DNA of 64,000 bases from NCBI RefSeq assembly GCF_009674675.1, contig NZ_WKJC01000001.1:310001-374000 (forward strand), written 5' to 3'. The position numbers were made by a program, and so were the translations under genes. The stretch is from Kangiella sp. HZ709. GTDB lineage: Bacteria > Pseudomonadota > Gammaproteobacteria > Enterobacterales > Kangiellaceae. Under the pieces are notes generated by a model. It was given only the letters and a program-made list of their open reading frames with translations, did not search any database and was not told where the DNA came from. The number at the start of each line of letters is the position of its first letter. Within the stretch, counting starts at the first letter, position 1. Positions 1 to 64,000 of the stretch are shown here, one piece after another.

Positions 1-673
1 TAGTAGGGCGTTCAATATCACAAAAGAATATGATTCGGTTTTCATCAGTTTGATTTTCAGCTCTATGCACGAAGGTCTCATCGAACATAACGGCTTCACC
101 ATCTCTCCATGAGTATTTTTCGCCGTCCACGTAAATTGCACAATCATCAGAGTTAGGCGTTATAAGTCCTAAATGATATCGCAAAGAGCCCGCATAAGGA
201 TCTCTATGAGGGTGTAATTTAGAGCCCGGTGGCAAAGCAGCGAACATTGCGGCTTTTACAGTTGGTATGCTAGAAATCAATTCAACTGTTTTGGGACACG
301 CTTTTAATGCAGATGGCAGAGGTCCGTGATACCACTTTAAATAAAATCTCTTCCAACCTTGACGAAAAAAAGAGTTAAATCCAGCGTCATTATATCTATC
401 TGAGCTTTTTATTTGCTCTTGTGATTGGAGTGCAAGAGCTTCTTCACGGATGATTTCCCAATTATCTTGAATGACTTGCAATTCTGGGAATTGCTGAAGA
501 TCAACATAAGGTTTGTTTGGTACTTTTGAAGAGGCATACATCAAACAGTTCACAGGTGAGAAAAAAGCAGAATGATCCAAAAGTTGTCTAAATACTTTTA
601 ACCTTAACTTGCCACGGAAGTGAATGTAGCCGGTACAAACTAGGAATACGGAAATGATAATAATAGCGGTCAT
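1..673 (-). CDS. lpxO: LpxO-like lipid A hydroxylase (aspartyl/asparaginyl beta-hydroxylase family), 3' end off the window
   Basis: The reading frame opens at an ATG at 673 and runs off the left edge without a stop, giving 224 residues. One hydrophobic N-terminal segment (about residues 3-14) would anchor it in the inner membrane. The Fe(II)/2-oxoglutarate dioxygenase core is visible: an HxD iron-binding pair (H156, D158) inside HPHRDPYAGSLRYHLGL and a distal histidine (H203) in VHRAEN, followed by the conserved FFCDIERP stretch. Family knowledge: LpxO enzymes 2-hydroxylate a secondary acyl chain of lipid A. The match to the LpxO core is strong by eye, but related beta-hydroxylases with other substrates exist. 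Salmonella LpxO is about 300 residues, so roughly the last quarter is missing here. It lies 81 bp downstream of moeB on the same strand. Confidence 0.8.
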   Translation of the reverse strand, partial: MTAIIIISVFLVCTGYIHFRGKLRLKVFRQLLDHSAFFSPVNCLMYASSKVPNKPYVDLQQFPELQVIQDNWEIIREEALALQSQEQIKSSDRYNDAGFNSFFRQGWKRFYLKWYHGPLPSALKACPKTVELISSIPTVKAAMFAALPPGSKLHPHRDPYAGSLRYHLGLITPNSDDCAIYVDGEKYSWRDGEAVMFDETFVHRAENQTDENRIIFFCDIERPT

Positions 674-754
674 TATGTTTGGCTAAAACAAATAAAAATT
701 AATTATAACTTCCTTTGTATGTTAGTGAAAGAAAGCTTAGAAAAAGACTTTGCA

Positions 755-1501
755 TTAACTAGAACAACTCGGGCAACTAGGGTTTTTAGATAACTTAAAG
801 GTATTGATCTTATTGTTTAGCAAATCAAACGTTTGATAATAGCCATCCAAAGCATTCAGCCCCAAAATCACTTTCAAGACTTCAGAAGCTTGCATGGAGC
901 CGATTACACCTACAATAGGAGGGAATACGCCTTGTGATTCACAGTTTTCGTCATTGTGGTTGTTATTTTCAAACAAACATTCGTAGCATGGAGAGTTTTC
1001 AGTCAAGTTAAATGTAGTAATATGTCCTTGAAACTTAATTGCAGATGCATGTATCAATGGTATTTTCTTGGATAACGAATATTTATTTAACAAGTATCGA
1101 GTAGGGTAGTTGTCACTACAATCAATAATGACATCAATTTCATGATCCTTTAGCAACTGGCTGTTATCATCACTGATATTTTCGCTAACGGTATTAATTA
1201 TGGTTAGAGGGTTGATGGAATTAATCTGATTTTTTGCAGACTCTACTTTAGCAACACCTATATAATCGAATGAGTGAGCAATTTGTCGTTGTAGATTGGA
1301 ACTTTCTACTCGATCGCCATCCACCAATAGCATTTCCCCAATTCCTGCTGCAGCCAAGTAAAGCGCGCAACTTGAACCTAATCCTCCTAAACCAATAATG
1401 GCGACTTTGCTGCTTTTTATCTTCAACTGACCACTATCATCAATTTCAGGCATGATAATTTGACGACTATAGTGTATTAACTCTTTATCCGAAAGTGACA
1501 T
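755..1501 (-). CDS. moeB: MoeB-like molybdopterin-synthase adenylyltransferase (ThiF/HesA superfamily)
   Basis: The 248-residue product has the length of E. coli MoeB. It shows the nucleotide-binding loop GLGGLG at 37-42, the adenylation-site segment SNLQRQIAH at 68-76, the conserved aspartate D130 in DCSDN, and two zinc-binding CxxC pairs (C172/C175 and C243/C246). Known role of the family: MoeB adenylates the C-terminal Gly-Gly of MoaD so that it can be thiolated for molybdopterin synthesis; ThiF does the same to ThiS for thiamine. No moaD, moaE or thiS gene is nearby, so the partner cannot be read from context; the length and motif pattern favour MoeB. The gene sits 71 bp downstream of the photolyase cluster and may be cotranscribed with it. 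Confidence 0.8.
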   Translation of the reverse strand: MSLSDKELIHYSRQIIMPEIDDSGQLKIKSSKVAIIGLGGLGSSCALYLAAAGIGEMLLVDGDRVESSNLQRQIAHSFDYIGVAKVESAKNQINSINPLTIINTVSENISDDNSQLLKDHEIDVIIDCSDNYPTRYLLNKYSLSKKIPLIHASAIKFQGHITTFNLTENSPCYECLFENNNHNDENCESQGVFPPIVGVIGSMQASEVLKVILGLNALDGYYQTFDLLNNKINTFKLSKNPSCPSCSS

Positions 1502-1572
1502 AGCACCAGAACGGTATATTTGGGCATTGGCAGTATTTTACTGCAACCTTAGCAATACTTCATCAAAAGCTG

Positions 1573-3150
1573 CTAAAGACTTTCAATATTCTCCAGTAAA
1601 TACTCGGCTCTTTTAATTAAAGCATCTTGTTCTAGGTCAGTTTTATTGTTCCAATTACGATAAGCTAGCGATAATCGAGGAAGTTTGCCAAGTTGCTCTT
1701 TATTCATCGCTAAAAAGTACCAATAAAAACTATTAAAAGGGCAAGCTATATTAGTTTCTTTTTCTTTGACACTGTAGTGACAGCTCTTACAGTAATCACT
1801 CATATTATTAATGTAATTACCGCTAGCTGCATAGGGCTTGGTTGCAATTAACCCAGCATCAGCGAATTGACTCATGCCTAAAGTGTTAGGTAGCTCAACC
1901 CATTCAATGGCATCAATATAAATTCCTAAATACCATTGCTCTATTTCTTTAATGTTAATGCCGGTCAGTAAAGCAAAGTTACCAGTGATCATAAGACGCT
2001 GAATATGATGAGCATAAGAATAATCTAAGGACTGCTGAATGGCTTTTTGCATACAATTCATTTGTGTTTTGGCTGTCCAAAAATACTTCGGCAACTTTCT
2101 TTTGGTATTTAAAAAGTTCATCTGAGAGTACTCGGGCATATTTTGCCAATAAACTGCTCTTACATACTCTCGCCAACCTAGTATCTGCCTAATAAAACCT
2201 TCAATTTGGGCTAAATCTATAGCGTCATTGGCATGGTACGCACTTAATGCTTTTTTAATAACCATTCGTGGGCTTATCATTTTCGCATTCAATGCAAATG
2301 ACAACCTAGAATGAAACAAAGACCAAGCGTACTCACTGTTTTCTGTCATGGCATCTTGAAATTTACCGAATTGCGGCAAGCAGTGCTTACAAAAGTAATC
2401 CAAAACTTGCATGGCTTGCTTGCGATTTACCGGCCATAACACTGCCTCACTAATATTTCCAAAGTAACTGAACCCGTGTCGGTCCAATCTTTTTTTATAC
2501 TCCGTGATGTTGTTAGTAAAAACTTTCGGTTTCGGCAGACCGTTTAAATCAAAAGGTTTTAATTTGTTTCGATTAGCTTTATCAAAGTTCCATTGACCTC
2601 CAGAGGGTCCTTCTTTGTCCATTAGAATGTTAAAACGCTTACGTAACTTGCGATAAAATGTTTCTAGACGATTATGTTTTTGGGGTTTGATGTATTGTTC
2701 AAACTCGTAATGATGAAGATAAAAGTGTTCGCTATCGTATGGGGTAATTTTAATATCATTTCCAATATTTAACTTCGCTAACTGAGATTTAAGTCGGAAC
2801 TCATCAGGGAGTTGATATTCAAAAGTTTTAACCTTTGTCTTTTTAGCGATAGTAGTAAGCAACTCTGTTAGTGATTGATACTGACAAGTTTCATCTAGAT
2901 TTAAGTAAAGAACGTGATGTCCTGATAAGCTTATAGCATGAGCAAACTGGTCTATTGCGGCAAAAAAACTGCAGATTTTTTGTATATGGTGTTGAACATA
3001 ATTTATCTCCTGCGGCAATTCTGCAATTACATATAAAATAGAATCATGATCGTTTCTGTACCATGTGTGCTTTGCATTAAGTTGATCGCCAAGTATCAAT
3101 CTTAAGGTCGTAAAGTTACTCTGAACTTGATCTAGAGTTTTATATATCAT
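1573..3150 (-). CDS. Iron-sulfur photolyase/cryptochrome (FeS-BCP / PhrB-CryB class)
   Basis: A 525-residue photolyase-related protein with the N-terminal LRLILGDQL motif of this class. The four cysteines that bind the 4Fe-4S cluster are visible at C366, C454, C457 and C470. Their spacing (88, 3, 13) equals that of the cluster ligands as I recall them for Agrobacterium PhrB, the prototype (6-4) photolyase of this class. The last three lie in CKSCHYS and IACPFNSFYW. Expected role: light-driven, FAD-dependent repair of (6-4) photoproducts, or a cryptochrome signalling role; sequence alone does not separate the two. The start codon at 3150 overlaps the stop of the upstream cryptochrome gene by 4 bp (ATGA), which indicates translational coupling within a three-gene photolyase operon. 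Confidence 0.9.
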   Translation of the reverse strand: MIYKTLDQVQSNFTTLRLILGDQLNAKHTWYRNDHDSILYVIAELPQEINYVQHHIQKICSFFAAIDQFAHAISLSGHHVLYLNLDETCQYQSLTELLTTIAKKTKVKTFEYQLPDEFRLKSQLAKLNIGNDIKITPYDSEHFYLHHYEFEQYIKPQKHNRLETFYRKLRKRFNILMDKEGPSGGQWNFDKANRNKLKPFDLNGLPKPKVFTNNITEYKKRLDRHGFSYFGNISEAVLWPVNRKQAMQVLDYFCKHCLPQFGKFQDAMTENSEYAWSLFHSRLSFALNAKMISPRMVIKKALSAYHANDAIDLAQIEGFIRQILGWREYVRAVYWQNMPEYSQMNFLNTKRKLPKYFWTAKTQMNCMQKAIQQSLDYSYAHHIQRLMITGNFALLTGINIKEIEQWYLGIYIDAIEWVELPNTLGMSQFADAGLIATKPYAASGNYINNMSDYCKSCHYSVKEKETNIACPFNSFYWYFLAMNKEQLGKLPRLSLAYRNWNNKTDLEQDALIKRAEYLLENIESL

Positions 3151-4607
3151 CTTGGTCTAACATGCCTAGCTAAGATACGCTGATTTTCAAATTGTACTGC
3201 AGGTTTTTTTCGCCACTCCCAAAGTAATTCTCTGGTATTTCGAGCGGTTTCTTTTATATCGACTATCGGTTTGGGATAGTTTTTTCCTACTTCAAAATCA
3301 TACATTGCTTGTTCCATTGAAGTTAGCTCCCAAGGTGTATGAATTAACTCTTTAGGTAATGAACTCAGTTCAGGCACATATTTTTTTATAAATACGCCTT
3401 CAGGATCTTGTTCTTGTGATTGCTTTATAACGTTATAAATCCTGATGGTATTAATCCCAACAACGCCTGCTTGCATTTGAAACTGTGAATAGTGAATACC
3501 AGGTTCAAAGTCTAAAAATAAACGAGCTAAATGATGAACACCTTGTCGCCAGTCAATCATTAAATTATGAGTCAAAAAGCTTACCAACATTGCACGCATT
3601 CTAAAGTTAATATAGCCGGTTTGGTGCAAGCAGCGCATGCATGCATCGACTAATGGGTAACCAGTTTGTCCACCCATCCATGCTTCAAGGTGACGATTAA
3701 CTGTTAGATCTTCTCTGTAAGGATAGTCCTGATAGCCTCTATTAAAATGCTCAAACTCCATATGCGATTCACTCTCAAATTTTTGAATAAAATGACAATG
3801 CCAGTGCAGTCGAGAAGAAAGAGCGCTTAAGGCCCGACGCCAACCTTTCTTATTCCAATGGGATAACAACGTTTGATAGACTTCTCTTAAACTTATATTT
3901 CCCCAGGCTAAATAGGGCGATAGTCTAGAACAAGAAATTCTACTGTGTTCTGGTTTCGAAATGTTTTTTGAATAATTGATACCTCTATCATCAAAAAAAG
4001 AATTCAAATATAAATAAGCTTCGGTTGTACCACCAGTTTGAAAATCACTTTTTTTTTGTTTCCATTCGATAGGAATATCTGGCTCTTTATAATTAATGAG
4101 CTGTGCCCAATTTGCTTTAGAAAGATCTGGGATATCAAGTTCACTGCGCATTGCTTTTTTCCATTCTTTATCCCAGTTTTTACGACTCGATAAAGGACGA
4201 ATTACCGCATCTTTTTGATACTCTTTCCAATCAATCTTGTGTCTAAAACACCATTTTTTGAGAGCTTTATCTCGTTGATAAGTAGCCGCCACACCTGTTT
4301 CTTCATGGCTATATATAGTATTGATGCCATGCTCTGCTTGAATAGATTTTAAAGTATCACTTAAATTCCCTACATAAATATGTACTCGCGAATTGTATTG
4401 TTTGAGATGCTGATCTAAATCTTGTAAAGATTGCCATATAAAGCGCCAATGACGAGTATCATAATGGGGGTCATTTATTAAAATAGTTTCAAAACAAAAA
4501 ATTATAATGAGTGGGAATGAAGAGCCACAAGCTTGTTGCAGTGGCTTATGATCGTTAAGCCTTAAATCACGCTTAAACAATACTATATTAGCTTTATTAA
4601 CTGACAT
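3147..4607 (-). CDS. Atypical cryptochrome/DNA photolyase family protein
   Basis: A 486-residue flavoprotein with the two photolyase domains: an alpha/beta antenna domain beginning NIVLFKRDLRLNDH and a helical FAD-binding domain from about residue 190 (FQTGGTTEA) to 410. The FAD domain keeps the MRAMLVSFLTHN, IDWRQG and RIYNVIKQS landmarks. The stretch that in E. coli photolyase reads NNGGWQW is GIHYSQFQM here (370-378). The position of the FAD-proximal tryptophan W382 is therefore not Trp (F376, or S374 with another gap placement), and N378 is replaced by His or Gly. This points to a subfamily with different electron-transfer chemistry; whether it repairs CPDs is unknown. It is the middle gene of the three, 29 bp after the DASH gene and overlapping the FeS gene by 4 bp. 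Confidence 0.85.
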   Translation of the reverse strand: MSVNKANIVLFKRDLRLNDHKPLQQACGSSFPLIIIFCFETILINDPHYDTRHWRFIWQSLQDLDQHLKQYNSRVHIYVGNLSDTLKSIQAEHGINTIYSHEETGVAATYQRDKALKKWCFRHKIDWKEYQKDAVIRPLSSRKNWDKEWKKAMRSELDIPDLSKANWAQLINYKEPDIPIEWKQKKSDFQTGGTTEAYLYLNSFFDDRGINYSKNISKPEHSRISCSRLSPYLAWGNISLREVYQTLLSHWNKKGWRRALSALSSRLHWHCHFIQKFESESHMEFEHFNRGYQDYPYREDLTVNRHLEAWMGGQTGYPLVDACMRCLHQTGYINFRMRAMLVSFLTHNLMIDWRQGVHHLARLFLDFEPGIHYSQFQMQAGVVGINTIRIYNVIKQSQEQDPEGVFIKKYVPELSSLPKELIHTPWELTSMEQAMYDFEVGKNYPKPIVDIKETARNTRELLWEWRKKPAVQFENQRILARHVRPR

Positions 4608-4636
4608 ATTTTATCGACAAATAGACTACGCGATTG

Positions 4637-6007
4637 TTATTGTTGTTCTATTGGCCAGTCGACCATATCTACTGAGTCTAATGAAACAGGCTTACTTTTA
4701 TTTATACTATTAGCGCTATCATTCGCATCTGTCCACTTTTTGATGAAATCGCCATTTGGATCATACAACTGAGTTTGTTTATTCAGATTGACATGCCTTC
4801 TGGGTTGAGGATCAGCCCCAACTCCAGCAAGGTATTGCCAATTCCCCCAATTGGTAGCAACATCGTAATCTATCAGCTGTTGCTCAAAATAAGCAGCTCC
4901 AAAACGCCAGTCAAGTTGAAGTTCATTGACAAAGCAGCTAGCAACTATTTGTCGGCCACGATTGGACATGTAACCAGTGGCTTTAAGTTGTTTCATGCAA
5001 GCATTAACAATTAGATAAGGAGTATTTCCATTTACCCACATCTGATAACGCTCGGGATAAAAACAATTTAAGCCGCAGCGCTTGTCTCTAGAAGTCTGTA
5101 TTCCTTTATATTGAAATAGCTGCTGAGCATACTTCTTTGAATACCAATGAAAGTATTCTCGCCATAATAATTCAAAACCAATCCAATAAGTTGAATCATT
5201 CTGTTCAATTTCAGCTTCATACTGTTTCAAACGTAAAGCAACATTTCGAACTGAAATAGAGCCATTGGCAAGCCAAGCTGAAAATTTTGTTGAGTTTTCC
5301 CATCCATCAAGCTCATTTCTAAAAACTTTATAGCTGCTAGGTAGTTGACTATTAAAGTAGTTATGAAGTTGCGTGTAACCTGCTTGAGTACCTCCTTTAA
5401 ACTCAGAAGTAATATCTTGAAGGTTCTCGGTAAATAATTTTAATTTAGGGTCCCAAGTAGACTGTTCCAGTGGCTTAGGAATGTTGCTGAAACTACAGTT
5501 TGGTATATTAATTTCAAGCTTTTCTACTTTCTTACGAAATTTACTGAAAGTTTCAGGTAACTCGTCAATACTGAAGGGGAGACTAGTTTCATCAAATAGA
5601 GTATCGCTATCGTACTCTTCAAAGCAAACATCAGGGTGCATTGCTTTTAATTCTGACCAAATTCGATTCTCATAATAGCTATTAGTTTTAGAGCGAAAGA
5701 CAGCGTCAAGGTTATAGCCTTTAATATATTCATCAATAACTTTAATAGGGTTAAGGAAAAATGTACCTAAGCTGAGACCTATAGTTTCAATTTGATTTTT
5801 CAAATCACCTACAGATTCAGACAGAAACTTAAGGCGATTGTCTGAAATACGACTGATGTTAAGTCGCTTTGGTTCTATCAAAGCAGGGTTGAAGCAATAT
5901 ATTGTGTGCAACGTAGCTGACTTCATGCAAGCTTTTTGGAAAGCTAAGTTGCATTCGACTCGTAAATCTTGGCAGAACCAGAATAAGGCTTTAGTATTTT
6001 TTTTCAC
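4637..6007 (-). CDS. DASH-type cryptochrome
   Basis: A 456-residue photolyase-fold protein with cryptochrome-DASH hallmarks: the N-terminal LFWFCQDLRVECN motif, FKGGTQAGYTQLHNYF at the start of the FAD domain, TGYMSNRGRQIVASC, LDWRFGAAYFE, and the DASH signature TNWGNWQYLAGVGADP followed by KQTQLYDPNGDFIKKW. The FAD-proximal Asn and Trp are present, in contrast to the neighbouring gene. Family knowledge: DASH cryptochromes bind FAD and a methenyltetrahydrofolate antenna and repair CPDs in single-stranded DNA or looped duplexes. It is the first gene of the three-gene photolyase transcript. An inverted-repeat arm begins 12 bp upstream of the start codon. Confidence in the subfamily is high; physiological role is inferred. 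Confidence 0.92.
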   Translation of the reverse strand: MKKNTKALFWFCQDLRVECNLAFQKACMKSATLHTIYCFNPALIEPKRLNISRISDNRLKFLSESVGDLKNQIETIGLSLGTFFLNPIKVIDEYIKGYNLDAVFRSKTNSYYENRIWSELKAMHPDVCFEEYDSDTLFDETSLPFSIDELPETFSKFRKKVEKLEINIPNCSFSNIPKPLEQSTWDPKLKLFTENLQDITSEFKGGTQAGYTQLHNYFNSQLPSSYKVFRNELDGWENSTKFSAWLANGSISVRNVALRLKQYEAEIEQNDSTYWIGFELLWREYFHWYSKKYAQQLFQYKGIQTSRDKRCGLNCFYPERYQMWVNGNTPYLIVNACMKQLKATGYMSNRGRQIVASCFVNELQLDWRFGAAYFEQQLIDYDVATNWGNWQYLAGVGADPQPRRHVNLNKQTQLYDPNGDFIKKWTDANDSANSINKSKPVSLDSVDMVDWPIEQQ

Positions 6008-6420
6008 GCTATTTCAACTATAACTATTTGAAAAGCTATGTTATCGATGCAGGTGTAAATTTTTTGTATGTATCAAAGCTAATAGTTAAAGCTACAAATA
6101 GAGAGTCTTTGTTTTCAAATAGTTATAAAAATGGGCATTTGTTTGCTCTAATTATCGATAAAGTTTCAATGCCTTACGATAGATTACTTCAAAGATGACT
6201 GAAAAATAATCAATAAGCTTATGAAATGAACATAAAAGCAATTTATTATTATAATAACTAATGCATAAGGTAATAGGCGATAGTGTTTTCTTATAAAGAA
6301 TCGTGACAATATGCCTTTATATATAAGCTATTTATTTTATTTTCTTTGTCATTCGATTTTAATTGACTTAGAATAATTTATTGTTAAAATTTCAGTAATT
6401 TCTGAAAATTGGATATTTTG
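6008..6420. promoter_or_regulatory. Divergent intergenic region between the photolyase operon and the cyo-operon regulator
   Basis: A 413-bp AT-rich gap with no credible ORF, separating two divergent transcription units, so it should hold promoters for both. I see several TATA-like stretches but no clear -35/-10 pair that I would commit to. The main visible structure is a 16-bp perfect inverted repeat (listed separately). TTATCGAT-type words occur at about 6041 and 6153. Confidence 0.5.
6019..6127. repeat. 16-bp perfect inverted repeat upstream of the DASH cryptochrome gene
   Basis: The left arm TATAACTATTTGAAAA (6019-6034) and the right arm TTTTCAAATAGTTATA (6112-6127) are exact reverse complements, separated by 77 bp. 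Neither arm extends further. The left arm lies 12 bp upstream of the DASH start codon, so in the photolyase mRNA it could pair with the right arm near the ribosome binding site, or the two arms could be sites for a DNA-binding regulator. Function is unknown. Confidence 0.6.
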
Positions 6421-6969
6421 ATGCAAATACCTAGCCACATTCATAGTTTTATCCAGCATTTTGGCGAAATGGGTAGCCGCTGGGGTTTCAACAGAACGGT
6501 GAGCCAGATATGTGCCTTATTGGTCATTTCAGAAGAACCTCTTAATGCTGATCAAATCTCTGAACATTTGAGTATTTCTCGTTCAAATGTCAGTATGGGT
6601 ATCAAGGAATTACAGTCTTGGAATTTATTAAGGATGATATCTATTCCAGGTGATCGAAAAGACTATTTCACTACTTCCGATGATATTTGGGAGTTAGCAA
6701 GAACCTTGATCGAGGAAAGGCGAAAAAGAGAGGTCGATCCTACTTTGTCCATGTTACGAGGTTTACTGCTACAACGTGATGATACTCAAGAGAATGATTA
6801 TGCTATTAATCGCATGCAAGAAATGCATGATTTGATTGAGCTATTTGTTAGTTGGTTTACTGATATGCAAAGTTTAAATTCTAAACGCTTGAAGAAGTTA
6901 ATGAAACTTGGCTCTGGCGTTAATAAAGTTTTGGATATGACCGATAAACTTGCGGGAAAAACTTCTTAG
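6421..6969 (+). CDS. GbsR/MarR-family transcriptional regulator
   Basis: A 182-residue winged-helix protein. The HTH lies at about residues 40-66 (LNADQISEHLSISRSNVSMG) with the wing following at IPGDRKDYF, the pattern of GbsR-type regulators of the MarR superfamily. The C-terminal half is helical and probably dimerises. I prefer the ATG at 6421 (GGA about 7 bp upstream) over the in-frame TTG at 6409. The gene lies 44 bp upstream of cyoA on the same strand, so it most likely controls the quinol oxidase operon; the effector is not evident. Regulation of the oxidase is inferred from position only. Confidence 0.82.
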   Translation: MQIPSHIHSFIQHFGEMGSRWGFNRTVSQICALLVISEEPLNADQISEHLSISRSNVSMGIKELQSWNLLRMISIPGDRKDYFTTSDDIWELARTLIEERRKREVDPTLSMLRGLLLQRDDTQENDYAINRMQEMHDLIELFVSWFTDMQSLNSKRLKKLMKLGSGVNKVLDMTDKLAGKTS

Positions 6970-7013
6970 TTTAACGGTGTATTAACTTACATTTTTTACC
7001 AGGTGAGACTTTC

Positions 7014-7880
7014 GTGAAAAATTTATTTCAGAAAAGTTTGAAAATAAGTGTTGGTGTTGCTCTTGCTTTATTTTTAACTTCGTGTGGCAACTCTGAATAT
7101 AAGCTATTTGATCCAAAAGGACCTATAGCTAATGAGCAGATGTGGCTTATTATTCATTCAACTTGGATTATGCTTCTCGTAGTTGTTCCTGTCATTATTA
7201 TGGCGATTTGGTTTCCCATAAAATACCGTAAAAATAATGATAAAAATGAATACCTGCCTGATTGGGAACACTCTAATAAAATTGAAGCTGTTGTATGGAC
7301 GATTCCAATCCTAATTATTATTGCATTAGGTGTCATTACCTATATAACTTCTTTTTCGTTAGATCCAAGAAAACCTATTAAATCTGATAAACCGGCCATG
7401 GTTGTGCAAGTCGTTGCAATGGATTGGAAGTGGCTATTTATCTATCCAGAGCAGCAAATAGCCACTGTCAATGAGATAGCTATCCCTGTAGATCGCCCCA
7501 TAGAATTTTTAGTTACTTCTGACACTGTTATGAATTCATTTTTCATTCCAAATTTAGGCTCTCAAATTTATGCGATGTCTGGTATGGAAAATCGCTTGCA
7601 TTTAATAGCTAGTGAAGTTGGTACTTATCAAGGCATCTCTGCAAACTATAGCGGATTCGGATTCTCAGGGATGAAATTTTCTACCATAGTAACTAATGAA
7701 CAAGGTTTTGATGAATGGGTTGTTAGTGTTAAAAGTTCGCAAAGCCCATTGGATGATTCAGCTTTCAGAGAACTTAGAGTTAAAAGTAGAGATGTTCCCC
7801 CTAAATATTTTTCAGACGTCAATCCATTATTGTTCAGTGAAATTATTGAACAATATACTGGAGGTTTAAATGGCAAGTAA
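7014..7880 (+). CDS. cyoA: Cytochrome bo3 ubiquinol oxidase subunit II
   Basis: A 288-residue lipoprotein subunit of the proton-pumping heme-copper quinol oxidase in the inner membrane. The signal peptide ends in a lipobox (LTSC, modified Cys at 24). Two transmembrane helices follow (about 43-66 and 90-111), then a periplasmic cupredoxin domain. The cupredoxin domain lacks the Cys/His ligands of the CuA centre, as expected for a quinol rather than a cytochrome c oxidase. Translation starts at GTG (7014), chosen because AGGTGAG sits 6 bp upstream and the signal peptide begins there. Its 3' end overlaps cyoB by 11 bp. First structural gene of the cyo operon. Confidence 0.95.
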
Positions 7881-9945
7881 GCATACAGTGGTTACCGATC
7901 CGGATCCTATTTTCGGTAAATTGACCTGGGATTCTTTCCCTTATCACGATCCAATTCTAGTCACGACTTTTATCGTTGTGATTATTGGCTCAATTGGAAT
8001 TATTGGTTCGATTTTATACTTCGGAAAGTTAAAATATTTATGGAAAGAGTGGATAACATCAGTCGATCATAAAAAGATCGGCATCATGTACATTCTTGTT
8101 GCTTTTATCATGCTTCTGCGAGGTTTTTCAGATGCGCTTCTAATGCGCTCTCAGCAAGCTATTGCAGTAGCTAGTGAATCCGGGGCAGGTTATTTACCAC
8201 CAGAACATTACGATCAAATCTTTACCGCCCACGGCGTGATAATGATTTTCTTTGTTGCTATGCCGTTTATTGTTGGGTTGATGAACATCGTTGTCCCATT
8301 ACAGATCGGCGCCCGAGATGTTGCTTTTCCATTTTTAAACTCACTAAGCTTTTGGTTGTTTGTGGCCGGTGCTTTATTATTAAATATTTCACTGTTTGTA
8401 GGTGAGTTCGCAGCAACAGGCTGGTTAGCATATCCGCCGTTGTCTGGACTCGAATACAGTCCCTGGGTTGGGGTCGATTATTGGCTCTGGGCGCTGCAGA
8501 TATCCGGGATAGGAACATTGCTCACCGGTGTAAATTTTGTGGTGACCATCCTTCGGATGAGAGCACCGGGCATGACTTTAATGAAGATGCCCGTATTCAC
8601 TTGGACATCTTTTTGCGCCAACGTATTAATCGTAGCAGCATTCCCAATTTTAACAGTTACTATTACGTTATTAACTTTAGATCGTTACCTAGGTACTCAT
8701 TTCTTTACCGGCGATATGGGTGGTAATCAAATGATGTACGTTAACCTTATTTGGGCTTGGGGTCATCCGGAAGTTTATATCTTAATTCTTCCTGCATTTG
8801 GTATTTTCTCAGAAATTACAGCTACCTTCTCGAGGAAAAGGTTATTCGGTTACACATCTTTAGTCTGGGCGACCGCAGCTATCATGATTTTGTCGTTCAT
8901 TGTTTGGCTGCATCACTTCTTTACTATGGGCGCGGGGGCGAGTGTTAATGCTTTCTTCGGTATCGCAACCATGATTATATCGATACCAACAGGTGTGAAA
9001 CTCTTTAATTGGCTATTTACCATGTACAAAGGTAAAGTTGAATACAGTTCACCCATGTGGTGGACAGTAGCCTTTTTCTTAACCTTTGCTATCGGCGGTA
9101 TGACCGGTGTTATGCTCGCCATTCCAGCAGCAAACTTTGTATTACATAACAGCTTATTCCTAGTGGCTCATTTCCATAATGTAATTATAGGTGGCGCTTT
9201 ATTTGGCTACTTTGCAGGATTAACATACTGGTTCCCAAAAGCAACTGGCTTTAAGTTAGATGAGAAACTAGGTAAGTGGGCTTGTGGTTTCTGGACGGTT
9301 GGTTTCTTTGTCGCCTTTATGCCTTTATACATCTTGGGCTTTATGGGTATGACTCGTCGTTTAAATTATTACGATAATCCAACCTGGAACTTTTGGTTAT
9401 TAGTAGCTGGCGCAGGGGCACTAATTGTATTAGTTGGTATTTTAATTCAATTTTATCAAATCTTTGCCAGTATTCGAGATCAACGGAAAAATCGTGATCG
9501 GACCGGTGATCCATGGAATGCAAGGACACTTGAGTGGTCTACATCTTCACCGCCACCATTCTATAACTTTGCCTTATTACCAGAAGTAAGAGACCGTGAT
9601 CATTGGCATGATATGAAGCAACTTGGTTTAGCATATAAAAAACCTGAGCAATACCATCGAATTCATATGCCTAAAAATACCTGGGCGGGCATCGTCATTA
9701 GTGGTTTTTTACTAGTGTTTGGTTTTGCTATGGTTTGGCATATTTGGTGGATGGCAATTGCTGGCTTTGTTGGCATGCTTGCTTCTTGGATTATCTACGC
9801 ATTTGAGCGTAAAAAAGATTACTACGTTGAAATCAATGAAGTTGAAGCCGTAGAAGCGAAACGATATCAACGCTTAGAGCGTGCTAAGCAACTAGCTGAA
9901 GAAGCAGAACGCGACGCCGATAAAGCTACAACCATTAGTGTATAA
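7870..9945 (+). CDS. cyoB: Cytochrome bo3 ubiquinol oxidase subunit I
   Basis: The 691-residue catalytic subunit, very similar to E. coli CyoB (663 aa) along its whole length. Low-spin heme ligands are H121 and H436. The binuclear centre is formed by H434 for heme o and H299, H348 and H349 for CuB. The H299/Y303 pair corresponds to the cross-linked His-Tyr of the family. The quinol-site residues R84, D88, H113 and Q116 match E. coli R71, D75, H98 and Q101, so ubiquinol is the expected donor. The extra length is mostly at the charged C-terminus ([16 protein letters not shown] and onward). It reduces O2 to water while pumping protons. No cyoE (heme O synthase) is present in this window. Confidence 0.98.
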
Positions 9946-9957
9946 GGTGGTAATAAT

Positions 9958-10581
9958 ATGAATGCAACTTTAGGAAAGCCAAGACCAGGATTTACAGGTT
10001 ATGTTACCGAAGAAAGTCATCATGATTATGCTGGCGATACGGTTTTTGGCTTCTGGGTTTACATACTCAGTGATTGTATATTGTTCGCGACTTTATTTGC
10101 GGTGTATGCAGTTATAGGAACTAACTATGTTGGTTCTACTGACGCTTTAGAGCTATTCGATTTAGGCTTTGTCTTAGGAGAAACAGCTTTACTTTTATTG
10201 AGTAGTTTCACTTTCGGTATGGCCATGTTGGAAGCTAACAAAAGTAATATGAAAGGTTTAATTGGCTGGCTTGGAGCCACTTTTGTTTTGGGCTTGGCTT
10301 TCTTGGTAATGGAAGTATACGAATTTGTACACTTTACCCAAGAAGGTGCTGCAGCTTGGGATAGTGGCGCTTGGTCAGCTTTTTATGCTTTGATTGGCAC
10401 ACATGGTTTGCACGTATTTGCCGGCATGATATGGATGATTGTTTTAGTCATTATGATATTGAAAGAGGGCCTAACAGGCGATAACAGAACTCGTTTGATG
10501 TGTTTAAGTTTATTTTGGCACTTCTTAGATATTATTTGGATATGTGTATTTAGCTTTGTATATTTGATGAGGTTTGTCTAA
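9958..10581 (+). CDS. cyoC: Cytochrome bo3 ubiquinol oxidase subunit III
   Basis: A 207-residue membrane protein with five hydrophobic helices and the subunit III landmarks FGFWVYILSDCILFATLFAVY and THGLHVFAGMIWM. This subunit stabilises subunit I and supports proton uptake; it carries no redox cofactor. It starts 12 bp after cyoB behind a GGTGG-like ribosome binding site, and its last base is the first base of the cyoD start (TAATG). Length matches E. coli CyoC (204 aa). Confidence 0.96.
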   Translation: MNATLGKPRPGFTGYVTEESHHDYAGDTVFGFWVYILSDCILFATLFAVYAVIGTNYVGSTDALELFDLGFVLGETALLLLSSFTFGMAMLEANKSNMKGLIGWLGATFVLGLAFLVMEVYEFVHFTQEGAAAWDSGAWSAFYALIGTHGLHVFAGMIWMIVLVIMILKEGLTGDNRTRLMCLSLFWHFLDIIWICVFSFVYLMRFV

Positions 10582-10943
10582 TGGCTTCAATAAATGAAAA
10601 TCAATCGCAAGGTCATGAGTCTCATCATGCAGGTGGGGCGGCTCATGGTAGCGTTAAAGAATATGTTACTGGATTAATCTTATCCGTCATATTAACAGCA
10701 ATACCTTTTGGTATAGTGATGTCAGGTAGTGCAGGAGAAGTACTGAGTATTAGCTTAATACTGCTATGTGCCGTAGGGCAGATATTTGTGCAGCTTATCT
10801 ATTTCTTACACATGAACACATCTTCAGAACAGATGTGGAATAATATTTCAGGGATACTAGCATTTATTTTAGTGGCGATTCTTATCGTCGGCTCAATTTG
10901 GATTATGCAGCACCTGAACCATAATATGCTTATGGGCCATTAG
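10581..10943 (+). CDS. cyoD: Cytochrome bo3 ubiquinol oxidase subunit IV
   Basis: A 120-residue protein with a His-rich soluble N-terminus (residues 10-24: SQGHESHHAGGAAHG) and three transmembrane helices, the third near the C-terminus (ILAFILVAILIVGSIWIM). The FVQLIYFLHM segment is typical of CyoD. It helps assemble the CuB site and stabilise the bo3 complex. It overlaps cyoC by one base, and its stop codon directly abuts the Sco start, so it is translationally coupled on both sides. Confidence 0.93.
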   Translation: MASINENQSQGHESHHAGGAAHGSVKEYVTGLILSVILTAIPFGIVMSGSAGEVLSISLILLCAVGQIFVQLIYFLHMNTSSEQMWNNISGILAFILVAILIVGSIWIMQHLNHNMLMGH

Positions 10944-11549
10944 ATGACTAGCAGTAAGAAGTTTATTTCGATTGCTTTATTTATTGCTTTTGCAATCGTG
11001 GGATTACTTGGATATGCATTGCTTACCGGTAATGAACATCCCCTGATAGGAGTCGGTGGTAAAGATGGCAAGCTTGGTGGCAATTTTACCTTACAAAGTG
11101 CTGATGGACCTGTTTCATTAACTGATTACCGAGGTCAAGTTGTAGTTGTTTATTTTGGTTTTTTGAGTTGCCCAGAAGTTTGCCCGACTTCAATGGGTAT
11201 TTTAAAAAAAACCTTTAAACGATTATCAACAGATGGTTTGAATAACGTGCAAGGTGTATTGATAAGCATTGACCCGAAACGGGATAGTTTCGAAAAACTA
11301 AAGAACTTCTCTAGCTTCTACCATCAAAATATTACTGGTGTGACAGGAACGCCAGAACAGGTGGATCAAGTTGCACGAGATTATGGTGCATATTTTAAGA
11401 TGATTGAGGCTGAGGAGTTTAAGCAAGAATATGCTTTTGAACATACTTCTCGTTACTATGTCATTGATCAAGAAGGCCGGTTAGTTGACGCTATGCGCCA
11501 TAGTACGACAGCCAATGAATTAACTGCGAAGATTAAAACGCTTTTATAA
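10944..11549 (+). CDS. SCO1/SenC-family copper chaperone
   Basis: A 201-residue membrane-anchored thioredoxin-fold protein. One N-terminal helix (about 8-27) is followed by a periplasmic domain with the copper-binding CxxxC pair (C76, C80 in SCPEVC) and the third ligand H167 (EHTSRYYVID). Family knowledge: Sco proteins deliver copper to, or reduce, the CuA site of cytochrome c oxidase subunit II. Here the neighbouring oxidase is a bo3 quinol oxidase without CuA, so this copy may act in CuB assembly or thiol redox control instead. The ATG directly follows the cyoD stop codon, so it is firmly part of the cyo operon. Confidence 0.93.
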   Translation: MTSSKKFISIALFIAFAIVGLLGYALLTGNEHPLIGVGGKDGKLGGNFTLQSADGPVSLTDYRGQVVVVYFGFLSCPEVCPTSMGILKKTFKRLSTDGLNNVQGVLISIDPKRDSFEKLKNFSSFYHQNITGVTGTPEQVDQVARDYGAYFKMIEAEEFKQEYAFEHTSRYYVIDQEGRLVDAMRHSTTANELTAKIKTLL

Positions 11550-11562
11550 GTGGAGAAATATT

Positions 11563-12744
11563 TTGTTTAAAGCAAATAGAATTAGTGTCTTAATTTCAGG
11601 GATTTGTGCCTTAATTTTAAGTATGGGTATAGCCCGTTACTCTTTCACGCCAATGATTCCAAGTATGCAAGAGCAGGTGGGAATGACCGAAAGTCTTTCA
11701 GGTTGGTTAGCCGGTTGGAATTACATGGGCTACCTGACAGGTTTATTTATTGTTTGGCTAGTCAGTAACTTAAGGGCTAAGGATTTCTTCTACCGTTATG
11801 GGCTGCTCGTAGCAGTAGTTGCCACACTAGCTATGGCCGCTTCTGATCATGTTTTAGTCTGGTACGTCAGTCGATTTTTTGCCGGAATAGCCACGGCAGC
11901 TGGCTTCATGTTAGGAACTGGCTTAATTGTTAATTGGTTACGAAATAACGGCTACAGAAGTGAGCTGGGAATTCATTTTTCAGGTATTGGCTTAGGTATC
12001 GTTGTAGCCGCTGTGATAGTAGACGTGACCAATATAGGTTCAATGTTTGAAACCAATTGGCGTTTACAGTGGGTCGTTTTGGCTGCAGTTGGCTTTATTT
12101 TGTTATTGCCATCAATGTTTATGTTACCAATACCAAAAGATGATGAAATAGAGAATTCTCGAGGAGAAGCTCTGGGTGTTGGTGAAGTAAAACCGCCGTC
12201 AGAAACTTGGCTATGGCTTTTACAAATAGCCTATTTCTGCGCGGGTTTTAGCAATACCGTCAATGTTACATTCACTTCTTTAATAACAGAATTACAGCCG
12301 TTAGATGGCTGGGGTGCCAAAATGTGGCTAGTGGTAGGTATTGCAGCTACACCAGCCCCATTTATTTGGGATAGGGTTGCCAGGAAGATTGGACGCTTAG
12401 ATGCTTTACGCCTAGCGTTTTTAATCAATGTAGTGGGTAATATTACCTTGGCCCTAACATTCTCAATGACCACTACTATTTTAGCAGCAATATTATTTGG
12501 CTTTACCTTTATGGGTATCGTTTCTTTAACTTTAAGTACTGTAGCCAGTCGATATGGAAATAAAGCAACTCAAGTTATGGCTCGTTTGACATTAGGCTAT
12601 TGTGTGGCACAAATTTTATCACCTGTAATGTCCGGTATTGTGGCGGAAAAAACAGGAAGTTTTGCTATCCCACTTTACATTGTTAGCGGCATTATTCTAA
12701 TTGGACTCGTGTGCTTACTTCTTATGAAAAAGCACCGCGCATAG
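11563..12744 (+). CDS. YbfB/YjiJ-family MFS transporter
   Basis: A 393-residue major facilitator protein with about 12 hydrophobic helices. The opening SGICALILSMGIARYSFTPM and the segment SGWLAGWNYMGYLTGLF are typical of the YbfB/YjiJ family, whose substrates are mostly unknown. Translation begins at TTG (11563), supported by GGAG 7 bp upstream; no ATG lies near enough to give a complete first helix. It starts 13 bp after the Sco gene and probably shares its transcript. A link to copper or heme handling is only a positional guess. Confidence 0.85.
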   Translation: MFKANRISVLISGICALILSMGIARYSFTPMIPSMQEQVGMTESLSGWLAGWNYMGYLTGLFIVWLVSNLRAKDFFYRYGLLVAVVATLAMAASDHVLVWYVSRFFAGIATAAGFMLGTGLIVNWLRNNGYRSELGIHFSGIGLGIVVAAVIVDVTNIGSMFETNWRLQWVVLAAVGFILLLPSMFMLPIPKDDEIENSRGEALGVGEVKPPSETWLWLLQIAYFCAGFSNTVNVTFTSLITELQPLDGWGAKMWLVVGIAATPAPFIWDRVARKIGRLDALRLAFLINVVGNITLALTFSMTTTILAAILFGFTFMGIVSLTLSTVASRYGNKATQVMARLTLGYCVAQILSPVMSGIVAEKTGSFAIPLYIVSGIILIGLVCLLLMKKHRA

Positions 12745-12765
12745 AACTGTTAGTAGGGGAGAGCT

Positions 12766-13668
12766 GTGTTGAGGCTAATTTATAGAGTCTTAATTTTTAC
12801 ACTCACTTTCTTTTTATGTGATTTGGCTATAACAAAAGATTATCAAGTCACTGATACTTTTGGTCGCCATTGGTTTAAGAAAACGCCTGAAAGAATTGTA
12901 GTGACTGATTGGACTTTGCTACAAAACCTTCTGGAGCTAGGGATCACACCTTTGGGAGCTCCAGAAATTGATAAGTATAAACAATATGCCGTGGAACCGG
13001 CATTACCAAGTTCGATAGCAGATATTGGCTTAAGAAAAGCTCCCAGCTTTAAACAGATCCAAGCCCTTAAACCAGACTTGATCATTCTTGGAACAGGACA
13101 AAAAAAGCTTGCAGTCCCCTTATCGAGAATTGCAAAAGTTGTCTATTACAAATCGTTTAGTTCTCACTATAGAACTAATGGCAAGAAATCTAGAACCATT
13201 TTTTTGCAAATGGCAGAGCTTTTCCAAAAAACAAAAGAGGCTGACCACTTACTTTCTTCTTTAGATGAAAATTTTAAAGTGCTTAAAACACAGCTGTCAG
13301 CAAAGTTTAAAACGAACAAACCTAAGGTTACATTTATTCGCTTCAGTGAAGAAGCGCAGCCGCTTGTTTATGGTAATAACAGCATGCTAGATCACATGCT
13401 TAAGCAACTGGATCTCAAAAGTGAATTTGAAATTCGGAAAAACAATTGGGGCGAGCAGCGTATAGCAATATCCGATTTGAATACAATCAATGGCTACCTA
13501 GCCATAATTGAGCCTATCGATAAACAGTTCCTAAATAGCCATCCAGATTGGAAGGAAATACCGGCAGTAAAAAATAATAAAGTTATCTTTATACCCGCCA
13601 ATTGGACGTATGGCGGGGCACTGTCTATACTTCCTATCGCACAGTCACTTATACAACAATTGAATTAG
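12766..13668 (+). CDS. Periplasmic binding protein, iron-siderophore / cobalamin class (FecB/FhuD/BtuF-like)
   Basis: A 300-residue class III solute-binding protein. A signal peptide covers about residues 1-23. Family landmarks follow: VTDTFGRHWFKKTPERIVV near the start, IADIGLRKAPSFKQIQALKPDLIIL in the middle, and IPAVKNNKVIFIPANW near the end. These proteins deliver ferric siderophores, heme or cobalamin to an ABC importer. No permease or ATPase gene is adjacent, so the gene is an orphan here. Start is GTG at 12766 behind GGGGAG, with a TTG just after it as an alternative. It follows the MFS gene by 21 bp. Its end overlaps the convergent lipoprotein gene by 4 bp. Confidence 0.82.
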   Translation: MLRLIYRVLIFTLTFFLCDLAITKDYQVTDTFGRHWFKKTPERIVVTDWTLLQNLLELGITPLGAPEIDKYKQYAVEPALPSSIADIGLRKAPSFKQIQALKPDLIILGTGQKKLAVPLSRIAKVVYYKSFSSHYRTNGKKSRTIFLQMAELFQKTKEADHLLSSLDENFKVLKTQLSAKFKTNKPKVTFIRFSEEAQPLVYGNNSMLDHMLKQLDLKSEFEIRKNNWGEQRIAISDLNTINGYLAIIEPIDKQFLNSHPDWKEIPAVKNNKVIFIPANWTYGGALSILPIAQSLIQQLN

Positions 13669-14363
13669 CGCAGCTCATTAATCTCAAGGTAAATATTTTG
13701 CAATGATGATGCTTTAACATCGAGTGCGTCGGCCAATTCCATAGTTTGAGCATATAAGTTCCTGGTTTTTATATGTATAGTTTTTTTTACGACCAAAGGG
13801 GCGCTAACCCCAATAATATGATCAGAAGCGGGGCGACCGTTAATAACTCTATAATAAAAATGACTATTATCACTTTTAGATGGAAGGTGACGATATTCAA
13901 TAAGACCATCGCCCAACGAAGTCCCTAATACTTTATTCTCATATAATTGCTCAATTTCAAAACGAGCTAATTCAATCGCTTTAACACCTTGTCGTTCAAA
14001 ATGGCCATCATACACTGAGCCGGAAAATTTAAAATTTTTCTCAATTTTATTGAGATCAAACACCTCTGGCACTAAAGTCAAATATGTATCTTTATTTAGT
14101 AACACGCTCAACTGCGCCATTAATTCATTGTTAACTTTGATTTTCGCAATGACCTGCATATCATGCGGATGATTAAAAAGAGGTAGGTGGGATACATAAA
14201 TATTCTCTGAATCACCAAAGATCAGCATGCCGTGCGTGCCTATGCGCATTGAATCATTTGAATCTAAATTTTTATGATTATGATTTATTGACTGAACGCA
14301 ACTAGTAAGGGCAGTGACTAAAACGATGACAATGAGTGCTAAAGCTTTACTAAGAAAAGTCAT
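13665..14363 (-). CDS. Predicted lipoprotein of unknown function
   Basis: A 232-residue protein with a lipoprotein signal peptide: hydrophobic residues 8-19, then the lipobox LTSC (Cys22). I do not recognise the family. The mature part contains a His-rich stretch near the N-terminus (SINHNHKN) and repeated histidines (SHLPLFNHPHDMQ), which could suggest metal binding. The C-terminal half looks like a mixed alpha/beta soluble domain. The gene is convergent with, and overlaps by 4 bp, the binding-protein gene. Its promoter would lie in the gap before the giant RHS gene. Confidence 0.7.
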   Translation of the reverse strand: MTFLSKALALIVIVLVTALTSCVQSINHNHKNLDSNDSMRIGTHGMLIFGDSENIYVSHLPLFNHPHDMQVIAKIKVNNELMAQLSVLLNKDTYLTLVPEVFDLNKIEKNFKFSGSVYDGHFERQGVKAIELARFEIEQLYENKVLGTSLGDGLIEYRHLPSKSDNSHFYYRVINGRPASDHIIGVSAPLVVKKTIHIKTRNLYAQTMELADALDVKASSLQNIYLEINELR

Positions 14364-14624
14364 GAAAATACTCCAGATGATGAATAATTAATGGAGCCGT
14401 CCCCGATGATATTGAGAGGTAAGGTCGTCCTTACTTCATAAGAGTTCCAATTCTACCATATAAATAATGCTCCAGCAGTTCTTGCTGTTTTACATGCAAA
14501 ATTCTAACGCTTTGTGAAATATACCTTTCCAGAATTTTTTTCCGAATGCCTAGAATCACTTATTTCATTACTGACAAATATTTAATGATCATACTTAAAG
14601 TAACTTCTAGGCACATATCAATTA

Positions 14625-14640
14625 AATGCAAATTTGCATT
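14625..14640. promoter_or_regulatory. 16-bp perfect palindrome, candidate operator
   Basis: AATGCAAATTTGCATT is its own reverse complement. It ends at the first base of the -35-like TAAAC of the promoter candidate, so a bound dimeric regulator would affect RNA polymerase access. No equally long palindrome is seen upstream of the second RHS gene; there I see only TGAAAGTTTCA at 55609-55619. Confidence 0.4.
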
Positions 14641-14667
14641 AAACAATCCTAATTTTTATTCGAATTA
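14640..14667 (+). promoter_or_regulatory. Candidate promoter of giant RHS gene 1, sigma-28-like
   Basis: TAAAC (14640-14644), 15 bp, then TCGAATTA (14660-14667); the E. coli FliA consensus is TAAAG-N15-GCCGATAA. The element is 81 bp before the start codon. The same arrangement occurs 82 bp before RHS gene 2. The match to the -10 consensus is partial (4 of 8), so vegetative or altered-specificity recognition is possible. Confidence 0.4.
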
Positions 14668-14720
14668 ACTAATAACGAAAAAAGATAACAATAATCATCA
14701 TTATTGATCAGGAATATTTA

Positions 14721-17700
14721 ATGAGCGCAACGATTCTTTCGAACGATTTAGGTCTTATCAACTCATCTTTATCCTTGTTGGGTCAATCCTTTGGCCAAGC
14801 GGCTTTAGGCCAAGCAGGGGAGCGCAGTTACGTCAATGCGTTATCGGGCAATTTAGTGGTCCAACATCGCGACCAATTGTTGGTGGGCTTAGGCGTCGAT
14901 GCAGCTTATACGCGCACTTACAACAGCCAAGGTCAATTGGATGATGATAACGGCGATAATTGGCGCACGGGTGTTGCTCGCTTAAAGCCCGTTCAGGGGG
15001 CGGCTAATAGTGCTAGTAGCAGCATCACTCGGGTGAATGCTGATGGTAGTGAGACGGTGTATTTATACGATACAGCCAGTGGCAAGTATCGTTCAACGGA
15101 TGGTTCGGGTGCTCACGATACCATCGCATTGAACGGTGACGGCACCGCGATTTGGTATCAAGACAATGACACAGGCTTGCACGAGATTTATGCTGCCGAC
15201 GGTCGTATGATTGAGATGCGCGATAGGGACAATCGTAAGACCTGGTTCAGCTACATTAACCATCCGACTTCCAGCGGTGACTGGTTGCTTAAAAAAATCA
15301 CCAACTCTTCGCAAGCCATCGTTTTGGATTACCTGATGGGCACCAGCACCTTAAGCGCTATCCGTATCAATACAACGGAAGTTAATGGCGATGAAGAGAC
15401 CAATACCAGTAAGACAGTTTCTTATGGCTATGACGGTAATGGCCGCTTGGATAGAGTGTCGGTGGACTTAACACAGGAGAATGCTAACGACAGCAGTTTC
15501 TACGAAACGACCTATTCTTATGTGGGCGATACCAATCGCATTCGCACCATCAGTCAAAGCGATGGTACCAGCGTTACTTTCACTTATGAGAATAATGCAG
15601 GTCAGTACCGCGCCAAGACGGTGACCGATGGTACTGGCAATGTGATGACTTATACTTACGACTTAAGTAACAGCGTTGGCACCTATACCAAAGTCGAAGA
15701 TACGCAAGGTCACAGCAGCCGTTTTTATTACGATACCGAAGGCCACTTAACGCGCAGCGAGAGCACGGCGATTGATGGTCGTAATTATGGCGTGGATTAT
15801 GCTTACGATGCTGCCGGTAACGTTACCTCCATTACAAAGTATGGTCGCTTAAGTACTCAAAATAGTTTTGAGTCGTCTGACACGACGGTTTTTGAATACG
15901 ATGCTCAGGGTAACTTGACCTTAGAGCGCGATGCTTCGGGCAATACCATTACTCGCACATATACCCCTAACAATCAGTTGGCGACGGAAACACTGTATTT
16001 AGTGGCAGATCCGGATGGCGCAGGCGTCGCTCTGCCTAGTGAGCCGTTAACGACCCGCTATGTCTACGACTTAGAAGGTCATGTGCGTTTTATTTTAAGC
16101 CCGCAAGGTGAAGTGGCCGAGCGTTTGTACAACCCGTCGGGGACTTTGGCTAAGGAGTACATTTACAGTCAAAACACCTTTGATGTGAGCAGTTTCAGTA
16201 AAGAGCAGACGCCAATCTTATCGGCGTTAGAGTCCTGGTCAGCAGGCTTGGATAAATCGGGCTCTATCTTGACTCAATACGCAGTGGACTTTAGAGGTCA
16301 GGTCATCAGCTCAACCATCTTTGATGAGGTGAATGCTGGCGGTGCGGGTGTTGGCACTGGCTCAAAAACGGAATACATCTATAACCACCGCGGTTTGTTG
16401 CTGCAAACCATCTCGGCTAACGGTCAAATGACGTCTGATTTAAACGATTATAAAACTTCGTACAGCTACGATGGTATGGGTCGCTTGTTGAGCATGACGG
16501 ATCCTGAAGGCAACGTGGCTTCGACGGCTTACCACAATGGTGGCCAAATCGTCTCCAGTTCGCCGAACGGTTTATTGCGCACGACTCAATACGACGCAGC
16601 AGGTCGATTAATCAGCAGTGTGGCGACCGATGGCGCTTCAGCTCAGTTTGGTGCGAGCAGTACCCATTACGATTCGCGCGGTCAGTTGGTGGCGAGCCGT
16701 GACCAAGATGGGGCGATTGATTATATTTTCTATGACAACTTAGGACGCGTCAGTCATACGGTGGATGCGACTGGCTCAGTGGTTGCTTTTGAGTATGACT
16801 TTAGAGGCAATGTCGAAATCACCACGGCTTATGCTAACCGCATTAATACCACCGGTTGGTACAACTCGACGACGGATACTTACAGTTTAGCGGAGCGTTT
16901 TGATGCGGCTTGGTTGACGGTGGATTCAGCTCATGACCGCGTGAGCAGTAGTACTTACGATGCTTCCGGTCGTTTGCAGAGCATGACCGGCCCTGAAGGT
17001 ACCGTGACTGAGTATTTTTACGATGGTGCCAACCGAGTGGTGAAGACCGAAATCAGCGGGGTTGATGGCACTCGTGTTACCCGTACGTTTTATGATGATT
17101 CTGGTCGCATTGAAGCGGCTTTGGATGCTGAAGGTTATTTGGTTCATAACGAATACGATGCCGCCGGCCGTTTAATTAAAACGACGGCTTATGCTAAACA
17201 AACCAGCGAAGGGTTACGAGCCACAAGCACCTTCGCACAACTGCAAGCAGATGCCAGCAACGACTTAGTGTTGAATCTGAATAATGTCGTCAGTCGTTTG
17301 ATATATGACAGCCAAAACCGCGTAGTGGGTTCGATTGATGCCGAAGGTTATTTAACCGAGACGGTTTATGACTTACAAGGTCAAGTGACGAGTACGACTC
17401 GTTATGCGAATCCTGTAGCGGATGCGAATTTAGATAAGGCTTCCTTAGGAGAGGTGCGTCCAGCAGCCGTAACTGGCAAAGATCAAACCTCAAGCTTTAC
17501 TTACAATGAACGCGGCTTGTTAGAAACGAGTACGGATTATGAAGGTGTGGTGACGAGCTATCGTTACGATGCACAAGGTCAAGTGATTGAAACCACTCGT
17601 GGTGTAACGGATGTTCGTCGCTCCTACAACCAGTACGATGCCGCAGGGCGCTTGATTGGTAGCGTTAATGGTGAAGGCTCGGATGAGCTGGGTGCGAATG

Positions 17701-20700
17701 CTACGGATACAAACATTGCGGGTAAAGTTTCAACGCATGGAACTCAATTTATTTACGACCAAGCCGGACGTTTAGCTAAGAGCATTGATGCCAATGGTAA
17801 CACCAGTATTTTCTTTTACGACCACGAAGGTCGCCAGATTTTTACGGTGGATGCTGAAGGCGCCTTAACCGAAACGGTCTACAACGCTTTTGGTGATGTA
17901 CAAAAGAGCATTCAATATGTTAACCGTTTCCCAGAAGGGCGAATGGACGCTTGGGAAGGCGGTTACATTGATCAAGCAGCCGCTCAAGCTATCGTCGATG
18001 AAATCCGTGATTCATCCAAAGACACAGTAACCGAATTTAATTATAACCGTCGTGGTCAGTTATTAGAGGCGATGCGTCAGGTGACTAACTCGACGGGTAA
18101 TTTATCGCACTATAACTCGAGCAACGCTTACAATACTTGGGGTGAAATGAAGGCCTCGACTCAAGGAATAGACTTTGAGTCGGTAGCCAACGGTAAAGCG
18201 GTGACCACCGAATACCTATACGACCAACGTGGTTTAGCCACGAGCGTTATCCGTGACGCCGGCGGTTTAAACCTCACCACCAAAACCGAATACGATGCTT
18301 TTGGTCGTGCGGTGAAAGTTTGGGATGCCAATAACAATTTTAGTCAAATTGAGTATGACCGATTAGGTCGTACCGTGGTCACGACAGATCCATCCAATTC
18401 AACTCGCTCAATGGCTTACGATGCCTTTGGTCGAGTGCTGACGCAAACCGATGCCTTGGGCAATCAAGTGCGCTATGAGTACAGCGACTCTGACAAGAGC
18501 TTAACCAGTTTCTTTGAAGAAGGCGTGTCTACAAAATCAATCCGTAATGAGCATGGCGAGACGGTGGTTGCGTTCGACGGTAAGGGCAACAAAACCGAGT
18601 TTGTTTACGACAAGAACGGCCAGCTGAGCAAGACGATTGATGCTTTAGGCAATGAAACGCGTAACGAATACGATAACGCGGGTTTATTAACCGATACTTA
18701 TGATGCTAAAGGCAATCGTACTCAGTTTAGTTACGATGCGGTGAATCGTGTTTTAGAAAAAACTATTGATCCGGATGGTTTAAACATCAAAACGACTTAC
18801 GCTTACGATGGCAAAGGTCAAGTGGTGACTGCAACCGATGCTAAAGGCGTTAAGACACAGACGCATTACGATAAGCTGGGTCAGGTTACCGAAATCGTTG
18901 TAGACTCAACGGGCTTAAACATCAAAACTCGCTACGAGTATGATGGTCAAGGCAATCAACTCAGAGTGATTCAAGCGCCAGGTCAAGCTGAAGAGCGAGT
19001 GACGGAATATCAATACGACAATTTGGGTCGTTTAGAAACAAAGATCCAAGATCCAAGCGGCTTAAATATCCGTGAGAGTTACGCTTACGACTCGAACGAT
19101 AATTTAATACAGTCGACTGATGCTAGTGGCGCAGTTACTCGCTTTGCATACGACGAGAAGAACCAACTTCGATTTACGGTAGATGCTGAAGGGTATGTCT
19201 CTGAGAATGTCTATGATGTTGAAGGCCGAGTCATTGAAACTAAGCGCTATGATAAAGCTATATCTTTATCAGGGACTATTTCTGAAACGAGTGTTAGTAA
19301 CTTGTTAACAGGCTGGTCTGTAATAGAAGATTTTACCGATGTATCTTCTTCTGATTTCAACACTAGTACGTTTGATCATCCATCTGGGGCATTGACGTTA
19401 GTAGATGGAAAGGCAGTACTACAAAAACAAGACTACTCCACTAATACTTGGCCGTCTTTAATAACGAATAAACGAGTAGACATGGACTCAAAAGTAAATC
19501 TTACTTTTGAACTTACTACAACTGATTTTTCAGGAAACTACTCTATTACGGGTTTGCACAACACCAAGAGCTGGGGCAGTGACGAATTATTTAGACACTC
19601 TATATATATAACTGGCGGTAATATTTATGCTTATGTGGTCGAGCAGTCAAATAGTAAGAACGTACGTTTAGGCAGTCCAAATGCCAATACGACATACGTA
19701 ATTGAGCAAATTGTAGAAAATGGAGTATCGACTTTATATGTTTATGAGAAAGGTCAGAGCCGAGAAGAAGCATTTACACATTCCTTAGCTGTTTCTGGTG
19801 AAGTTTGGGGTGATACACGCTTTCAAGCCTACTCCTTTGCCGGCCCAGGAGTATCTGGTGATGCAACTTACCTAGACAACTTTAGTATTAGAGAAGAATT
19901 GGCTTTTAGCGGTACTAAATACTTTTATGATGATTTAGGTCGCCAACAATACTCAATTGATGGAAATGGCTATGCATCTGAAACGATTTATGATGCGAGT
20001 GGTAACGTCGTTCAAGTTAATCGTTTTGAAGGTAAAGTTGCTAGCCGAGATTTGGCTGGCATTAGCTCATTGGACAAAACCACGGTTTCTACTCAGTACT
20101 TCTCGTACGATGCTGCTAACCGTCAGGTGTATTCGATTAATGCTGAAGGGCATATCACTAAGAATGAATTTGATGCCAATGGCCAAGTCATTGCTCAGCA
20201 TTTATATACCGATTTAAATCTTTCAAATTTAAGTTTATCTACCGATTATAATGCACCCTCCGAGGATATTAACTCTTGGGAAGTCTACGATAAAACGCCT
20301 GAAGGGGCGACTATCAGTCGCGTTTTTGATACTGAAGCGAATAAAGAAGTTATTCAGCTACAAGGTTCTGGTCGAAGCAATGGTTATCGTTTGTGGAGTA
20401 ATAGCTCAAAAGCTTCATGGGTAAATACTAATCAATCGACTATCAGTTGGGATATGAAATATTCCCAAGGATATACGATTTATGTCAGCACCCAAACCAA
20501 TAAAGGGCATCGTTATGCAACTTATTACGTGGGTGATGGCCAAGACCGCTACAACAATAACGGTTACTCTCTTCATTATCTAGGTAACGATTTACATGAT
20601 GGAAATTGGCATACCGTAACCAGGGATTTGCAAGCGGACTTAGCACAAACGGACCCTGATATTGAGCTTCTTCATGTTAATGCTTTCTTGATTCGTGGTA

Positions 20701-23700
20701 GCGGTTTAATTGGCGACATTTCTTTAGAAACCAACTTGTCAAAAGCTTCAGAGGTTGAAGCGGCGATTAATGCTTACTCTGGTGATAAAACTACCAATGC
20801 CTCTCGCACTATTTATGATAATGCTGGTCGTGCGCAATATGTGATTAATGCTGAAGGGCATGTCTCTGAAAATGTGTTTGATGCCAATGGTAATATTGTT
20901 GAAGTTAAACGCTATGCATCACAAGGGCATGAATCAAATTCTAATCAGTTCATCGGTTCAGTAAGCTGGCAAGATTATGAAACAGGTATAGAAGCTTCTG
21001 GGGATTCATTAAAGTTAGACGATGCTGCACCAGCAGGATGGAAGTATGGAACTCGAAGTCAAGAAACCATTCGAGGAGAAGGTTTTGTTGAGTTTAGTAT
21101 GCCTGTGGCGAATAAAAATGTCATGGTCGGTTTTAATGATGCATTTGCGACTAATGGCTGGACAGATTTAGATTTTGCTTTCTATCATTATACTGATGCT
21201 CATCTTAGAATTTATGAAGAAGGCGCTATTGAAAAACTGATACATAATGCAGCTAATCCAGACAATCGCTACCGTATCGAACTGAAAGATGGCAAAGCGC
21301 ATTACTACGTAAAAGCCCCTGGTTCTCAAAGCTTTGACTTAGTGCACACTTCAACTCGTAATGTTGATCCAGCTAAAGAGTATTTTGTGGACACTTCAAT
21401 TTATCGCCCTGGCGGTGAAGTTGTCGATGTTGAGTTAGGACCTCTTTCTATAACGAATCAAAATTATATTTCGACAAAAACCATCGTTGATAATTTAGGT
21501 CGCGGAGTTTATAGCGTTGATGCGCTAGGTTACTTAACAGCAAGTATCTACGATGATGTAGGTAACTTGATTGAGTCGCGCCAGTATTCGGATGTTTTCA
21601 ATACTATCGCTGCAAATTCAACAATTGCAGAAATTAAAGCCTTAACCGCAAATAAAGACTATCGCTCAGAACGATTTACTTACGATGATTTAGGACGTGT
21701 GGTATTCAACGTGGATGCAAAAGGCCATGTGATTGAAAATGGCTATGATGCTAATGGCCGGGTTACGCGTGTGTTTGAATATGAAAAAGTTTACGTTGGA
21801 AATGACTTTTCTTTATCGGCCTTGCAAACGGCCTACAATAGAAGTAGTACTGCTTTAGTCTATCGTGAAACGCAAACGCAATACGATGACTTAGGTAATG
21901 TGGTAAAAGTTATTGATGCTGAAAATTATTCAGAATCTTATACGTACAATTCGCTCAATCAAGCCATCACTTTTACTAATAAAAAAGGTGATACTTGGAA
22001 ATATGCATATGACCGGTTAGGTAACTTAACCAGCGAGATAACACCTCAAGAAACGGTTCATTATTATAATTCAGCTGGAACACTAACCTCTGAGTTATTA
22101 AAGCTAGTCACTCGTATGGAATACGACTATATGGGCAATGTGACCTCTCGTACTGAAGCTTATGGTGAGGCATTTGCTCGTACCACTAAGTACGGTTATG
22201 ACGTTATGGGCCGTCAGAACCGTGTTGAACATCCAATCACTAAAACATCAACAGGAACTGATGTTAAGTATGAAGTTGATACTTGGTTTGATACGCAAGG
22301 TAATGCCGTAGTTAACCGTGATGTACAAGGCAATTACAGTTACAAAGCCTATGATGATTTAAATCGCGAACGTTTTGCAGTAGATGCCGAAGGCTATGTT
22401 ACTGAATACCGTTATGATGCTTTTGGTAACAAAACCGATTTAATTCGTTATGCGAACAAGTTATCGGGTTTCGATGCTAAAGGCGCTAATGCTTATACAG
22501 AAATAGAACTAGAAACAGCTGTTCAATCACTTGCATCCAGTGATGACCGTCGCTTGCAGCATCTGTATAACGATAAAAATCAATTGATTGAAACGATTGA
22601 GCCGCAAACTTTGATTTACGATGCGCAAAGTCAAACCACTTATCAGTTTGCACCAAGAACGACCTACCAATACAACGCTTTTGGTGAGCTGGTGAAAACT
22701 GCTAAGTTGATCCAGGATGCGCAATCAGGTCGAGGAGAAGTGTGGGCTTCAACTTTCTATTATTACGATGATTTAGGTCGCAAGGTCACTGAAGTTGATG
22801 CTGAAGGTTACATGACTCAATACACTTATGATGTGTATGACCAAGTGGCTTCTCAAACTGAATATGCAACAGCTATCGATTCATCGGTATTGGTTACTAC
22901 TAATGCACCAGTTGTTCCACTTGCTGGTTCCAACACCGGTAATAGTGCTACTGGCTTAGATCGTCTAATTTCTTTTGAGTACGATAAGCTGGGGCAGTTA
23001 GTAAAGCAGCATCGTGAAGACGTTATTTACCAAGATGATGATGGTAATAGCTTGGCACCGAGTCGTATCACTTCAGAGAGTGTTTATGATGCGGTAGGGA
23101 ATGTAGTTCAGACCATTCAGGCTGGTGTTACGGTCAATCAAACTTTCTACAACAAGTTAGGTTCGAAAGTTGGTATTAAAGGCGCCGCGGTATCTGTTTT
23201 AAATGATACCAATGTCAATGGTGGGATTGATCCGTCTCAATTAGTGACTCAATCGGATAGAACGACTAATGATGTGGTTTCGCATGCATTCAATACGACG
23301 ACTATGTCTTCTTACAGCAGTTTTAAAGTTGATGCATTTGGAAATGTTCTGCAAGTAAGAGATTCTGCTGCCGGCTATGTATCCAGTATTCCGGCCGAAT
23401 CCGCTGATGACCGAGTTTCAAATTATGTGTATGACGCCCATGGCCGTGTGACTACTGAGACCAATGCAGAGAATCACTCTACTCGATATCAGTACGATCA
23501 ATTAGGCAATATTCTAGTTACTGAAAAAGATTATCAAGGCAGTAAGGGCACCCAGAGTTTTGTGGCTCGCAGCACTTATGAGTACGATAGAGCGGGCAGA
23601 CAAATTGTTACTGAAATTGAGTTAGGTGCAGCAAATCAGTTAGCCTCTGCGGCAGTTGAGAATCAAGTAGTTGCCGTGGTGTATAACGCCTTTGGTGAAG

Positions 23701-26700
23701 TGATTGCAAAAGGTGATCATAAACAGGGTAGCCTGAGTGATTCGGACTATATTACCAGCTTGCAAGAGCAAATGATCTACGATAATGCAGGACGAATAGT
23801 CGAAGAAAAACGTCTTGATTATGCATACGATAAAGATACCAAGCAAATACAAGATAATGGATTTATTGTTCATAAAAGTTATAGCTACAATGAGTCTGGA
23901 AAGGTTGCAAAAGAGTCTGAACTTTCAATGGGCGACAAAGTTTATTATTACGATAAGTTAGGGCGGGACTTAAAGACTGAATATCAATCAACTACTCAAA
24001 ACTTTAAAGATTCTGCTGCACCGGCTACTTTGACACCTACAACTGAAAAAACTTTAGACCGTTGGGGCAACGTTTTAAAGTTTGTCGATATGCGTAGTCA
24101 AACGAGTTATATGCGTTACAACCAGAGTAATCAGGTCGTTTTCCACCAAGCTCCAACTATGTTCGTTAATGGACAAGAAGCTTGGCCAACGACCACTTAC
24201 GGTTATGATAAATTTGGTCGAGAGATTATAACTGAGGATGCTCGTGGTAATAAGCGTTTAAAAGAATATAACGACCTTGGTCAATTAACAGTTGAGAAAA
24301 ACACTTTAGGCTATGAAACGCATTACGCTTACGATGTACTAGGCAGACAAATTGCTAAACAAGCTGCAAACGGTTATGTCACTACTCAAATTTATGACAA
24401 GTTGGATCAAGTTTTGTCGATCGGAGATCTTCGTAAAAATGATTCTGAGTTATGGGTTAACCAAGTCTTAACTCAATTTGAATATAGTGCCTTAGGTAAT
24501 AAAACTAAAACAAGTCATGCACAATCAATTGAAGCTAATGGCACCATCAAGTGGGCTGATAACTTTGTTGATTACGATGTAAAAGGTAATACGATTCGCG
24601 AAGAAAAAGTTATTACCGGTTCGACAAATTTAATCAAAGAGCACGTCTATGATTCGCAAGGTTTTAAAATTGAAACCGCAAATAATCTTTCAATTAATAA
24701 CAGCTTAGAAAATGATCGCTTAAGCTGGACTTATGACTATTTTGGGCGAATACATCACTATAACGATTTAGCTGCTAGAGATTATATCTACGTCTATGAT
24801 GATAAAGGTCAACTTACCTTCAGAGGCTATACTAATCAAGTTACGGTTGTAGAAAGAGAACCAGGCTCTCCGTTAATTGATTTTACTTATGATGAAACGG
24901 TCGGCATTCATTACGAGTATTATGAGAATGGTCAAATTAAGTCGGTGGATGATTATACCACTGACCGTCATGCTAAATATGAATATGATGAGCAAGGTCA
25001 AAGAACTTACGAACATATTCAAGGCAAAACTAAAGTTGGCAACGAATGGGAGACATACCAACAAAAAACGATGACTGATTACGATAGTCATGGTCGTATG
25101 GCTCGGGTTGTTGTTGATGATGTTATACAAAATAAAGTGACATTAGATGCCCGTTATTTCTATGATGAAATGGGCAATCGTACTTTAGTTCGTGTAGCTG
25201 ATAGTTACTCTTCAGATGATATCGTTGAATTTAATACCGCACCAACAGTAAACAAAGCGATTAATGATGTTAGTCTTGAAGAATTGGCTACATTACCTGT
25301 TTCAATCGGAACAGATCTGTTTACTGATTTAAATGTTGGAGATACCTTAACGTATTCTGCTCGCTTAGAATATGGAGTTTACGAAGGTAATGTTTATAAC
25401 AGTTTAGCAACAGCAGATTTACCGCAGTGGCTCCAGTTCAATGCAAATAATATTTCCTTTAATGTAGCAAGCCCGCCAAAAGGTGCTTCGCAATATACAG
25501 CTTCTGGAGAAGGTGCAGGCGTACATCGTGTTTTAATTACTGCAACGGATTCACAAGGTGCAACGGCATCCACTCATTTTAATGTCGCCATTACTCCTTA
25601 TCAAAATAAACGCCCGACAGTCGATGCTGGAGTTTCCACTATCGCCGTAGATGAACTGTCGGTTATTAACCAACCGATAAATGCTAATGCTTTCGCCGAT
25701 GTTGAAGGTGATGTTTTAGCCTATTCTGCAAAATTATTAGAGTGGGTCGATCCGCCTGCTTACACTGTTACAGAAGGGCCAGATACTATTGTCATTGATC
25801 CTCCTGGAAGATGGGAAGTACGAGACTTACCATCTTGGTTATCGATTAACGCAGCAGGTGTTTTCTCTGGAAATGCTCCTGCTCTAGCTGACCATCAAGA
25901 TACCACCTATCGTTTACGTGTTTATGCAACAGAGACAAGCACTTCAGAGTTATATCAAACTTATAGTGATTTTGACTTTATCGTTAAGGGTATTAACGTA
26001 GCGCCTACTATTGACGCGGGTTTAGGCGGTGAAAAATATGCCGAAATCGGCACTGCATTTAATTTCCCAATTCCAACAAATGCCTTTGAAGATGGCAACA
26101 ATGACGCTTTAACTTACACCGTTACCGGCAAGCCTTCTTGGATGCAATTTGACGGTGCCAAGTTGTATGGCACGCCGCCATTAGGAAGCGATGGTTTGTT
26201 TACTATTACGATTACTGCAAGTGATGGTGAGTTCAGTGCTAGCACGACGGTAAAAGTTCGAGTGAATTCTAAGCCTACAGCTTCAGGAACACTGCCTAAT
26301 TTAAGTTACCAAGCTCAACGACCAATGAGTTTTAATGTCCGCACGCCGTTTGCAGATGCTGATGGTCACGGTCTAACTTATGAAGCAACTTACTGGAACG
26401 GTTCTACCTATGTAGCATTACCAAGCTGGTTAGCAAGTGGTTTTAATGCTTCAAATGGTTCCTTCACAGTGACTCCGCCAAGCTCAGCTGTTGCTAACTA
26501 TACCATTAGAATTCGCGCAACCGATGGCTTTGCTATTTCTAGCCCTAAAAACTTTACTTTAAGTATTACACCTTATGTCAATCAAGCGCCAACGGTTGTT
26601 AATGCTATAAGTAATAAAACCGTCAACGAAAGTAGCTTATTTAGTTATACGGTCCCAACGATGACGTTTAACGACCCAGACGGGCATAGTTTAACTTATA

Positions 26701-29700
26701 CAGTTGTTAAAGTGGTTCCGGGTCATTACGAGTGGGTTAGTGTACCTGGAGGTCCTGGAGAGCCAGATGATTATGTACAACAGTGGGTTCCAGAAGCAGA
26801 AGTTGCCTTAAACACAACAGGCTGGTTGTCTTTCAATAACTCAACTCGTGTAATTTCAGGAACACGCAACGGTATTACCACTAACGAGCTAACAATTTTG
26901 CGAGTTAAAGCCACCGATCCGCATGGCGCAGTAGCAAAAGAAGATTTCAATTTAACCGTTTTAGCAGCGAATGACGGTCCTACCGTAACCGTTGCTCCGG
27001 CGGCCAGTTATTATGCTGAAATTGGTCAGGCGCTTGTTATTGATTTACCTCAAAATACTTTCACAGATATTAATGGTGATAGCTTAACCTATACGGTAAC
27101 CAATAAACCTAGCTGGTTAACTTTCACAGCTTCTACACTAAAATTTACGGGTACTCCTACACTAGCAAATGCAGGCACCTATAATATTAGTTTAAAAGCG
27201 AATGATGGCCGAGGTGGAACGGCAACTACCATCGTAAAAGTTGTGGTTGATGCAGCACCAGTAACGACGGGTACTTTATCCAATAAGTCATACCAGGCGA
27301 CCCGCACCTTTAGTTTGAACTTGGCTCAGTATTTTAACGATCCTAACGGTGATGCATTAAGCTTTGTTGCCAAGAATAAAGTTACCACCACGATTCATGA
27401 TCATGAACATGGAACTACAGAAACATTTACCTCATATCAAAACTTGCCAAGTTGGATGAGCATTAATGCTTCTACAGGTATTTTGACTGGTACACCGCTA
27501 ACTTCCGAAGTAGGCGATACTTTTACACTGCGTATCACTGCATCTGATGGCCAAAACAGTGTCTATCGTGAGTTTAATTTGTCGGTATCTGCCTTTGTAA
27601 ATCAAGGTCCTTATGTTAACAGTTATTTAGCCGATCAATCAGTTCAAGAAACTGGTAGTAAAGGCTATACCTTCTCGTCTACAGCATTTAAAGATAACGA
27701 TGGGCATAGTCTAACTTATAGTGCCAAGTTAAACAGTGGTGCTAGTTTGCCGAGCTGGATTAGCTTCAATGCTTCGACGCGTACTTTTACCTTTAATCCG
27801 GCTTACGGCCACAAAGGTGCACATGATATTCGTGTCACTGCTAGTGATGGTAATGGTGGAACAACATCTGATGTGTTCCGTGTCAACGTATCGGCAGGTC
27901 CAAACCGTGCGCCTTATGTTAATGCGGCTATTCCAAATACTTCAGTTCAAGAGACTGGAAGCAAAAATTACGTATTCTCATCAACGGCATTCAAAGATCC
28001 TGATGGTAACGGTTTAACTTACAGCGCCACTTTATCAAACGGCACAAGTTTACCGAGTTGGCTGACCTTTAATGCTTCGACTCGCACATTTAGCATGAGT
28101 CCTACTTACGGTCATCAAGGTGCTTACGATGTTAAAGTTAAAGCCCAAGATCCGTCTGGCTTAAGCATTACAGATACATTCCGAATCACAGTTACTCAAG
28201 GCCCAAATAGAGCCCCTGTTTTAAACACCGCTCTAGCCAATAAAGCCGTTCAAGAAACAAAGACTTTAACTTATCAATTTGCCTCAAATGCCTTTACTGA
28301 TCCGGATGATCATGGCTTAACTTATAGCGCTTCCTTATCAAATAACAGTAGCTTACCAAGCTGGATTACGTTTAACGCTTCCACTAGAACATTTAGTTTC
28401 AATCCGGCTTATGGTCATAAGGGTGAGTACGATATTAAAGTCACAGCAAACGATGGTAATGGCGGCACAAAGTACGATGTTTTCCGTCTTTCGGTAACGC
28501 AAGGTCCAAATCGTGTACCTTACGTTTCTACGGCTTTAGTTAATCGTTCAGTTCAAGAAACTAAAACGGCAACATACCAATTTAGCTCGACTGCATTTAG
28601 AGATCCGGATGGAAATACGTTAACTTACTCAGCTTCACTATCGAACAATAGTAGCTTACCAAGCTGGATTACCTTTAATGCATCCACAAGAACGTTCAGT
28701 TTCAATCCTGCTTACGGCAATAAGGGACAATATGACATTAAAGTCACTGCCAACGATGGTAATGGTGGAACAGTCTATGATGTATTCCGTTTAAGTGTTA
28801 GCCAAGGCCCTAATCGTGCCCCTGTGGTAAGCGCAGGCATTCCGAATGTGGCTGGACAAAAGAGCACTGCGTTTAACTACACATTCCCAAGCAATGCCTT
28901 TAGTGATCCAGATGGCAATACCTTGACTTATATTGCGCAATACTACACGCCAGCAAGCTGGGAAATTACTGGTTGGGATCAACATGGCGAGCCTATTTTA
29001 ACGCAAACGCCAGCGCATTGGTCCAACACCTTACCGAGCTGGCTAAGCTTTAATGCAAGCACGAGAAACTTTAGTGGTACGCCGCCACGTAACTTTGCAA
29101 GCACAGTGCAAATGCGAGTTTTAGCCAGAGATCCGTCAGGGGCTCAAGCGATAGATACGTTCAATATTAATTTATCGGAAGCGCCTAACCGAGCTCCAAC
29201 AGTTGTTAATCCAATAACGGATAAGAGTATTTATCAAGGACAAAGCTGGAGCTATGCGTTTACGACCAATACTTTTGCCGATCCAGATGGCAATCCTTTA
29301 ACCTATACTGCTAAACAAAGTAATGGTAGCGCTCTACCAACTTGGTTAAGTTTCAATGCTTCGACTCGAACCTTCTCAGGTAATCCGACTACAACTGGCA
29401 TCTGGTACATACAAGTTACCGCTAATGACGGAAATGGCGCTACTGTTAGTGATACCTTTAAGTTAACCTCGGTAACTCAGCCGAACTCAGCTCCTTACGT
29501 GGCGACAGCATTACCTAATCAAGTTGTTGATCAGTACGATAGTTTAGTATGGTCATTCTCAAGCACAGCTTTCCGCGATGCTAATAATGACGTTCTAACT
29601 TACAGCGCAACCTTAAGTAATGGAGCGGCGTTGCCCAGTTGGTTAACCTTTAATGCTTCAACCAGAACTTTCGTTGCAGGACCAAATACTTACGGTGCTT

Positions 29701-32700
29701 TTGATATTAAAGTCACTGCTAATGATGGCAAAGGTGGTACTGTTTCTGACATATTCCGTTTAACCGTTGTTCAATACAGCGGTGGTGGAGGCGGTGGCGG
29801 TGGAGGCGGCGGTGGCATTCAGCTATTTAGCGTAGCCTCACCAACGCTACTGGAATCTAGTAAAACAAATAAAGGGCAGGGTAAAGGCAAAAAAAGTAAT
29901 GATTTGAATAGTTTCTCTTTAGAATCGAGTAACCGATTGTCAACAACATCGACAAGCAGCTTCTCGACTCAAAGTCTTGAGGAACCAAATACAACGCTAG
30001 ACGAGCCAACGATTATTCCTGATGCGCCAGAGGTCCCAATTTATAACCCCGGTGATTACAATTTTGATACCACCGTAGTGGGTAACATCCGCGAATATAC
30101 CTTCGCATATGATTCTGAAAACCGTGTTGTCGATATGTTGGATTATAAAGTTCAAGCATCGGGTAACGACTATGTTCAAGCGGCAGGAACACAAAAACGT
30201 AGTTGGATTGAGTATGATGAAACGGGTAATCAAATCCTACGAGCGACTAAAAATACTCATGGTGCGATTGTTGCTGAGATGTTTGAGTATGATCAACAAG
30301 GCCGAGTCACCAATGTTTATAACAGTAGAACCTTAGCTTCAAGCAAACCAGGTACAGCTGCGATTCCTGCTGTGAATTGGGAAAATGCAACTGAACGCCG
30401 CGCTGCAATTAGCAACGGTGATGTTTGGGACTTACATTTGACTAAGCGTTATGACTTAGCAGGTCGAGTGGTTGAATCGCGCGAATATACCAGAGAAGTT
30501 AATACCCATACGGTCAATTATGCAAGCCAGCTACCTGGATCAAATCAAGGGCAACAGGACTATTACAGCATTGACTTTGGTAAACAATTGAAACGCCATA
30601 CCGTAAACTATTATCGTGATGATGGTAATTTAACGAAGAGTGAAATTTTAGGTTTAGGCAAAAATACTTACCAATCAATGATGCAGACTATCTATTTAGA
30701 TTTTGTGCGTGATATTGGTTACGACCCGAATGCAATACAACAAGAAATGCAACGAGTTGCTTATCAATTTAATGCTGAGACCAGTGGTAGTTTAAGACTC
30801 TTAAATACCGTTAGTTATGGTGGTAGCTCTACAATAGGTTATGATAATACCGGTAAAATAATCGGTTATACCTTAACCAAGCATACGGCAGGCTTGAACG
30901 ATAACGAATCTAAATCGTCTTATATACATACTTATCAGTATTCCTATGTGAAGTTTGATGGTTATTTAGAGTCAAAGGTTCATGGTACCAGTAAAGATTT
31001 AGACGGAAGTTCGAATCATTATAAGCCGGGTACGACTTTGTCTTATTACGATAAGCACGGTAATCGCACCAGCGTTACTGAATCCTACGATATCGATGGC
31101 TATAAGAAATACCAAGCACGTTTCTTAGCGTATAACTTAGATGGCCATATTATTCGTAAAGATACAGGCGAGTTTGATGACGGTATTTATACCTCTGAAC
31201 ACTTGATTGAAGATGAAGACGGCGCCCAAGCAAACAGTAGCTGGAATCTGCAAAAGAAAGAACACGGAACCACGCATTATTATTACGCTAATGGAAAACA
31301 ATTAGGACAGATCGACGGATACGGCCGTATCGACTTTAGCGACATGGGCTTTACCGCCATGACTAAAGATGTCTCGACTTCGGATACGACTTATACCGCT
31401 AACACAGGCGATACACTGCGTAGTATTTCTCAGATGTTCTATGGAACTTCTGATTTATGGTATCTAATTGCTGACGCTAATGGATTCCAAGAAGACAGCG
31501 AGCGCATTGTTCAAGGCCAATCCCTAACCATTCCAGGTAAGGTTAATAGCTTTAATGATGCCAACACTTTTAAAACCTATAACGCTGCGGAAATCGTAGG
31601 CGATACCACCCCAGGTATCCCATTCGTACCGCCACCGCCAAAACCAGGTTGTGGCATTATCCAGATCATTATGATTGTGGTTGCGGTTGTGGCGACAATT
31701 TATACAGCAGGAGCTGCTGCGAGTGCATTGGCTGGAACTACTGTTTCAGGTACAGCCGTTCTTAGTGGCGCCGCCGTAAGTGCAGGAACAATTGGCGTCG
31801 GAACTGCTGTTGCGGGAGCTTTTGTCGGTGGTTTTGTTGGAAGTGTAGCTTCTCAATTGACAGGTAAAGCTTTAGGTGCTGGCAATAGTTTCTCATTAAG
31901 AAGCGCCTTCTCCAGCGGATTAACAGCGGCCGCTACCGCAGGTATTGGAGGTTACTTATCGGGAACAGAAACGTTTGGTGAAGCTCATAAAGCGATAGAA
32001 GGAGCTAAGCAGTTAAACACTTGGGGTAAAGTTGCAGCTGGTGCTTTGTCCGTTCCTATTGGAGTTGCTTCAAATAAACTTGCAGGGATAAAAGATAGTT
32101 TTAGCTGGAGAAATGTTGCTGTTTCTGCAATTTCAGCTGGTATTAATAGTTATATTGGTGAAACTGAAATTGGCAATCAATTGGGGCTTGGAAGTGCTAT
32201 TGATGATAAGAGTGGATTTAGTTTAGCCAATGTAGCTCAACAAACTTTACAAGGAGTTGTTCAAGCGGGTGTTAGGCATACAGTGCAGAAAAATATTGCA
32301 AAAAATGGTACTTGGAGCTCTCGTCAAGTTGCTGCTAATGCCTTTGGAAATGCTTTAGCTAATGGCATTATTTCAGAGATTCAGTTGCAATCAGTTCCAA
32401 AGAAAACCCGTGAACTTGGAGATAAAGCTACTAAGGCTTATCTAGCATCTATGGCAGCAGGGTTATCTTCAAAAAGTTCAGAAAGTAATGGTACTACTGC
32501 ATATAATAAAGAGCTCAAAAATGCTTATGCTAGATATGAGGCTGACCCTTCTGACTCTAACAAAAAAACCATTACAGAAATTCTTGGGCGCTCCATAGGC
32601 GGTTTAGGTGCTTTATCGGATAGCTCAGGTTCTGAAGATGCTACAAGTATCAATACTAAAGCTCAAAATTATAAAGACTTAATAGATCATGGAACCAGTA

Positions 32701-33881
32701 TAAATCAAATTGGTACAAGAGCTTCTGAAGATGATGAGTTTTTTAATCAAATAGTCAATGACATACGTGAAAATGGCTACAGTTCTGATTATGCAAGAAT
32801 TAGTGGTTTGACTTTAAAAACTGATGATAATGATTTATTAGCTAATACGGTGCTTTCTAATAAAGAGCAATTTGTAAATTCTATTTATGATAAAGCAGAA
32901 TTTGCTATTGCTTTAGGTGTAAAAGGGTTAAGAACTATCGGCTATACAGAGTTTACAGATTTACAGTCTTTAGGCCTAAGTGAACTTCCTGACGTTGACC
33001 ATAGTTTTATGAAGTATGTTGGGAGTGATACTTTGGACTATTTTGGTGATCCAGAATCCATGCAAGGCTTGAGCCGAACAACACTAGGCGCTTTAAATAT
33101 GGCTGGATTTTTAGATTTTAAGACCACCTATATGTTAGATAACTTAGGTGGGGAAATTAGAGGTTCAAAAATTGATTTAGCTATGGCTGCAGTTACACTT
33201 GGCGGAAGTATACTTAAAAATCCGAAAGGAGTAGTTTCTGCTTTTAAAGGCGCTAAAGGTTTTACTTTGAATACACTTGCCTTAGGAGTTAAACAGTTAA
33301 AATTAATAAAAGGTATTGCAGCTGGAAAGCTGTCAATGATTTATTCTAAGGTAGGTAATTTAAGATCTAGTCTGACACATATTGAGAATAGGATTGCTAG
33401 ACGAATAGACGGTAGAGAAATAGGTGTTATTATTGACTCTAAGAATGGAAATGTAATTAATATTACTAAAGGAAATCGGCCGATAAACGGTGCTCCTGCT
33501 TCAGTAAGATTTTCGAGCGATGCTATTAGAAGTATGAGAGGAAATATAGTCACTCATAATCATCCTAGCGGCGCTACGTTTTCGTGGCAAGATATAGGTA
33601 CTGCTTTGGGTGCTGGCGTTTATGAGATGAGGGCGGTAGTCGAATCTGGTACCCATATTATAAAATTTAGAGATGGTGCAAAGTACTTTGGTAAAGGTGA
33701 TGATGCTATGAATCATATTGCTGGTGCTTATAAATCAACTCAGGTTGAAATTCTGAGTGATATTAAGTCTGGGGCTTTAAATGTTAGCAACTTAAATACG
33801 GTACAAAAGGTAGATCTAGTATTTCAAAGAATGTTACCTAAAATTGATGGTATTATTTATGACTTTATACCTAGGAATTAA
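14721..33881 (+). CDS. Giant RHS/YD-repeat protein (6,386 aa) with cadherin-like array, LysM and C-terminal JAB-like domain
   Basis: One uninterrupted frame. Domain order: a leader (1-45) with no Sec signal peptide, rich in Ser, Leu, Gln and Gly; an N-terminal region shared with the 55704 paralogue; YD repeats (about 234-1514); three non-YD insert modules (about 1517-1729, 1837-2014, 2072-2249) separated by YD repeats; further YD repeats to about 3495; 14 cadherin/Ig-like repeats (3504-5019); twelve glycines (5021-5032) and a Ser/Lys-rich linker; more YD repeats (5124-5540); LysM (5559-5609); a Pro-rich stretch and a Gly/Ala-rich hydrophobic stretch (5635-5727); and a C-terminal region with JAB-like residues E6233, H6279, H6281 and D6291. 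The classical RHS core ending (DPxGL) is absent. RHS shells encapsulate toxic C-termini, so a contact-delivered toxin or adhesin is the likely role. AGGA precedes the ATG. The next gene, 5 bp away, may encode immunity. The 5' YD part is richer in G+C than the 3' end. Confidence 0.95.
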   Translation: MSATILSNDLGLINSSLSLLGQSFGQAALGQAGERSYVNALSGNLVVQHRDQLLVGLGVDAAYTRTYNSQGQLDDDNGDNWRTGVARLKPVQGAANSASSSITRVNADGSETVYLYDTASGKYRSTDGSGAHDTIALNGDGTAIWYQDNDTGLHEIYAADGRMIEMRDRDNRKTWFSYINHPTSSGDWLLKKITNSSQAIVLDYLMGTSTLSAIRINTTEVNGDEETNTSKTVSYGYDGNGRLDRVSVDLTQENANDSSFYETTYSYVGDTNRIRTISQSDGTSVTFTYENNAGQYRAKTVTDGTGNVMTYTYDLSNSVGTYTKVEDTQGHSSRFYYDTEGHLTRSESTAIDGRNYGVDYAYDAAGNVTSITKYGRLSTQNSFESSDTTVFEYDAQGNLTLERDASGNTITRTYTPNNQLATETLYLVADPDGAGVALPSEPLTTRYVYDLEGHVRFILSPQGEVAERLYNPSGTLAKEYIYSQNTFDVSSFSKEQTPILSALESWSAGLDKSGSILTQYAVDFRGQVISSTIFDEVNAGGAGVGTGSKTEYIYNHRGLLLQTISANGQMTSDLNDYKTSYSYDGMGRLLSMTDPEGNVASTAYHNGGQIVSSSPNGLLRTTQYDAAGRLISSVATDGASAQFGASSTHYDSRGQLVASRDQDGAIDYIFYDNLGRVSHTVDATGSVVAFEYDFRGNVEITTAYANRINTTGWYNSTTDTYSLAERFDAAWLTVDSAHDRVSSSTYDASGRLQSMTGPEGTVTEYFYDGANRVVKTEISGVDGTRVTRTFYDDSGRIEAALDAEGYLVHNEYDAAGRLIKTTAYAKQTSEGLRATSTFAQLQADASNDLVLNLNNVVSRLIYDSQNRVVGSIDAEGYLTETVYDLQGQVTSTTRYANPVADANLDKASLGEVRPAAVTGKDQTSSFTYNERGLLETSTDYEGVVTSYRYDAQGQVIETTRGVTDVRRSYNQYDAAGRLIGSVNGEGSDELGANATDTNIAGKVSTHGTQFIYDQAGRLAKSIDANGNTSIFFYDHEGRQIFTVDAEGALTETVYNAFGDVQKSIQYVNRFPEGRMDAWEGGYIDQAAAQAIVDEIRDSSKDTVTEFNYNRRGQLLEAMRQVTNSTGNLSHYNSSNAYNTWGEMKASTQGIDFESVANGKAVTTEYLYDQRGLATSVIRDAGGLNLTTKTEYDAFGRAVKVWDANNNFSQIEYDRLGRTVVTTDPSNSTRSMAYDAFGRVLTQTDALGNQVRYEYSDSDKSLTSFFEEGVSTKSIRNEHGETVVAFDGKGNKTEFVYDKNGQLSKTIDALGNETRNEYDNAGLLTDTYDAKGNRTQFSYDAVNRVLEKTIDPDGLNIKTTYAYDGKGQVVTATDAKGVKTQTHYDKLGQVTEIVVDSTGLNIKTRYEYDGQGNQLRVIQAPGQAEERVTEYQYDNLGRLETKIQDPSGLNIRESYAYDSNDNLIQSTDASGAVTRFAYDEKNQLRFTVDAEGYVSENVYDVEGRVIETKRYDKAISLSGTISETSVSNLLTGWSVIEDFTDVSSSDFNTSTFDHPSGALTLVDGKAVLQKQDYSTNTWPSLITNKRVDMDSKVNLTFELTTTDFSGNYSITGLHNTKSWGSDELFRHSIYITGGNIYAYVVEQSNSKNVRLGSPNANTTYVIEQIVENGVSTLYVYEKGQSREEAFTHSLAVSGEVWGDTRFQAYSFAGPGVSGDATYLDNFSIREELAFSGTKYFYDDLGRQQYSIDGNGYASETIYDASGNVVQVNRFEGKVASRDLAGISSLDKTTVSTQYFSYDAANRQVYSINAEGHITKNEFDANGQVIAQHLYTDLNLSNLSLSTDYNAPSEDINSWEVYDKTPEGATISRVFDTEANKEVIQLQGSGRSNGYRLWSNSSKASWVNTNQSTISWDMKYSQGYTIYVSTQTNKGHRYATYYVGDGQDRYNNNGYSLHYLGNDLHDGNWHTVTRDLQADLAQTDPDIELLHVNAFLIRGSGLIGDISLETNLSKASEVEAAINAYSGDKTTNASRTIYDNAGRAQYVINAEGHVSENVFDANGNIVEVKRYASQGHESNSNQFIGSVSWQDYETGIEASGDSLKLDDAAPAGWKYGTRSQETIRGEGFVEFSMPVANKNVMVGFNDAFATNGWTDLDFAFYHYTDAHLRIYEEGAIEKLIHNAANPDNRYRIELKDGKAHYYVKAPGSQSFDLVHTSTRNVDPAKEYFVDTSIYRPGGEVVDVELGPLSITNQNYISTKTIVDNLGRGVYSVDALGYLTASIYDDVGNLIESRQYSDVFNTIAANSTIAEIKALTANKDYRSERFTYDDLGRVVFNVDAKGHVIENGYDANGRVTRVFEYEKVYVGNDFSLSALQTAYNRSSTALVYRETQTQYDDLGNVVKVIDAENYSESYTYNSLNQAITFTNKKGDTWKYAYDRLGNLTSEITPQETVHYYNSAGTLTSELLKLVTRMEYDYMGNVTSRTEAYGEAFARTTKYGYDVMGRQNRVEHPITKTSTGTDVKYEVDTWFDTQGNAVVNRDVQGNYSYKAYDDLNRERFAVDAEGYVTEYRYDAFGNKTDLIRYANKLSGFDAKGANAYTEIELETAVQSLASSDDRRLQHLYNDKNQLIETIEPQTLIYDAQSQTTYQFAPRTTYQYNAFGELVKTAKLIQDAQSGRGEVWASTFYYYDDLGRKVTEVDAEGYMTQYTYDVYDQVASQTEYATAIDSSVLVTTNAPVVPLAGSNTGNSATGLDRLISFEYDKLGQLVKQHREDVIYQDDDGNSLAPSRITSESVYDAVGNVVQTIQAGVTVNQTFYNKLGSKVGIKGAAVSVLNDTNVNGGIDPSQLVTQSDRTTNDVVSHAFNTTTMSSYSSFKVDAFGNVLQVRDSAAGYVSSIPAESADDRVSNYVYDAHGRVTTETNAENHSTRYQYDQLGNILVTEKDYQGSKGTQSFVARSTYEYDRAGRQIVTEIELGAANQLASAAVENQVVAVVYNAFGEVIAKGDHKQGSLSDSDYITSLQEQMIYDNAGRIVEEKRLDYAYDKDTKQIQDNGFIVHKSYSYNESGKVAKESELSMGDKVYYYDKLGRDLKTEYQSTTQNFKDSAAPATLTPTTEKTLDRWGNVLKFVDMRSQTSYMRYNQSNQVVFHQAPTMFVNGQEAWPTTTYGYDKFGREIITEDARGNKRLKEYNDLGQLTVEKNTLGYETHYAYDVLGRQIAKQAANGYVTTQIYDKLDQVLSIGDLRKNDSELWVNQVLTQFEYSALGNKTKTSHAQSIEANGTIKWADNFVDYDVKGNTIREEKVITGSTNLIKEHVYDSQGFKIETANNLSINNSLENDRLSWTYDYFGRIHHYNDLAARDYIYVYDDKGQLTFRGYTNQVTVVEREPGSPLIDFTYDETVGIHYEYYENGQIKSVDDYTTDRHAKYEYDEQGQRTYEHIQGKTKVGNEWETYQQKTMTDYDSHGRMARVVVDDVIQNKVTLDARYFYDEMGNRTLVRVADSYSSDDIVEFNTAPTVNKAINDVSLEELATLPVSIGTDLFTDLNVGDTLTYSARLEYGVYEGNVYNSLATADLPQWLQFNANNISFNVASPPKGASQYTASGEGAGVHRVLITATDSQGATASTHFNVAITPYQNKRPTVDAGVSTIAVDELSVINQPINANAFADVEGDVLAYSAKLLEWVDPPAYTVTEGPDTIVIDPPGRWEVRDLPSWLSINAAGVFSGNAPALADHQDTTYRLRVYATETSTSELYQTYSDFDFIVKGINVAPTIDAGLGGEKYAEIGTAFNFPIPTNAFEDGNNDALTYTVTGKPSWMQFDGAKLYGTPPLGSDGLFTITITASDGEFSASTTVKVRVNSKPTASGTLPNLSYQAQRPMSFNVRTPFADADGHGLTYEATYWNGSTYVALPSWLASGFNASNGSFTVTPPSSAVANYTIRIRATDGFAISSPKNFTLSITPYVNQAPTVVNAISNKTVNESSLFSYTVPTMTFNDPDGHSLTYTVVKVVPGHYEWVSVPGGPGEPDDYVQQWVPEAEVALNTTGWLSFNNSTRVISGTRNGITTNELTILRVKATDPHGAVAKEDFNLTVLAANDGPTVTVAPAASYYAEIGQALVIDLPQNTFTDINGDSLTYTVTNKPSWLTFTASTLKFTGTPTLANAGTYNISLKANDGRGGTATTIVKVVVDAAPVTTGTLSNKSYQATRTFSLNLAQYFNDPNGDALSFVAKNKVTTTIHDHEHGTTETFTSYQNLPSWMSINASTGILTGTPLTSEVGDTFTLRITASDGQNSVYREFNLSVSAFVNQGPYVNSYLADQSVQETGSKGYTFSSTAFKDNDGHSLTYSAKLNSGASLPSWISFNASTRTFTFNPAYGHKGAHDIRVTASDGNGGTTSDVFRVNVSAGPNRAPYVNAAIPNTSVQETGSKNYVFSSTAFKDPDGNGLTYSATLSNGTSLPSWLTFNASTRTFSMSPTYGHQGAYDVKVKAQDPSGLSITDTFRITVTQGPNRAPVLNTALANKAVQETKTLTYQFASNAFTDPDDHGLTYSASLSNNSSLPSWITFNASTRTFSFNPAYGHKGEYDIKVTANDGNGGTKYDVFRLSVTQGPNRVPYVSTALVNRSVQETKTATYQFSSTAFRDPDGNTLTYSASLSNNSSLPSWITFNASTRTFSFNPAYGNKGQYDIKVTANDGNGGTVYDVFRLSVSQGPNRAPVVSAGIPNVAGQKSTAFNYTFPSNAFSDPDGNTLTYIAQYYTPASWEITGWDQHGEPILTQTPAHWSNTLPSWLSFNASTRNFSGTPPRNFASTVQMRVLARDPSGAQAIDTFNINLSEAPNRAPTVVNPITDKSIYQGQSWSYAFTTNTFADPDGNPLTYTAKQSNGSALPTWLSFNASTRTFSGNPTTTGIWYIQVTANDGNGATVSDTFKLTSVTQPNSAPYVATALPNQVVDQYDSLVWSFSSTAFRDANNDVLTYSATLSNGAALPSWLTFNASTRTFVAGPNTYGAFDIKVTANDGKGGTVSDIFRLTVVQYSGGGGGGGGGGGGIQLFSVASPTLLESSKTNKGQGKGKKSNDLNSFSLESSNRLSTTSTSSFSTQSLEEPNTTLDEPTIIPDAPEVPIYNPGDYNFDTTVVGNIREYTFAYDSENRVVDMLDYKVQASGNDYVQAAGTQKRSWIEYDETGNQILRATKNTHGAIVAEMFEYDQQGRVTNVYNSRTLASSKPGTAAIPAVNWENATERRAAISNGDVWDLHLTKRYDLAGRVVESREYTREVNTHTVNYASQLPGSNQGQQDYYSIDFGKQLKRHTVNYYRDDGNLTKSEILGLGKNTYQSMMQTIYLDFVRDIGYDPNAIQQEMQRVAYQFNAETSGSLRLLNTVSYGGSSTIGYDNTGKIIGYTLTKHTAGLNDNESKSSYIHTYQYSYVKFDGYLESKVHGTSKDLDGSSNHYKPGTTLSYYDKHGNRTSVTESYDIDGYKKYQARFLAYNLDGHIIRKDTGEFDDGIYTSEHLIEDEDGAQANSSWNLQKKEHGTTHYYYANGKQLGQIDGYGRIDFSDMGFTAMTKDVSTSDTTYTANTGDTLRSISQMFYGTSDLWYLIADANGFQEDSERIVQGQSLTIPGKVNSFNDANTFKTYNAAEIVGDTTPGIPFVPPPPKPGCGIIQIIMIVVAVVATIYTAGAAASALAGTTVSGTAVLSGAAVSAGTIGVGTAVAGAFVGGFVGSVASQLTGKALGAGNSFSLRSAFSSGLTAAATAGIGGYLSGTETFGEAHKAIEGAKQLNTWGKVAAGALSVPIGVASNKLAGIKDSFSWRNVAVSAISAGINSYIGETEIGNQLGLGSAIDDKSGFSLANVAQQTLQGVVQAGVRHTVQKNIAKNGTWSSRQVAANAFGNALANGIISEIQLQSVPKKTRELGDKATKAYLASMAAGLSSKSSESNGTTAYNKELKNAYARYEADPSDSNKKTITEILGRSIGGLGALSDSSGSEDATSINTKAQNYKDLIDHGTSINQIGTRASEDDEFFNQIVNDIRENGYSSDYARISGLTLKTDDNDLLANTVLSNKEQFVNSIYDKAEFAIALGVKGLRTIGYTEFTDLQSLGLSELPDVDHSFMKYVGSDTLDYFGDPESMQGLSRTTLGALNMAGFLDFKTTYMLDNLGGEIRGSKIDLAMAAVTLGGSILKNPKGVVSAFKGAKGFTLNTLALGVKQLKLIKGIAAGKLSMIYSKVGNLRSSLTHIENRIARRIDGREIGVIIDSKNGNVINITKGNRPINGAPASVRFSSDAIRSMRGNIVTHNHPSGATFSWQDIGTALGAGVYEMRAVVESGTHIIKFRDGAKYFGKGDDAMNHIAGAYKSTQVEILSDIKSGALNVSNLNTVQKVDLVFQRMLPKIDGIIYDFIPRN
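19270..21465 (+). other. Non-YD insert modules within RHS protein 1
   Basis: Three stretches break the YD-repeat pattern at about 19270-19905, 20230-20760 and 20935-21465. The first (type A) ends with YVYEKGQSREEAFTH and a closing LDNFS. The second (type B) contains SWDMKYSQGYTIYV, TVTRDLQADL and FLIRGSGLIG. Both have the beta-rich look of jelly-roll or ConA/LamG-like carbohydrate-binding modules, which is an inference. Counterparts of both types recur in the second giant gene. Confidence 0.6.
25230..29776 (+). repeat. Array of 14 cadherin/Ig-like (He_PIG/CADG-type) repeats in RHS protein 1
   Basis: Fourteen units of about 90-125 residues each, built around a stretch like FxDPDGxxLTYSA, then LPSWLxFNASTRTF, then a closing VTANDGNGGTxxDxF. 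Units 8 to 11 (about 27600-28810) are nearly identical at about 300 bp per unit, which indicates recent tandem duplication. Dystroglycan-type cadherin-like and putative-Ig repeats form extended, often Ca2+-stiffened stalks in secreted and surface proteins. Here the array is inserted inside the YD-repeat region, which resumes afterwards. Confidence 0.85.
29781..29816 (+). repeat. Poly-glycine tract (12 consecutive Gly codons)
   Basis: Twelve glycine codons in a row (residues 5021-5032) using GGT, GGA and GGC in mixed order, so the tract is kept at protein level rather than by simple slippage. It separates the cadherin-like array from a Ser/Lys-rich linker and the second YD block, and probably acts as a flexible hinge. 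Confidence 0.95.
31395..31900 (+). other. LysM domain followed by Pro-rich and glycine-zipper-like hydrophobic segment
   Basis: Residues 5559-5609 read as a LysM domain (TGDTLRSISQMFYG ... LWYLIADANGF ... VQGQSLTIPG), a peptidoglycan or chitin-binding fold. It is followed by FVPPPPKPGCG, a hydrophobic stretch (IIQIIMIVVAVVATIY) and a long Gly/Ala-rich segment. This arrangement could insert into or cross a target membrane, upstream of the C-terminal effector domain. Confidence 0.75.
33411..33640 (+). other. JAB/JAMM-like metal-site domain at the C-terminus of RHS protein 1
   Basis: The pattern REIGVIID (E6233) then THNHPSGATFSWQD (H6279, H6281, D6291) resembles the JAMM motif of RadC and Tox-JAB domains (Glu, HxH, Asp binding Zn2+). 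The HxH to Asp spacing is one residue shorter than the usual ten. Such domains occur as toxin tips or processing peptidases in polymorphic toxins. Confidence 0.6.
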
Positions 33882-33886
33882 AATCA

Positions 33887-34213
33887 ATGAGCAATAAAAT
33901 GTATAATAGTATAGAAGACGTAATTCAGATCTTTTTAGATTCTTTAAATGTAGAGAACAAAAAAATATTGCTAGATTATGTACCGAATATAATGGTAAAA
34001 AATGATGAGTTTGATTTTTTTAATCATTTAAACGATATTTTCGAATTAACAGGTAAAGATAGCTGTATTATCGACTTAATACATATGGAGTCTCCCGAAG
34101 AGGCTAGCGTCTTTAGTCTGGGTAATACAGAGTGGGAGCAACATTATATTTTAGATAAGGCTATCGAAACTTTAAAAAATACTGACAAAAGCAACTCCTA
34201 TTCTTGTTTATAG
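33887..34213 (+). CDS. Small acidic protein, candidate immunity protein for RHS protein 1
   Basis: A 108-residue, acidic, probably all-soluble protein of no family I recognise, starting 5 bp after the giant RHS gene. It has no signal peptide or membrane segment, so it would act in the cytoplasm. Its place directly after the toxin tip, small size and AT-rich codons (like the 3' end of the RHS gene) are what is expected of a cognate immunity gene in polymorphic toxin systems. That role is inferred from context only. GAATTAAAATCA precedes the start, a weak ribosome binding site that fits translational coupling to the RHS gene. Confidence 0.65.
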   Translation: MSNKMYNSIEDVIQIFLDSLNVENKKILLDYVPNIMVKNDEFDFFNHLNDIFELTGKDSCIIDLIHMESPEEASVFSLGNTEWEQHYILDKAIETLKNTDKSNSYSCL

Positions 34214-34328
34214 TATATAAATGACAAAAGCAACTTGACTAGAAAAATTAGATTAATGATATTTGTCTAACTTAATTTATAACCGTATAATTCAGCTAGA
34301 TAAACTTTATTTTTCTCTAAAAATTATT
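34214..34328. other. Intergenic gap before the TPR gene
   Basis: 115 bp, AT-rich, with no gene. A TTG at 34263 opens an extended frame into the TPR gene, but the natural start of that protein is the ATG at 34329. I see no strong terminator hairpin after the candidate immunity gene. Confidence 0.4.
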
Positions 34329-34898
34329 ATGAAATACACCGTTGAAGAATTACTCCAGTTAGCTATCCGTGCTATGAATCAGTCACAAGATGATCATGCG
34401 TTGAATTATCTTAATCAGGCGCATGAACAAGATTCGGATAATGCATCTGTTAATTATTTATTGGCTGCACAGTTTGCGGAGATGGGCTTGTATGAGAAGG
34501 CTCTAGCCTCATTTGAAACTACTTTATCGAAAGAGCCAAATATGCATTACGCACGTTTCCAGTGTGGCTTATTGCAGTTAACGCAAAATATTATCGAGCC
34601 GTCTCGTGAGAATTTTGAGTATTTAACTCAGCAAGAAGATAACCCTGAGCTTGCACTGTTTGGCCGTGGGTTGATAAAGCTTATTGAAGATGACTTTGAA
34701 AACTCTAAGATTTTATTAAATGAAGGTAAGTCGATTAATACTTTAAACCCGGCGTTGAACAATGATATCGATAAAATTTTAACTCAAATCAATATTCACC
34801 TTAAAGGTGGCGATGCAGAGTCTGGGAAAGCTGCTGATGCTTCGAAAGGGCAGTCTTCGGTCTTTTTGTCGGCCTATCAAAATAACGATGACGATTAA
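34329..34898 (+). CDS. Small TPR-repeat protein
   Basis: A 189-residue helical protein with three or four TPR-like units: ALNYLNQAHEQDSDNASVNY, AAQFAEMGLYEKALASFETT and a following degenerate pair. The C-terminus is polar and ends in an acidic stretch (NNDDD). TPR proteins are protein-binding scaffolds, and class II chaperones of type III secretion are TPR proteins. With a giant substrate upstream and an export apparatus downstream, a chaperone role is plausible but unproven. I chose ATG 34329 (MKYTVEELL) over the upstream TTG 34263, since the extra 22 residues look non-coding; neither start has a good Shine-Dalgarno. Confidence 0.78.
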   Translation: MKYTVEELLQLAIRAMNQSQDDHALNYLNQAHEQDSDNASVNYLLAAQFAEMGLYEKALASFETTLSKEPNMHYARFQCGLLQLTQNIIEPSRENFEYLTQQEDNPELALFGRGLIKLIEDDFENSKILLNEGKSINTLNPALNNDIDKILTQINIHLKGGDAESGKAADASKGQSSVFLSAYQNNDDD

Positions 34899-34929
34899 TT
34901 AATTTACATGTTTGTTATGGAAAACAATT

Positions 34930-35286
34930 ATGGTTGATAAAATTAATCAAGCGACTTCTATACCGAAGTCGCGATCGGTAAAACGCTCAAAAGAATCGAA
35001 TCAAACTCAAAAACAAAATGGTTCTTCAGACGAAGAACTGCTGGACTCTCCTTTACTAGAAGGTGGAGTTAATCCATCAAAGAAATTACAACTATTAGTT
35101 GAAGAGCAGGGCGTTGATGTCGCTCGAAGACAATTAATTCGTGAGATCCTATTGGAAAAATTTGGTTCTGAGTTAACGAGTAGCGCTGAGTTTGAGCATT
35201 CTTTAGAAAAGTTGAATCAACGGATTGAATCTATTCCAGAGCTTAAAAATGAATATGATAACTATTTGTTAAAACTTAAAACCTAA
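34930..35286 (+). CDS. Small protein of unknown function next to fliA
   Basis: A 118-residue protein from the ATG at 34930. The upstream frame opens at TTG 34912, but GGA before 34930 and the sequence MVDKINQ favour the ATG. The first 45 residues are Lys/Ser/Gln-rich and probably disordered; the rest is predicted helical (LQLLVEEQGVDVARRQLI, then FEHSLEKLNQRIESI). I do not recognise a family. A disordered N-terminus plus helical C-terminus, and a place tail-to-tail with the sigma gene, resemble the layout of an anti-sigma factor such as FlgM, but there is no clear sequence match. It lies 31 bp after the TPR gene, probably cotranscribed. Confidence 0.7.
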   Translation: MVDKINQATSIPKSRSVKRSKESNQTQKQNGSSDEELLDSPLLEGGVNPSKKLQLLVEEQGVDVARRQLIREILLEKFGSELTSSAEFEHSLEKLNQRIESIPELKNEYDNYLLKLKT

Positions 35287-35289
35287 GTT

Positions 35290-35988
35290 TTATGGTTCTA
35301 GGTAAGCCTCTTTGAGTTTCTGAATGGCCAGTTTGTGCATTTGCGAAACTCTACCTCTGGTTAATCCAAGGTGTTCTGCAATTTCAACAAAGCTCCACTG
35401 ATAATAATAATGGTATTGGATCAAGATTTTCAGTGGCCCCTCTAAACTATCAATAATACCCAACAGTTGCTTTTTAAGCTGCTCAAACTCCATGCTATTA
35501 TAGGGAGAATGGGTGACTTGATTGATTAGATAGAAATTCTGATCTTCTAATAGCTCTAATAGATATAAATCTACCGTTAATTCTACGATTGCTTCGGTTG
35601 GATTCTTTTTATGGCGATTTATAAAAGAAATAAACTTACTGGTTTCTGCTTTTCTGATCTGATTTAAGTGATGTGTCTTTTCAGTAAAAGTAGCTACATT
35701 ATCTAATATTTCACCTTTTAACCGCTTTATGGCAAATGCTTCGAACGGAATTTTTAGATCGCTATTATAGCGTTCGATAGATTCTAATAAAGCAATGGTG
35801 GCATAGTGGATATAGTCTTTTAGATCCGAACCATTAACCCGATACTTGTTATATAAAAATTTAGCTTCAGACACAGACCATTCAGCATAAACATCGAAAA
35901 GTTTATGCTTAATCTCTACGGTAGGGTTCTCTTTCCATTTAGTCCAAAGCAACAGCTTTGGACAGCTCTCATCCTTTGGCATCGTCAT
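35290..35988 (-). CDS. fliA: FliA-like sigma factor (sigma-28 family, divergent)
   Basis: A 232-residue alternative sigma factor. Region 2 is recognisable (LKDYIHYATIALLESIERYN and FEAFAIKRLKGEILDN); region 4 ends the protein with a helix-turn-helix (WSFVEIAEHLGLTRGRVSQM). FliA proteins normally have a DxLR motif after the region 2 KGxxxD; here the sequence is LDNVATF, so -10 recognition may differ. FliA directs RNA polymerase to late flagellar genes, but no filament or chemotaxis genes exist here, so its targets may be the two giant RHS genes. The start overlaps the fliP stop by 4 bp (ATGA). It is the last gene of the flagellar run, tail-to-tail with 34930-35286. Confidence 0.85.
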   Translation of the reverse strand: MTMPKDESCPKLLLWTKWKENPTVEIKHKLFDVYAEWSVSEAKFLYNKYRVNGSDLKDYIHYATIALLESIERYNSDLKIPFEAFAIKRLKGEILDNVATFTEKTHHLNQIRKAETSKFISFINRHKKNPTEAIVELTVDLYLLELLEDQNFYLINQVTHSPYNSMEFEQLKKQLLGIIDSLEGPLKILIQYHYYYQWSFVEIAEHLGLTRGRVSQMHKLAIQKLKEAYLEP

Positions 35989-36734
35989 TGAAAACTTGTA
36001 ATTAAAGATCCTGCGATGAGTGTCCAGCCATCAATTAATACAAACATTAATACTTTCATCGGTAACGATATGGTCATTGGCGGAACCATGATCATACCGA
36101 GTGACATCAATGAGCTTGCCACCACTAAATCTATTAATAAAAACGGCAGGAATAGGACAAAAGCTATTTTAAATGCGGTTTTAAGCTCGCTAATCATAAA
36201 TGCCGGTATTAATTGCTTTAAGCTAACCTCATCAATCGAGTTCGGCGCTTCTTCACCGGAGATATCAATAAATAGTGCTATAGAGGATTCATCCGTTTGG
36301 CTCGCCATAAAGCGTTTTAAAGGGGCTACGCCGCGATCAAGAGCTTCTTGTGTGGTGATTTGATTTTGCGAATAGGGATCGTAGGCTTCTTCTTTTATCT
36401 TCTGAATGGGCTCCGCCATAATGAAAAAGGTCAGAAACATGGATAACGCTATTAGTACGTTATTGGGCGGTGTTTGTTGCATACCTAATGCGAATCGCAA
36501 CATCGATAATATAATAATGATCCGAGTGAAGGATGTAACCGCAATAAGTAGAAATGGAATAAAAGATAAAGCAGTTAAAAAGATAACCAGCTTTAAAGGT
36601 GTACTTATGCTATCAAAGCTGGAATTCAGCAATGAATCCAAATCACTGGTAGTCGGCAAGCTAGTTGCCATACTTTCAGGTGAAAAAAATAGTCCTAACA
36701 ATGCGAGTATTGTTAGCAAAGATTTACTTTTCAT
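35985..36734 (-). CDS. fliP: Flagellar type III export gate protein FliP
   Basis: A 249-residue protein with a cleavable signal peptide (about 1-23) and four transmembrane helices, as in FliP. Family landmarks are intact: SFTRIIIILSMLRFALGMQQTPPN, FLTFFIMAEP, PLKRFMASQT, LIPAFMISELKTAF and SLGMIMVPPMTISLPMKVLMFVL. FliP forms the core of the FliPQR gate through which unfolded substrates cross the inner membrane. Length and motifs are fully conserved, so the export channel is under normal constraint. It overlaps fliA by 4 bp and follows fliO by 1 bp. Confidence 0.97.
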   Translation of the reverse strand: MKSKSLLTILALLGLFFSPESMATSLPTTSDLDSLLNSSFDSISTPLKLVIFLTALSFIPFLLIAVTSFTRIIIILSMLRFALGMQQTPPNNVLIALSMFLTFFIMAEPIQKIKEEAYDPYSQNQITTQEALDRGVAPLKRFMASQTDESSIALFIDISGEEAPNSIDEVSLKQLIPAFMISELKTAFKIAFVLFLPFLLIDLVVASSLMSLGMIMVPPMTISLPMKVLMFVLIDGWTLIAGSLITSFQ

Positions 36735-36735
36735 T

Positions 36736-37071
36736 TTAGTCAGTCTTTTTATTATCGAGAGTATTACTCAAATCCAAGAGGTGATTGCCATTGTCCATAA
36801 TCAAATATTCTTTATTCATATATTGATAGTGAATCAAAGATGTATTTTGACTTAACTTACTTCGATGCAGAACCTTAAGAGATTTATCCTTGCCTTGTAT
36901 GCCATAGGGCTTGATAAGGCCAAATTTCTTTAGCAAAAGCAAAATTGCTACATAGGCAATGATCAGCCCCATCAGCACTAGAAATATATAACCAATATAA
37001 CTAGTCGGAAGTGTCTCTGCAGAGCGAAACAAAGGCTCTTTTGGTACAGCAGTCAGTAACGAAAAAAACAT
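36736..37071 (-). CDS. fliO: FliO-like flagellar biosynthesis protein
   Basis: A 111-residue protein with one transmembrane helix (about 26-47, YIGYIFLVLMGLIIAYVAI) followed by a short basic cytoplasmic domain. Its size, topology and place between fliN and fliP identify it as FliO, the assembly factor for the FliP ring; FliO sequences are poorly conserved. It abuts fliN directly and fliP by one base, so all three are translationally linked. Confidence 0.8.
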   Translation of the reverse strand: MFFSLLTAVPKEPLFRSAETLPTSYIGYIFLVLMGLIIAYVAILLLLKKFGLIKPYGIQGKDKSLKVLHRSKLSQNTSLIHYQYMNKEYLIMDNGNHLLDLSNTLDNKKTD

Positions 37072-37377
37072 TTAGTTTGCAATCTCCGTCACTTCAACAC
37101 CAAAGTTTTCATCAACAGCGATTAAATTGCCTTTAGCGATAAGTTTGCCATCAATAAATAAGCTAATAGGAGTATTGATTTCTTCGTTTAGCTTTATTTT
37201 GCTGCCTTGCTTTAAATTAAAAAGCTCATCTACAGATAATGTGCTGGTGCCTACTTGAGCGGTTAGCTCGACGTCGACGTCTTTAATTAAGTTAATATCC
37301 ATGGAGACTATATTTCCACCTTGTTTGCTTTCTTCTTGAGATTCAAGTTCTATCTGTTGTAGGGTTTCTTCGCTCAT
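37072..37377 (-). CDS. fliN: Flagellar C-ring protein FliN
   Basis: A 101-residue protein consisting mainly of a SpoA/SwrC domain: VDVELTAQVGTSTLSVDELF, then LKQGSKIKLNEEINTPISLF and ending GNLIAVDENFGVEVTEI. FliN forms the base of the C-ring and docks FliH/FliI for substrate delivery to the export gate. Export function alone would still need FliN, which fits its retention when the torque parts of the C-ring are lost. It is shorter than E. coli FliN (137 aa), with a brief acidic N-terminus. Start ATG at 37377; it follows the FliM-like gene by 8 bp. Confidence 0.92.
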   Translation of the reverse strand: MSEETLQQIELESQEESKQGGNIVSMDINLIKDVDVELTAQVGTSTLSVDELFNLKQGSKIKLNEEINTPISLFIDGKLIAKGNLIAVDENFGVEVTEIAN

Positions 37378-37385
37378 AAGATCCT

Positions 37386-38123
37386 CTAAGAAACTAAAAT
37401 TGATTTATGATGCTGATCTTTGCCAAGATTACACTTAGCAATTTCAACGGAATTCTCAAGCCTTAAATTTAACGGCTCAAATATTTTATGCTCTAGCTTT
37501 AAAACATCGCCCACACTAAGACTAAGAGTGTCATTGACCTTGATAGTGGTATTGTTCAAACTGATATTAATATTAATGTCTTGTTTGCCCAAAGCACTTA
37601 TCGCTTTAACCAAAGGCTTGTTGTTAGTTTGCTTTGAAAATTTAGCGGCCAGCCAATGGTTTGGTAGTTGGATAAATAAAGATTCATTATCTATTTTAAG
37701 TTCAAAATACCAGCTGATGAAGTCATGAGAATCTGATTTGCTTTCTATGGTGCAAGTTGTAATGTCCAAACTGGTTATCGTGGCCATTAGATCTTGTAGC
37801 ATGCTGCTAACAATTTCATCGGTGTATTTGGACTCTTTGATTTGTTCTGAATCAGAAGGAACCAATTTACTTAATAACAAGCTTTTGCAGTCAGCAGAAA
37901 ATACAATGCTATTAGCAGAAGCATTAGTTTTATAATGCCATATGCTACTGCTATTACTAATAGTTGCTTTGTTTACTATTGCCAGCTCATAATCCAGCGT
38001 TATAACGTTGCCTGCCGAGTCACGCAATAACCAATCTTTAAACAAGTTCTTGACTGGTTCTGAAACTTCCTTGAGCAAAATTTCTTTGTGATTATCACTA
38101 AGAAAGATAATAGGGGAGCTCAT
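37386..38123 (-). CDS. fliM: Reduced FliM-like / SctQ-like protein with C-terminal SpoA domain
   Basis: A 245-residue protein from the ATG at 38123, which has GGTGG 9 bp upstream; an in-frame TTG at 38159 would overlap flgE by 32 bp. The last 75 residues form a SpoA domain (INISLNNTTIKVNDTLSLS ... VEIAKCNLG). The place before fliN is that of fliM. However, typical FliM is about 330 residues, starts with an EIDALL CheY-binding motif and has a GGxG motif for FliG contact; I see neither here. The architecture is closer to the SctQ proteins of injectisomes. It probably builds a C-ring or pod with FliN that serves export rather than rotation. Confidence 0.7.
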   Translation of the reverse strand: MSSPIIFLSDNHKEILLKEVSEPVKNLFKDWLLRDSAGNVITLDYELAIVNKATISNSSSIWHYKTNASANSIVFSADCKSLLLSKLVPSDSEQIKESKYTDEIVSSMLQDLMATITSLDITTCTIESKSDSHDFISWYFELKIDNESLFIQLPNHWLAAKFSKQTNNKPLVKAISALGKQDININISLNNTTIKVNDTLSLSVGDVLKLEHKIFEPLNLRLENSVEIAKCNLGKDQHHKSILVS

Positions 38124-38127
38124 AACA

Positions 38128-39309
38128 TTAGCCACCCGTATTACTGTATAGCTGCTCAATCATTTGATTGGCCACATTCATAACTCTTGAACTAGCTTGA
38201 TAACCGCGCTGAACAATAATCATATCCGCAAACTCTCTTGCTAACTCAACGTTTGATAACTCAATACTGCCAGGAGCGATGCTACCAAAGACATCTTCTC
38301 CGGGTTCGCCCATTTGAACATCTATGGCTGAATTTGCAGAAAAGCGATAACCATCAACTTGATTTAATGCATTTTCATTTTGGAAAAAAGCCAATGCCAG
38401 TTGAGCACCGGTTTCTTCTTCGTCATTTGCGTAGCGAATAATAACTTCGCCTTGTTCATTGAAATTAATGCTAACAAATGGCTGGGCCGCATTACCGTCT
38501 TCAATTGTTGCAGATGCAGTTGAAACAGTTCCGCCTGAGAAAGAAGTAGTAGAGGAAAAAGAGCCTGGCTCACCAAAGGACAGCGAGACGTCCATAGCGG
38601 TACCTAATGTTCCATTTATATCGGCTGGTATAGTTAAGTCAACAGAATTAAAACCATCTAATAAAGTTCCATCAGGACCGAACCTAACTTCTCCATTCCC
38701 AATCACGCGGCCATTTTCGTCTGTAACTTCTACTAACCAGTTGCCTGCGGTATTAGCTGTATCGTTAGTGAAATTAAAGTTAACTAAGATTTCTTCGCCA
38801 ATTTCATTAAAAACTCGAATATCATTAATTTGATGTGCGTCGTCACCAGTTGATAAGTTACCTTCAAAATTAATTTGAGAGGTTACCTCTGGTGGCAAAG
38901 TTAATAGATCTTGAACATTAATTTCAGTCAAAACGCCATTCTCATCAAAGCCCATAACTCTAGAATCAGAATTTTGGTCAACAAGAACGCCATCATTATC
39001 GAATGTAAACTGACCGGCACGAGTATAGAAGTACTCTCCATCCTTCTCTAGAATAAAGTAACCTTGGCCTGAAATAGCTAAGTTAGTACCATTACCCGTT
39101 TGACGGATGTCACCAGATTCAAAACGTAAATTTTGATCTAAAATTTGCGGGCCAATGCCTACGCCTCTTGAGTTAATAAGGTTGCGATAAAAAACATCAC
39201 TACCTCTAAAACCAGGGGTGTTCATATTCGAGATATTATTACTGATAGTATCTAAGTTTCCAGAAAAGGTTAGCATTCCGGATAGTGCTGTAAAGAAAGC
39301 TTGAGACAT
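38128..39309 (-). CDS. flgE: Flagellar hook protein FlgE
   Basis: A 393-residue hook protein, close to E. coli FlgE (402 aa). The conserved N-terminal rod/hook motif is present (FFTALSGMLTFSGNLDTISNNISNMNTPGFRG), as is the repeated-fold segment GQGYFILEKDGEYFYTRAGQF. The C-terminal helical motif is LANVEL-like (IELSNVELAREFADMIIVQRGYQ). FlgE subunits polymerise into the curved hook outside the outer membrane after export through the apparatus. It implies an extracellular tube. No filament-junction genes (flgK, flgL) follow it in this window. It is 4 bp after flgD. Confidence 0.96.
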   Translation of the reverse strand: MSQAFFTALSGMLTFSGNLDTISNNISNMNTPGFRGSDVFYRNLINSRGVGIGPQILDQNLRFESGDIRQTGNGTNLAISGQGYFILEKDGEYFYTRAGQFTFDNDGVLVDQNSDSRVMGFDENGVLTEINVQDLLTLPPEVTSQINFEGNLSTGDDAHQINDIRVFNEIGEEILVNFNFTNDTANTAGNWLVEVTDENGRVIGNGEVRFGPDGTLLDGFNSVDLTIPADINGTLGTAMDVSLSFGEPGSFSSTTSFSGGTVSTASATIEDGNAAQPFVSINFNEQGEVIIRYANDEEETGAQLALAFFQNENALNQVDGYRFSANSAIDVQMGEPGEDVFGSIAPGSIELSNVELAREFADMIIVQRGYQASSRVMNVANQMIEQLYSNTGG

Positions 39310-39313
39310 CGGT

Positions 39314-39715
39314 TTACTCCTGTGAAATTATTTGTCTAATTTGGCTAAGAGGAATGTCGTTAACAAACTCTCCTGCAGAGGTTTCTAGACGAAATCTGGG
39401 ACCTTGTTCAGAGAAGGTAACGGCTTTAATTACACCATCGATATTCCCTAAATCAACTCTCTGGCCTAATAAACTTGATGCTTGGCTAGAAGCAGTGGTA
39501 AATAGTAGGTTTTCAATATTTTGACTGGTTTGTCTTGCTTGTTCTAAAGCAGAGAACTGTGCCATTTGTGCCAAAAACTCGCTGTTATCCACCGGCTCTA
39601 ACGGATCCTGATAGGTCAGCTGCGCGAGAAATAGCTCAATAAATTCTTGTTGATCAATATTGTTATTTTCGTTCTGTTGAGTCTGAAAGACGGTACCAAT
39701 TGATTCTATGTTCAT
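39314..39715 (-). CDS. flgD: Short hook-cap protein FlgD
   Basis: A 133-residue FlgD, compared with about 230 residues in E. coli. The conserved N-terminal half is intact (QQEFIELFLAQLTYQDPLEPVDNSEFLAQMAQFSALEQ), followed by TTASSQASSLLGQRV and a short beta segment. The usual Ig-like and Tudor-like C-terminal domains are largely missing. FlgD is exported and caps the growing hook so that FlgE can be added. The short form resembles those of some Gram-positive species and may still be functional. Its start overlaps the fliK stop by 4 bp. Confidence 0.9.
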   Translation of the reverse strand: MNIESIGTVFQTQQNENNNIDQQEFIELFLAQLTYQDPLEPVDNSEFLAQMAQFSALEQARQTSQNIENLLFTTASSQASSLLGQRVDLGNIDGVIKAVTFSEQGPRFRLETSAGEFVNDIPLSQIRQIISQE

Positions 39716-40557
39716 TTGACCTTCCTATATGTTGTTCCATTAATAATCACTTTCGTTTGTTTATTAATAGATTCTTGTGTATTTAAAAATTCTTGGGCAG
39801 TTTTTGCTAATTGTTCTTCTTGTTGCTGACTTAATCGATAATCTCTTAACAACAAAATATTGTGATCTTTTGCTTCAATAAAATTAAAGTTTTTTGCCAT
39901 GATTTTTTGATTGCTCAGAGAAGACTTATAAAGCAAGGCTTCTTGAGATTCATTCAATTCAAAATTAACTTTGCTATTAGTTTTAACGTTACCACTGGCG
40001 AATTGCTGGTTTGTAGGCTGAGTCACTTTGCTTTCGTTAGGCAGTGATTTCCCTGGCGCCGGATAGGTAGCAGAGTAAGAGTGAGTTACTTTCTGATTAG
40101 ATTCAGAAGTCGTATTTGAAGCTATATTACCCACTAAAGATGTATTAAATTCATTTTTAAACGATAATGAGCCTAAAGCGAAAGCTGTTAGCGGCAAGAC
40201 TTTTTCATTTGCTGTTTTCTGATTTAGGTATTGCTCGGTGCTCTCTAATTGATTTAGATTAGAATCGGACTGCGCATACTTTTCTTCACTTATTGCATGG
40301 ACCTCATCTTGTGACAGAATGTACTGAAGCTCTTCCTCTTGCTGAAGATCTTCGATATCTTGCTGTTCATCGGCAAGCATATTTAAATCTGTATTTTCTT
40401 TAAACGTATCAGGCATCATCAAGTTGTCAGTTTTATCACCCATATTTTTTTCATTCAGCAGCTCATCAAATGTCCTATCAAGTTGCTCTTTTACACCTTG
40501 AGTCTTATTTTGAGTTTGCAGAGACAATGAGTTTATTAAGTCTGTTAAGTTAATCAT
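39712..40557 (-). CDS. fliK: FliK-like hook-length control protein
   Basis: A 281-residue, Gln/Glu/Asn-rich, mostly disordered protein. Its place between fliJ and flgD and a C-terminal segment (ILLLRDYRLSQQQEEQL and VIINGTTYRKVK) fit FliK, the exported ruler that measures the hook and switches FlhB specificity. FliK is poorly conserved outside its C-terminal core, so identification rests mainly on position and composition. It overlaps fliJ by 8 bp and flgD by 4 bp. If the machine has no filament, the switch may be to another late substrate class. Confidence 0.72.
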   Translation of the reverse strand: MINLTDLINSLSLQTQNKTQGVKEQLDRTFDELLNEKNMGDKTDNLMMPDTFKENTDLNMLADEQQDIEDLQQEEELQYILSQDEVHAISEEKYAQSDSNLNQLESTEQYLNQKTANEKVLPLTAFALGSLSFKNEFNTSLVGNIASNTTSESNQKVTHSYSATYPAPGKSLPNESKVTQPTNQQFASGNVKTNSKVNFELNESQEALLYKSSLSNQKIMAKNFNFIEAKDHNILLLRDYRLSQQQEEQLAKTAQEFLNTQESINKQTKVIINGTTYRKVK

Positions 40558-40999
40558 TTAAGTACCTATTAGATTGCCATTGCTCTTGCAACTTAGAATC
40601 TTCGTTTTTATTGAGCATCTCAATCTGTTTTTTTCTTTCGTTGTTCGCTAAATTTGAATATAGCTTTTCTTTTTTATATTCACTTGCCACTTCAATTTTG
40701 AGGCTTGATTTTTCTTTTTCTACAGCAATCAATTTCTGTTGTAAATTAGCTATATTTTTTTGCACTATAGTAATAGTCTCTGATTCTGCTAAATACTTGG
40801 TGCTATCAATTACAGCTGAAGAGACTCTTGTTTCTCTAATTTTTTGATACATGCTTTTAAGTGAGACTTCTTCATCTGCGATTGATTGCTTAATATTCTT
40901 AATTTCATGATTGATAGCATCTAATTTTTGAGCAACCAAAAGTTTTTTATTGTTTTTAATCTCAGATAACGTATCCAGGCTTTTTATATAGCTATTCAT
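40550..40999 (-). CDS. fliJ: FliJ-like export chaperone / ATPase stalk
   Basis: A 149-residue, highly charged, almost fully helical protein with long heptad stretches (IKNIKQSIADEEVSLKSMY; IANLQQKLIAVEKEKSSL), the coiled-coil layout of FliJ. FliJ acts as the central stalk in the FliI hexamer and links it to FlhA. Sequence is poorly conserved, but size, coiled coil and position right after fliI are decisive. Overlaps the fliI stop by 4 bp. Confidence 0.85.
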   Translation of the reverse strand: MNSYIKSLDTLSEIKNNKKLLVAQKLDAINHEIKNIKQSIADEEVSLKSMYQKIRETRVSSAVIDSTKYLAESETITIVQKNIANLQQKLIAVEKEKSSLKIEVASEYKKEKLYSNLANNERKKQIEMLNKNEDSKLQEQWQSNRYLND

Positions 41000-42345
41000 A
41001 GATTACCTTCGAGTAAATTATACTTTCTCAATATATTTTTTAATAACACGATTAAGTCAGCATATTGAGTAACTTCATCAGAATCCTGTTTTAAAAAGGA
41101 TTCAATTTCCGGATAAGCTTTTATAACATTATCTAAATATACGTTTTTACCTTCTTCATACGCGCCAATATCAACCATATCCTTAATCTGTAAGAATTCA
41201 GAAATCACTTTCAAGCCATTATTTATAAGCTTAATATGCTCTGCATCTACCACCTTACTGGCTAAACGGCTACTACTTTGCTCAACAGATATAGGAGGGT
41301 AATGACCTTTATTGGATAGTTTCCTATCCAACATGATATGTCCGTCAATTAACGAACGCATGCTATCCGAAATCGGCTCGTTAAAATCATCGCCTTCTAC
41401 TAAGACTGTATAGATTGCAGTAATAGAGCCCTTATCTTTGAAGTTGCCAGCTCTTTCCAATAGCGGAGGCAGGTTCGAGAACACAGAGGGCGGGTACCCT
41501 TTTGTAGTAGGGGGTTCGCCGACTGCTAAACCAATCTCTCTTTGCGCCATGGCAAATCGCGTTACTGAGTCCATAACAAGCAGTACATCTTTTCCTTGGT
41601 CTTTAAAAAACTCGGATATGGATAACGCAGTAAATGCTGCATGGGTCCTTTCTAAAGCAGATTGATCTGATGTAGAAGTGATTATCACAGATCTAGCTAA
41701 ACCATCCTCACCTAAGTGGTCAGTTAGAAATTCATTAACTTCTCTTCCTCGCTCACCAACTAAGCAAATAACGTTAACATCAGCCGTTAAGTTTTTCGCC
41801 AGTTTACCTAAGAGAGTACTCTTGCCAACGCCGCTGCCAGCGAAGATACCAATTCTTTGTCCTAACCCAATTGGTGTGAACATATCAATCGCTTTTACAC
41901 CTGTTTCGAGTAGTTTATTAATAGGGGAACGCTCCAAAGGATTCGTTGGTTTTGTATAGAGAGGATATTCTGTAGCGCTTTCTAATTTGCCTTTATGATC
42001 AATTGGTTTACCAAAAGCATCGACTATTCTTCCAAGTAGGCTATTAGAAACTTTGACACTAGAAAGTTGACCTGTTGCAAATACTTTAGAGTTGATGGAT
42101 ATGCCTCTCAATTTAGAGTAGGGCATTAATAATGAACGGTTGCTCTTAAAACCTACGACCTCAGCCTTAATTCGCTCTCCTTGGCTAGAAACTATATAAC
42201 AGAGCTCACCTAAACGAACATCAATATTCGTAGCCTCAATGATGCCACCATAATATTGATATACTGAACCAAAAGAATCATAAAAGGAATGATTCGTTGC
42301 TTCAATTTTTAAATCGTTTAGAAGTGCGCTAATTTCAGCCATCAT
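40996..42345 (-). CDS. fliI: Flagellar type III export ATPase FliI
   Basis: A 449-residue F1-type ATPase. The Walker A loop AGSGVGKST lies at 169-177, with the preceding IDMFTPIGLGQRIGIF. The Walker B region DVLLVMDSVTRFAMAQREIGLA and the SYPPSVF-like segment (KGYPPSVFSNLPPLLERAG) are intact, as is ISVEQSSSR near the end. FliI unloads and unfolds substrates at the gate. Catalytic motifs are complete, which supports an active exporter. It overlaps fliH by 11 bp; two ATGs (42345, 42342) are possible starts. Confidence 0.97.
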   Translation of the reverse strand: MMAEISALLNDLKIEATNHSFYDSFGSVYQYYGGIIEATNIDVRLGELCYIVSSQGERIKAEVVGFKSNRSLLMPYSKLRGISINSKVFATGQLSSVKVSNSLLGRIVDAFGKPIDHKGKLESATEYPLYTKPTNPLERSPINKLLETGVKAIDMFTPIGLGQRIGIFAGSGVGKSTLLGKLAKNLTADVNVICLVGERGREVNEFLTDHLGEDGLARSVIITSTSDQSALERTHAAFTALSISEFFKDQGKDVLLVMDSVTRFAMAQREIGLAVGEPPTTKGYPPSVFSNLPPLLERAGNFKDKGSITAIYTVLVEGDDFNEPISDSMRSLIDGHIMLDRKLSNKGHYPPISVEQSSSRLASKVVDAEHIKLINNGLKVISEFLQIKDMVDIGAYEEGKNVYLDNVIKAYPEIESFLKQDSDEVTQYADLIVLLKNILRKYNLLEGNL

Positions 42346-43048
42346 ATTTCGCTCTTAGTAGCTTTTTCACATTGGATAAGATAATTTCTAGTCGGGCATC
42401 CAAAGTACAGTTATCTGTTTCTATGTATATTCCGCCATTATTTAAAGATTTATCTTCAACAACTTTATATTTGTCAGATTTATCTGTAAGAACTTCAGAT
42501 TCTATAAAGTGTTTATCATTCGGATGAACAAATATAGTGTAAACCTGTTCTTTATTCGTCGTAGCTGCTGCCTCAATGGTTTTGCTAACAAGGTCTTTAT
42601 AGAAGCTAGGTTCCTCAATCAAATTTCCAATTATTGAAAAAATGACTTCTAGTAATTGCTCCTTTTGGTTGCTGACTATAGCTTCAGACTTCTCAACGAG
42701 AGCCTTGTCTAGGCTTTCTATAAGCTCTAGCTTTTTATCTAGCTCACTAATTTTTTCGGCATTCGAAGCATCAGTTTCTTTTTGAGCTTTAACTAACCCT
42801 TCTTCGTAACCTTGTTTTTTAGCCGCTGCTCTAACATCGGATTCAATTTTTTCGATCTCATTTTGATACAAAAATTTGAGTTGCTCGATATCTACTTCAG
42901 GTTTTTTGTCAGTCTCATTTTTGTCTAAGTCTGATCTATCAGTTTCAATAGTTTCATTTATAGCTTCAATTGTTCTAGTGCCAATTTTCACTCTCGATTC
43001 TTTATAATGGACTTCAGATATTTTTTTAACGGTCATTATCTTGTCCAT
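42335..43048 (-). CDS. fliH: FliH-like regulator of the export ATPase
   Basis: A 238-residue protein with a charged coiled-coil centre (LKFLYQNEIEKIESDVRAAA, KKQGYEEGL) and a C-terminal globular domain (LLEVIFSIIGNLIEEPSFY; LNNGGIYIETDNCTLDARLE), typical of the FliH/SctL family that anchors FliI to the C-ring. The open frame extends to 43117, but that start would overlap the preceding gene by 92 bp. I favour ATG 43048 (GGAG 10 bp upstream) or ATG 43036, both near the end of that gene at 43026. N-terminal boundary uncertain; family assignment good. Confidence 0.85.
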   Translation of the reverse strand: MDKIMTVKKISEVHYKESRVKIGTRTIEAINETIETDRSDLDKNETDKKPEVDIEQLKFLYQNEIEKIESDVRAAAKKQGYEEGLVKAQKETDASNAEKISELDKKLELIESLDKALVEKSEAIVSNQKEQLLEVIFSIIGNLIEEPSFYKDLVSKTIEAAATTNKEQVYTIFVHPNDKHFIESEVLTDKSDKYKVVEDKSLNNGGIYIETDNCTLDARLEIILSNVKKLLRAKYDG

Positions 43049-43391
43049 AATCGTGTTGCTCCATCTGGAAAAGTTGCTGCTTGACTTTAAACGAGGGAAC
43101 ATAGTCTGCTTTTCCATCTAGGCAATACTCAATAAGCTCTTTAAATTCAGGCTGAAAGCTAGGTGAACTGATTTTAGTTAGTAAATCCAGCTCTTGTTTG
43201 CTATAAGACAAATACCTGTCAATAACAAGATCAGTTAACTTTGTATCTGCTTTATCTGATATAGCAGACAAAGCAGAGAGATGGCTGCGGATTTCAGAGA
43301 CTTCATTTTCATTTAATTGGTGTAAAAGCCAAGATCTATCTTCTTCAGAAATAGACCATAACTTTACAGCTATCTTCTTAAACTTACTCAT
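43026..43391 (-). CDS. Mini-FliG-like protein (FliF-binding domain only)
   Basis: A 121-residue protein at the exact fliG position between fliF and fliH. Residues 6-45 (KIAVKLWSISEEDRSWLLHQ then LNENEVSEIRSHLSALSAIS) follow the pattern of the FliG N-terminal domain, which binds the FliF C-terminal tail. Typical FliG is about 330 residues; here the middle domain with its EHPQ motif and the C-terminal domain with the charged torque helix are absent. It could attach the FliM-like/FliN ring to FliF without allowing stator-driven rotation. The homology is by pattern and synteny, not certain. Its start shares one base with the fliF stop. Confidence 0.7.
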   Translation of the reverse strand: MSKFKKIAVKLWSISEEDRSWLLHQLNENEVSEIRSHLSALSAISDKADTKLTDLVIDRYLSYSKQELDLLTKISSPSFQPEFKELIEYCLDGKADYVPSFKVKQQLFQMEQHDYGQDNDR

Positions 43392-44767
43392 TACTCTTTT
43401 AACCAGTTTTGGACATCTGTTAAAAGCTTTTCACGTTGATAATTGTTCAGCTTTTGGTTTCTTCGAAATAGAAGGCTGATCAGCAGCAAAAATAGAGACA
43501 AGCCAAGAGCAATAACCAGATACTCTTTCTTTAAATAGGGATGCTCTAAAAGACTATTTATTTTAGGCTGTTCATTTATCGCCACTTTACTTACATCTTC
43601 TTTTAGAACTTTTACGGGTAACGAAGGCTTTATAACCTGAAGATCACTCGACGTAACGACCTTGTCAGCATTGTCTTTAGTAACAGTGTTTTGAGTTGTC
43701 CCAATAGCTAGACCATCCTCAAGCTTGTCAAAAACAACCACTGTCAAACTGTCGCCTCGCTCCTTATTGATACCAATGGCATCTAAAATAACTTGATTCA
43801 GCTTTTGAATTGCAGCGTCAGACATTGATTTTGTTAAAATAATGCCCGCACTAATTCTTTTAATTTCGCCCGTTGAATGCTCTATCGATTCTATTTTTGT
43901 TCCATACCCATACTCAATATTTTGATTATTGGTCTTCTTGTTTCCTGTGGAAGTTGACTTCTTAAGTATTATTTCTTTGCTAGGCGAAATAAAGTCGTTG
44001 TTTGTTTCTTTGATTTTGTTGAAATTCAACTCAACATTTACCGATAACTCATATTGAGTAGGCTCTATTATAAGATTTAATATTGTTGATATTTTATTTT
44101 CAATCGCACTCTCATGCATTTGTTTTTGTTCTAGCTTTCCAGAAACGTTAGAGCCAACGTCTGCTTTAGAGTTAAAAACTGTACCTTTGGTGTCGGTTAT
44201 AATAACGTCTGCTGGTTCTAAGTTGTCAATAGATGCAGCAACAAGTTCTTTAATCGAATTAAGTTTGATGTTGCTTATGTCTGTTCCAGCTATTGCTACT
44301 GCTGCAGTAGCTTTTCGCTGGTCATTTTTAAATAAACGCTTTTCTGGTGTTGATAAATGAACTCGAGCATACTTTATTCCATCTATATTTTTTATGCTTC
44401 TTGATAGCTCACCTTGCAAAGCTCTCTGGTAATGAACTTTCTGCGAAAACTCTGTCATTCCATAATCAAGGTTATCAAAAATTTCTAAACCGACAGCTTC
44501 ACTCACTAGAACTTTTTCAGAAGTCAGTTTTAATCGTGTATTTGCTTTTTCAGAAGCCTTTACCATGACAGTGCCATCAGGTGATACTTTATGCTCCACC
44601 TTTAACTCTTCTAGCGATTTGATTATTTTTGCAGATTCAATTTCATCAGCGTTATCGGTTAAAGCTACCCAAGAATTAGTAGATTGCCAAAAATAAAACC
44701 CAACGATTGCAATAAAAGCGATGCTGAAAGCAATAATAACGTGCTCTTTTTTAAGATTGTTAAACAT
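43391..44767 (-). CDS. fliF: Flagellar MS-ring protein FliF (shortened)
   Basis: A 458-residue FliF with two transmembrane helices (about 10-28 and 415-434) around a periplasmic part. YscJ-like ring-building motifs are clear (VHYQRALQGELSRSIKNIDG and ARVHLSTPEKRLF). Family members are usually about 550 residues; the loss seems to lie in the region between the ring domains and TM2. The cytoplasmic tail ends LLTDVQNWLKE (448-458), resembling the FliG-binding tail of normal FliF, consistent with the small FliG-like neighbour. It forms the inner-membrane ring that houses the export gate. Gap to fliE is 8 bp. Confidence 0.93.
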   Translation of the reverse strand: MFNNLKKEHVIIAFSIAFIAIVGFYFWQSTNSWVALTDNADEIESAKIIKSLEELKVEHKVSPDGTVMVKASEKANTRLKLTSEKVLVSEAVGLEIFDNLDYGMTEFSQKVHYQRALQGELSRSIKNIDGIKYARVHLSTPEKRLFKNDQRKATAAVAIAGTDISNIKLNSIKELVAASIDNLEPADVIITDTKGTVFNSKADVGSNVSGKLEQKQMHESAIENKISTILNLIIEPTQYELSVNVELNFNKIKETNNDFISPSKEIILKKSTSTGNKKTNNQNIEYGYGTKIESIEHSTGEIKRISAGIILTKSMSDAAIQKLNQVILDAIGINKERGDSLTVVVFDKLEDGLAIGTTQNTVTKDNADKVVTSSDLQVIKPSLPVKVLKEDVSKVAINEQPKINSLLEHPYLKKEYLVIALGLSLFLLLISLLFRRNQKLNNYQREKLLTDVQNWLKE

Positions 44768-44775
44768 CAGTTCAC

Positions 44776-45072
44776 CTATATTTGCATGCGCATTACTTGC
44801 TGATAAGCTTCCAGCATTTTATTTCTAGTTTCAATCATGAGTTCGAACGACATTTTTGCTTGTTCCATTTGAATTAGAACTTCATGGGTTTTTATTGGTT
44901 TTCCCAGCGCCGCGTCTTGTAAGCTAATATCAGCTTGAACTAATTGATCATTAATCTTATTTAGGTGTTCAGCAAAACTTGTCAAACCAACATCATTGGT
45001 GCTGCTACTTACTAAATTTGTAGCAGTCATATTTGCTGCTGTGATTGCCTGAATACTCTCTATAGAACTCAT
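44776..45072 (-). CDS. fliE: Flagellar rod-base protein FliE
   Basis: A 98-residue protein with the FliE core FAEHLNKINDQLVQADISLQ and the C-terminal helix VLIQMEQAKMSFELMIETRN, followed by MLEAYQQVMRMQI, which is nearly invariant in FliE. FliE joins the export gate and MS ring to the proximal rod. Length is close to E. coli FliE (104 aa). Overlaps flgC by 4 bp. Confidence 0.95.
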   Translation of the reverse strand: MSSIESIQAITAANMTATNLVSSSTNDVGLTSFAEHLNKINDQLVQADISLQDAALGKPIKTHEVLIQMEQAKMSFELMIETRNKMLEAYQQVMRMQI

Positions 45073-45482
45073 CGGTTTTTACCTATTTCCATTGTTTTTT
45101 GAGCCATTGAATAGATTGTGTTTAATGCTTTAACATTGGCTTCATAACCGCGCTGTGAAGAAGTAAGCGTTATCATTTGATCACTTAAACTTATACCAGG
45201 CATAAAAACCATCCCATCGGAATTAGCTTCGGAATGATTTGGTTTATGGACACTTCTTAAATCACCATCATAGTAATAGCTGACACTTCCAGAGTTATTG
45301 AGTGAATCAATAAACTTAGGCGAAGCGTTAACTTGAACAGCACCAAGATTTGATTTATTTTTTAAAGCGTTATTACTATATATAGTGTTTTCATTAGCAA
45401 TATTTAAAGATGCAGCTTTTAGACGCATTCTTTCTAAGTTCATTCCGTATTCGCTAATAGCGTAGATTTCTCCAAAGCTCAT
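45069..45482 (-). CDS. flgC: Flagellar proximal rod protein FlgC
   Basis: A 137-residue rod protein. N-terminal rod motif: ISEYGMNLERMRLKAASLNI. C-terminal helix: MITLTSSQRGYEANVKALNT, then IYSMAQKTMEIGKNR. Both are standard for FlgC (E. coli 134 aa). The N-terminal motif has ANENTIYS where ANaxTp is typical, a minor deviation. Overlaps fliE by 4 bp and follows flgB by 2 bp. Confidence 0.95.
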   Translation of the reverse strand: MSFGEIYAISEYGMNLERMRLKAASLNIANENTIYSNNALKNKSNLGAVQVNASPKFIDSLNNSGSVSYYYDGDLRSVHKPNHSEANSDGMVFMPGISLSDQMITLTSSQRGYEANVKALNTIYSMAQKTMEIGKNR

Positions 45483-45484
45483 TC

Positions 45485-45859
45485 TTATCTCCTATTACTT
45501 ACTGCCATTTTCATTAAGCCAAAGTTCCTATTAAGTAATTCAACGATGCCGTTGTATTGCTTTGAATTCTTAACTAATTCAGCTACTTCTTTATCTAATT
45601 GAACAGCATCATTTAATAAACCCTCAGCTCTATATGTCATAGCAGGCGAGAGTTCGCCAGACTGTAACTGTTGACTTAATAAATTATGATTTTGCTGTAT
45701 GCTTTGTAATTTATTTAATGCATCTGAAAAGTCAGCTCTAACGGCCTTGTAGCCATTGACATTAGCATTTGCAATATTTTGCGATATGTATGACTGCTGT
45801 TCTAAGATACGGCTTAAAGACCATGTTGCTAACTTAGTAGTAACGTCAGAAATTTCCAT
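45485..45859 (-). CDS. flgB: Flagellar proximal rod protein FlgB
   Basis: A 124-residue rod protein with YISQNIANANVNGYKAVRAD near the N-terminus and the terminal helix YNGIVELLNRNFGLMKMAVSN. FlgB is the rod subunit next to FliE. Slightly shorter than E. coli FlgB (138 aa). Starts 10 bp after flgI. Confidence 0.94.
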   Translation of the reverse strand: MEISDVTTKLATWSLSRILEQQSYISQNIANANVNGYKAVRADFSDALNKLQSIQQNHNLLSQQLQSGELSPAMTYRAEGLLNDAVQLDKEVAELVKNSKQYNGIVELLNRNFGLMKMAVSNRR

Positions 45860-45869
45860 AATGTTGCCT

Positions 45870-46994
45870 TTACTGTAGGATTAAATTTGCGTGTAATGCA
45901 CCAGCCTGTTTTAAGCTTTGCAGTATCACAATTATATCTCGAGTGCTTAATTTAACTTCTTGCAATCTCTCGACTAACTCTATGACGGTAGCACCTTCTG
46001 ATAATGAAACGGATTGAGGGTTTTCCTCCTCAACTAAAATATCCGTTTCTGAAACGATAGCGGTAACAATGCCATCTGATTCATTTCTACCTATGAAACT
46101 TGGCTGAGAGACATTAAACCGAGTTTTAATAGCTACCTTTATATCCCCATGAGAAATAACAGTAGGCGCTATATTGATATTGCCTCCTGATACTATTGTT
46201 CCTGTACGTTCATTAATAACAATTACAGACTCAGAGTCGGGTTCTACAACGATTGATTCAAGCTTGGCCAGAACATCAAACAGTTGTTTTGAATCTTGGC
46301 TGGTAGGTTCTATCTCGATTTTCCCAGGTTGACTAGCAATGATTTTATTGTTGGGCAATGCTATTGCTAACGTTTTCAATACTCTTTGGGATGTCGTAAT
46401 ATCAGGTTTATTTAGAATTAAACCAATGTTGCCATTTTTATTAAGTATTTTTTCATTAGTAGTATTTTCAATAGTTGCACCCAAAGGAATTCGGCCTACA
46501 GTAGGATGATTTTTTTGAACCACATTTCCATTCAAATCATATTTATACCCACCAATACTGATAGGCCCTTGTGCCAAGGCATATACTTTCCCATTGGGTG
46601 CTTTCAAAGGTACCATTAATAAGGTTCCGCCAACTAGGCTTTTAGCATCGCCCATTGATGAAACGTTCACATCAAGTTTATCACCTAGCTGAGAGAAGGG
46701 TGGGAGAGTGGAAGTTATCATTACTGCTGCAACATTCCTACTGCGAATGTCATTGCTATGAATATTTAGATCAAATGCCTGCAAGGTATTTGCAATAGAT
46801 TGTATGGTTGCTCTATTTCGGGACGAATCACCTGTGTTAGCTAGACCAACAACAATACCATAACCTACCAGAGCATTGCTCCTGACACCTTCAAATCTAG
46901 ATATCTCTTTAAGTCTAATGCCGGCATTCTTACTACTAGCTACAACAGAGTCAGTAGATAAAATGAGTGCGATAAATATTAAAAGGTTTTTCAT
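45870..46994 (-). CDS. flgI: Flagellar P-ring protein FlgI
   Basis: A 374-residue protein from ATG 46994, which gives a signal peptide at the very start (MKNLLIFIALILSTDSVVAS) and a 4-bp overlap (ATGA) with flgH; the longer frame from 47009 adds MVRYF and is less likely. The body is typical FlgI: RLKEISRFEGVRSNALVGYG, NVAAVMITSTLPPFSQLGDK, and VIVINERTGTIVSGGNINIA. FlgI forms the peptidoglycan-level bushing of the rod. E. coli FlgI is 365 residues. Its retention implies the structure crosses the cell wall. Confidence 0.96.
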   Translation of the reverse strand: MKNLLIFIALILSTDSVVASSKNAGIRLKEISRFEGVRSNALVGYGIVVGLANTGDSSRNRATIQSIANTLQAFDLNIHSNDIRSRNVAAVMITSTLPPFSQLGDKLDVNVSSMGDAKSLVGGTLLMVPLKAPNGKVYALAQGPISIGGYKYDLNGNVVQKNHPTVGRIPLGATIENTTNEKILNKNGNIGLILNKPDITTSQRVLKTLAIALPNNKIIASQPGKIEIEPTSQDSKQLFDVLAKLESIVVEPDSESVIVINERTGTIVSGGNINIAPTVISHGDIKVAIKTRFNVSQPSFIGRNESDGIVTAIVSETDILVEEENPQSVSLSEGATVIELVERLQEVKLSTRDIIVILQSLKQAGALHANLILQ

Positions 46995-47560
46995 AAAATA
47001 CCTAACCAACCTAAAATTGTTTGTATTATCCCTTTGCCTTGGTCATCACCAACCGTGCCTTCTCCGGTGAAAGTAATTTCTGCTTCAGCTAATCTATTCG
47101 ATAAAGCAACATTCTTAGAATTAATGTCTTCTGGTCGAAGCACTCCTTTAATTCCAATTATCTGCTCTTCATTATTTATATTTAGAACTTGCTTTCCTTC
47201 AACGATATAATTTCCTGCAGGAGTCTTATCTATAATCGTCACAGAAATTTGCGCTTGCAAAAAACCTTTCCTTACAGTTCTAGCATCAGTATCTGAAGAA
47301 CGGTCAAAGTTGATCGCAAACGATGGCTCGCGGGTTGTATCAAAAGCGTCAAGGCCTATGCTGGTATCTCTTGAGCGGCCAGTGCCTGCTTGAGATTCAG
47401 CTTTTGACGCTTCAACAACGACTAAAGTTATTAGATCACCAACTTGAGTTGCTTTTCTATCAGCAACGAGCGACTTAAACCTGTCTTCTTGATATAAGTT
47501 TTCTGCCAAACTTATCGGCATAAAAACGATCAAGAAGAGTATTAATACTTTATTTTTCAT
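46991..47560 (-). CDS. flgH: Flagellar L-ring protein FlgH, without a lipobox
   Basis: A 189-residue FlgH homologue; E. coli FlgH is 232. The conserved core is clear: ATQVGDLITLVVVEASKAES, and GNYIVEGKQVLNINNEEQ, and VLRPEDINSKNVALSNRLAEA. The signal peptide (about 1-19) ends ISLAEN with no cysteine, whereas normal FlgH is a lipoprotein anchored in the outer membrane by a Cys after the signal. This L-ring must therefore sit in the outer membrane by another means. The N-terminal spacer of mature FlgH is also shortened. It overlaps flgA by 11 bp. Confidence 0.93.
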   Translation of the reverse strand: MKNKVLILFLIVFMPISLAENLYQEDRFKSLVADRKATQVGDLITLVVVEASKAESQAGTGRSRDTSIGLDAFDTTREPSFAINFDRSSDTDARTVRKGFLQAQISVTIIDKTPAGNYIVEGKQVLNINNEEQIIGIKGVLRPEDINSKNVALSNRLAEAEITFTGEGTVGDDQGKGIIQTILGWLGIL

Positions 47561-48509
47561 ATAATGTTAACTCTCTATCTCCGGTGACTTTAGCTAAAAG
47601 CATTTCGTTGCTCGATGGAACTGTCACTTCGACTAAATCATTTAAATATCCATTCTTATGAGCAACAACTTTAAGTTTAACTTCGAAGCCATTTTTGTTA
47701 TGAATTAATGTGCTGGCCATACTATCAAAAACTAAAGGGGTGGGAGCTAAATCTCCTGCAAATAATAGCGAGCCCTTTGCTATCTCTTTTTTAGCGACAT
47801 ATTTTCCCGATATAATATCGTCAGCGGTAATTAACTTGCGAGAAAGACCTTTACTAATTCGAATGCTTTCCTCTAGATCTTCAATTAAAATTGATTCATT
47901 TTTCTTAAGGTTTTTATTAATCCTTAGAACTGTTAATTCAAGCTTAATGTCAAACCAAAACGTACGACTAACCAAGCTTTTAGTATCATTCAAAAGTTTA
48001 ACTTTAACACCTACAGCTTTTGCCACTTGCTCTTTAGTCGGTGCATTTAGAATTTCGCAAGCAAGCGAAAACGTTTTTGAATTAATGACGACTACACCAT
48101 CCGAAAACGAAGTTCTACCACTAACGCTAGATAAAAAACCTAATTCATTTAACTTATCGGTTAAACATTGCTTTGCTTTCGCACTAATTTCCAATAGTTT
48201 AACTTTAGATTGAGAGGTGGCTCTTTGATAGATCTTTCCTTTTCCTCGCCAGGTAATGTCGTAGCCAGACAAATAAGATTTTATGGTAGAAACATCGATA
48301 AAACTTGGATGATCTGAAGTGCTAATTACTATTTCTTTAATTTTTTTAATTACTGCTTCTTCACCTCTCAGGTATACCAAATCAACCAACTCAACTTGAG
48401 AGTCAGCAGGGTAATGATGTACCTTGAAGCTACCTGTAATGACAGCTTTAGCATTTAAACTATCAATACAAAAGAGTAATGATATTAATAGAAATAGTTT
48501 TAGTTTCAT
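47550..48509 (-). CDS. flgA: Flagellar P-ring assembly chaperone FlgA
   Basis: A 319-residue secreted protein with a signal peptide (about 1-20) and the C-terminal SAF-type domain of FlgA: VLRINKNLKKNESILIEDLE, then ISGKYVAKKEIAKGSLLFAG, and ending LVEVTVPSSNEMLLAKVTGD. It chaperones FlgI in the periplasm. E. coli FlgA is 219 residues, so there is about 100 residues of extra N-terminal sequence here, of unknown role. Shares one base with flgG. Confidence 0.9.
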   Translation of the reverse strand: MKLKLFLLISLLFCIDSLNAKAVITGSFKVHHYPADSQVELVDLVYLRGEEAVIKKIKEIVISTSDHPSFIDVSTIKSYLSGYDITWRGKGKIYQRATSQSKVKLLEISAKAKQCLTDKLNELGFLSSVSGRTSFSDGVVVINSKTFSLACEILNAPTKEQVAKAVGVKVKLLNDTKSLVSRTFWFDIKLELTVLRINKNLKKNESILIEDLEESIRISKGLSRKLITADDIISGKYVAKKEIAKGSLLFAGDLAPTPLVFDSMASTLIHNKNGFEVKLKVVAHKNGYLNDLVEVTVPSSNEMLLAKVTGDRELTLYEK

Positions 48510-49282
48510 TATCTTCTAAGATTATTAATGGTTTCTAACATTTGATCTGATATTTGCAGTACACGCGCATTTAGCTGGTAACCGCGCTGTGCTAGCACGA
48601 GGTTAACCATTTCTTCTACCATAGATACATTGGATATTTCTGTATGCCCTTGTAATAGAGAACCGAATCCATCTTCGCTAGGCTTGCCAAAAATCGCTTC
48701 ACCAGATTTATCCGTAGAGCCATATAGGTTGTTACCCAACTCCTTTAAACTCTCGGCGGACGAAAACTTAGCTATATCAAGTTGCCCTAAATTGATCGCC
48801 TCATCACCGTTATTAGAAAAACCAGTTATTTGGCCATCTTGCCCAATAATCACATTGGTTACATCTGGTGAAACCACTATATTTGAGCTAAGCTTATAAC
48901 CATGAGTGGTAGTAAGATATCCATCGTTGTTAATCATCAGTCTGCCTGCTCGAGTATAAGCATTTTGTCCGCTGGGTAATTCTACTTCAAGGAAGCCTTG
49001 TCCTAATATGGCGACATCTAGAGGGTTGTTTGTCGCTTTAATCTCACCAACAGTAAATACTTTATTTGTAGAGCCAATGCTGGTGCCAGTTCCTACTAAA
49101 TTACCAGTGTTATCATTTGAAACTGTATTTGTATTGTTGTTCTTATACACAAGGTCTACAAAATCGACGCGATTTTTTTTGAAACCCAGTGTGTTAGAGT
49201 TAGCAATATTGTTTGAGATCACATTAATCAATGTCTCTTGAGCATTTAAGCCTGACTCAGCTATGTATAGCGCATCTATCAT
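48509..49282 (-). CDS. flgG: Flagellar distal rod protein FlgG
   Basis: A 257-residue rod protein (E. coli 260). It opens IDALYIAESGLNAQETLINV with ISNNIANSNTLGFKKNRVDF, has the central ILGQGFLEVELPSGQNAYTR, and ends with EISNVSMVEEMVNLVLAQRG. All are standard for FlgG, which forms the distal rod passing the P and L rings. The gap to flgF is 18 bp. Confidence 0.96.
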   Translation of the reverse strand: MIDALYIAESGLNAQETLINVISNNIANSNTLGFKKNRVDFVDLVYKNNNTNTVSNDNTGNLVGTGTSIGSTNKVFTVGEIKATNNPLDVAILGQGFLEVELPSGQNAYTRAGRLMINNDGYLTTTHGYKLSSNIVVSPDVTNVIIGQDGQITGFSNNGDEAINLGQLDIAKFSSAESLKELGNNLYGSTDKSGEAIFGKPSEDGFGSLLQGHTEISNVSMVEEMVNLVLAQRGYQLNARVLQISDQMLETINNLRR

Positions 49283-49300
49283 TTTATTCTCCTACAAATT

Positions 49301-49990
49301 CTAACGTTGGCCTAAGGTATTAATACCGGTATTTAATAATTGGTCATATGCCATTAAAGCTTTCTGATTGCTTTGCATATGTCTAGATATTTGGATCAGC
49401 TCAATCATCTGTGCACTTGAAGATACGTTTGATGACTCAAGCACACCTTGTTGCACTTGAATATCTTCAACCGACTCTGAGCCACTAGATAATTTATATA
49501 AACTTGAACCTAGATACTCGAGCCTTTCAGGAGAAGAGGGCCTAACTAACGAAAATTTATTTACTTTTCTTTCGTCAATAATAAAATTGCCTTCTGCATC
49601 AACAGAAAAGCTTTCGCCATCTAAGACGATTGGCCCTTGCTCACCAATCACTTTATTTCCATTGTGCGTCACTAGATTGAAGTCATTATTCAAATAGAAA
49701 GAGCCATTCCGAGTAAGCTGAATCGAGCCATCTTCCGACAGTACTTGGAAAAAACCAGAACCTAATATAGCAAAATCTAAATTCCTTTCGGTCTTTTTAA
49801 TGGTACCGGCTTCCATATTAATAGACATCGTTAAAGAAGGCGCAGTGGCGTTATTTTTACTCTCACTTTCCGTTAAGGTCATAGCTTTAAAACCTGCCGT
49901 ATTAACATTCGCTATGTTATGACTTAAATTGCTAAATTTTTTCATATCAGCATTAATACTATCAGCTATTATTTCAGTTACTTTTGGCAT
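49301..49990 (-). CDS. flgF: Flagellar proximal rod protein FlgF
   Basis: A 229-residue rod protein (E. coli 251). It has LSHNIANVNTAGFKAMTLTE near the N-terminus, AILGSGFFQVLSEDGSIQLT in the centre and LESSNVSSSAQMIELIQISR at the C-terminus. The order flgA-flgG-flgF in transcription reverse differs from the usual flgF-flgG-flgH-flgI: here flgF, flgG, flgA, flgH and flgI follow one another. It starts 9 bp after flhA. Confidence 0.92.
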   Translation of the reverse strand: MPKVTEIIADSINADMKKFSNLSHNIANVNTAGFKAMTLTESESKNNATAPSLTMSINMEAGTIKKTERNLDFAILGSGFFQVLSEDGSIQLTRNGSFYLNNDFNLVTHNGNKVIGEQGPIVLDGESFSVDAEGNFIIDERKVNKFSLVRPSSPERLEYLGSSLYKLSSGSESVEDIQVQQGVLESSNVSSSAQMIELIQISRHMQSNQKALMAYDQLLNTGINTLGQR

Positions 49991-49999
49991 ATTTTCTCC

Positions 50000-52027
50000 T
50001 TAAAGTTCGACAATCCCATAGGATTGAACATTGAGATTACTCGGCAATTCAGAAATTGATATTACTGATAAGTGCGGCATAACTCGGTCTGTTAACTTCT
50101 TGACGTGCCGCCTTAATAACGGTGAACACAGTAATATTGGCAGTTTATTTTCATTCATCATGCGCTCACTATTGTTTGCCAAACTGACCATTAACTTTTC
50201 TGAAATATCAGGGTTAATTACTAGGCTTGGACTATCGTTATCAAGTCTCAATTTTTGAGTTAGATTAGTCTCTAACTCTGGGTCTAATGTTAGAACGCTT
50301 AACTCCCCGTTTATCGCTAATTTATCGCAAATATGTCGACCAAGAGACTCTCGAACTTTGTCACTAAGTACCTCTGGGCGCTTTTCGTTTTTTGCGGTAT
50401 CCACGAGCGACTCAAGAATAATATCGAAATTTCTAATTGAGACTCTTTCATCAAGCAATATCTGTAAAACTTTTTGAATATCACTCAAACTCAAAATATT
50501 AGGTATAAGCTCATCAATTACAGAGCCTGAGGTGTCTTTATATTGGATTAGTATATTTTCTAATTCATTCCTGGTTAGAAGTGCTGATGCATACTTCTTC
50601 AAAGTTTCAGTTAGGTGGGTGTTAATTACTGTTAGGGGTTCAACAATAGTTAAACCTAATGATTGGGCTTGTTCAACTTTATCGTTCAAAATCCATTTTG
50701 CTGGAATTTGATAGGTTGGTTCAAGTGTCTCTTCACCTTTAACCTCGGCTAAAAGGTTCGCATGACCGATACAGAGGACGCTATTGGGCACAAGTTTGTA
50801 TTCTGCGACTTTTGCACCGGATAACAATATCTGGTACCCATATTCATCTAATCTTTTGCCTACAGAAATGTCCATTTCAGGTGGCACATAACCATATTCA
50901 AGTGCATGTTTTTTCCGTATTTGATTGACCCTACTTGGAAAGTCATCAGACTCATCGAGATAAGTTTGTAACTTATTGTTAATTTTAATAGTAATCGGGG
51001 CTTGCTTTATTTCATCATAGACTGAGGATTTTTTCTTTTTATCATCGCTTTCATCACTCACATCTGTATCTTTTTTGGTAAAGGCGAAGTAGGTTAATGC
51101 TGTAAAACCAGCTAAAACTATAAGTATAGGAAATGTGGGCAAGCCAGGTAAGAAGACTAGAACTGAAAGCGCAACCACTATTATCATTAATGTCTTAGGG
51201 TATGCCGTTATTTGCTTTGAAAGCTCAGAACCGAGCTGTGCGTCTGTAGCAGCTCTTGTTATAATGATACCTGTTGCTGTCGCTATTACTAATGAAGGTA
51301 TTTGAGTAACAATACCATCACCAACGGTTAGTAGAGTATAAGTTTGAAGTGCCTCTCCCCAGGCCATACCTTTCTGACCTAAACCTATCGAAAGGCCACC
51401 GATAATATCAATAAGAATGATGATAATTCCAGCTATAGCGTCTCCCTTTACAAACTTGGTAGCACCATCCATTGCACCATAAAAATTTGCCTCTTTTTCT
51501 ATATTAGCTCTTCTTTCTTTTGCTTCAACTTCATCAATAAGCCCCATATTTAAATCTGCATCAATACTCATCTGTTTACCAGGCATGCTGTCTAAGGTAA
51601 ACCGAGCTGCAACTTCAGCAACTCGCTGGGCACCATTGGTTACTACTACATATTGAACAACGATTAAGATTAAAAATACGACCATACCGATAACATAATT
51701 ACCTCCAACAACAAAAGAACCGACAGCATTAATTACCTCACCTGCATCAGCATCATCTAAAATTAGTCTAGTAGCGGAAATATTTAATGCCAAGCGAAAA
51801 AGTGTCGCAATAAGCAATAGTGAAGGGAAGGTAGAAAAGCTAAGAGGCTTGTCAGTATAAAAAGTGATCAATAATATTAATAAGCCAAAACTAAAATTGG
51901 TTATTAATAAAAAGTCTAACAACCCAGAAGGTATCGGAAGAAATAAAATCATTAGAATGGCTACCATGCCAATAACTAATCCTAGATCAGAAATATTAGT
52001 TTTAATTGTTTTTAACATCGAAGCCAT
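50000..52027 (-). CDS. flhA: Flagellar type III export gate protein FlhA
   Basis: A 675-residue protein with eight N-terminal transmembrane helices and a large cytoplasmic domain from about residue 330. The FHIPEP-family signature GAQRVAEVAARFTLDSMPGK, followed by QMSIDADLNMGLI, is intact, and so is the cytoplasmic region with ARHI-like GRHICDKLAINGELSVLTLD and LLCSPLLRRHVKKLTDRV. FlhA docks substrates and chaperones and uses the proton gradient. Length is close to E. coli FlhA (692 aa), so the exporter is complete. It is preceded by flhB with a 1-bp gap. Confidence 0.97.
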   Translation of the reverse strand: MASMLKTIKTNISDLGLVIGMVAILMILFLPIPSGLLDFLLITNFSFGLLILLITFYTDKPLSFSTFPSLLLIATLFRLALNISATRLILDDADAGEVINAVGSFVVGGNYVIGMVVFLILIVVQYVVVTNGAQRVAEVAARFTLDSMPGKQMSIDADLNMGLIDEVEAKERRANIEKEANFYGAMDGATKFVKGDAIAGIIIILIDIIGGLSIGLGQKGMAWGEALQTYTLLTVGDGIVTQIPSLVIATATGIIITRAATDAQLGSELSKQITAYPKTLMIIVVALSVLVFLPGLPTFPILIVLAGFTALTYFAFTKKDTDVSDESDDKKKKSSVYDEIKQAPITIKINNKLQTYLDESDDFPSRVNQIRKKHALEYGYVPPEMDISVGKRLDEYGYQILLSGAKVAEYKLVPNSVLCIGHANLLAEVKGEETLEPTYQIPAKWILNDKVEQAQSLGLTIVEPLTVINTHLTETLKKYASALLTRNELENILIQYKDTSGSVIDELIPNILSLSDIQKVLQILLDERVSIRNFDIILESLVDTAKNEKRPEVLSDKVRESLGRHICDKLAINGELSVLTLDPELETNLTQKLRLDNDSPSLVINPDISEKLMVSLANNSERMMNENKLPILLCSPLLRRHVKKLTDRVMPHLSVISISELPSNLNVQSYGIVEL

Positions 52028-52028
52028 T

Positions 52029-53096
52029 TTAGACTTTACCTTCAGAAATTAACCAGCGATATATTTCTGCAATTTCATCGAAACTTTCTTCTGAAACTGC
52101 CGAGCCAATAGCTGTTTTTTTATACAGCAACCTTGCTAAAGGCGGCTTTCTTATAATGGTTTTATTATTAGCTCTTCCAAGCTCTTTGATCTTTCTGGCT
52201 AGCTCTCCAGTGCCTTTCGAAACAACGATTGGGGCAGCCATTTTTAACTTGTCATATTTAAGAGCAACAGCAAAATGAGTAGGGTTCGTAATAATTACGT
52301 CTGAGTCCTTTACTTTAGATAAAGATGTAGTTTTTGCTACTAACTCCTGATGCAGTTCTTTTCTTTTTGATCTGACTTCAGGGTGTCCTTCTCGACGTTT
52401 GTGTTCCTCTTTAACATCTCTTTTACTCATCCGCATTTTTTTTGCGAACTCCCATTTTGAAAATAGAAAATCAATCAAAGAGATGGGGAACAAGAATAAA
52501 ATAGTTAAAAAGGCTATTGCTGACAAAATTGATATGATTTGAGTTGTTATAGTGTTGCTAGATACATACATTAATGTTTGTATGCTTGGAAACAATATGG
52601 AGAAACCGATATAAAAAATAGAGCCTACCGCTACTATTTTCAACAAAGCTTTGAATAGTTCAAACAGAGTTCTCATTGAGAATATTTTTTTAAATCCATT
52701 TACAGGATTAAGTTTTTTAAAATCCGGCTTTAATGGATGTGTAGAAAATATTGGTTTTGTTTGGAACATGGTGCTGACCACACCAATCACTAAATTTATT
52801 AAATAAATAGGCAAAACTATTGCTATAGTTGAAAAAGCGATGTGCAAAAACCATTTAAATATATTTTCAATGTTATAAACAAATTGTGATGAGAAGTTAA
52901 ATATTTGCTTAAACACATCTGAAAACTGGGTGATTACCTTAGGGCCCAATGCAATAATTAGAGAAGAAAAAGCGAGTAATTGTAGTATTGTATTAATCTC
53001 AATGCTTTTGCTCGCTTGACCTTTTTTTCTTGCTTCCTCAAGTTTATGGGGAGTTGCTTTCTCTGACTTGTCTAGGTCTTGATTTTCAGACATCAA
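52029..53096 (-). CDS. flhB: Flagellar type III export switch protein FlhB
   Basis: A 355-residue protein with four transmembrane helices and a cytoplasmic tail bearing the autocleavage motif NPTH at 271-274 (VIITNPTHFAVALKYD). N-terminal KSEKATPHKLEEARKKGQ is typical. FlhB and FliK together switch export from rod/hook to late substrates, so a late substrate class is expected even though no filament gene is here. Start is one of two adjacent ATGs (53096, 53093), overlapping the fliR stop by 4 bp. Confidence 0.97.
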   Translation of the reverse strand: MMSENQDLDKSEKATPHKLEEARKKGQASKSIEINTILQLLAFSSLIIALGPKVITQFSDVFKQIFNFSSQFVYNIENIFKWFLHIAFSTIAIVLPIYLINLVIGVVSTMFQTKPIFSTHPLKPDFKKLNPVNGFKKIFSMRTLFELFKALLKIVAVGSIFYIGFSILFPSIQTLMYVSSNTITTQIISILSAIAFLTILFLFPISLIDFLFSKWEFAKKMRMSKRDVKEEHKRREGHPEVRSKRKELHQELVAKTTSLSKVKDSDVIITNPTHFAVALKYDKLKMAAPIVVSKGTGELARKIKELGRANNKTIIRKPPLARLLYKKTAIGSAVSEESFDEIAEIYRWLISEGKV

Positions 53097-53857
53097 GCCA
53101 CCCCCAGTACATCGTTCCAGAAGGAGTTGACAGCATTGAACATATTTTTAAATACGTTGCCGGAGGCTGGTATCGTTAAGAATAGTAGGAATATCCCTGC
53201 GCCAATTTTCAATGGCAAGCTAACGAAGTAGATGTTCATTTGAGGCATAGACTTAGAGGTGTAGGCAATAACCAAATCTAAAGCCAACAAACCAATCATA
53301 GTTGGTAGAATCAAACTCAAGCCAAACAGAAATTGGGAGCTTAAATAAGACAATATTTTAGAACTCGTGATGGTCTCAGGCAAAGAGCCAAAAGGAACTA
53401 AAGAAAATGACTCTGAAATTCCTTTTATAAATAAGCCATGCACATCCAATATAAAAAACAAAGTGATAGCAAGCGTGGTGAATATTGTTCCAAGTAATGC
53501 TTCGCTGTTGCTGGTAGTGGGATCGATAATATTGGCCGCACCAAAACCAATCTGCAAATCTAGTGCTCTACCTACGAATGATAAAGCTGCAAATAAGCAA
53601 ATGATTCCAAAAGCAAGAGTTGCGCCAAGTATGGATTCTAATAATAGAACTGCGATTAGTCCTGTAACAGAAGAGGGCAGATCAACTGGCACTTCAGCAT
53701 AAATGAAAATGGTGATAGAGAGAACAATGCATAAATATAGCCTTACAACGTTTGGTACTCTGCCGAGTAGAGATTGCGCCGTTAAAAATAAAGCCGATAT
53801 TCTTACAAAGATAAGAAATCCTAAAAAAGCCTGTTGTAGAATTAAGTTATCAACCAT
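53093..53857 (-). CDS. fliR: Flagellar type III export gate protein FliR
   Basis: A 254-residue polytopic membrane protein. FliR landmarks: FVRISALFLTAQSLLGRVPN at the start, GRALDLQIGFGAANIIDPTT in the middle and MPQMNIYFVSLPLKIGAGIF near the end. FliR caps the FliP5-FliQ4 gate. Same length as E. coli FliR (261). It follows fliQ by 3 bp. Confidence 0.96.
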   Translation of the reverse strand: MVDNLILQQAFLGFLIFVRISALFLTAQSLLGRVPNVVRLYLCIVLSITIFIYAEVPVDLPSSVTGLIAVLLLESILGATLAFGIICLFAALSFVGRALDLQIGFGAANIIDPTTSNSEALLGTIFTTLAITLFFILDVHGLFIKGISESFSLVPFGSLPETITSSKILSYLSSQFLFGLSLILPTMIGLLALDLVIAYTSKSMPQMNIYFVSLPLKIGAGIFLLFLTIPASGNVFKNMFNAVNSFWNDVLGVA

Positions 53858-53860
53858 CGT

Positions 53861-54121
53861 CTAAACCGGTAGGTTTGTTAATAAATCTTTAGCGTAATTA
53901 ATTAAGGTCGATAACATCCAATGACCAAATACGGCTAAAGCACCTACAACTGCAATAATTTTAGGCACAAATGTGAGTGTCATCTCTTGTATTTGAGTGA
54001 CAACTTGGAAGATACTAATTAACAGGCCCACAATTAAGCTTACGCACAAGATAGGTAATGCGATTACTAAAGCCGTTTTAAACATGTTAGATAGTAAAAA
54101 TAAAGCGGTATCTGTATCCAT
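53861..54121 (-). CDS. fliQ: Flagellar type III export gate protein FliQ
   Basis: An 86-residue protein with two transmembrane hairpins. FliQ motifs: ALPILCVSLIVGLLISIFQV and TQIQEMTLTFVPKIIAVVGA. E. coli FliQ is 89 residues. It follows the TPR gene by 39 bp, the largest gap inside this run. Confidence 0.96.
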   Translation of the reverse strand: MDTDTALFLLSNMFKTALVIALPILCVSLIVGLLISIFQVVTQIQEMTLTFVPKIIAVVGALAVFGHWMLSTLINYAKDLLTNLPV

Positions 54122-54160
54122 TTCCTTCTACAATGTGCTATATGATTGTGGTTGTTTATT

Positions 54161-55285
54161 TTATTTTTGTAATGTATTAATGAAGTCTAATGCTTCTTTG
54201 CCTTGCTCGGTGTTAAACACATTGCTAACAATAGACTGAACCTTTTCTTGATTTTTATCTGATTCAGCCAAAATCATCAGCGTATATTGGGCGCTAAAAC
54301 TGTTAGGGTCTAATCTAAGAGCTACACGAGCAGTTCTCTCTGCTTCTTCGTATTTACCTTCAAGCGCTTCAACTATTGATAACCCTCCATGTGTTTCGCC
54401 AAAGTTTCTATCGATATCCATAGCTGTTTCATAACAAGCTCTCGCATCAGCAACGCGATTTTGCAATAAAAAATTCCAACCAAGAGAATGCCAACTACCA
54501 ATATGCTCCGGCATTAAACTGCATGCTTTTTCTAAGAATGACTCTGCTGTAACTAAATCCTTTTTCATCATCAGTGCCAAGCCTTTATACAGCCAACCTC
54601 TGCCGACATGAGGGTGCATTTCAACTGCTTTATCAAAGTACTCTTCAGCTTTTACTAATTCTTTTAGATGTTGTTGGTTGAGCATGCCTGCAGCAAGTAG
54701 ACTCTCAATTTGATTAGGATCTTTGGTTAAAGCCTGCTCTGCATAATCTAATGATGCCTGAGAGTAACTACCGTTATCGAAGGAGATAAGTGACATTAGC
54801 CCTTGCAAACTTGTTTCATCGTTGAATTTGGCTAATCCTTTTTCTAAAACAATAACTGCTTTATCCAGTTCACCTAGGTGGTGAAGACTTCTGGCATGAA
54901 GACTGTAGACAGATGGTTCTGGATAGAAATTTATAGCAGTTAAAGCTTCGTCAACTGTTTCAAAGTTACCAAGCTGAAAGTTAGCATGAGCTAAGTTGAT
55001 AGTTACGAAGTTATGAGCCTGTTCACTAAATTTATAGTTTTCTAACAGCGCTACAACTTTGTCAGGCTTGCCTTGCGCAAGGAGTATATTACTTTTTTGG
55101 AATATTATATCTTCCGAAGCTGATCCTGTGGATTCAAGCTTCTCAATAAGACTCAAGGCATCATCTGAGTTACCAAGATGGTAATTGACACCTATCAACT
55201 CCCTAATGATAGAAGTATTTGAAGGGTCTTGCTTTAAAAAGGTGAGGAGTGCGTCTCTTCTCGTTTGTAATTCTTTATTATTCAT
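54161..55285 (-). CDS. TPR-repeat protein at the head of the flagellar operon
   Basis: A 374-residue, almost entirely helical protein with about ten TPR-like units; clear ones include YFDKAVEMHPHVGRGWLYKG and ACYETAMDIDRNFGETHGGL. No signal peptide or membrane helix, so cytoplasmic. This is not a standard flagellar protein. It is the first gene of the roughly 20-kb run. A second, smaller TPR gene lies at the other end of the locus (34329-34898). TPR proteins often act as secretion chaperones, so both could handle the giant RHS cargo; this is inference. Confidence 0.85.
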   Translation of the reverse strand: MNNKELQTRRDALLTFLKQDPSNTSIIRELIGVNYHLGNSDDALSLIEKLESTGSASEDIIFQKSNILLAQGKPDKVVALLENYKFSEQAHNFVTINLAHANFQLGNFETVDEALTAINFYPEPSVYSLHARSLHHLGELDKAVIVLEKGLAKFNDETSLQGLMSLISFDNGSYSQASLDYAEQALTKDPNQIESLLAAGMLNQQHLKELVKAEEYFDKAVEMHPHVGRGWLYKGLALMMKKDLVTAESFLEKACSLMPEHIGSWHSLGWNFLLQNRVADARACYETAMDIDRNFGETHGGLSIVEALEGKYEEAERTARVALRLDPNSFSAQYTLMILAESDKNQEKVQSIVSNVFNTEQGKEALDFINTLQK

Positions 55286-55349
55286 TGTAAGAAGCTTATT
55301 TTAAGCTCTTTCCAGCTATATTTTTATACTATTTATTTTAAGGCTGGCG

Positions 55350-55378
55350 ATTATAGGCTTCTTGTTAGAATTAAACAA
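55350..55378 (-). promoter_or_regulatory. Candidate sigma-70 promoter of the flagellar-type operon
   Basis: On the minus strand a perfect TATAAT (55355-55350) is preceded, after a 17-bp spacer, by TTGTTT (55378-55373), a weak -35. Transcription would start near 55343, about 58 bp before the TPR start codon at 55285. No sigma-54 type (TGGCAC-N5-TTGC) site was seen in this gap. Confidence 0.4.
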
Positions 55379-55621
55379 CCAGTTATATATTCATAATTTT
55401 TTCATAAATGTTTAGTATTTTTTTTAAATAATATTTATGCTCAAACAATATCTTAAATAAACATTCTAATTTATTGTTTTTAAAGTCTGAAAAGCAATAA
55501 TTTGCATTTGACACTCACCCCCCAAAACAGCAATTAACCAAAAAAGCATATTTATCTAATTGCTGCTCAATGTATCCATTTGTAGAAATGTGATGTCGTA
55601 CACAAAACTGAAAGTTTCAAT

Positions 55622-55649
55622 TAAACAAAAACGTATCTACAGCGAATGA
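55622..55649 (+). promoter_or_regulatory. Candidate promoter of giant RHS gene 2, sigma-28-like
   Basis: TAAAC (55622-55626), 15 bp, then GCGAATGA (55642-55649); the FliA consensus is TAAAG-N15-GCCGATAA (5 of 8 in the -10). It lies 82 bp before the start codon. The flanking ATTAAACAA and the CGAAT core are shared with the element before RHS gene 1. Confidence 0.45.
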
Positions 55650-55703
55650 CTAGTTAGAAGAAATATTTTAATAACTATTTTACTAAATTAGCTGAGTATA
55701 TTA

Positions 55704-58700
55704 ATGGATAACATCATCGTCGCCTCTGGGTTAGGTTTATTCAATTCATCTTTATCCGCTTTAGGTCAATCCAATTCATCGTCGTTAGGACAAGCCGGTT
55801 TAGCGGCTTATATTAATGCCCGAACAGGTAACCTACACCTTAATCAATCCGATACCTCATTGGTGGGCTTAGGTATTGATGCAAGCGTTTTGCGCAGTTA
55901 CAACTCGCAAGGTTTACTGCAAGATGATAATGGGGACAATTGGCAGTTTGGGATCGCTCGTTTAAATGGCATTAACAACGGTAATTGGATAAAGCGTGTT
56001 TCTGGTGACGGTGCTGAAATAACTTATACCTATAATTCCAGTAATGCCCGTTATGAAAATACCGACGGTAGCGGCGCTCACGATTACATGACTTTCAGTG
56101 GCGGTGTGGCTAAGTGGTTCCTTGATGGGGATACCGGCTTAACTGAAGAGTACAATGCGACGGGGCAGTTACTCAGACAAAAAGATCGCGACGGAAACGT
56201 GACCAACTTTGCCTATAATAGCTCAGGCAACATTCTCACCATTCAAAATTCAAGTCAAACGCTTCGATTTAGTTATTCAGGTAGTAAGGTCACGTCGGTT
56301 CGCAGTGAAACGTATACCAGCAATAGCACTGGAACAGCACTTAACTCAACGGTGGTTCGTTATCAATACGATTCTAGCAACCGTTTATCGAAGACCATTA
56401 TTGATTTAAGCCCTGAAAATAATAGCACTACAGACGGCAATACCTATAGCACAACTTATACTTATGACGGCAGCAGCAAACGAGTCGCCTCGGTTACACA
56501 AAGTGATGGTACTTCGGTTAATTTCACCTATCAACTGCACTCAGGAAGTTACAAAGTTAAAACCGTCAATTACGGCAACGGTGAAAATTATACTTATAAC
56601 TACGGCCTAAGCAATTCCAATGGTGCCTATACCCAAGTCATTAATGGTGTTGGGCAAAACACATTGTATTTCCATAATGCAGACGGTGAGTTAACCCGGG
56701 TTGAAAGTCCAGCCATTAACGGGCAGCGTCTAGTCACTAAATACACTTATGACAGCGCTGGCAATGTGATTTCTGTTATTGACGCTGAGAATAAAACCAC
56801 CAGCTATCAGTACGACAGCAAAGGCAATCGAATATTAGAGCGTGATGCCGCGGGTAATACGGTCAAACGAGCTTATAATAGCAAGAATCAACTGATCGCT
56901 GAGACGGTTTACTTGGTAGCCGATCCCGATGGCTCAGGCTCAGCTCAAGCCTCCTCGCCGATAACGGTTCGTTACATACGCGACAGTGAAGGTCATGTAC
57001 GTTTTGTGATAAATGCCGAAGGCGAGGTTACTGAAAGTCACTACAGCTCAACGGGGTTGAAGACTAAACAATACCGCTATTCGGGCAACGCTTATAATAT
57101 TTCTGGTTTGTCGGAAACTCAAGCTCCCAGCTTATCTCAGATGACCAACTGGTTAGGCGGCATAGATAAGAGTCAAAGTTTATTGACTCAGTATCTATAT
57201 GATTTCAGAGGGCAGCTGACCAGCAGTACAGCTTACACAACTGTCGACGCGAATGGTAACGGTGTGTCATCCACGGCAGCAAAGACGAGTTATGTCTATG
57301 ACTATATGGGACGTTTATTAGAAACCATTACACCTCGTGGTAATGCAACTTCAACGGCTAATGATTACCGCACTATGTTGTCTTATGATGGTCTTGGACG
57401 AGTGATATCAACGACGGATGCTGATGGCAATGTGAGCAACATCCAATATGTGTCGAGTCAAAATAAAGTGGTAAGTGTGAGTGCTAATGGGCTCTATTCA
57501 ACCAATGTCTACGATGCTGGTGGCCGACTGATCAGTAGCAGCGAGTCCAACAGTGCGAGTGTCAGCGATAATTTAGGCAGCACCCAATATTATTACGATG
57601 AAGCAGGGCGTTTGAGAGCTACCAAAAATGCTGATGACTCCATCAGTTATGTCTTTTATGATGCCGCCGGTCGAGTCAGTGCACAAGTAGACGGTTCAGG
57701 CTCCGTGGTTGAGTTTATTTATAATAAGCGCGGCCAAATTACTCAAACCAAAGCTTACGCGAATGAAGTGAACACCAGTAGTTGGTTGAACGCTTCTACT
57801 GGAGTAGTCGCCCACTCCACGTTTGATGCTATCCGCCCGGCAAACCACTCCGATGATCGAGTCACTCTTAACACCTATGACAGTGCTGGCCGTTTAACCT
57901 CTTCTAAAGATGGTGAGAATGTCACCACAACCTATCAATACGATGGCGCCGGACGATTAACTAAAACGCAAACGGCAGATCGTTTTAGCCGAAGCTTTTA
58001 TGATAAAGCTGGCCGTGAGGTTGCCATTTTAGATTCACGTGGCGCATTAAGTGAAAGCTTTTATAACGAAGCAGGGCAGCTGATTAAAATGGTGGCCTAT
58101 GCCAATTTCACTCCGGCTGCGCAGCGAGCCAACGGTACCTTATCACAACTACGTCCAACGGCTAACGCAGCTCACGACCAAATAACTCGCTATTATTATG
58201 ACGACAAAGGGCAGTTGATTGGTGAGTTGAACGCGAACCGTCATTTTACGGAAGTTACTTACGACCGAGACGGTAACGTGACACAGCGAAGAGCTTATTA
58301 TAACTCCTCTAACGGTACAATAACCGATAACACCAGCTTCAGTAGTGTGCGTCCAGCAACGAATGTTAGAGATCAAGTTTCGAGTTATCAATACGATGAG
58401 CTCGGCCGTTTAAGCCAAGAGACAAACCATGAAGGAACAACGACGAGTTACCGTTATGATTCGGTCGGGAATGTAACCAAAGCGCAGATAGCTGATCGTC
58501 GCAGTTACTCAGCATATGACGAGAAGGGACAGCTAACCCATAGTGTGAATGGTTTGGGGTCCCATCAGCTGGGGGCTAATGCTTCAGAGTCTCAAATTCA
58601 GAGTAAGGCCGACACCCATGGCATACGTTTTATTTATGATGAGATGGGGCGTGTAGTAAAAAGCATTAATGCCATTGGTGCACAAACTTTGTATTTTTAC

Positions 58701-61700
58701 GATACTGATGGGAATGCAGCCATCACGGTTGATGCAGAAGGTGGCGCCACGGTCAACGAATACAATGCGTTTGGCGAAGTAGAAAGCACGCGCATGTATG
58801 CCAAAGCGATATCCTTATCGGGTTTACAAGGCGGTTCTATCACCAGCACTTTACTGTCGCGCTTAAATACGGCTAGAGATGATGCAAAGGATAGTTACAC
58901 TGAGTTTAGATTCAATGCTCGTGGCGAGCTGGAGAAAGTACTTAACCGAATCATCAATAACTCCGGGGCTACAAGCTGGTATGAAACAGTTAATGAATAC
59001 AATTCTCATGGAGATTTAACCCTCACGACACAAGATAAGGCAGCTGGCGATACGTCAAAAACCGAGTACCTTTATGATAAAGGTGGCTTAGTTACCGGGA
59101 CTAAATCCTATTCAACGGGTGGTAGCTTTTATCAAGATGAAAGCGTGTACGATGCTTTTGGCCGTTTAGTCGAATACTATGACAATACCCAAAATAGCGT
59201 GGTTGAGCGCCATTACGATCGGTTAGGGCGTGTGATTGAGTTGGTGGATGCCGAAGGCGGCACATCGATTAAAGCCTACGATGCCTTCAATCGAGTGGTC
59301 TTTAGTGAAAACGCTCTGGGCGATGAAACCTTATATTATTACAGTGACAGTAATCGCAGTTTTGTAGTTGAAACTCCCAATGGACGTGAAACCACGACCT
59401 ATCGTAATGCCCATGGCCAAACCGTAACCATCGAAGACTCCAATGGTAATGAAACGAATTATAACTATGACCTCAATGGCAATGTTGAGGAAATTGAGAA
59501 TGCGTTAGGGGAAATTGTTGATCAACAATTTGACCAAGCAGGTCGTTTAATTGCTAGCTGGGATAATAGCGGTGTTAAAACTGAATACAGTTACGACCAA
59601 GTAGGTCGCTTGTTGACTCAGGTGGTTGATCCTAATGGCTTGGCAATTACCACTAGCAGTAGTTTCGACGCTAAAGGTCAGATTTTAACTTCGACGGATC
59701 CACGCGGCATTGTCACTCAAACTCAATACGACACTTTGGGGCAAGTGGTAGAGATTATCCGTGATTTGGGTGGGATGAATGTTACCACCCGTTTTGAATA
59801 TAACGGTTTAGGCAACCAAACACGGGTGATAGAAGCGGCTGGCAGTGCTTCTGAGCGTGTGACGGAATATGTCTTTGATGACCTGGGGCGCAGAATAAAA
59901 AGCATTGTTGACCCTGATGGCTTAGCGTTAACGACCGAGTACAGTTACGACGCCAACAGCAATGTCTCCGAATCGATAGATGCCAAGGGAGTGGTGACTC
60001 GTTATGAATATGATGGCAATAATCGTCAAGTAAAAGTGATTCAAGATTTTGGTGGTCTAAACCTGACAAGTCGAACTGTATACGATGCACAAGGGCAGGT
60101 CACCAGTCGTTTCGATGCTCGTGGTGTTGAAACCCGTTATGAATACACTCCTGATGGTTTGTTAGTTAAACAAACCCGAGACTTTGGTGGATTGAATTTA
60201 ATCACTCAATATGAATACGATGGTAATGCGAATCGTATTCGGATGACTGATCCTAAAGGGGTAAAGACTCGCTATTTTTACGATGATGTTAATAGGGTTT
60301 TTAAAACGGTGCGTGATGAAGGTGGTTTAAATAACACCACTTTGACCTCGTATGATGACAGTGGCAATGTGACTAAAGTGACCGACGCAAATGGCAATGC
60401 AAGCCATTACGTATACGATAACTTGAATCGTGCTCGGTTTGCCATTGATGCTAAAGGTTTTGTTACTGAATCTATTTATGATGAAGCCGGGAATTTAACT
60501 GAGAGACGTGCTTACCAATCACCAGTACAAACAACTGGCAGCTGGACAGAATCTCAATTAGCAGCGTTATTATCCGGAGTTTCAACAAATAATTTTGTAG
60601 AGGATTTTAGTAATTTAAACAATACAAAATTTAACTTTAGTGCTATTGGGAACTCTCAAGGGACTATAACTCATGCCAATGAAACAATAGTCTTCCAGAA
60701 TAAAAACGCTAGCACGGAAACTCGTTATTCATTAAGTAGAAACAGCGGATATTTATTATCTGAAGGTTATAATACAAGCTTTGACATTTCGACGAGCAAC
60801 CTTGATCAAGGCATCGACTTTAAAGCATTACTTAAAAATGCAAATTCTAGTTTTTTCTATGGTTTTGAAATAAAAACTCCTCCGCCAATAGGTCCAATCG
60901 ATCCAATCGATCCAATCGATCCAATCGATCCAATCGATCCAATCGATCCAGGTCCGATTGATCCTGCAGACCCAATAATAATTGGTCCTGGGGGTGACTT
61001 GTTAACTCCAAGTTCAACACAATCATCGCCTGAGCTACTGTCGGCTCGCTCTAGCAGCAATACTAGATTAGTAATGCTTGATTTTATTTCTTCTGAAGAA
61101 ACTTCTCGTAACTTCTTGGCCAGTTTGCAAAATGATAAAACTTATACAGTAGAAATAGAAACGTCTGCAGAAAAAGTTACTATTTATGTATATGAAAAAG
61201 GTACTTCGCGAGAAAGTGGCTTTAGAAACTTTATTACTTTAAATTCTGATACAGTGGGAGAAGTTAAATTTGAAGCTTCAACAAGCGCAACCCCCGACCT
61301 TGGAACCACCCTGTTAGGGTATGGCTCTATCAGTTTAGATAACTACTCTGAACAGCTTAGCGCTATAGAATATAGCCAACAAAACTTTGCATATGACGCT
61401 TTAGGAAGAAATACTTACTCCACTAATGCCGAAGGGTTTGTCACTAAAAACACCTATGACCGACTTGGCCAGATGGTAAAAACGGAACGTTTTGATAAAG
61501 CCGTTAATCATTCAACACTACGAACTGAACATGATTTTGAAGTGGCTTTACGAACAACTTGGTCTCAGGACTTTTCGGAAGGTGTATCCGGTTTTGGGCA
61601 TAATCTTAGTTCTCATCCGCACTTAGTATACCAAAAAGATAGTCAAATAGTTTTTGATCGTGAGCATCATGCTACTAATACTTGGCCTGGAATCTATCAA

Positions 61701-64000
61701 AACACCTGGAATGATTATGAGGCGGGCATAGGCTATAGAATAGAAGTAAACACAAAAGATTTAGGGGGCGAATATCTATCAGTCGCCATGGATAATAATA
61801 AATCTTATGGGGATGCTTTATATAGAAGGCATAGAGCGCACTTTGGCAACGGTGGTATCAGTGCAATTAATAGAGCAAACGCTACCACTTCGTCTGTATC
61901 ATTAGGTCAATCAAAAGCTAACACAAGCTATATTGTTGAGTTTGAAACGTTTGAATACGTGACCCGCCTTTATATTTATGAAAAGGGCACCAATAGAAAT
62001 GATGGTTACTCGCATGAGTTTGCAGGCGGTGATTGGGATAAGATAAGAATTAGAGCATTCACTCATGGTGGCCCTAATATATCCGGTGCCCCAATATCAT
62101 TAGATAATATTCATGAATACAGGCTTGCTGCTGAATTACCGTCGTCCGTAGAAACAGAATATGTGTACGATAATGCTGGTAGGTTAGCCTTCTCTAAAGA
62201 TGGTGAAGGTAATCTGACCCAATATCAGTACGATGCCAATGGTAATTTAGTCACTAAAATACAACATGGCTCTTTTGATATTAATAATGCAAGCATTAAT
62301 AGTGACTTATCTAAAAACTACAATACACCCGATAAATTATCTGCTTGGCAGGTTTATGATGCCGATCCTGTAGGCGCAACATTTAAAACAGTGTTCGATG
62401 AAGAAAAGGATCAGTATGTAACGGAATTAACAGGCGCCGCTACAGCAAACGGTTACCGCTTATGGAATGAAACGATAAACGCTAAATTTAGTCAAGGAAA
62501 AATAAGCGACATCAGTTGGGACATGAAATATGGAGAAAACTTCACTATATATATCAGTGTTCAAACAACAGAAGGGCACCGTTATATCTATTACACGCCT
62601 ACTGAAGGTAACTCGAGCATATCCAACGGTTATATTCTACATCGCATTGGTACTGATATTAAAGATGGGACATGGAGAACTATAACCAGAGATTTAGAGG
62701 CGGACTTAAAGGCACTAGAACCTGATAATGAGCTACTAAACGTCAATGCGTTCTTGATCCGTGGTAGTGGACGAATAGGCGAAGTTAAATTACATGATAG
62801 TGCAGAATCAACTTTAGAGCGCTATCAGAAGTTAGTTGATACAAATTCTATTAATCCAGATTTGGATACAAAGAATACCATTCGCTATGTATACAACAAC
62901 CTTAATCAAGTTGAATATACTGTCGATGCTCGCGGCTATGTTACGCAGAACATCTACGACTTCTCAAACCAGATGATTGGTACTCGCCAATATGAAAGGG
63001 CAATTAATCCTGATGCTGTATCAACGATAGATGATGTACAAACTGCTTTAAGAACATTAAATCATAATACTTTCGAACAAGGTGTAAGTGGTTTTAACAG
63101 TAGTATTAATACGCATCCAAACTCTTTAAAAGAAGAAAATGGAAGGATAGAGTTTGCTCGTGCATTAAGAGCAACGGGCGATACAACAGCTAATGCAACA
63201 GTTTCTTTATACGAAAGTTATGAAACCTATGAAAATGGAACAGGCTATAGAGCAGAAGTAAGCACCACAACGTTTGATAATCAATATTTTTGGATAACGA
63301 TAAACAACTCGGGTTCTAGCGCCGATCATAAACGCTTAGGTTTGTATTTACGAAATGGGGTAGTCAAAGGCTATCAAAGAGAAAACAATGTTTCTCCATA
63401 TACCACTCTTGGTAATTTAAAAGAACATACAACTTATGTAGTTGAGTTTGAAATGCATGGCGACAAAACCGTTGCGTACATGTATGAAAAAGGTACTTCT
63501 AGAGAAGATGGGTTTGTTCATGAAATGGAGTCTGAGCCTTGGGGAAATGTACGCTTTTGGGCATACACTTATACGGGGCCAACTCACGAAGGCACAGGAT
63601 CAATATATTTAGATAATTTCAGTGAGTATGCGCTTAATGATAATTTATCAAAGTATAAGGAAAATCGTTATGTATATGATGATGCTGGTCGCTTAAGATT
63701 TAGCATTGATTTTGAAGGTTACGTGACTGAAAACGTATTAGATTCAAACGGAAATATACTTCAAGTAAAAAAATATAGTAAAGCTGTAAATAAGGAACAA
63801 ATAGCGAACGAAGCTGATGTTTATAGAGCTTTGCGTAGTACATGGAGTCAAAACTTTAATGATAATCTGAGTGGCGTGTCGTTATCATTAGGTGGTACCG
63901 ATGGTGTCAGACATGAAAGCGGAGAGCTTGTATTTGATCGAGGTGAGGACACCTCTCTTTCTGCTAATAAATCACCGCTAGCTTATCGTCCTTACGCAAA
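55704..64000 (+). CDS. Second giant RHS/YD-repeat protein, C-terminus off the window
   Basis: Open from the ATG at 55704 to the right edge: 2,765 complete codons, no stop seen. The N-terminus is paralogous to RHS protein 1 (shared GLxNSSLSxLGQS, LGQAG, LVGLGxDA, DDNGDNW) and lacks a Sec signal peptide. YD repeats run from about residue 170 to 1610. From there YD repeats alternate with non-YD modules: type A at about 1613-1888, 1946-2148, 2439-2648 and beginning again near 2706, and type B at about 2189-2366. The first type A module is interrupted by a Pro-Ile-Asp repeat. A weak GAG precedes the start codon. Likely a secreted or surface polymorphic toxin/adhesin. Its tip and any immunity gene lie outside the window. 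Confidence 0.93.
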   Translation, partial: MDNIIVASGLGLFNSSLSALGQSNSSSLGQAGLAAYINARTGNLHLNQSDTSLVGLGIDASVLRSYNSQGLLQDDNGDNWQFGIARLNGINNGNWIKRVSGDGAEITYTYNSSNARYENTDGSGAHDYMTFSGGVAKWFLDGDTGLTEEYNATGQLLRQKDRDGNVTNFAYNSSGNILTIQNSSQTLRFSYSGSKVTSVRSETYTSNSTGTALNSTVVRYQYDSSNRLSKTIIDLSPENNSTTDGNTYSTTYTYDGSSKRVASVTQSDGTSVNFTYQLHSGSYKVKTVNYGNGENYTYNYGLSNSNGAYTQVINGVGQNTLYFHNADGELTRVESPAINGQRLVTKYTYDSAGNVISVIDAENKTTSYQYDSKGNRILERDAAGNTVKRAYNSKNQLIAETVYLVADPDGSGSAQASSPITVRYIRDSEGHVRFVINAEGEVTESHYSSTGLKTKQYRYSGNAYNISGLSETQAPSLSQMTNWLGGIDKSQSLLTQYLYDFRGQLTSSTAYTTVDANGNGVSSTAAKTSYVYDYMGRLLETITPRGNATSTANDYRTMLSYDGLGRVISTTDADGNVSNIQYVSSQNKVVSVSANGLYSTNVYDAGGRLISSSESNSASVSDNLGSTQYYYDEAGRLRATKNADDSISYVFYDAAGRVSAQVDGSGSVVEFIYNKRGQITQTKAYANEVNTSSWLNASTGVVAHSTFDAIRPANHSDDRVTLNTYDSAGRLTSSKDGENVTTTYQYDGAGRLTKTQTADRFSRSFYDKAGREVAILDSRGALSESFYNEAGQLIKMVAYANFTPAAQRANGTLSQLRPTANAAHDQITRYYYDDKGQLIGELNANRHFTEVTYDRDGNVTQRRAYYNSSNGTITDNTSFSSVRPATNVRDQVSSYQYDELGRLSQETNHEGTTTSYRYDSVGNVTKAQIADRRSYSAYDEKGQLTHSVNGLGSHQLGANASESQIQSKADTHGIRFIYDEMGRVVKSINAIGAQTLYFYDTDGNAAITVDAEGGATVNEYNAFGEVESTRMYAKAISLSGLQGGSITSTLLSRLNTARDDAKDSYTEFRFNARGELEKVLNRIINNSGATSWYETVNEYNSHGDLTLTTQDKAAGDTSKTEYLYDKGGLVTGTKSYSTGGSFYQDESVYDAFGRLVEYYDNTQNSVVERHYDRLGRVIELVDAEGGTSIKAYDAFNRVVFSENALGDETLYYYSDSNRSFVVETPNGRETTTYRNAHGQTVTIEDSNGNETNYNYDLNGNVEEIENALGEIVDQQFDQAGRLIASWDNSGVKTEYSYDQVGRLLTQVVDPNGLAITTSSSFDAKGQILTSTDPRGIVTQTQYDTLGQVVEIIRDLGGMNVTTRFEYNGLGNQTRVIEAAGSASERVTEYVFDDLGRRIKSIVDPDGLALTTEYSYDANSNVSESIDAKGVVTRYEYDGNNRQVKVIQDFGGLNLTSRTVYDAQGQVTSRFDARGVETRYEYTPDGLLVKQTRDFGGLNLITQYEYDGNANRIRMTDPKGVKTRYFYDDVNRVFKTVRDEGGLNNTTLTSYDDSGNVTKVTDANGNASHYVYDNLNRARFAIDAKGFVTESIYDEAGNLTERRAYQSPVQTTGSWTESQLAALLSGVSTNNFVEDFSNLNNTKFNFSAIGNSQGTITHANETIVFQNKNASTETRYSLSRNSGYLLSEGYNTSFDISTSNLDQGIDFKALLKNANSSFFYGFEIKTPPPIGPIDPIDPIDPIDPIDPIDPGPIDPADPIIIGPGGDLLTPSSTQSSPELLSARSSSNTRLVMLDFISSEETSRNFLASLQNDKTYTVEIETSAEKVTIYVYEKGTSRESGFRNFITLNSDTVGEVKFEASTSATPDLGTTLLGYGSISLDNYSEQLSAIEYSQQNFAYDALGRNTYSTNAEGFVTKNTYDRLGQMVKTERFDKAVNHSTLRTEHDFEVALRTTWSQDFSEGVSGFGHNLSSHPHLVYQKDSQIVFDREHHATNTWPGIYQNTWNDYEAGIGYRIEVNTKDLGGEYLSVAMDNNKSYGDALYRRHRAHFGNGGISAINRANATTSSVSLGQSKANTSYIVEFETFEYVTRLYIYEKGTNRNDGYSHEFAGGDWDKIRIRAFTHGGPNISGAPISLDNIHEYRLAAELPSSVETEYVYDNAGRLAFSKDGEGNLTQYQYDANGNLVTKIQHGSFDINNASINSDLSKNYNTPDKLSAWQVYDADPVGATFKTVFDEEKDQYVTELTGAATANGYRLWNETINAKFSQGKISDISWDMKYGENFTIYISVQTTEGHRYIYYTPTEGNSSISNGYILHRIGTDIKDGTWRTITRDLEADLKALEPDNELLNVNAFLIRGSGRIGEVKLHDSAESTLERYQKLVDTNSINPDLDTKNTIRYVYNNLNQVEYTVDARGYVTQNIYDFSNQMIGTRQYERAINPDAVSTIDDVQTALRTLNHNTFEQGVSGFNSSINTHPNSLKEENGRIEFARALRATGDTTANATVSLYESYETYENGTGYRAEVSTTTFDNQYFWITINNSGSSADHKRLGLYLRNGVVKGYQRENNVSPYTTLGNLKEHTTYVVEFEMHGDKTVAYMYEKGTSREDGFVHEMESEPWGNVRFWAYTYTGPTHEGTGSIYLDNFSEYALNDNLSKYKENRYVYDDAGRLRFSIDFEGYVTENVLDSNGNILQVKKYSKAVNKEQIANEADVYRALRSTWSQNFNDNLSGVSLSLGGTDGVRHESGELVFDRGEDTSLSANKSPLAYRPYA
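60541..64000 (+). other. Alternating jelly-roll-like modules in RHS protein 2
   Basis: Four type A modules share the motif YxYEKGTSRE/TNR near their end, then W...R.xA..xxGP and a closing LDNxxEY (about 60541-61365, 61540-62145, 63020-63645, 63820 onward). One type B module at about 62270-62800 carries SWDMKYGENFTIYI, TITRDLEADL and FLIRGSGRIG. They are linked by one or two YD repeats each, so the shell segment is built of regular alternating units. A carbohydrate-binding fold is my guess from the beta-rich pattern. Confidence 0.6.
60894..60950 (+). repeat. 9-bp tandem repeat encoding (Pro-Ile-Asp)6
   Basis: The unit CCAATCGAT occurs six times without a mismatch (60894-60947) followed by CCA. 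Translated it is Pro-Ile-Asp six times, then more degenerate PxxDP units. Perfect DNA identity suggests slippage-driven length variation in frame. It sits inside a type A module, probably as an exposed loop or stalk. Confidence 0.95.

Follow-up and report, generated by a model that had tools for sequence, protein, structure and literature searches.

The flagellar genes on this stretch of the Kangiella sp. HZ709 genome probably encode a filament-less, non-turning, flagellum-derived type III machine that exports giant RHS polymorphic toxins. The window (the whole 64,000-nucleotide stretch analysed) holds, as the sequence-level basis of this reading, a single run that encodes the MS ring, export gate and ATPase together with the rod, the hook with its cap, and the P and L rings. 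That the machine exports the RHS giants is our inference; their export is probably aimed at bacteria, and the pairing, seen again in many distant relatives, suggests flagellar parts turned into a toxin-secreting weapon. The first-pass annotation of the window had proposed a dedicated secretion machine derived from a flagellum, a proposal supported by the absence of filament, rotor and stator families and by an RHS linkage that recurs in relatives.

Locus layout and missing motor parts

Profile matches to Pfam and NCBIfam place the flagellar run at 35290–54121, with every gene on the minus strand. The giant RHS genes lie beyond flanking TPR genes, both on the plus strand, and the arrangement noticed at first pass, a rod, hook and export run between two RHS giants, is borne out by Pfam matches to the run and to both bordering genes. 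RHS1 (14721–33881) encodes 6386 aa, with RHS repeats followed by Ig-like (He_PIG, Big_9) repeats and LysM. RHS2 (55704 to the window's end at 64000, and on to window-equivalent 71318) encodes 5204 aa in full, nearly twice its in-window length, with RHS repeats and a C-terminal Ntox15 domain. Elsewhere in the window, positions 1573–6007 hold a run of three photolyase or photolyase-related genes.

Most of the flagellar gene list drawn up earlier stands on Pfam matches, which span 35985–54121: fliP (35985–36734), fliN (37072–37377), flgE for the hook (38128–39309), flgD for the hook cap (39314–39715), fliI for the ATPase (40996–42345), fliH (42335–43117), fliF for the MS ring (43391–44767), fliE (44776–45072), flgC (with flgB, 45069–45859), flgI and flgH for the P and L rings (45870–47560), flgA (47550–48509), flgG and flgF for the rod (48509–49990), flhA (50000–52027), flhB, with its NPTH site present (52029–53096), and fliR and fliQ (53093–54121). 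In FliF, the helix C-terminal to the last membrane segment is kept among relatives. The matches are weak for flgB (19.7 bits versus a cut-off of 20.7), for the fliO-like gene (36736–37071; TIGR03500, E 0.0033) and for the fliJ-like gene (40550–40999; PF02050, E 0.013), and the gene at the fliK place (39712–40557), which has no family match, was assigned by position and size. The run ends with a FliA/WhiG-like sigma factor gene (35290–35988, profile match).

Several small genes accompany the run. TPRa (34263–34898, plus strand) encodes a TPR protein with a C-terminal tail conserved among relatives and would be a chaperone candidate. It is followed, as in many relatives, by orf124 (34912–35286, plus strand; likely start 34930), whose product in many relatives begins with an MSxDRI-like motif, which we take to be reminiscent of FlgM; orf124 could be an anti-sigma factor or a secreted regulator, as a candidate only. 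At the other end, TPRb (54161–55285, minus strand), a 374-aa TPR protein adjoining fliQ, gives weak T3SS-chaperone-like matches far below cut-off. These TPR genes, like a 121-aa gene at the fliG position (43026–43391), were unlisted at first pass.

The source genome (2.41 Mb in 11 contigs, listed as 100% complete) has no match in its whole 2.41 Mb to Flagellin_N, FliG_C or MotB_plug, each of which matched 4 of 14 control genomes. The absence of filament, torque and stator genes, noted at first for the window, thus holds genome-wide for these three families; for FliD, FlgK, FlgM, FlgN, FlgJ, FliS, FliL and the che genes the absence concerns the window. Since the FliM-like protein (37386–38159) matches just the C-terminal FliM/FliN domain, there is no full-length FliM, as first stated. 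For fliG the earlier statement needed refining: no full-length gene was found and FliG_C is absent genome-wide, while a short FliG-like domain is kept at the fliG place, in the product of the 121-aa gene. This mini-FliG (about 120–121 aa), judged from its sequence, has lost the torque domain and seems to have kept a ring anchor. What is present of a flagellum is thus the export apparatus, rod, hook and P and L rings; what is absent is the flagellin filament, the FliG_C torque protein and the MotB plug stator.

A variant FlhA clade and its carriers

FlhA has no match in any of the 19 same-genus genomes searched (G001–G019), which points to probable acquisition of the cluster by horizontal transfer, as an island. 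Four same-family genomes each hold a close FlhA (54–58% identity) plus one or two distant ones (37–41%). Among the best 80 loci in a scan of named genomes, 46 encode a variant FlhA at 49–57% identity, in Dyella, Rhodanobacter, Oleiagrimonas, Lysobacter, Pseudoxanthomonas, Xanthomonas, Microbulbifer, Catenovulum, Pseudoalteromonas, Rheinheimera, Arsukibacterium, Grimontia, Vibrio, Hahella, Legionella and others. When 110 FlhA rows are placed in a tree (quick method, midpoint root, no injectisome sequences among the rows), one branch holds 51 (SH-aLRT 100, stem 0.76), namely all 50 rows labelled variant by score and one truncated sequence. By its sequence, the FlhA encoded here, founder of the variant group by Pfam match and tree, is a member of a separate clade spread across many gammaproteobacterial groups. 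In the same tree, the FlhA of a metagenome-assembled genome labelled Rhizobium (L064) groups with Lysobacteraceae, through a mislabelled bin or transfer.

For the carrier set, the source genome and its four family members were joined by the genomes that hold 35 of the 46 named variant loci among the best 80, making 40; the 11 loci left out lie mostly on short contigs. Flagellin is absent from 11 of the 40, and FliG_C from exactly those 11. The variant FlhA is the sole FlhA in 10 of the 11, the exception being a Lysobacter (G078) with a second match at 37%. MotB_plug (23 genomes searched) has no match in 9 of the 11; G088 has one match at 39.8 bits, and in G092 a match lies below cut-off and contains a stop. 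The remaining 29 carriers have flagellin, FliG_C and a second FlhA. One Legionella carrier, L. maceachernii, has neither flagellin nor FliG_C.

The gene order is near-constant among the recognisable genes within reach of each stretch: TPRb-fliQ-fliR-flhB-flhA-flgF-G-A-H-I-B-C-fliE-fliF-small gene-fliH-I-J-K-flgD-E-fliM-like-fliN-O-P-sigma. TPRb is unrecognised in Legionella and Catenovulum and inverted in L031, the Pseudoalteromonas sigma gene stands at the opposite end, and some small genes are unrecognised in G+C-rich genomes. The variant clade is under purifying selection in the relatives tested, with dN/dS below 0.29 for every computable value (five close pairs, up to eight genes, several dS values being saturated). 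On chromosome 2 of Catenovulum sediminis there are two near-identical copies of the cluster (L048, L049).

RHS genes and their linkage to the cluster

The expectation that this flagellar subset and RHS genes would co-occur across genomes was borne out at several scales. RHS repeats are found in 39 of the 40 carriers versus 2 of 14 control genomes, and 37 carriers match the first 299 residues of RHS2, the three without a match being G085, G088 and G095. An RHS N-terminus lies within 50 kb of flhA at 22 of 41 variant loci versus 0 of 37 other loci (all non-variant FlhA matches in the carrier genomes), and within 25 kb at 19 variant loci and no other. Counted from the RHS side, 26 of 69 N-terminal places fall within 50 kb of a variant flhA with 1.56 expected (Poisson 6e-23, an approximate figure that takes no account of contig ends or clustering). 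These 69 exclude three rows, stronger than 4e-10, that missed the N-terminus or repeated a gene, and also the weaker rows listed, one of which (in G073) starts at query residue 20. An RHS gene stands downstream of the sigma gene, in the same direction and with at most one gene between, in G073, G081, G076 and G358, the stretches of G073, G076, G077, G069 and G081 having been picked for a nearby RHS.

Linkage was also assessed in 369 genomes of the class drawn blind to both features. Four genomes have variant FlhA (E up to 1e-165) and five have the RHS N-terminus (E up to 1e-15); four, the source genome included, have both. Excluding the source genome leaves the N-terminus in 3/3 variant-FlhA genomes versus 4/368 overall (hypergeometric probability about 5e-7, by hand calculation), and in two of these three a single contig carries both, separated by about 20 kb. 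The fifth N-terminus belongs to G187, where a shared-start RHS (L147, G187:C372:4000-18983) occurs with no variant FlhA at E 1e-165, from either a more distant exporter or an assembly gap. Counting against RHS export are this G187 start, the three carriers of 40 that lack this type of RHS start, and six named Legionella carriers (L034, L037, L039, L054, L058, L066), each with one shared-start RHS unlinked to the cluster.

The RHS proteins themselves have a characteristic beginning. RHS1 starts with MSATILSNDLGLINSSLSLLGQS, and alike starts (for example MVAVVAGNGLGLGNTSLTQLGQ) are found in 22 RHS N-termini, in G187 and in three more, from Xanthomonadales, Microbulbifer, Grimontia, Vibrio, Catenovulum, Pseudoalteromonas, Legionella and the source genome's own family; since these sequences were selected for similarity at the N-terminus, some of their agreement is built in. 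Judged by eye, no Sec signal is seen at the shared starts. A third RHS of the genome (2617 aa, minus strand, L161, G000:C3:870001-890000), about half a megabase from the cluster, begins with a Sec-like signal and lacks the shared motif. The first 739 residues of RHS2 gave 11 PDB sequence matches, to Rhs or T6SS proteins, with no best stretch beginning before residue 147, and no PAAR or similar loading domain was matched by Pfam in RHS1 or the in-window part of RHS2. In the genome of Microbulbifer sp. YPW16 (that of locus L053), G072:C1 carries RHS frames of 6113 and 6118 aa about 30 kb apart, near 1.85 and 1.88 Mb; with repeat matches that correspond, they look like a recent duplication.

The C-terminus of RHS2 is Ntox15, a nuclease family (E 2.7e-34), and outside the window a gene starting 5 nt past the RHS2 stop matches GAD-like (1.1e-33) and T6SS_Tdi1_C (4.6e-20), and also the NCBI TaeI model below cut-off. 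In its sequence features, RHS2 matches an RHS polymorphic toxin, with RHS repeats, a C-terminal toxin domain and a downstream immunity-type gene. For RHS1, neither the last 500 residues nor the 108-aa ORF that starts 5 nt past it (33887–34213, plus strand) has a Pfam or NCBIfam match; the ORF is an immunity candidate by position, and its one weak PADLOC match (Csn2, E 8.6e-4) is probably due to chance. Nine rows from relatives reach a readable RHS end; two of them belong to one gene, leaving eight distinct genes. Six of these are followed by an ORF of 74–212 aa at −29 to +12 nt from the stop; of the remaining two, one has a 487-aa ORF resembling more RHS tail and one has none. Scans of four among the six small downstream proteins gave SUKH-1 for two and no match for two, and the six scanned C-termini of relatives' RHS proteins gave no family match. 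Pairs of a polymorphic toxin and an immunity gene such as these point to bacterial targets.

Alternative readings and the proposed machine

An ordinary second (lateral) flagellum, with filament, stator and rotor genes elsewhere, was the alternative raised at first pass. The rod, hook, rings and FliA-like sigma gene would suit it, as would the ordinary gene set also found in 29 of 40 carriers, but it fails here on flagellin, FliG_C and the MotB plug, and on those searches it was rejected; with flagellin and FliG_C also missing from 11 carriers and the FlhA clade separate, it is highly improbable. A flagellar remnant that is decaying or has been recruited elsewhere (for example to the working of type IV pili), beside RHS genes that merely happen to share a toxin island with it, is quite unlikely. 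RHS genes are common in mobile regions, which counts for it, as does the cluster's probable acquisition as an island, FlhA being found in 0 of 19 same-genus genomes; in Lysobacter enzymogenes, export genes affect twitching, according to the accessible text of PMC7277350. Decay was rejected on gene order, clade and selection, the frames being intact, and the shared RHS start, the linkage at 22/41 versus 0/37 flhA loci and the co-occurrence in drawn genomes, off-contig too, argue against chance neighbours.

It is also unlikely that the RHS proteins leave by a T6SS, by Sec or by some other exporter while the flagellar-type machine exports something else. The RHS core does resemble T6SS Rhs structures, the Ntox15/Tdi1 pair is known from the T6SS by family name, and the T6SS protein VipB occurs in 17 of 44 genomes searched. 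VipB is missing, however, from the other 27 and has no match genome-wide in the source genome, for which T6SS export was rejected; the lack of PAAR in the Pfam scans of RHS1 and RHS2, and of a Sec-like start of the kind seen by eye in the third RHS, also speaks against such a route. Less easily set aside, though still rather improbable, is an identical machine with identical substrates directed mainly against eukaryotic hosts, prey or fungi: RHS1 carries Ig-like and LysM domains, Legionella and Lysobacter are among the carriers, and the accessible text of PMC9927559 describes the export genes of L. enzymogenes OH11 as required for secreting antifungal toxins. By contrast, an immunity-type gene stands right behind RHS2 and behind RHS genes of two relatives, as expected if kin bacteria are among the targets.

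Compared with T6SS Rhs effectors (Tse5, Tse15 and Tre23 in the PDB), the proteins here share an RHS core, a variable C-terminal toxin and an adjoining immunity gene, and differ in their giant size, their own N-terminus and the lack of VipB or any PAAR/VgrG part found. Filament-less hook-basal bodies in Buchnera, the comparison drawn at first pass, have been proposed as secretion devices. These basal bodies, named in the accessible text of PMC13063649, likewise lack a filament; they are described as the outcome of loss from an ordinary flagellum in endosymbionts, whereas the system described here is a separate lineage across many groups tied to toxin genes. For the non-flagellated L. enzymogenes OH11, the accessible parts of PMC7277350 and PMC9927559 describe a functional flagellar type III export system without flagellin or FliG that exports heterologous flagellin and FlgD, with export genes retained from a flagellum and not in one operon, in contrast to the single run here. 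OH11 was compared by description; three other Lysobacter fall in the variant FlhA clade. The Myxococcales system, in the accessible text of PMC3459982 a motility-less intermediate, has likewise lost motility parts and been proposed to translocate proteins; unlike it, the cluster here keeps the rod, hook, FlgH/FlgI rings and FlgA, with RHS proteins as proposed cargo, and no secretin or needle gene appears among the Pfam matches of the flagellar run. Zhang and colleagues, in the accessible text of PMC3482391, reported an RNase toxin-family gene beside Firmicutes flagellar operons, and the pairing of RHS genes with a flagellar cluster was not found in the open-access literature searched.

For the machine proposed here, a filament-less RHS exporter, mini-FliG may anchor a platform of the FliM-like protein and FliN to FliF, and substrates would pass from export gate, ATPase and platform into a static tube that crosses both membranes and is built of rod, hook and the P and L rings. 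FlhB retains its NPTH site, which makes a change to late substrates plausible; after such a change, of the FlhB/FliK type, RHS proteins would be the late substrates, replacing flagellin. We infer all steps from substrate recognition onward: the RHS proteins would be recognised through the motif at their N-terminus, with TPR proteins acting as chaperones (TPRa, TPRb and orf124 being candidate chaperones or regulators), the RHS shell would fold outside the cell, Ig-like and LysM domains may grip a cell nearby, and cells without the immunity protein would be killed by the C-terminal toxin.

On balance, we lean towards counting flagella and injectisomes as two of three functional lines that descend from the flagellar export apparatus, with this system as the third. 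It would be an old, static secretion system of rod, rings and hook, spread horizontally in Gammaproteobacteria and devoted to sending giant RHS toxins against other bacteria; its N-terminal export signal, TPR chaperones and sigma factor would be its own, and flagellar gene names would have hidden it so far. Several carriers are environmental isolates, which makes direct testing feasible. If the proposal is true, giant RHS proteins lacking both a visible Sec signal and an available T6SS would have a way out of the cell, and there would be a path from flagellum to toxin exporter that retains the outer-membrane rings and hook; the flagellar genes of flagellin-less bacteria, such as some Lysobacter and Microbulbifer, would then not be read as remnants.
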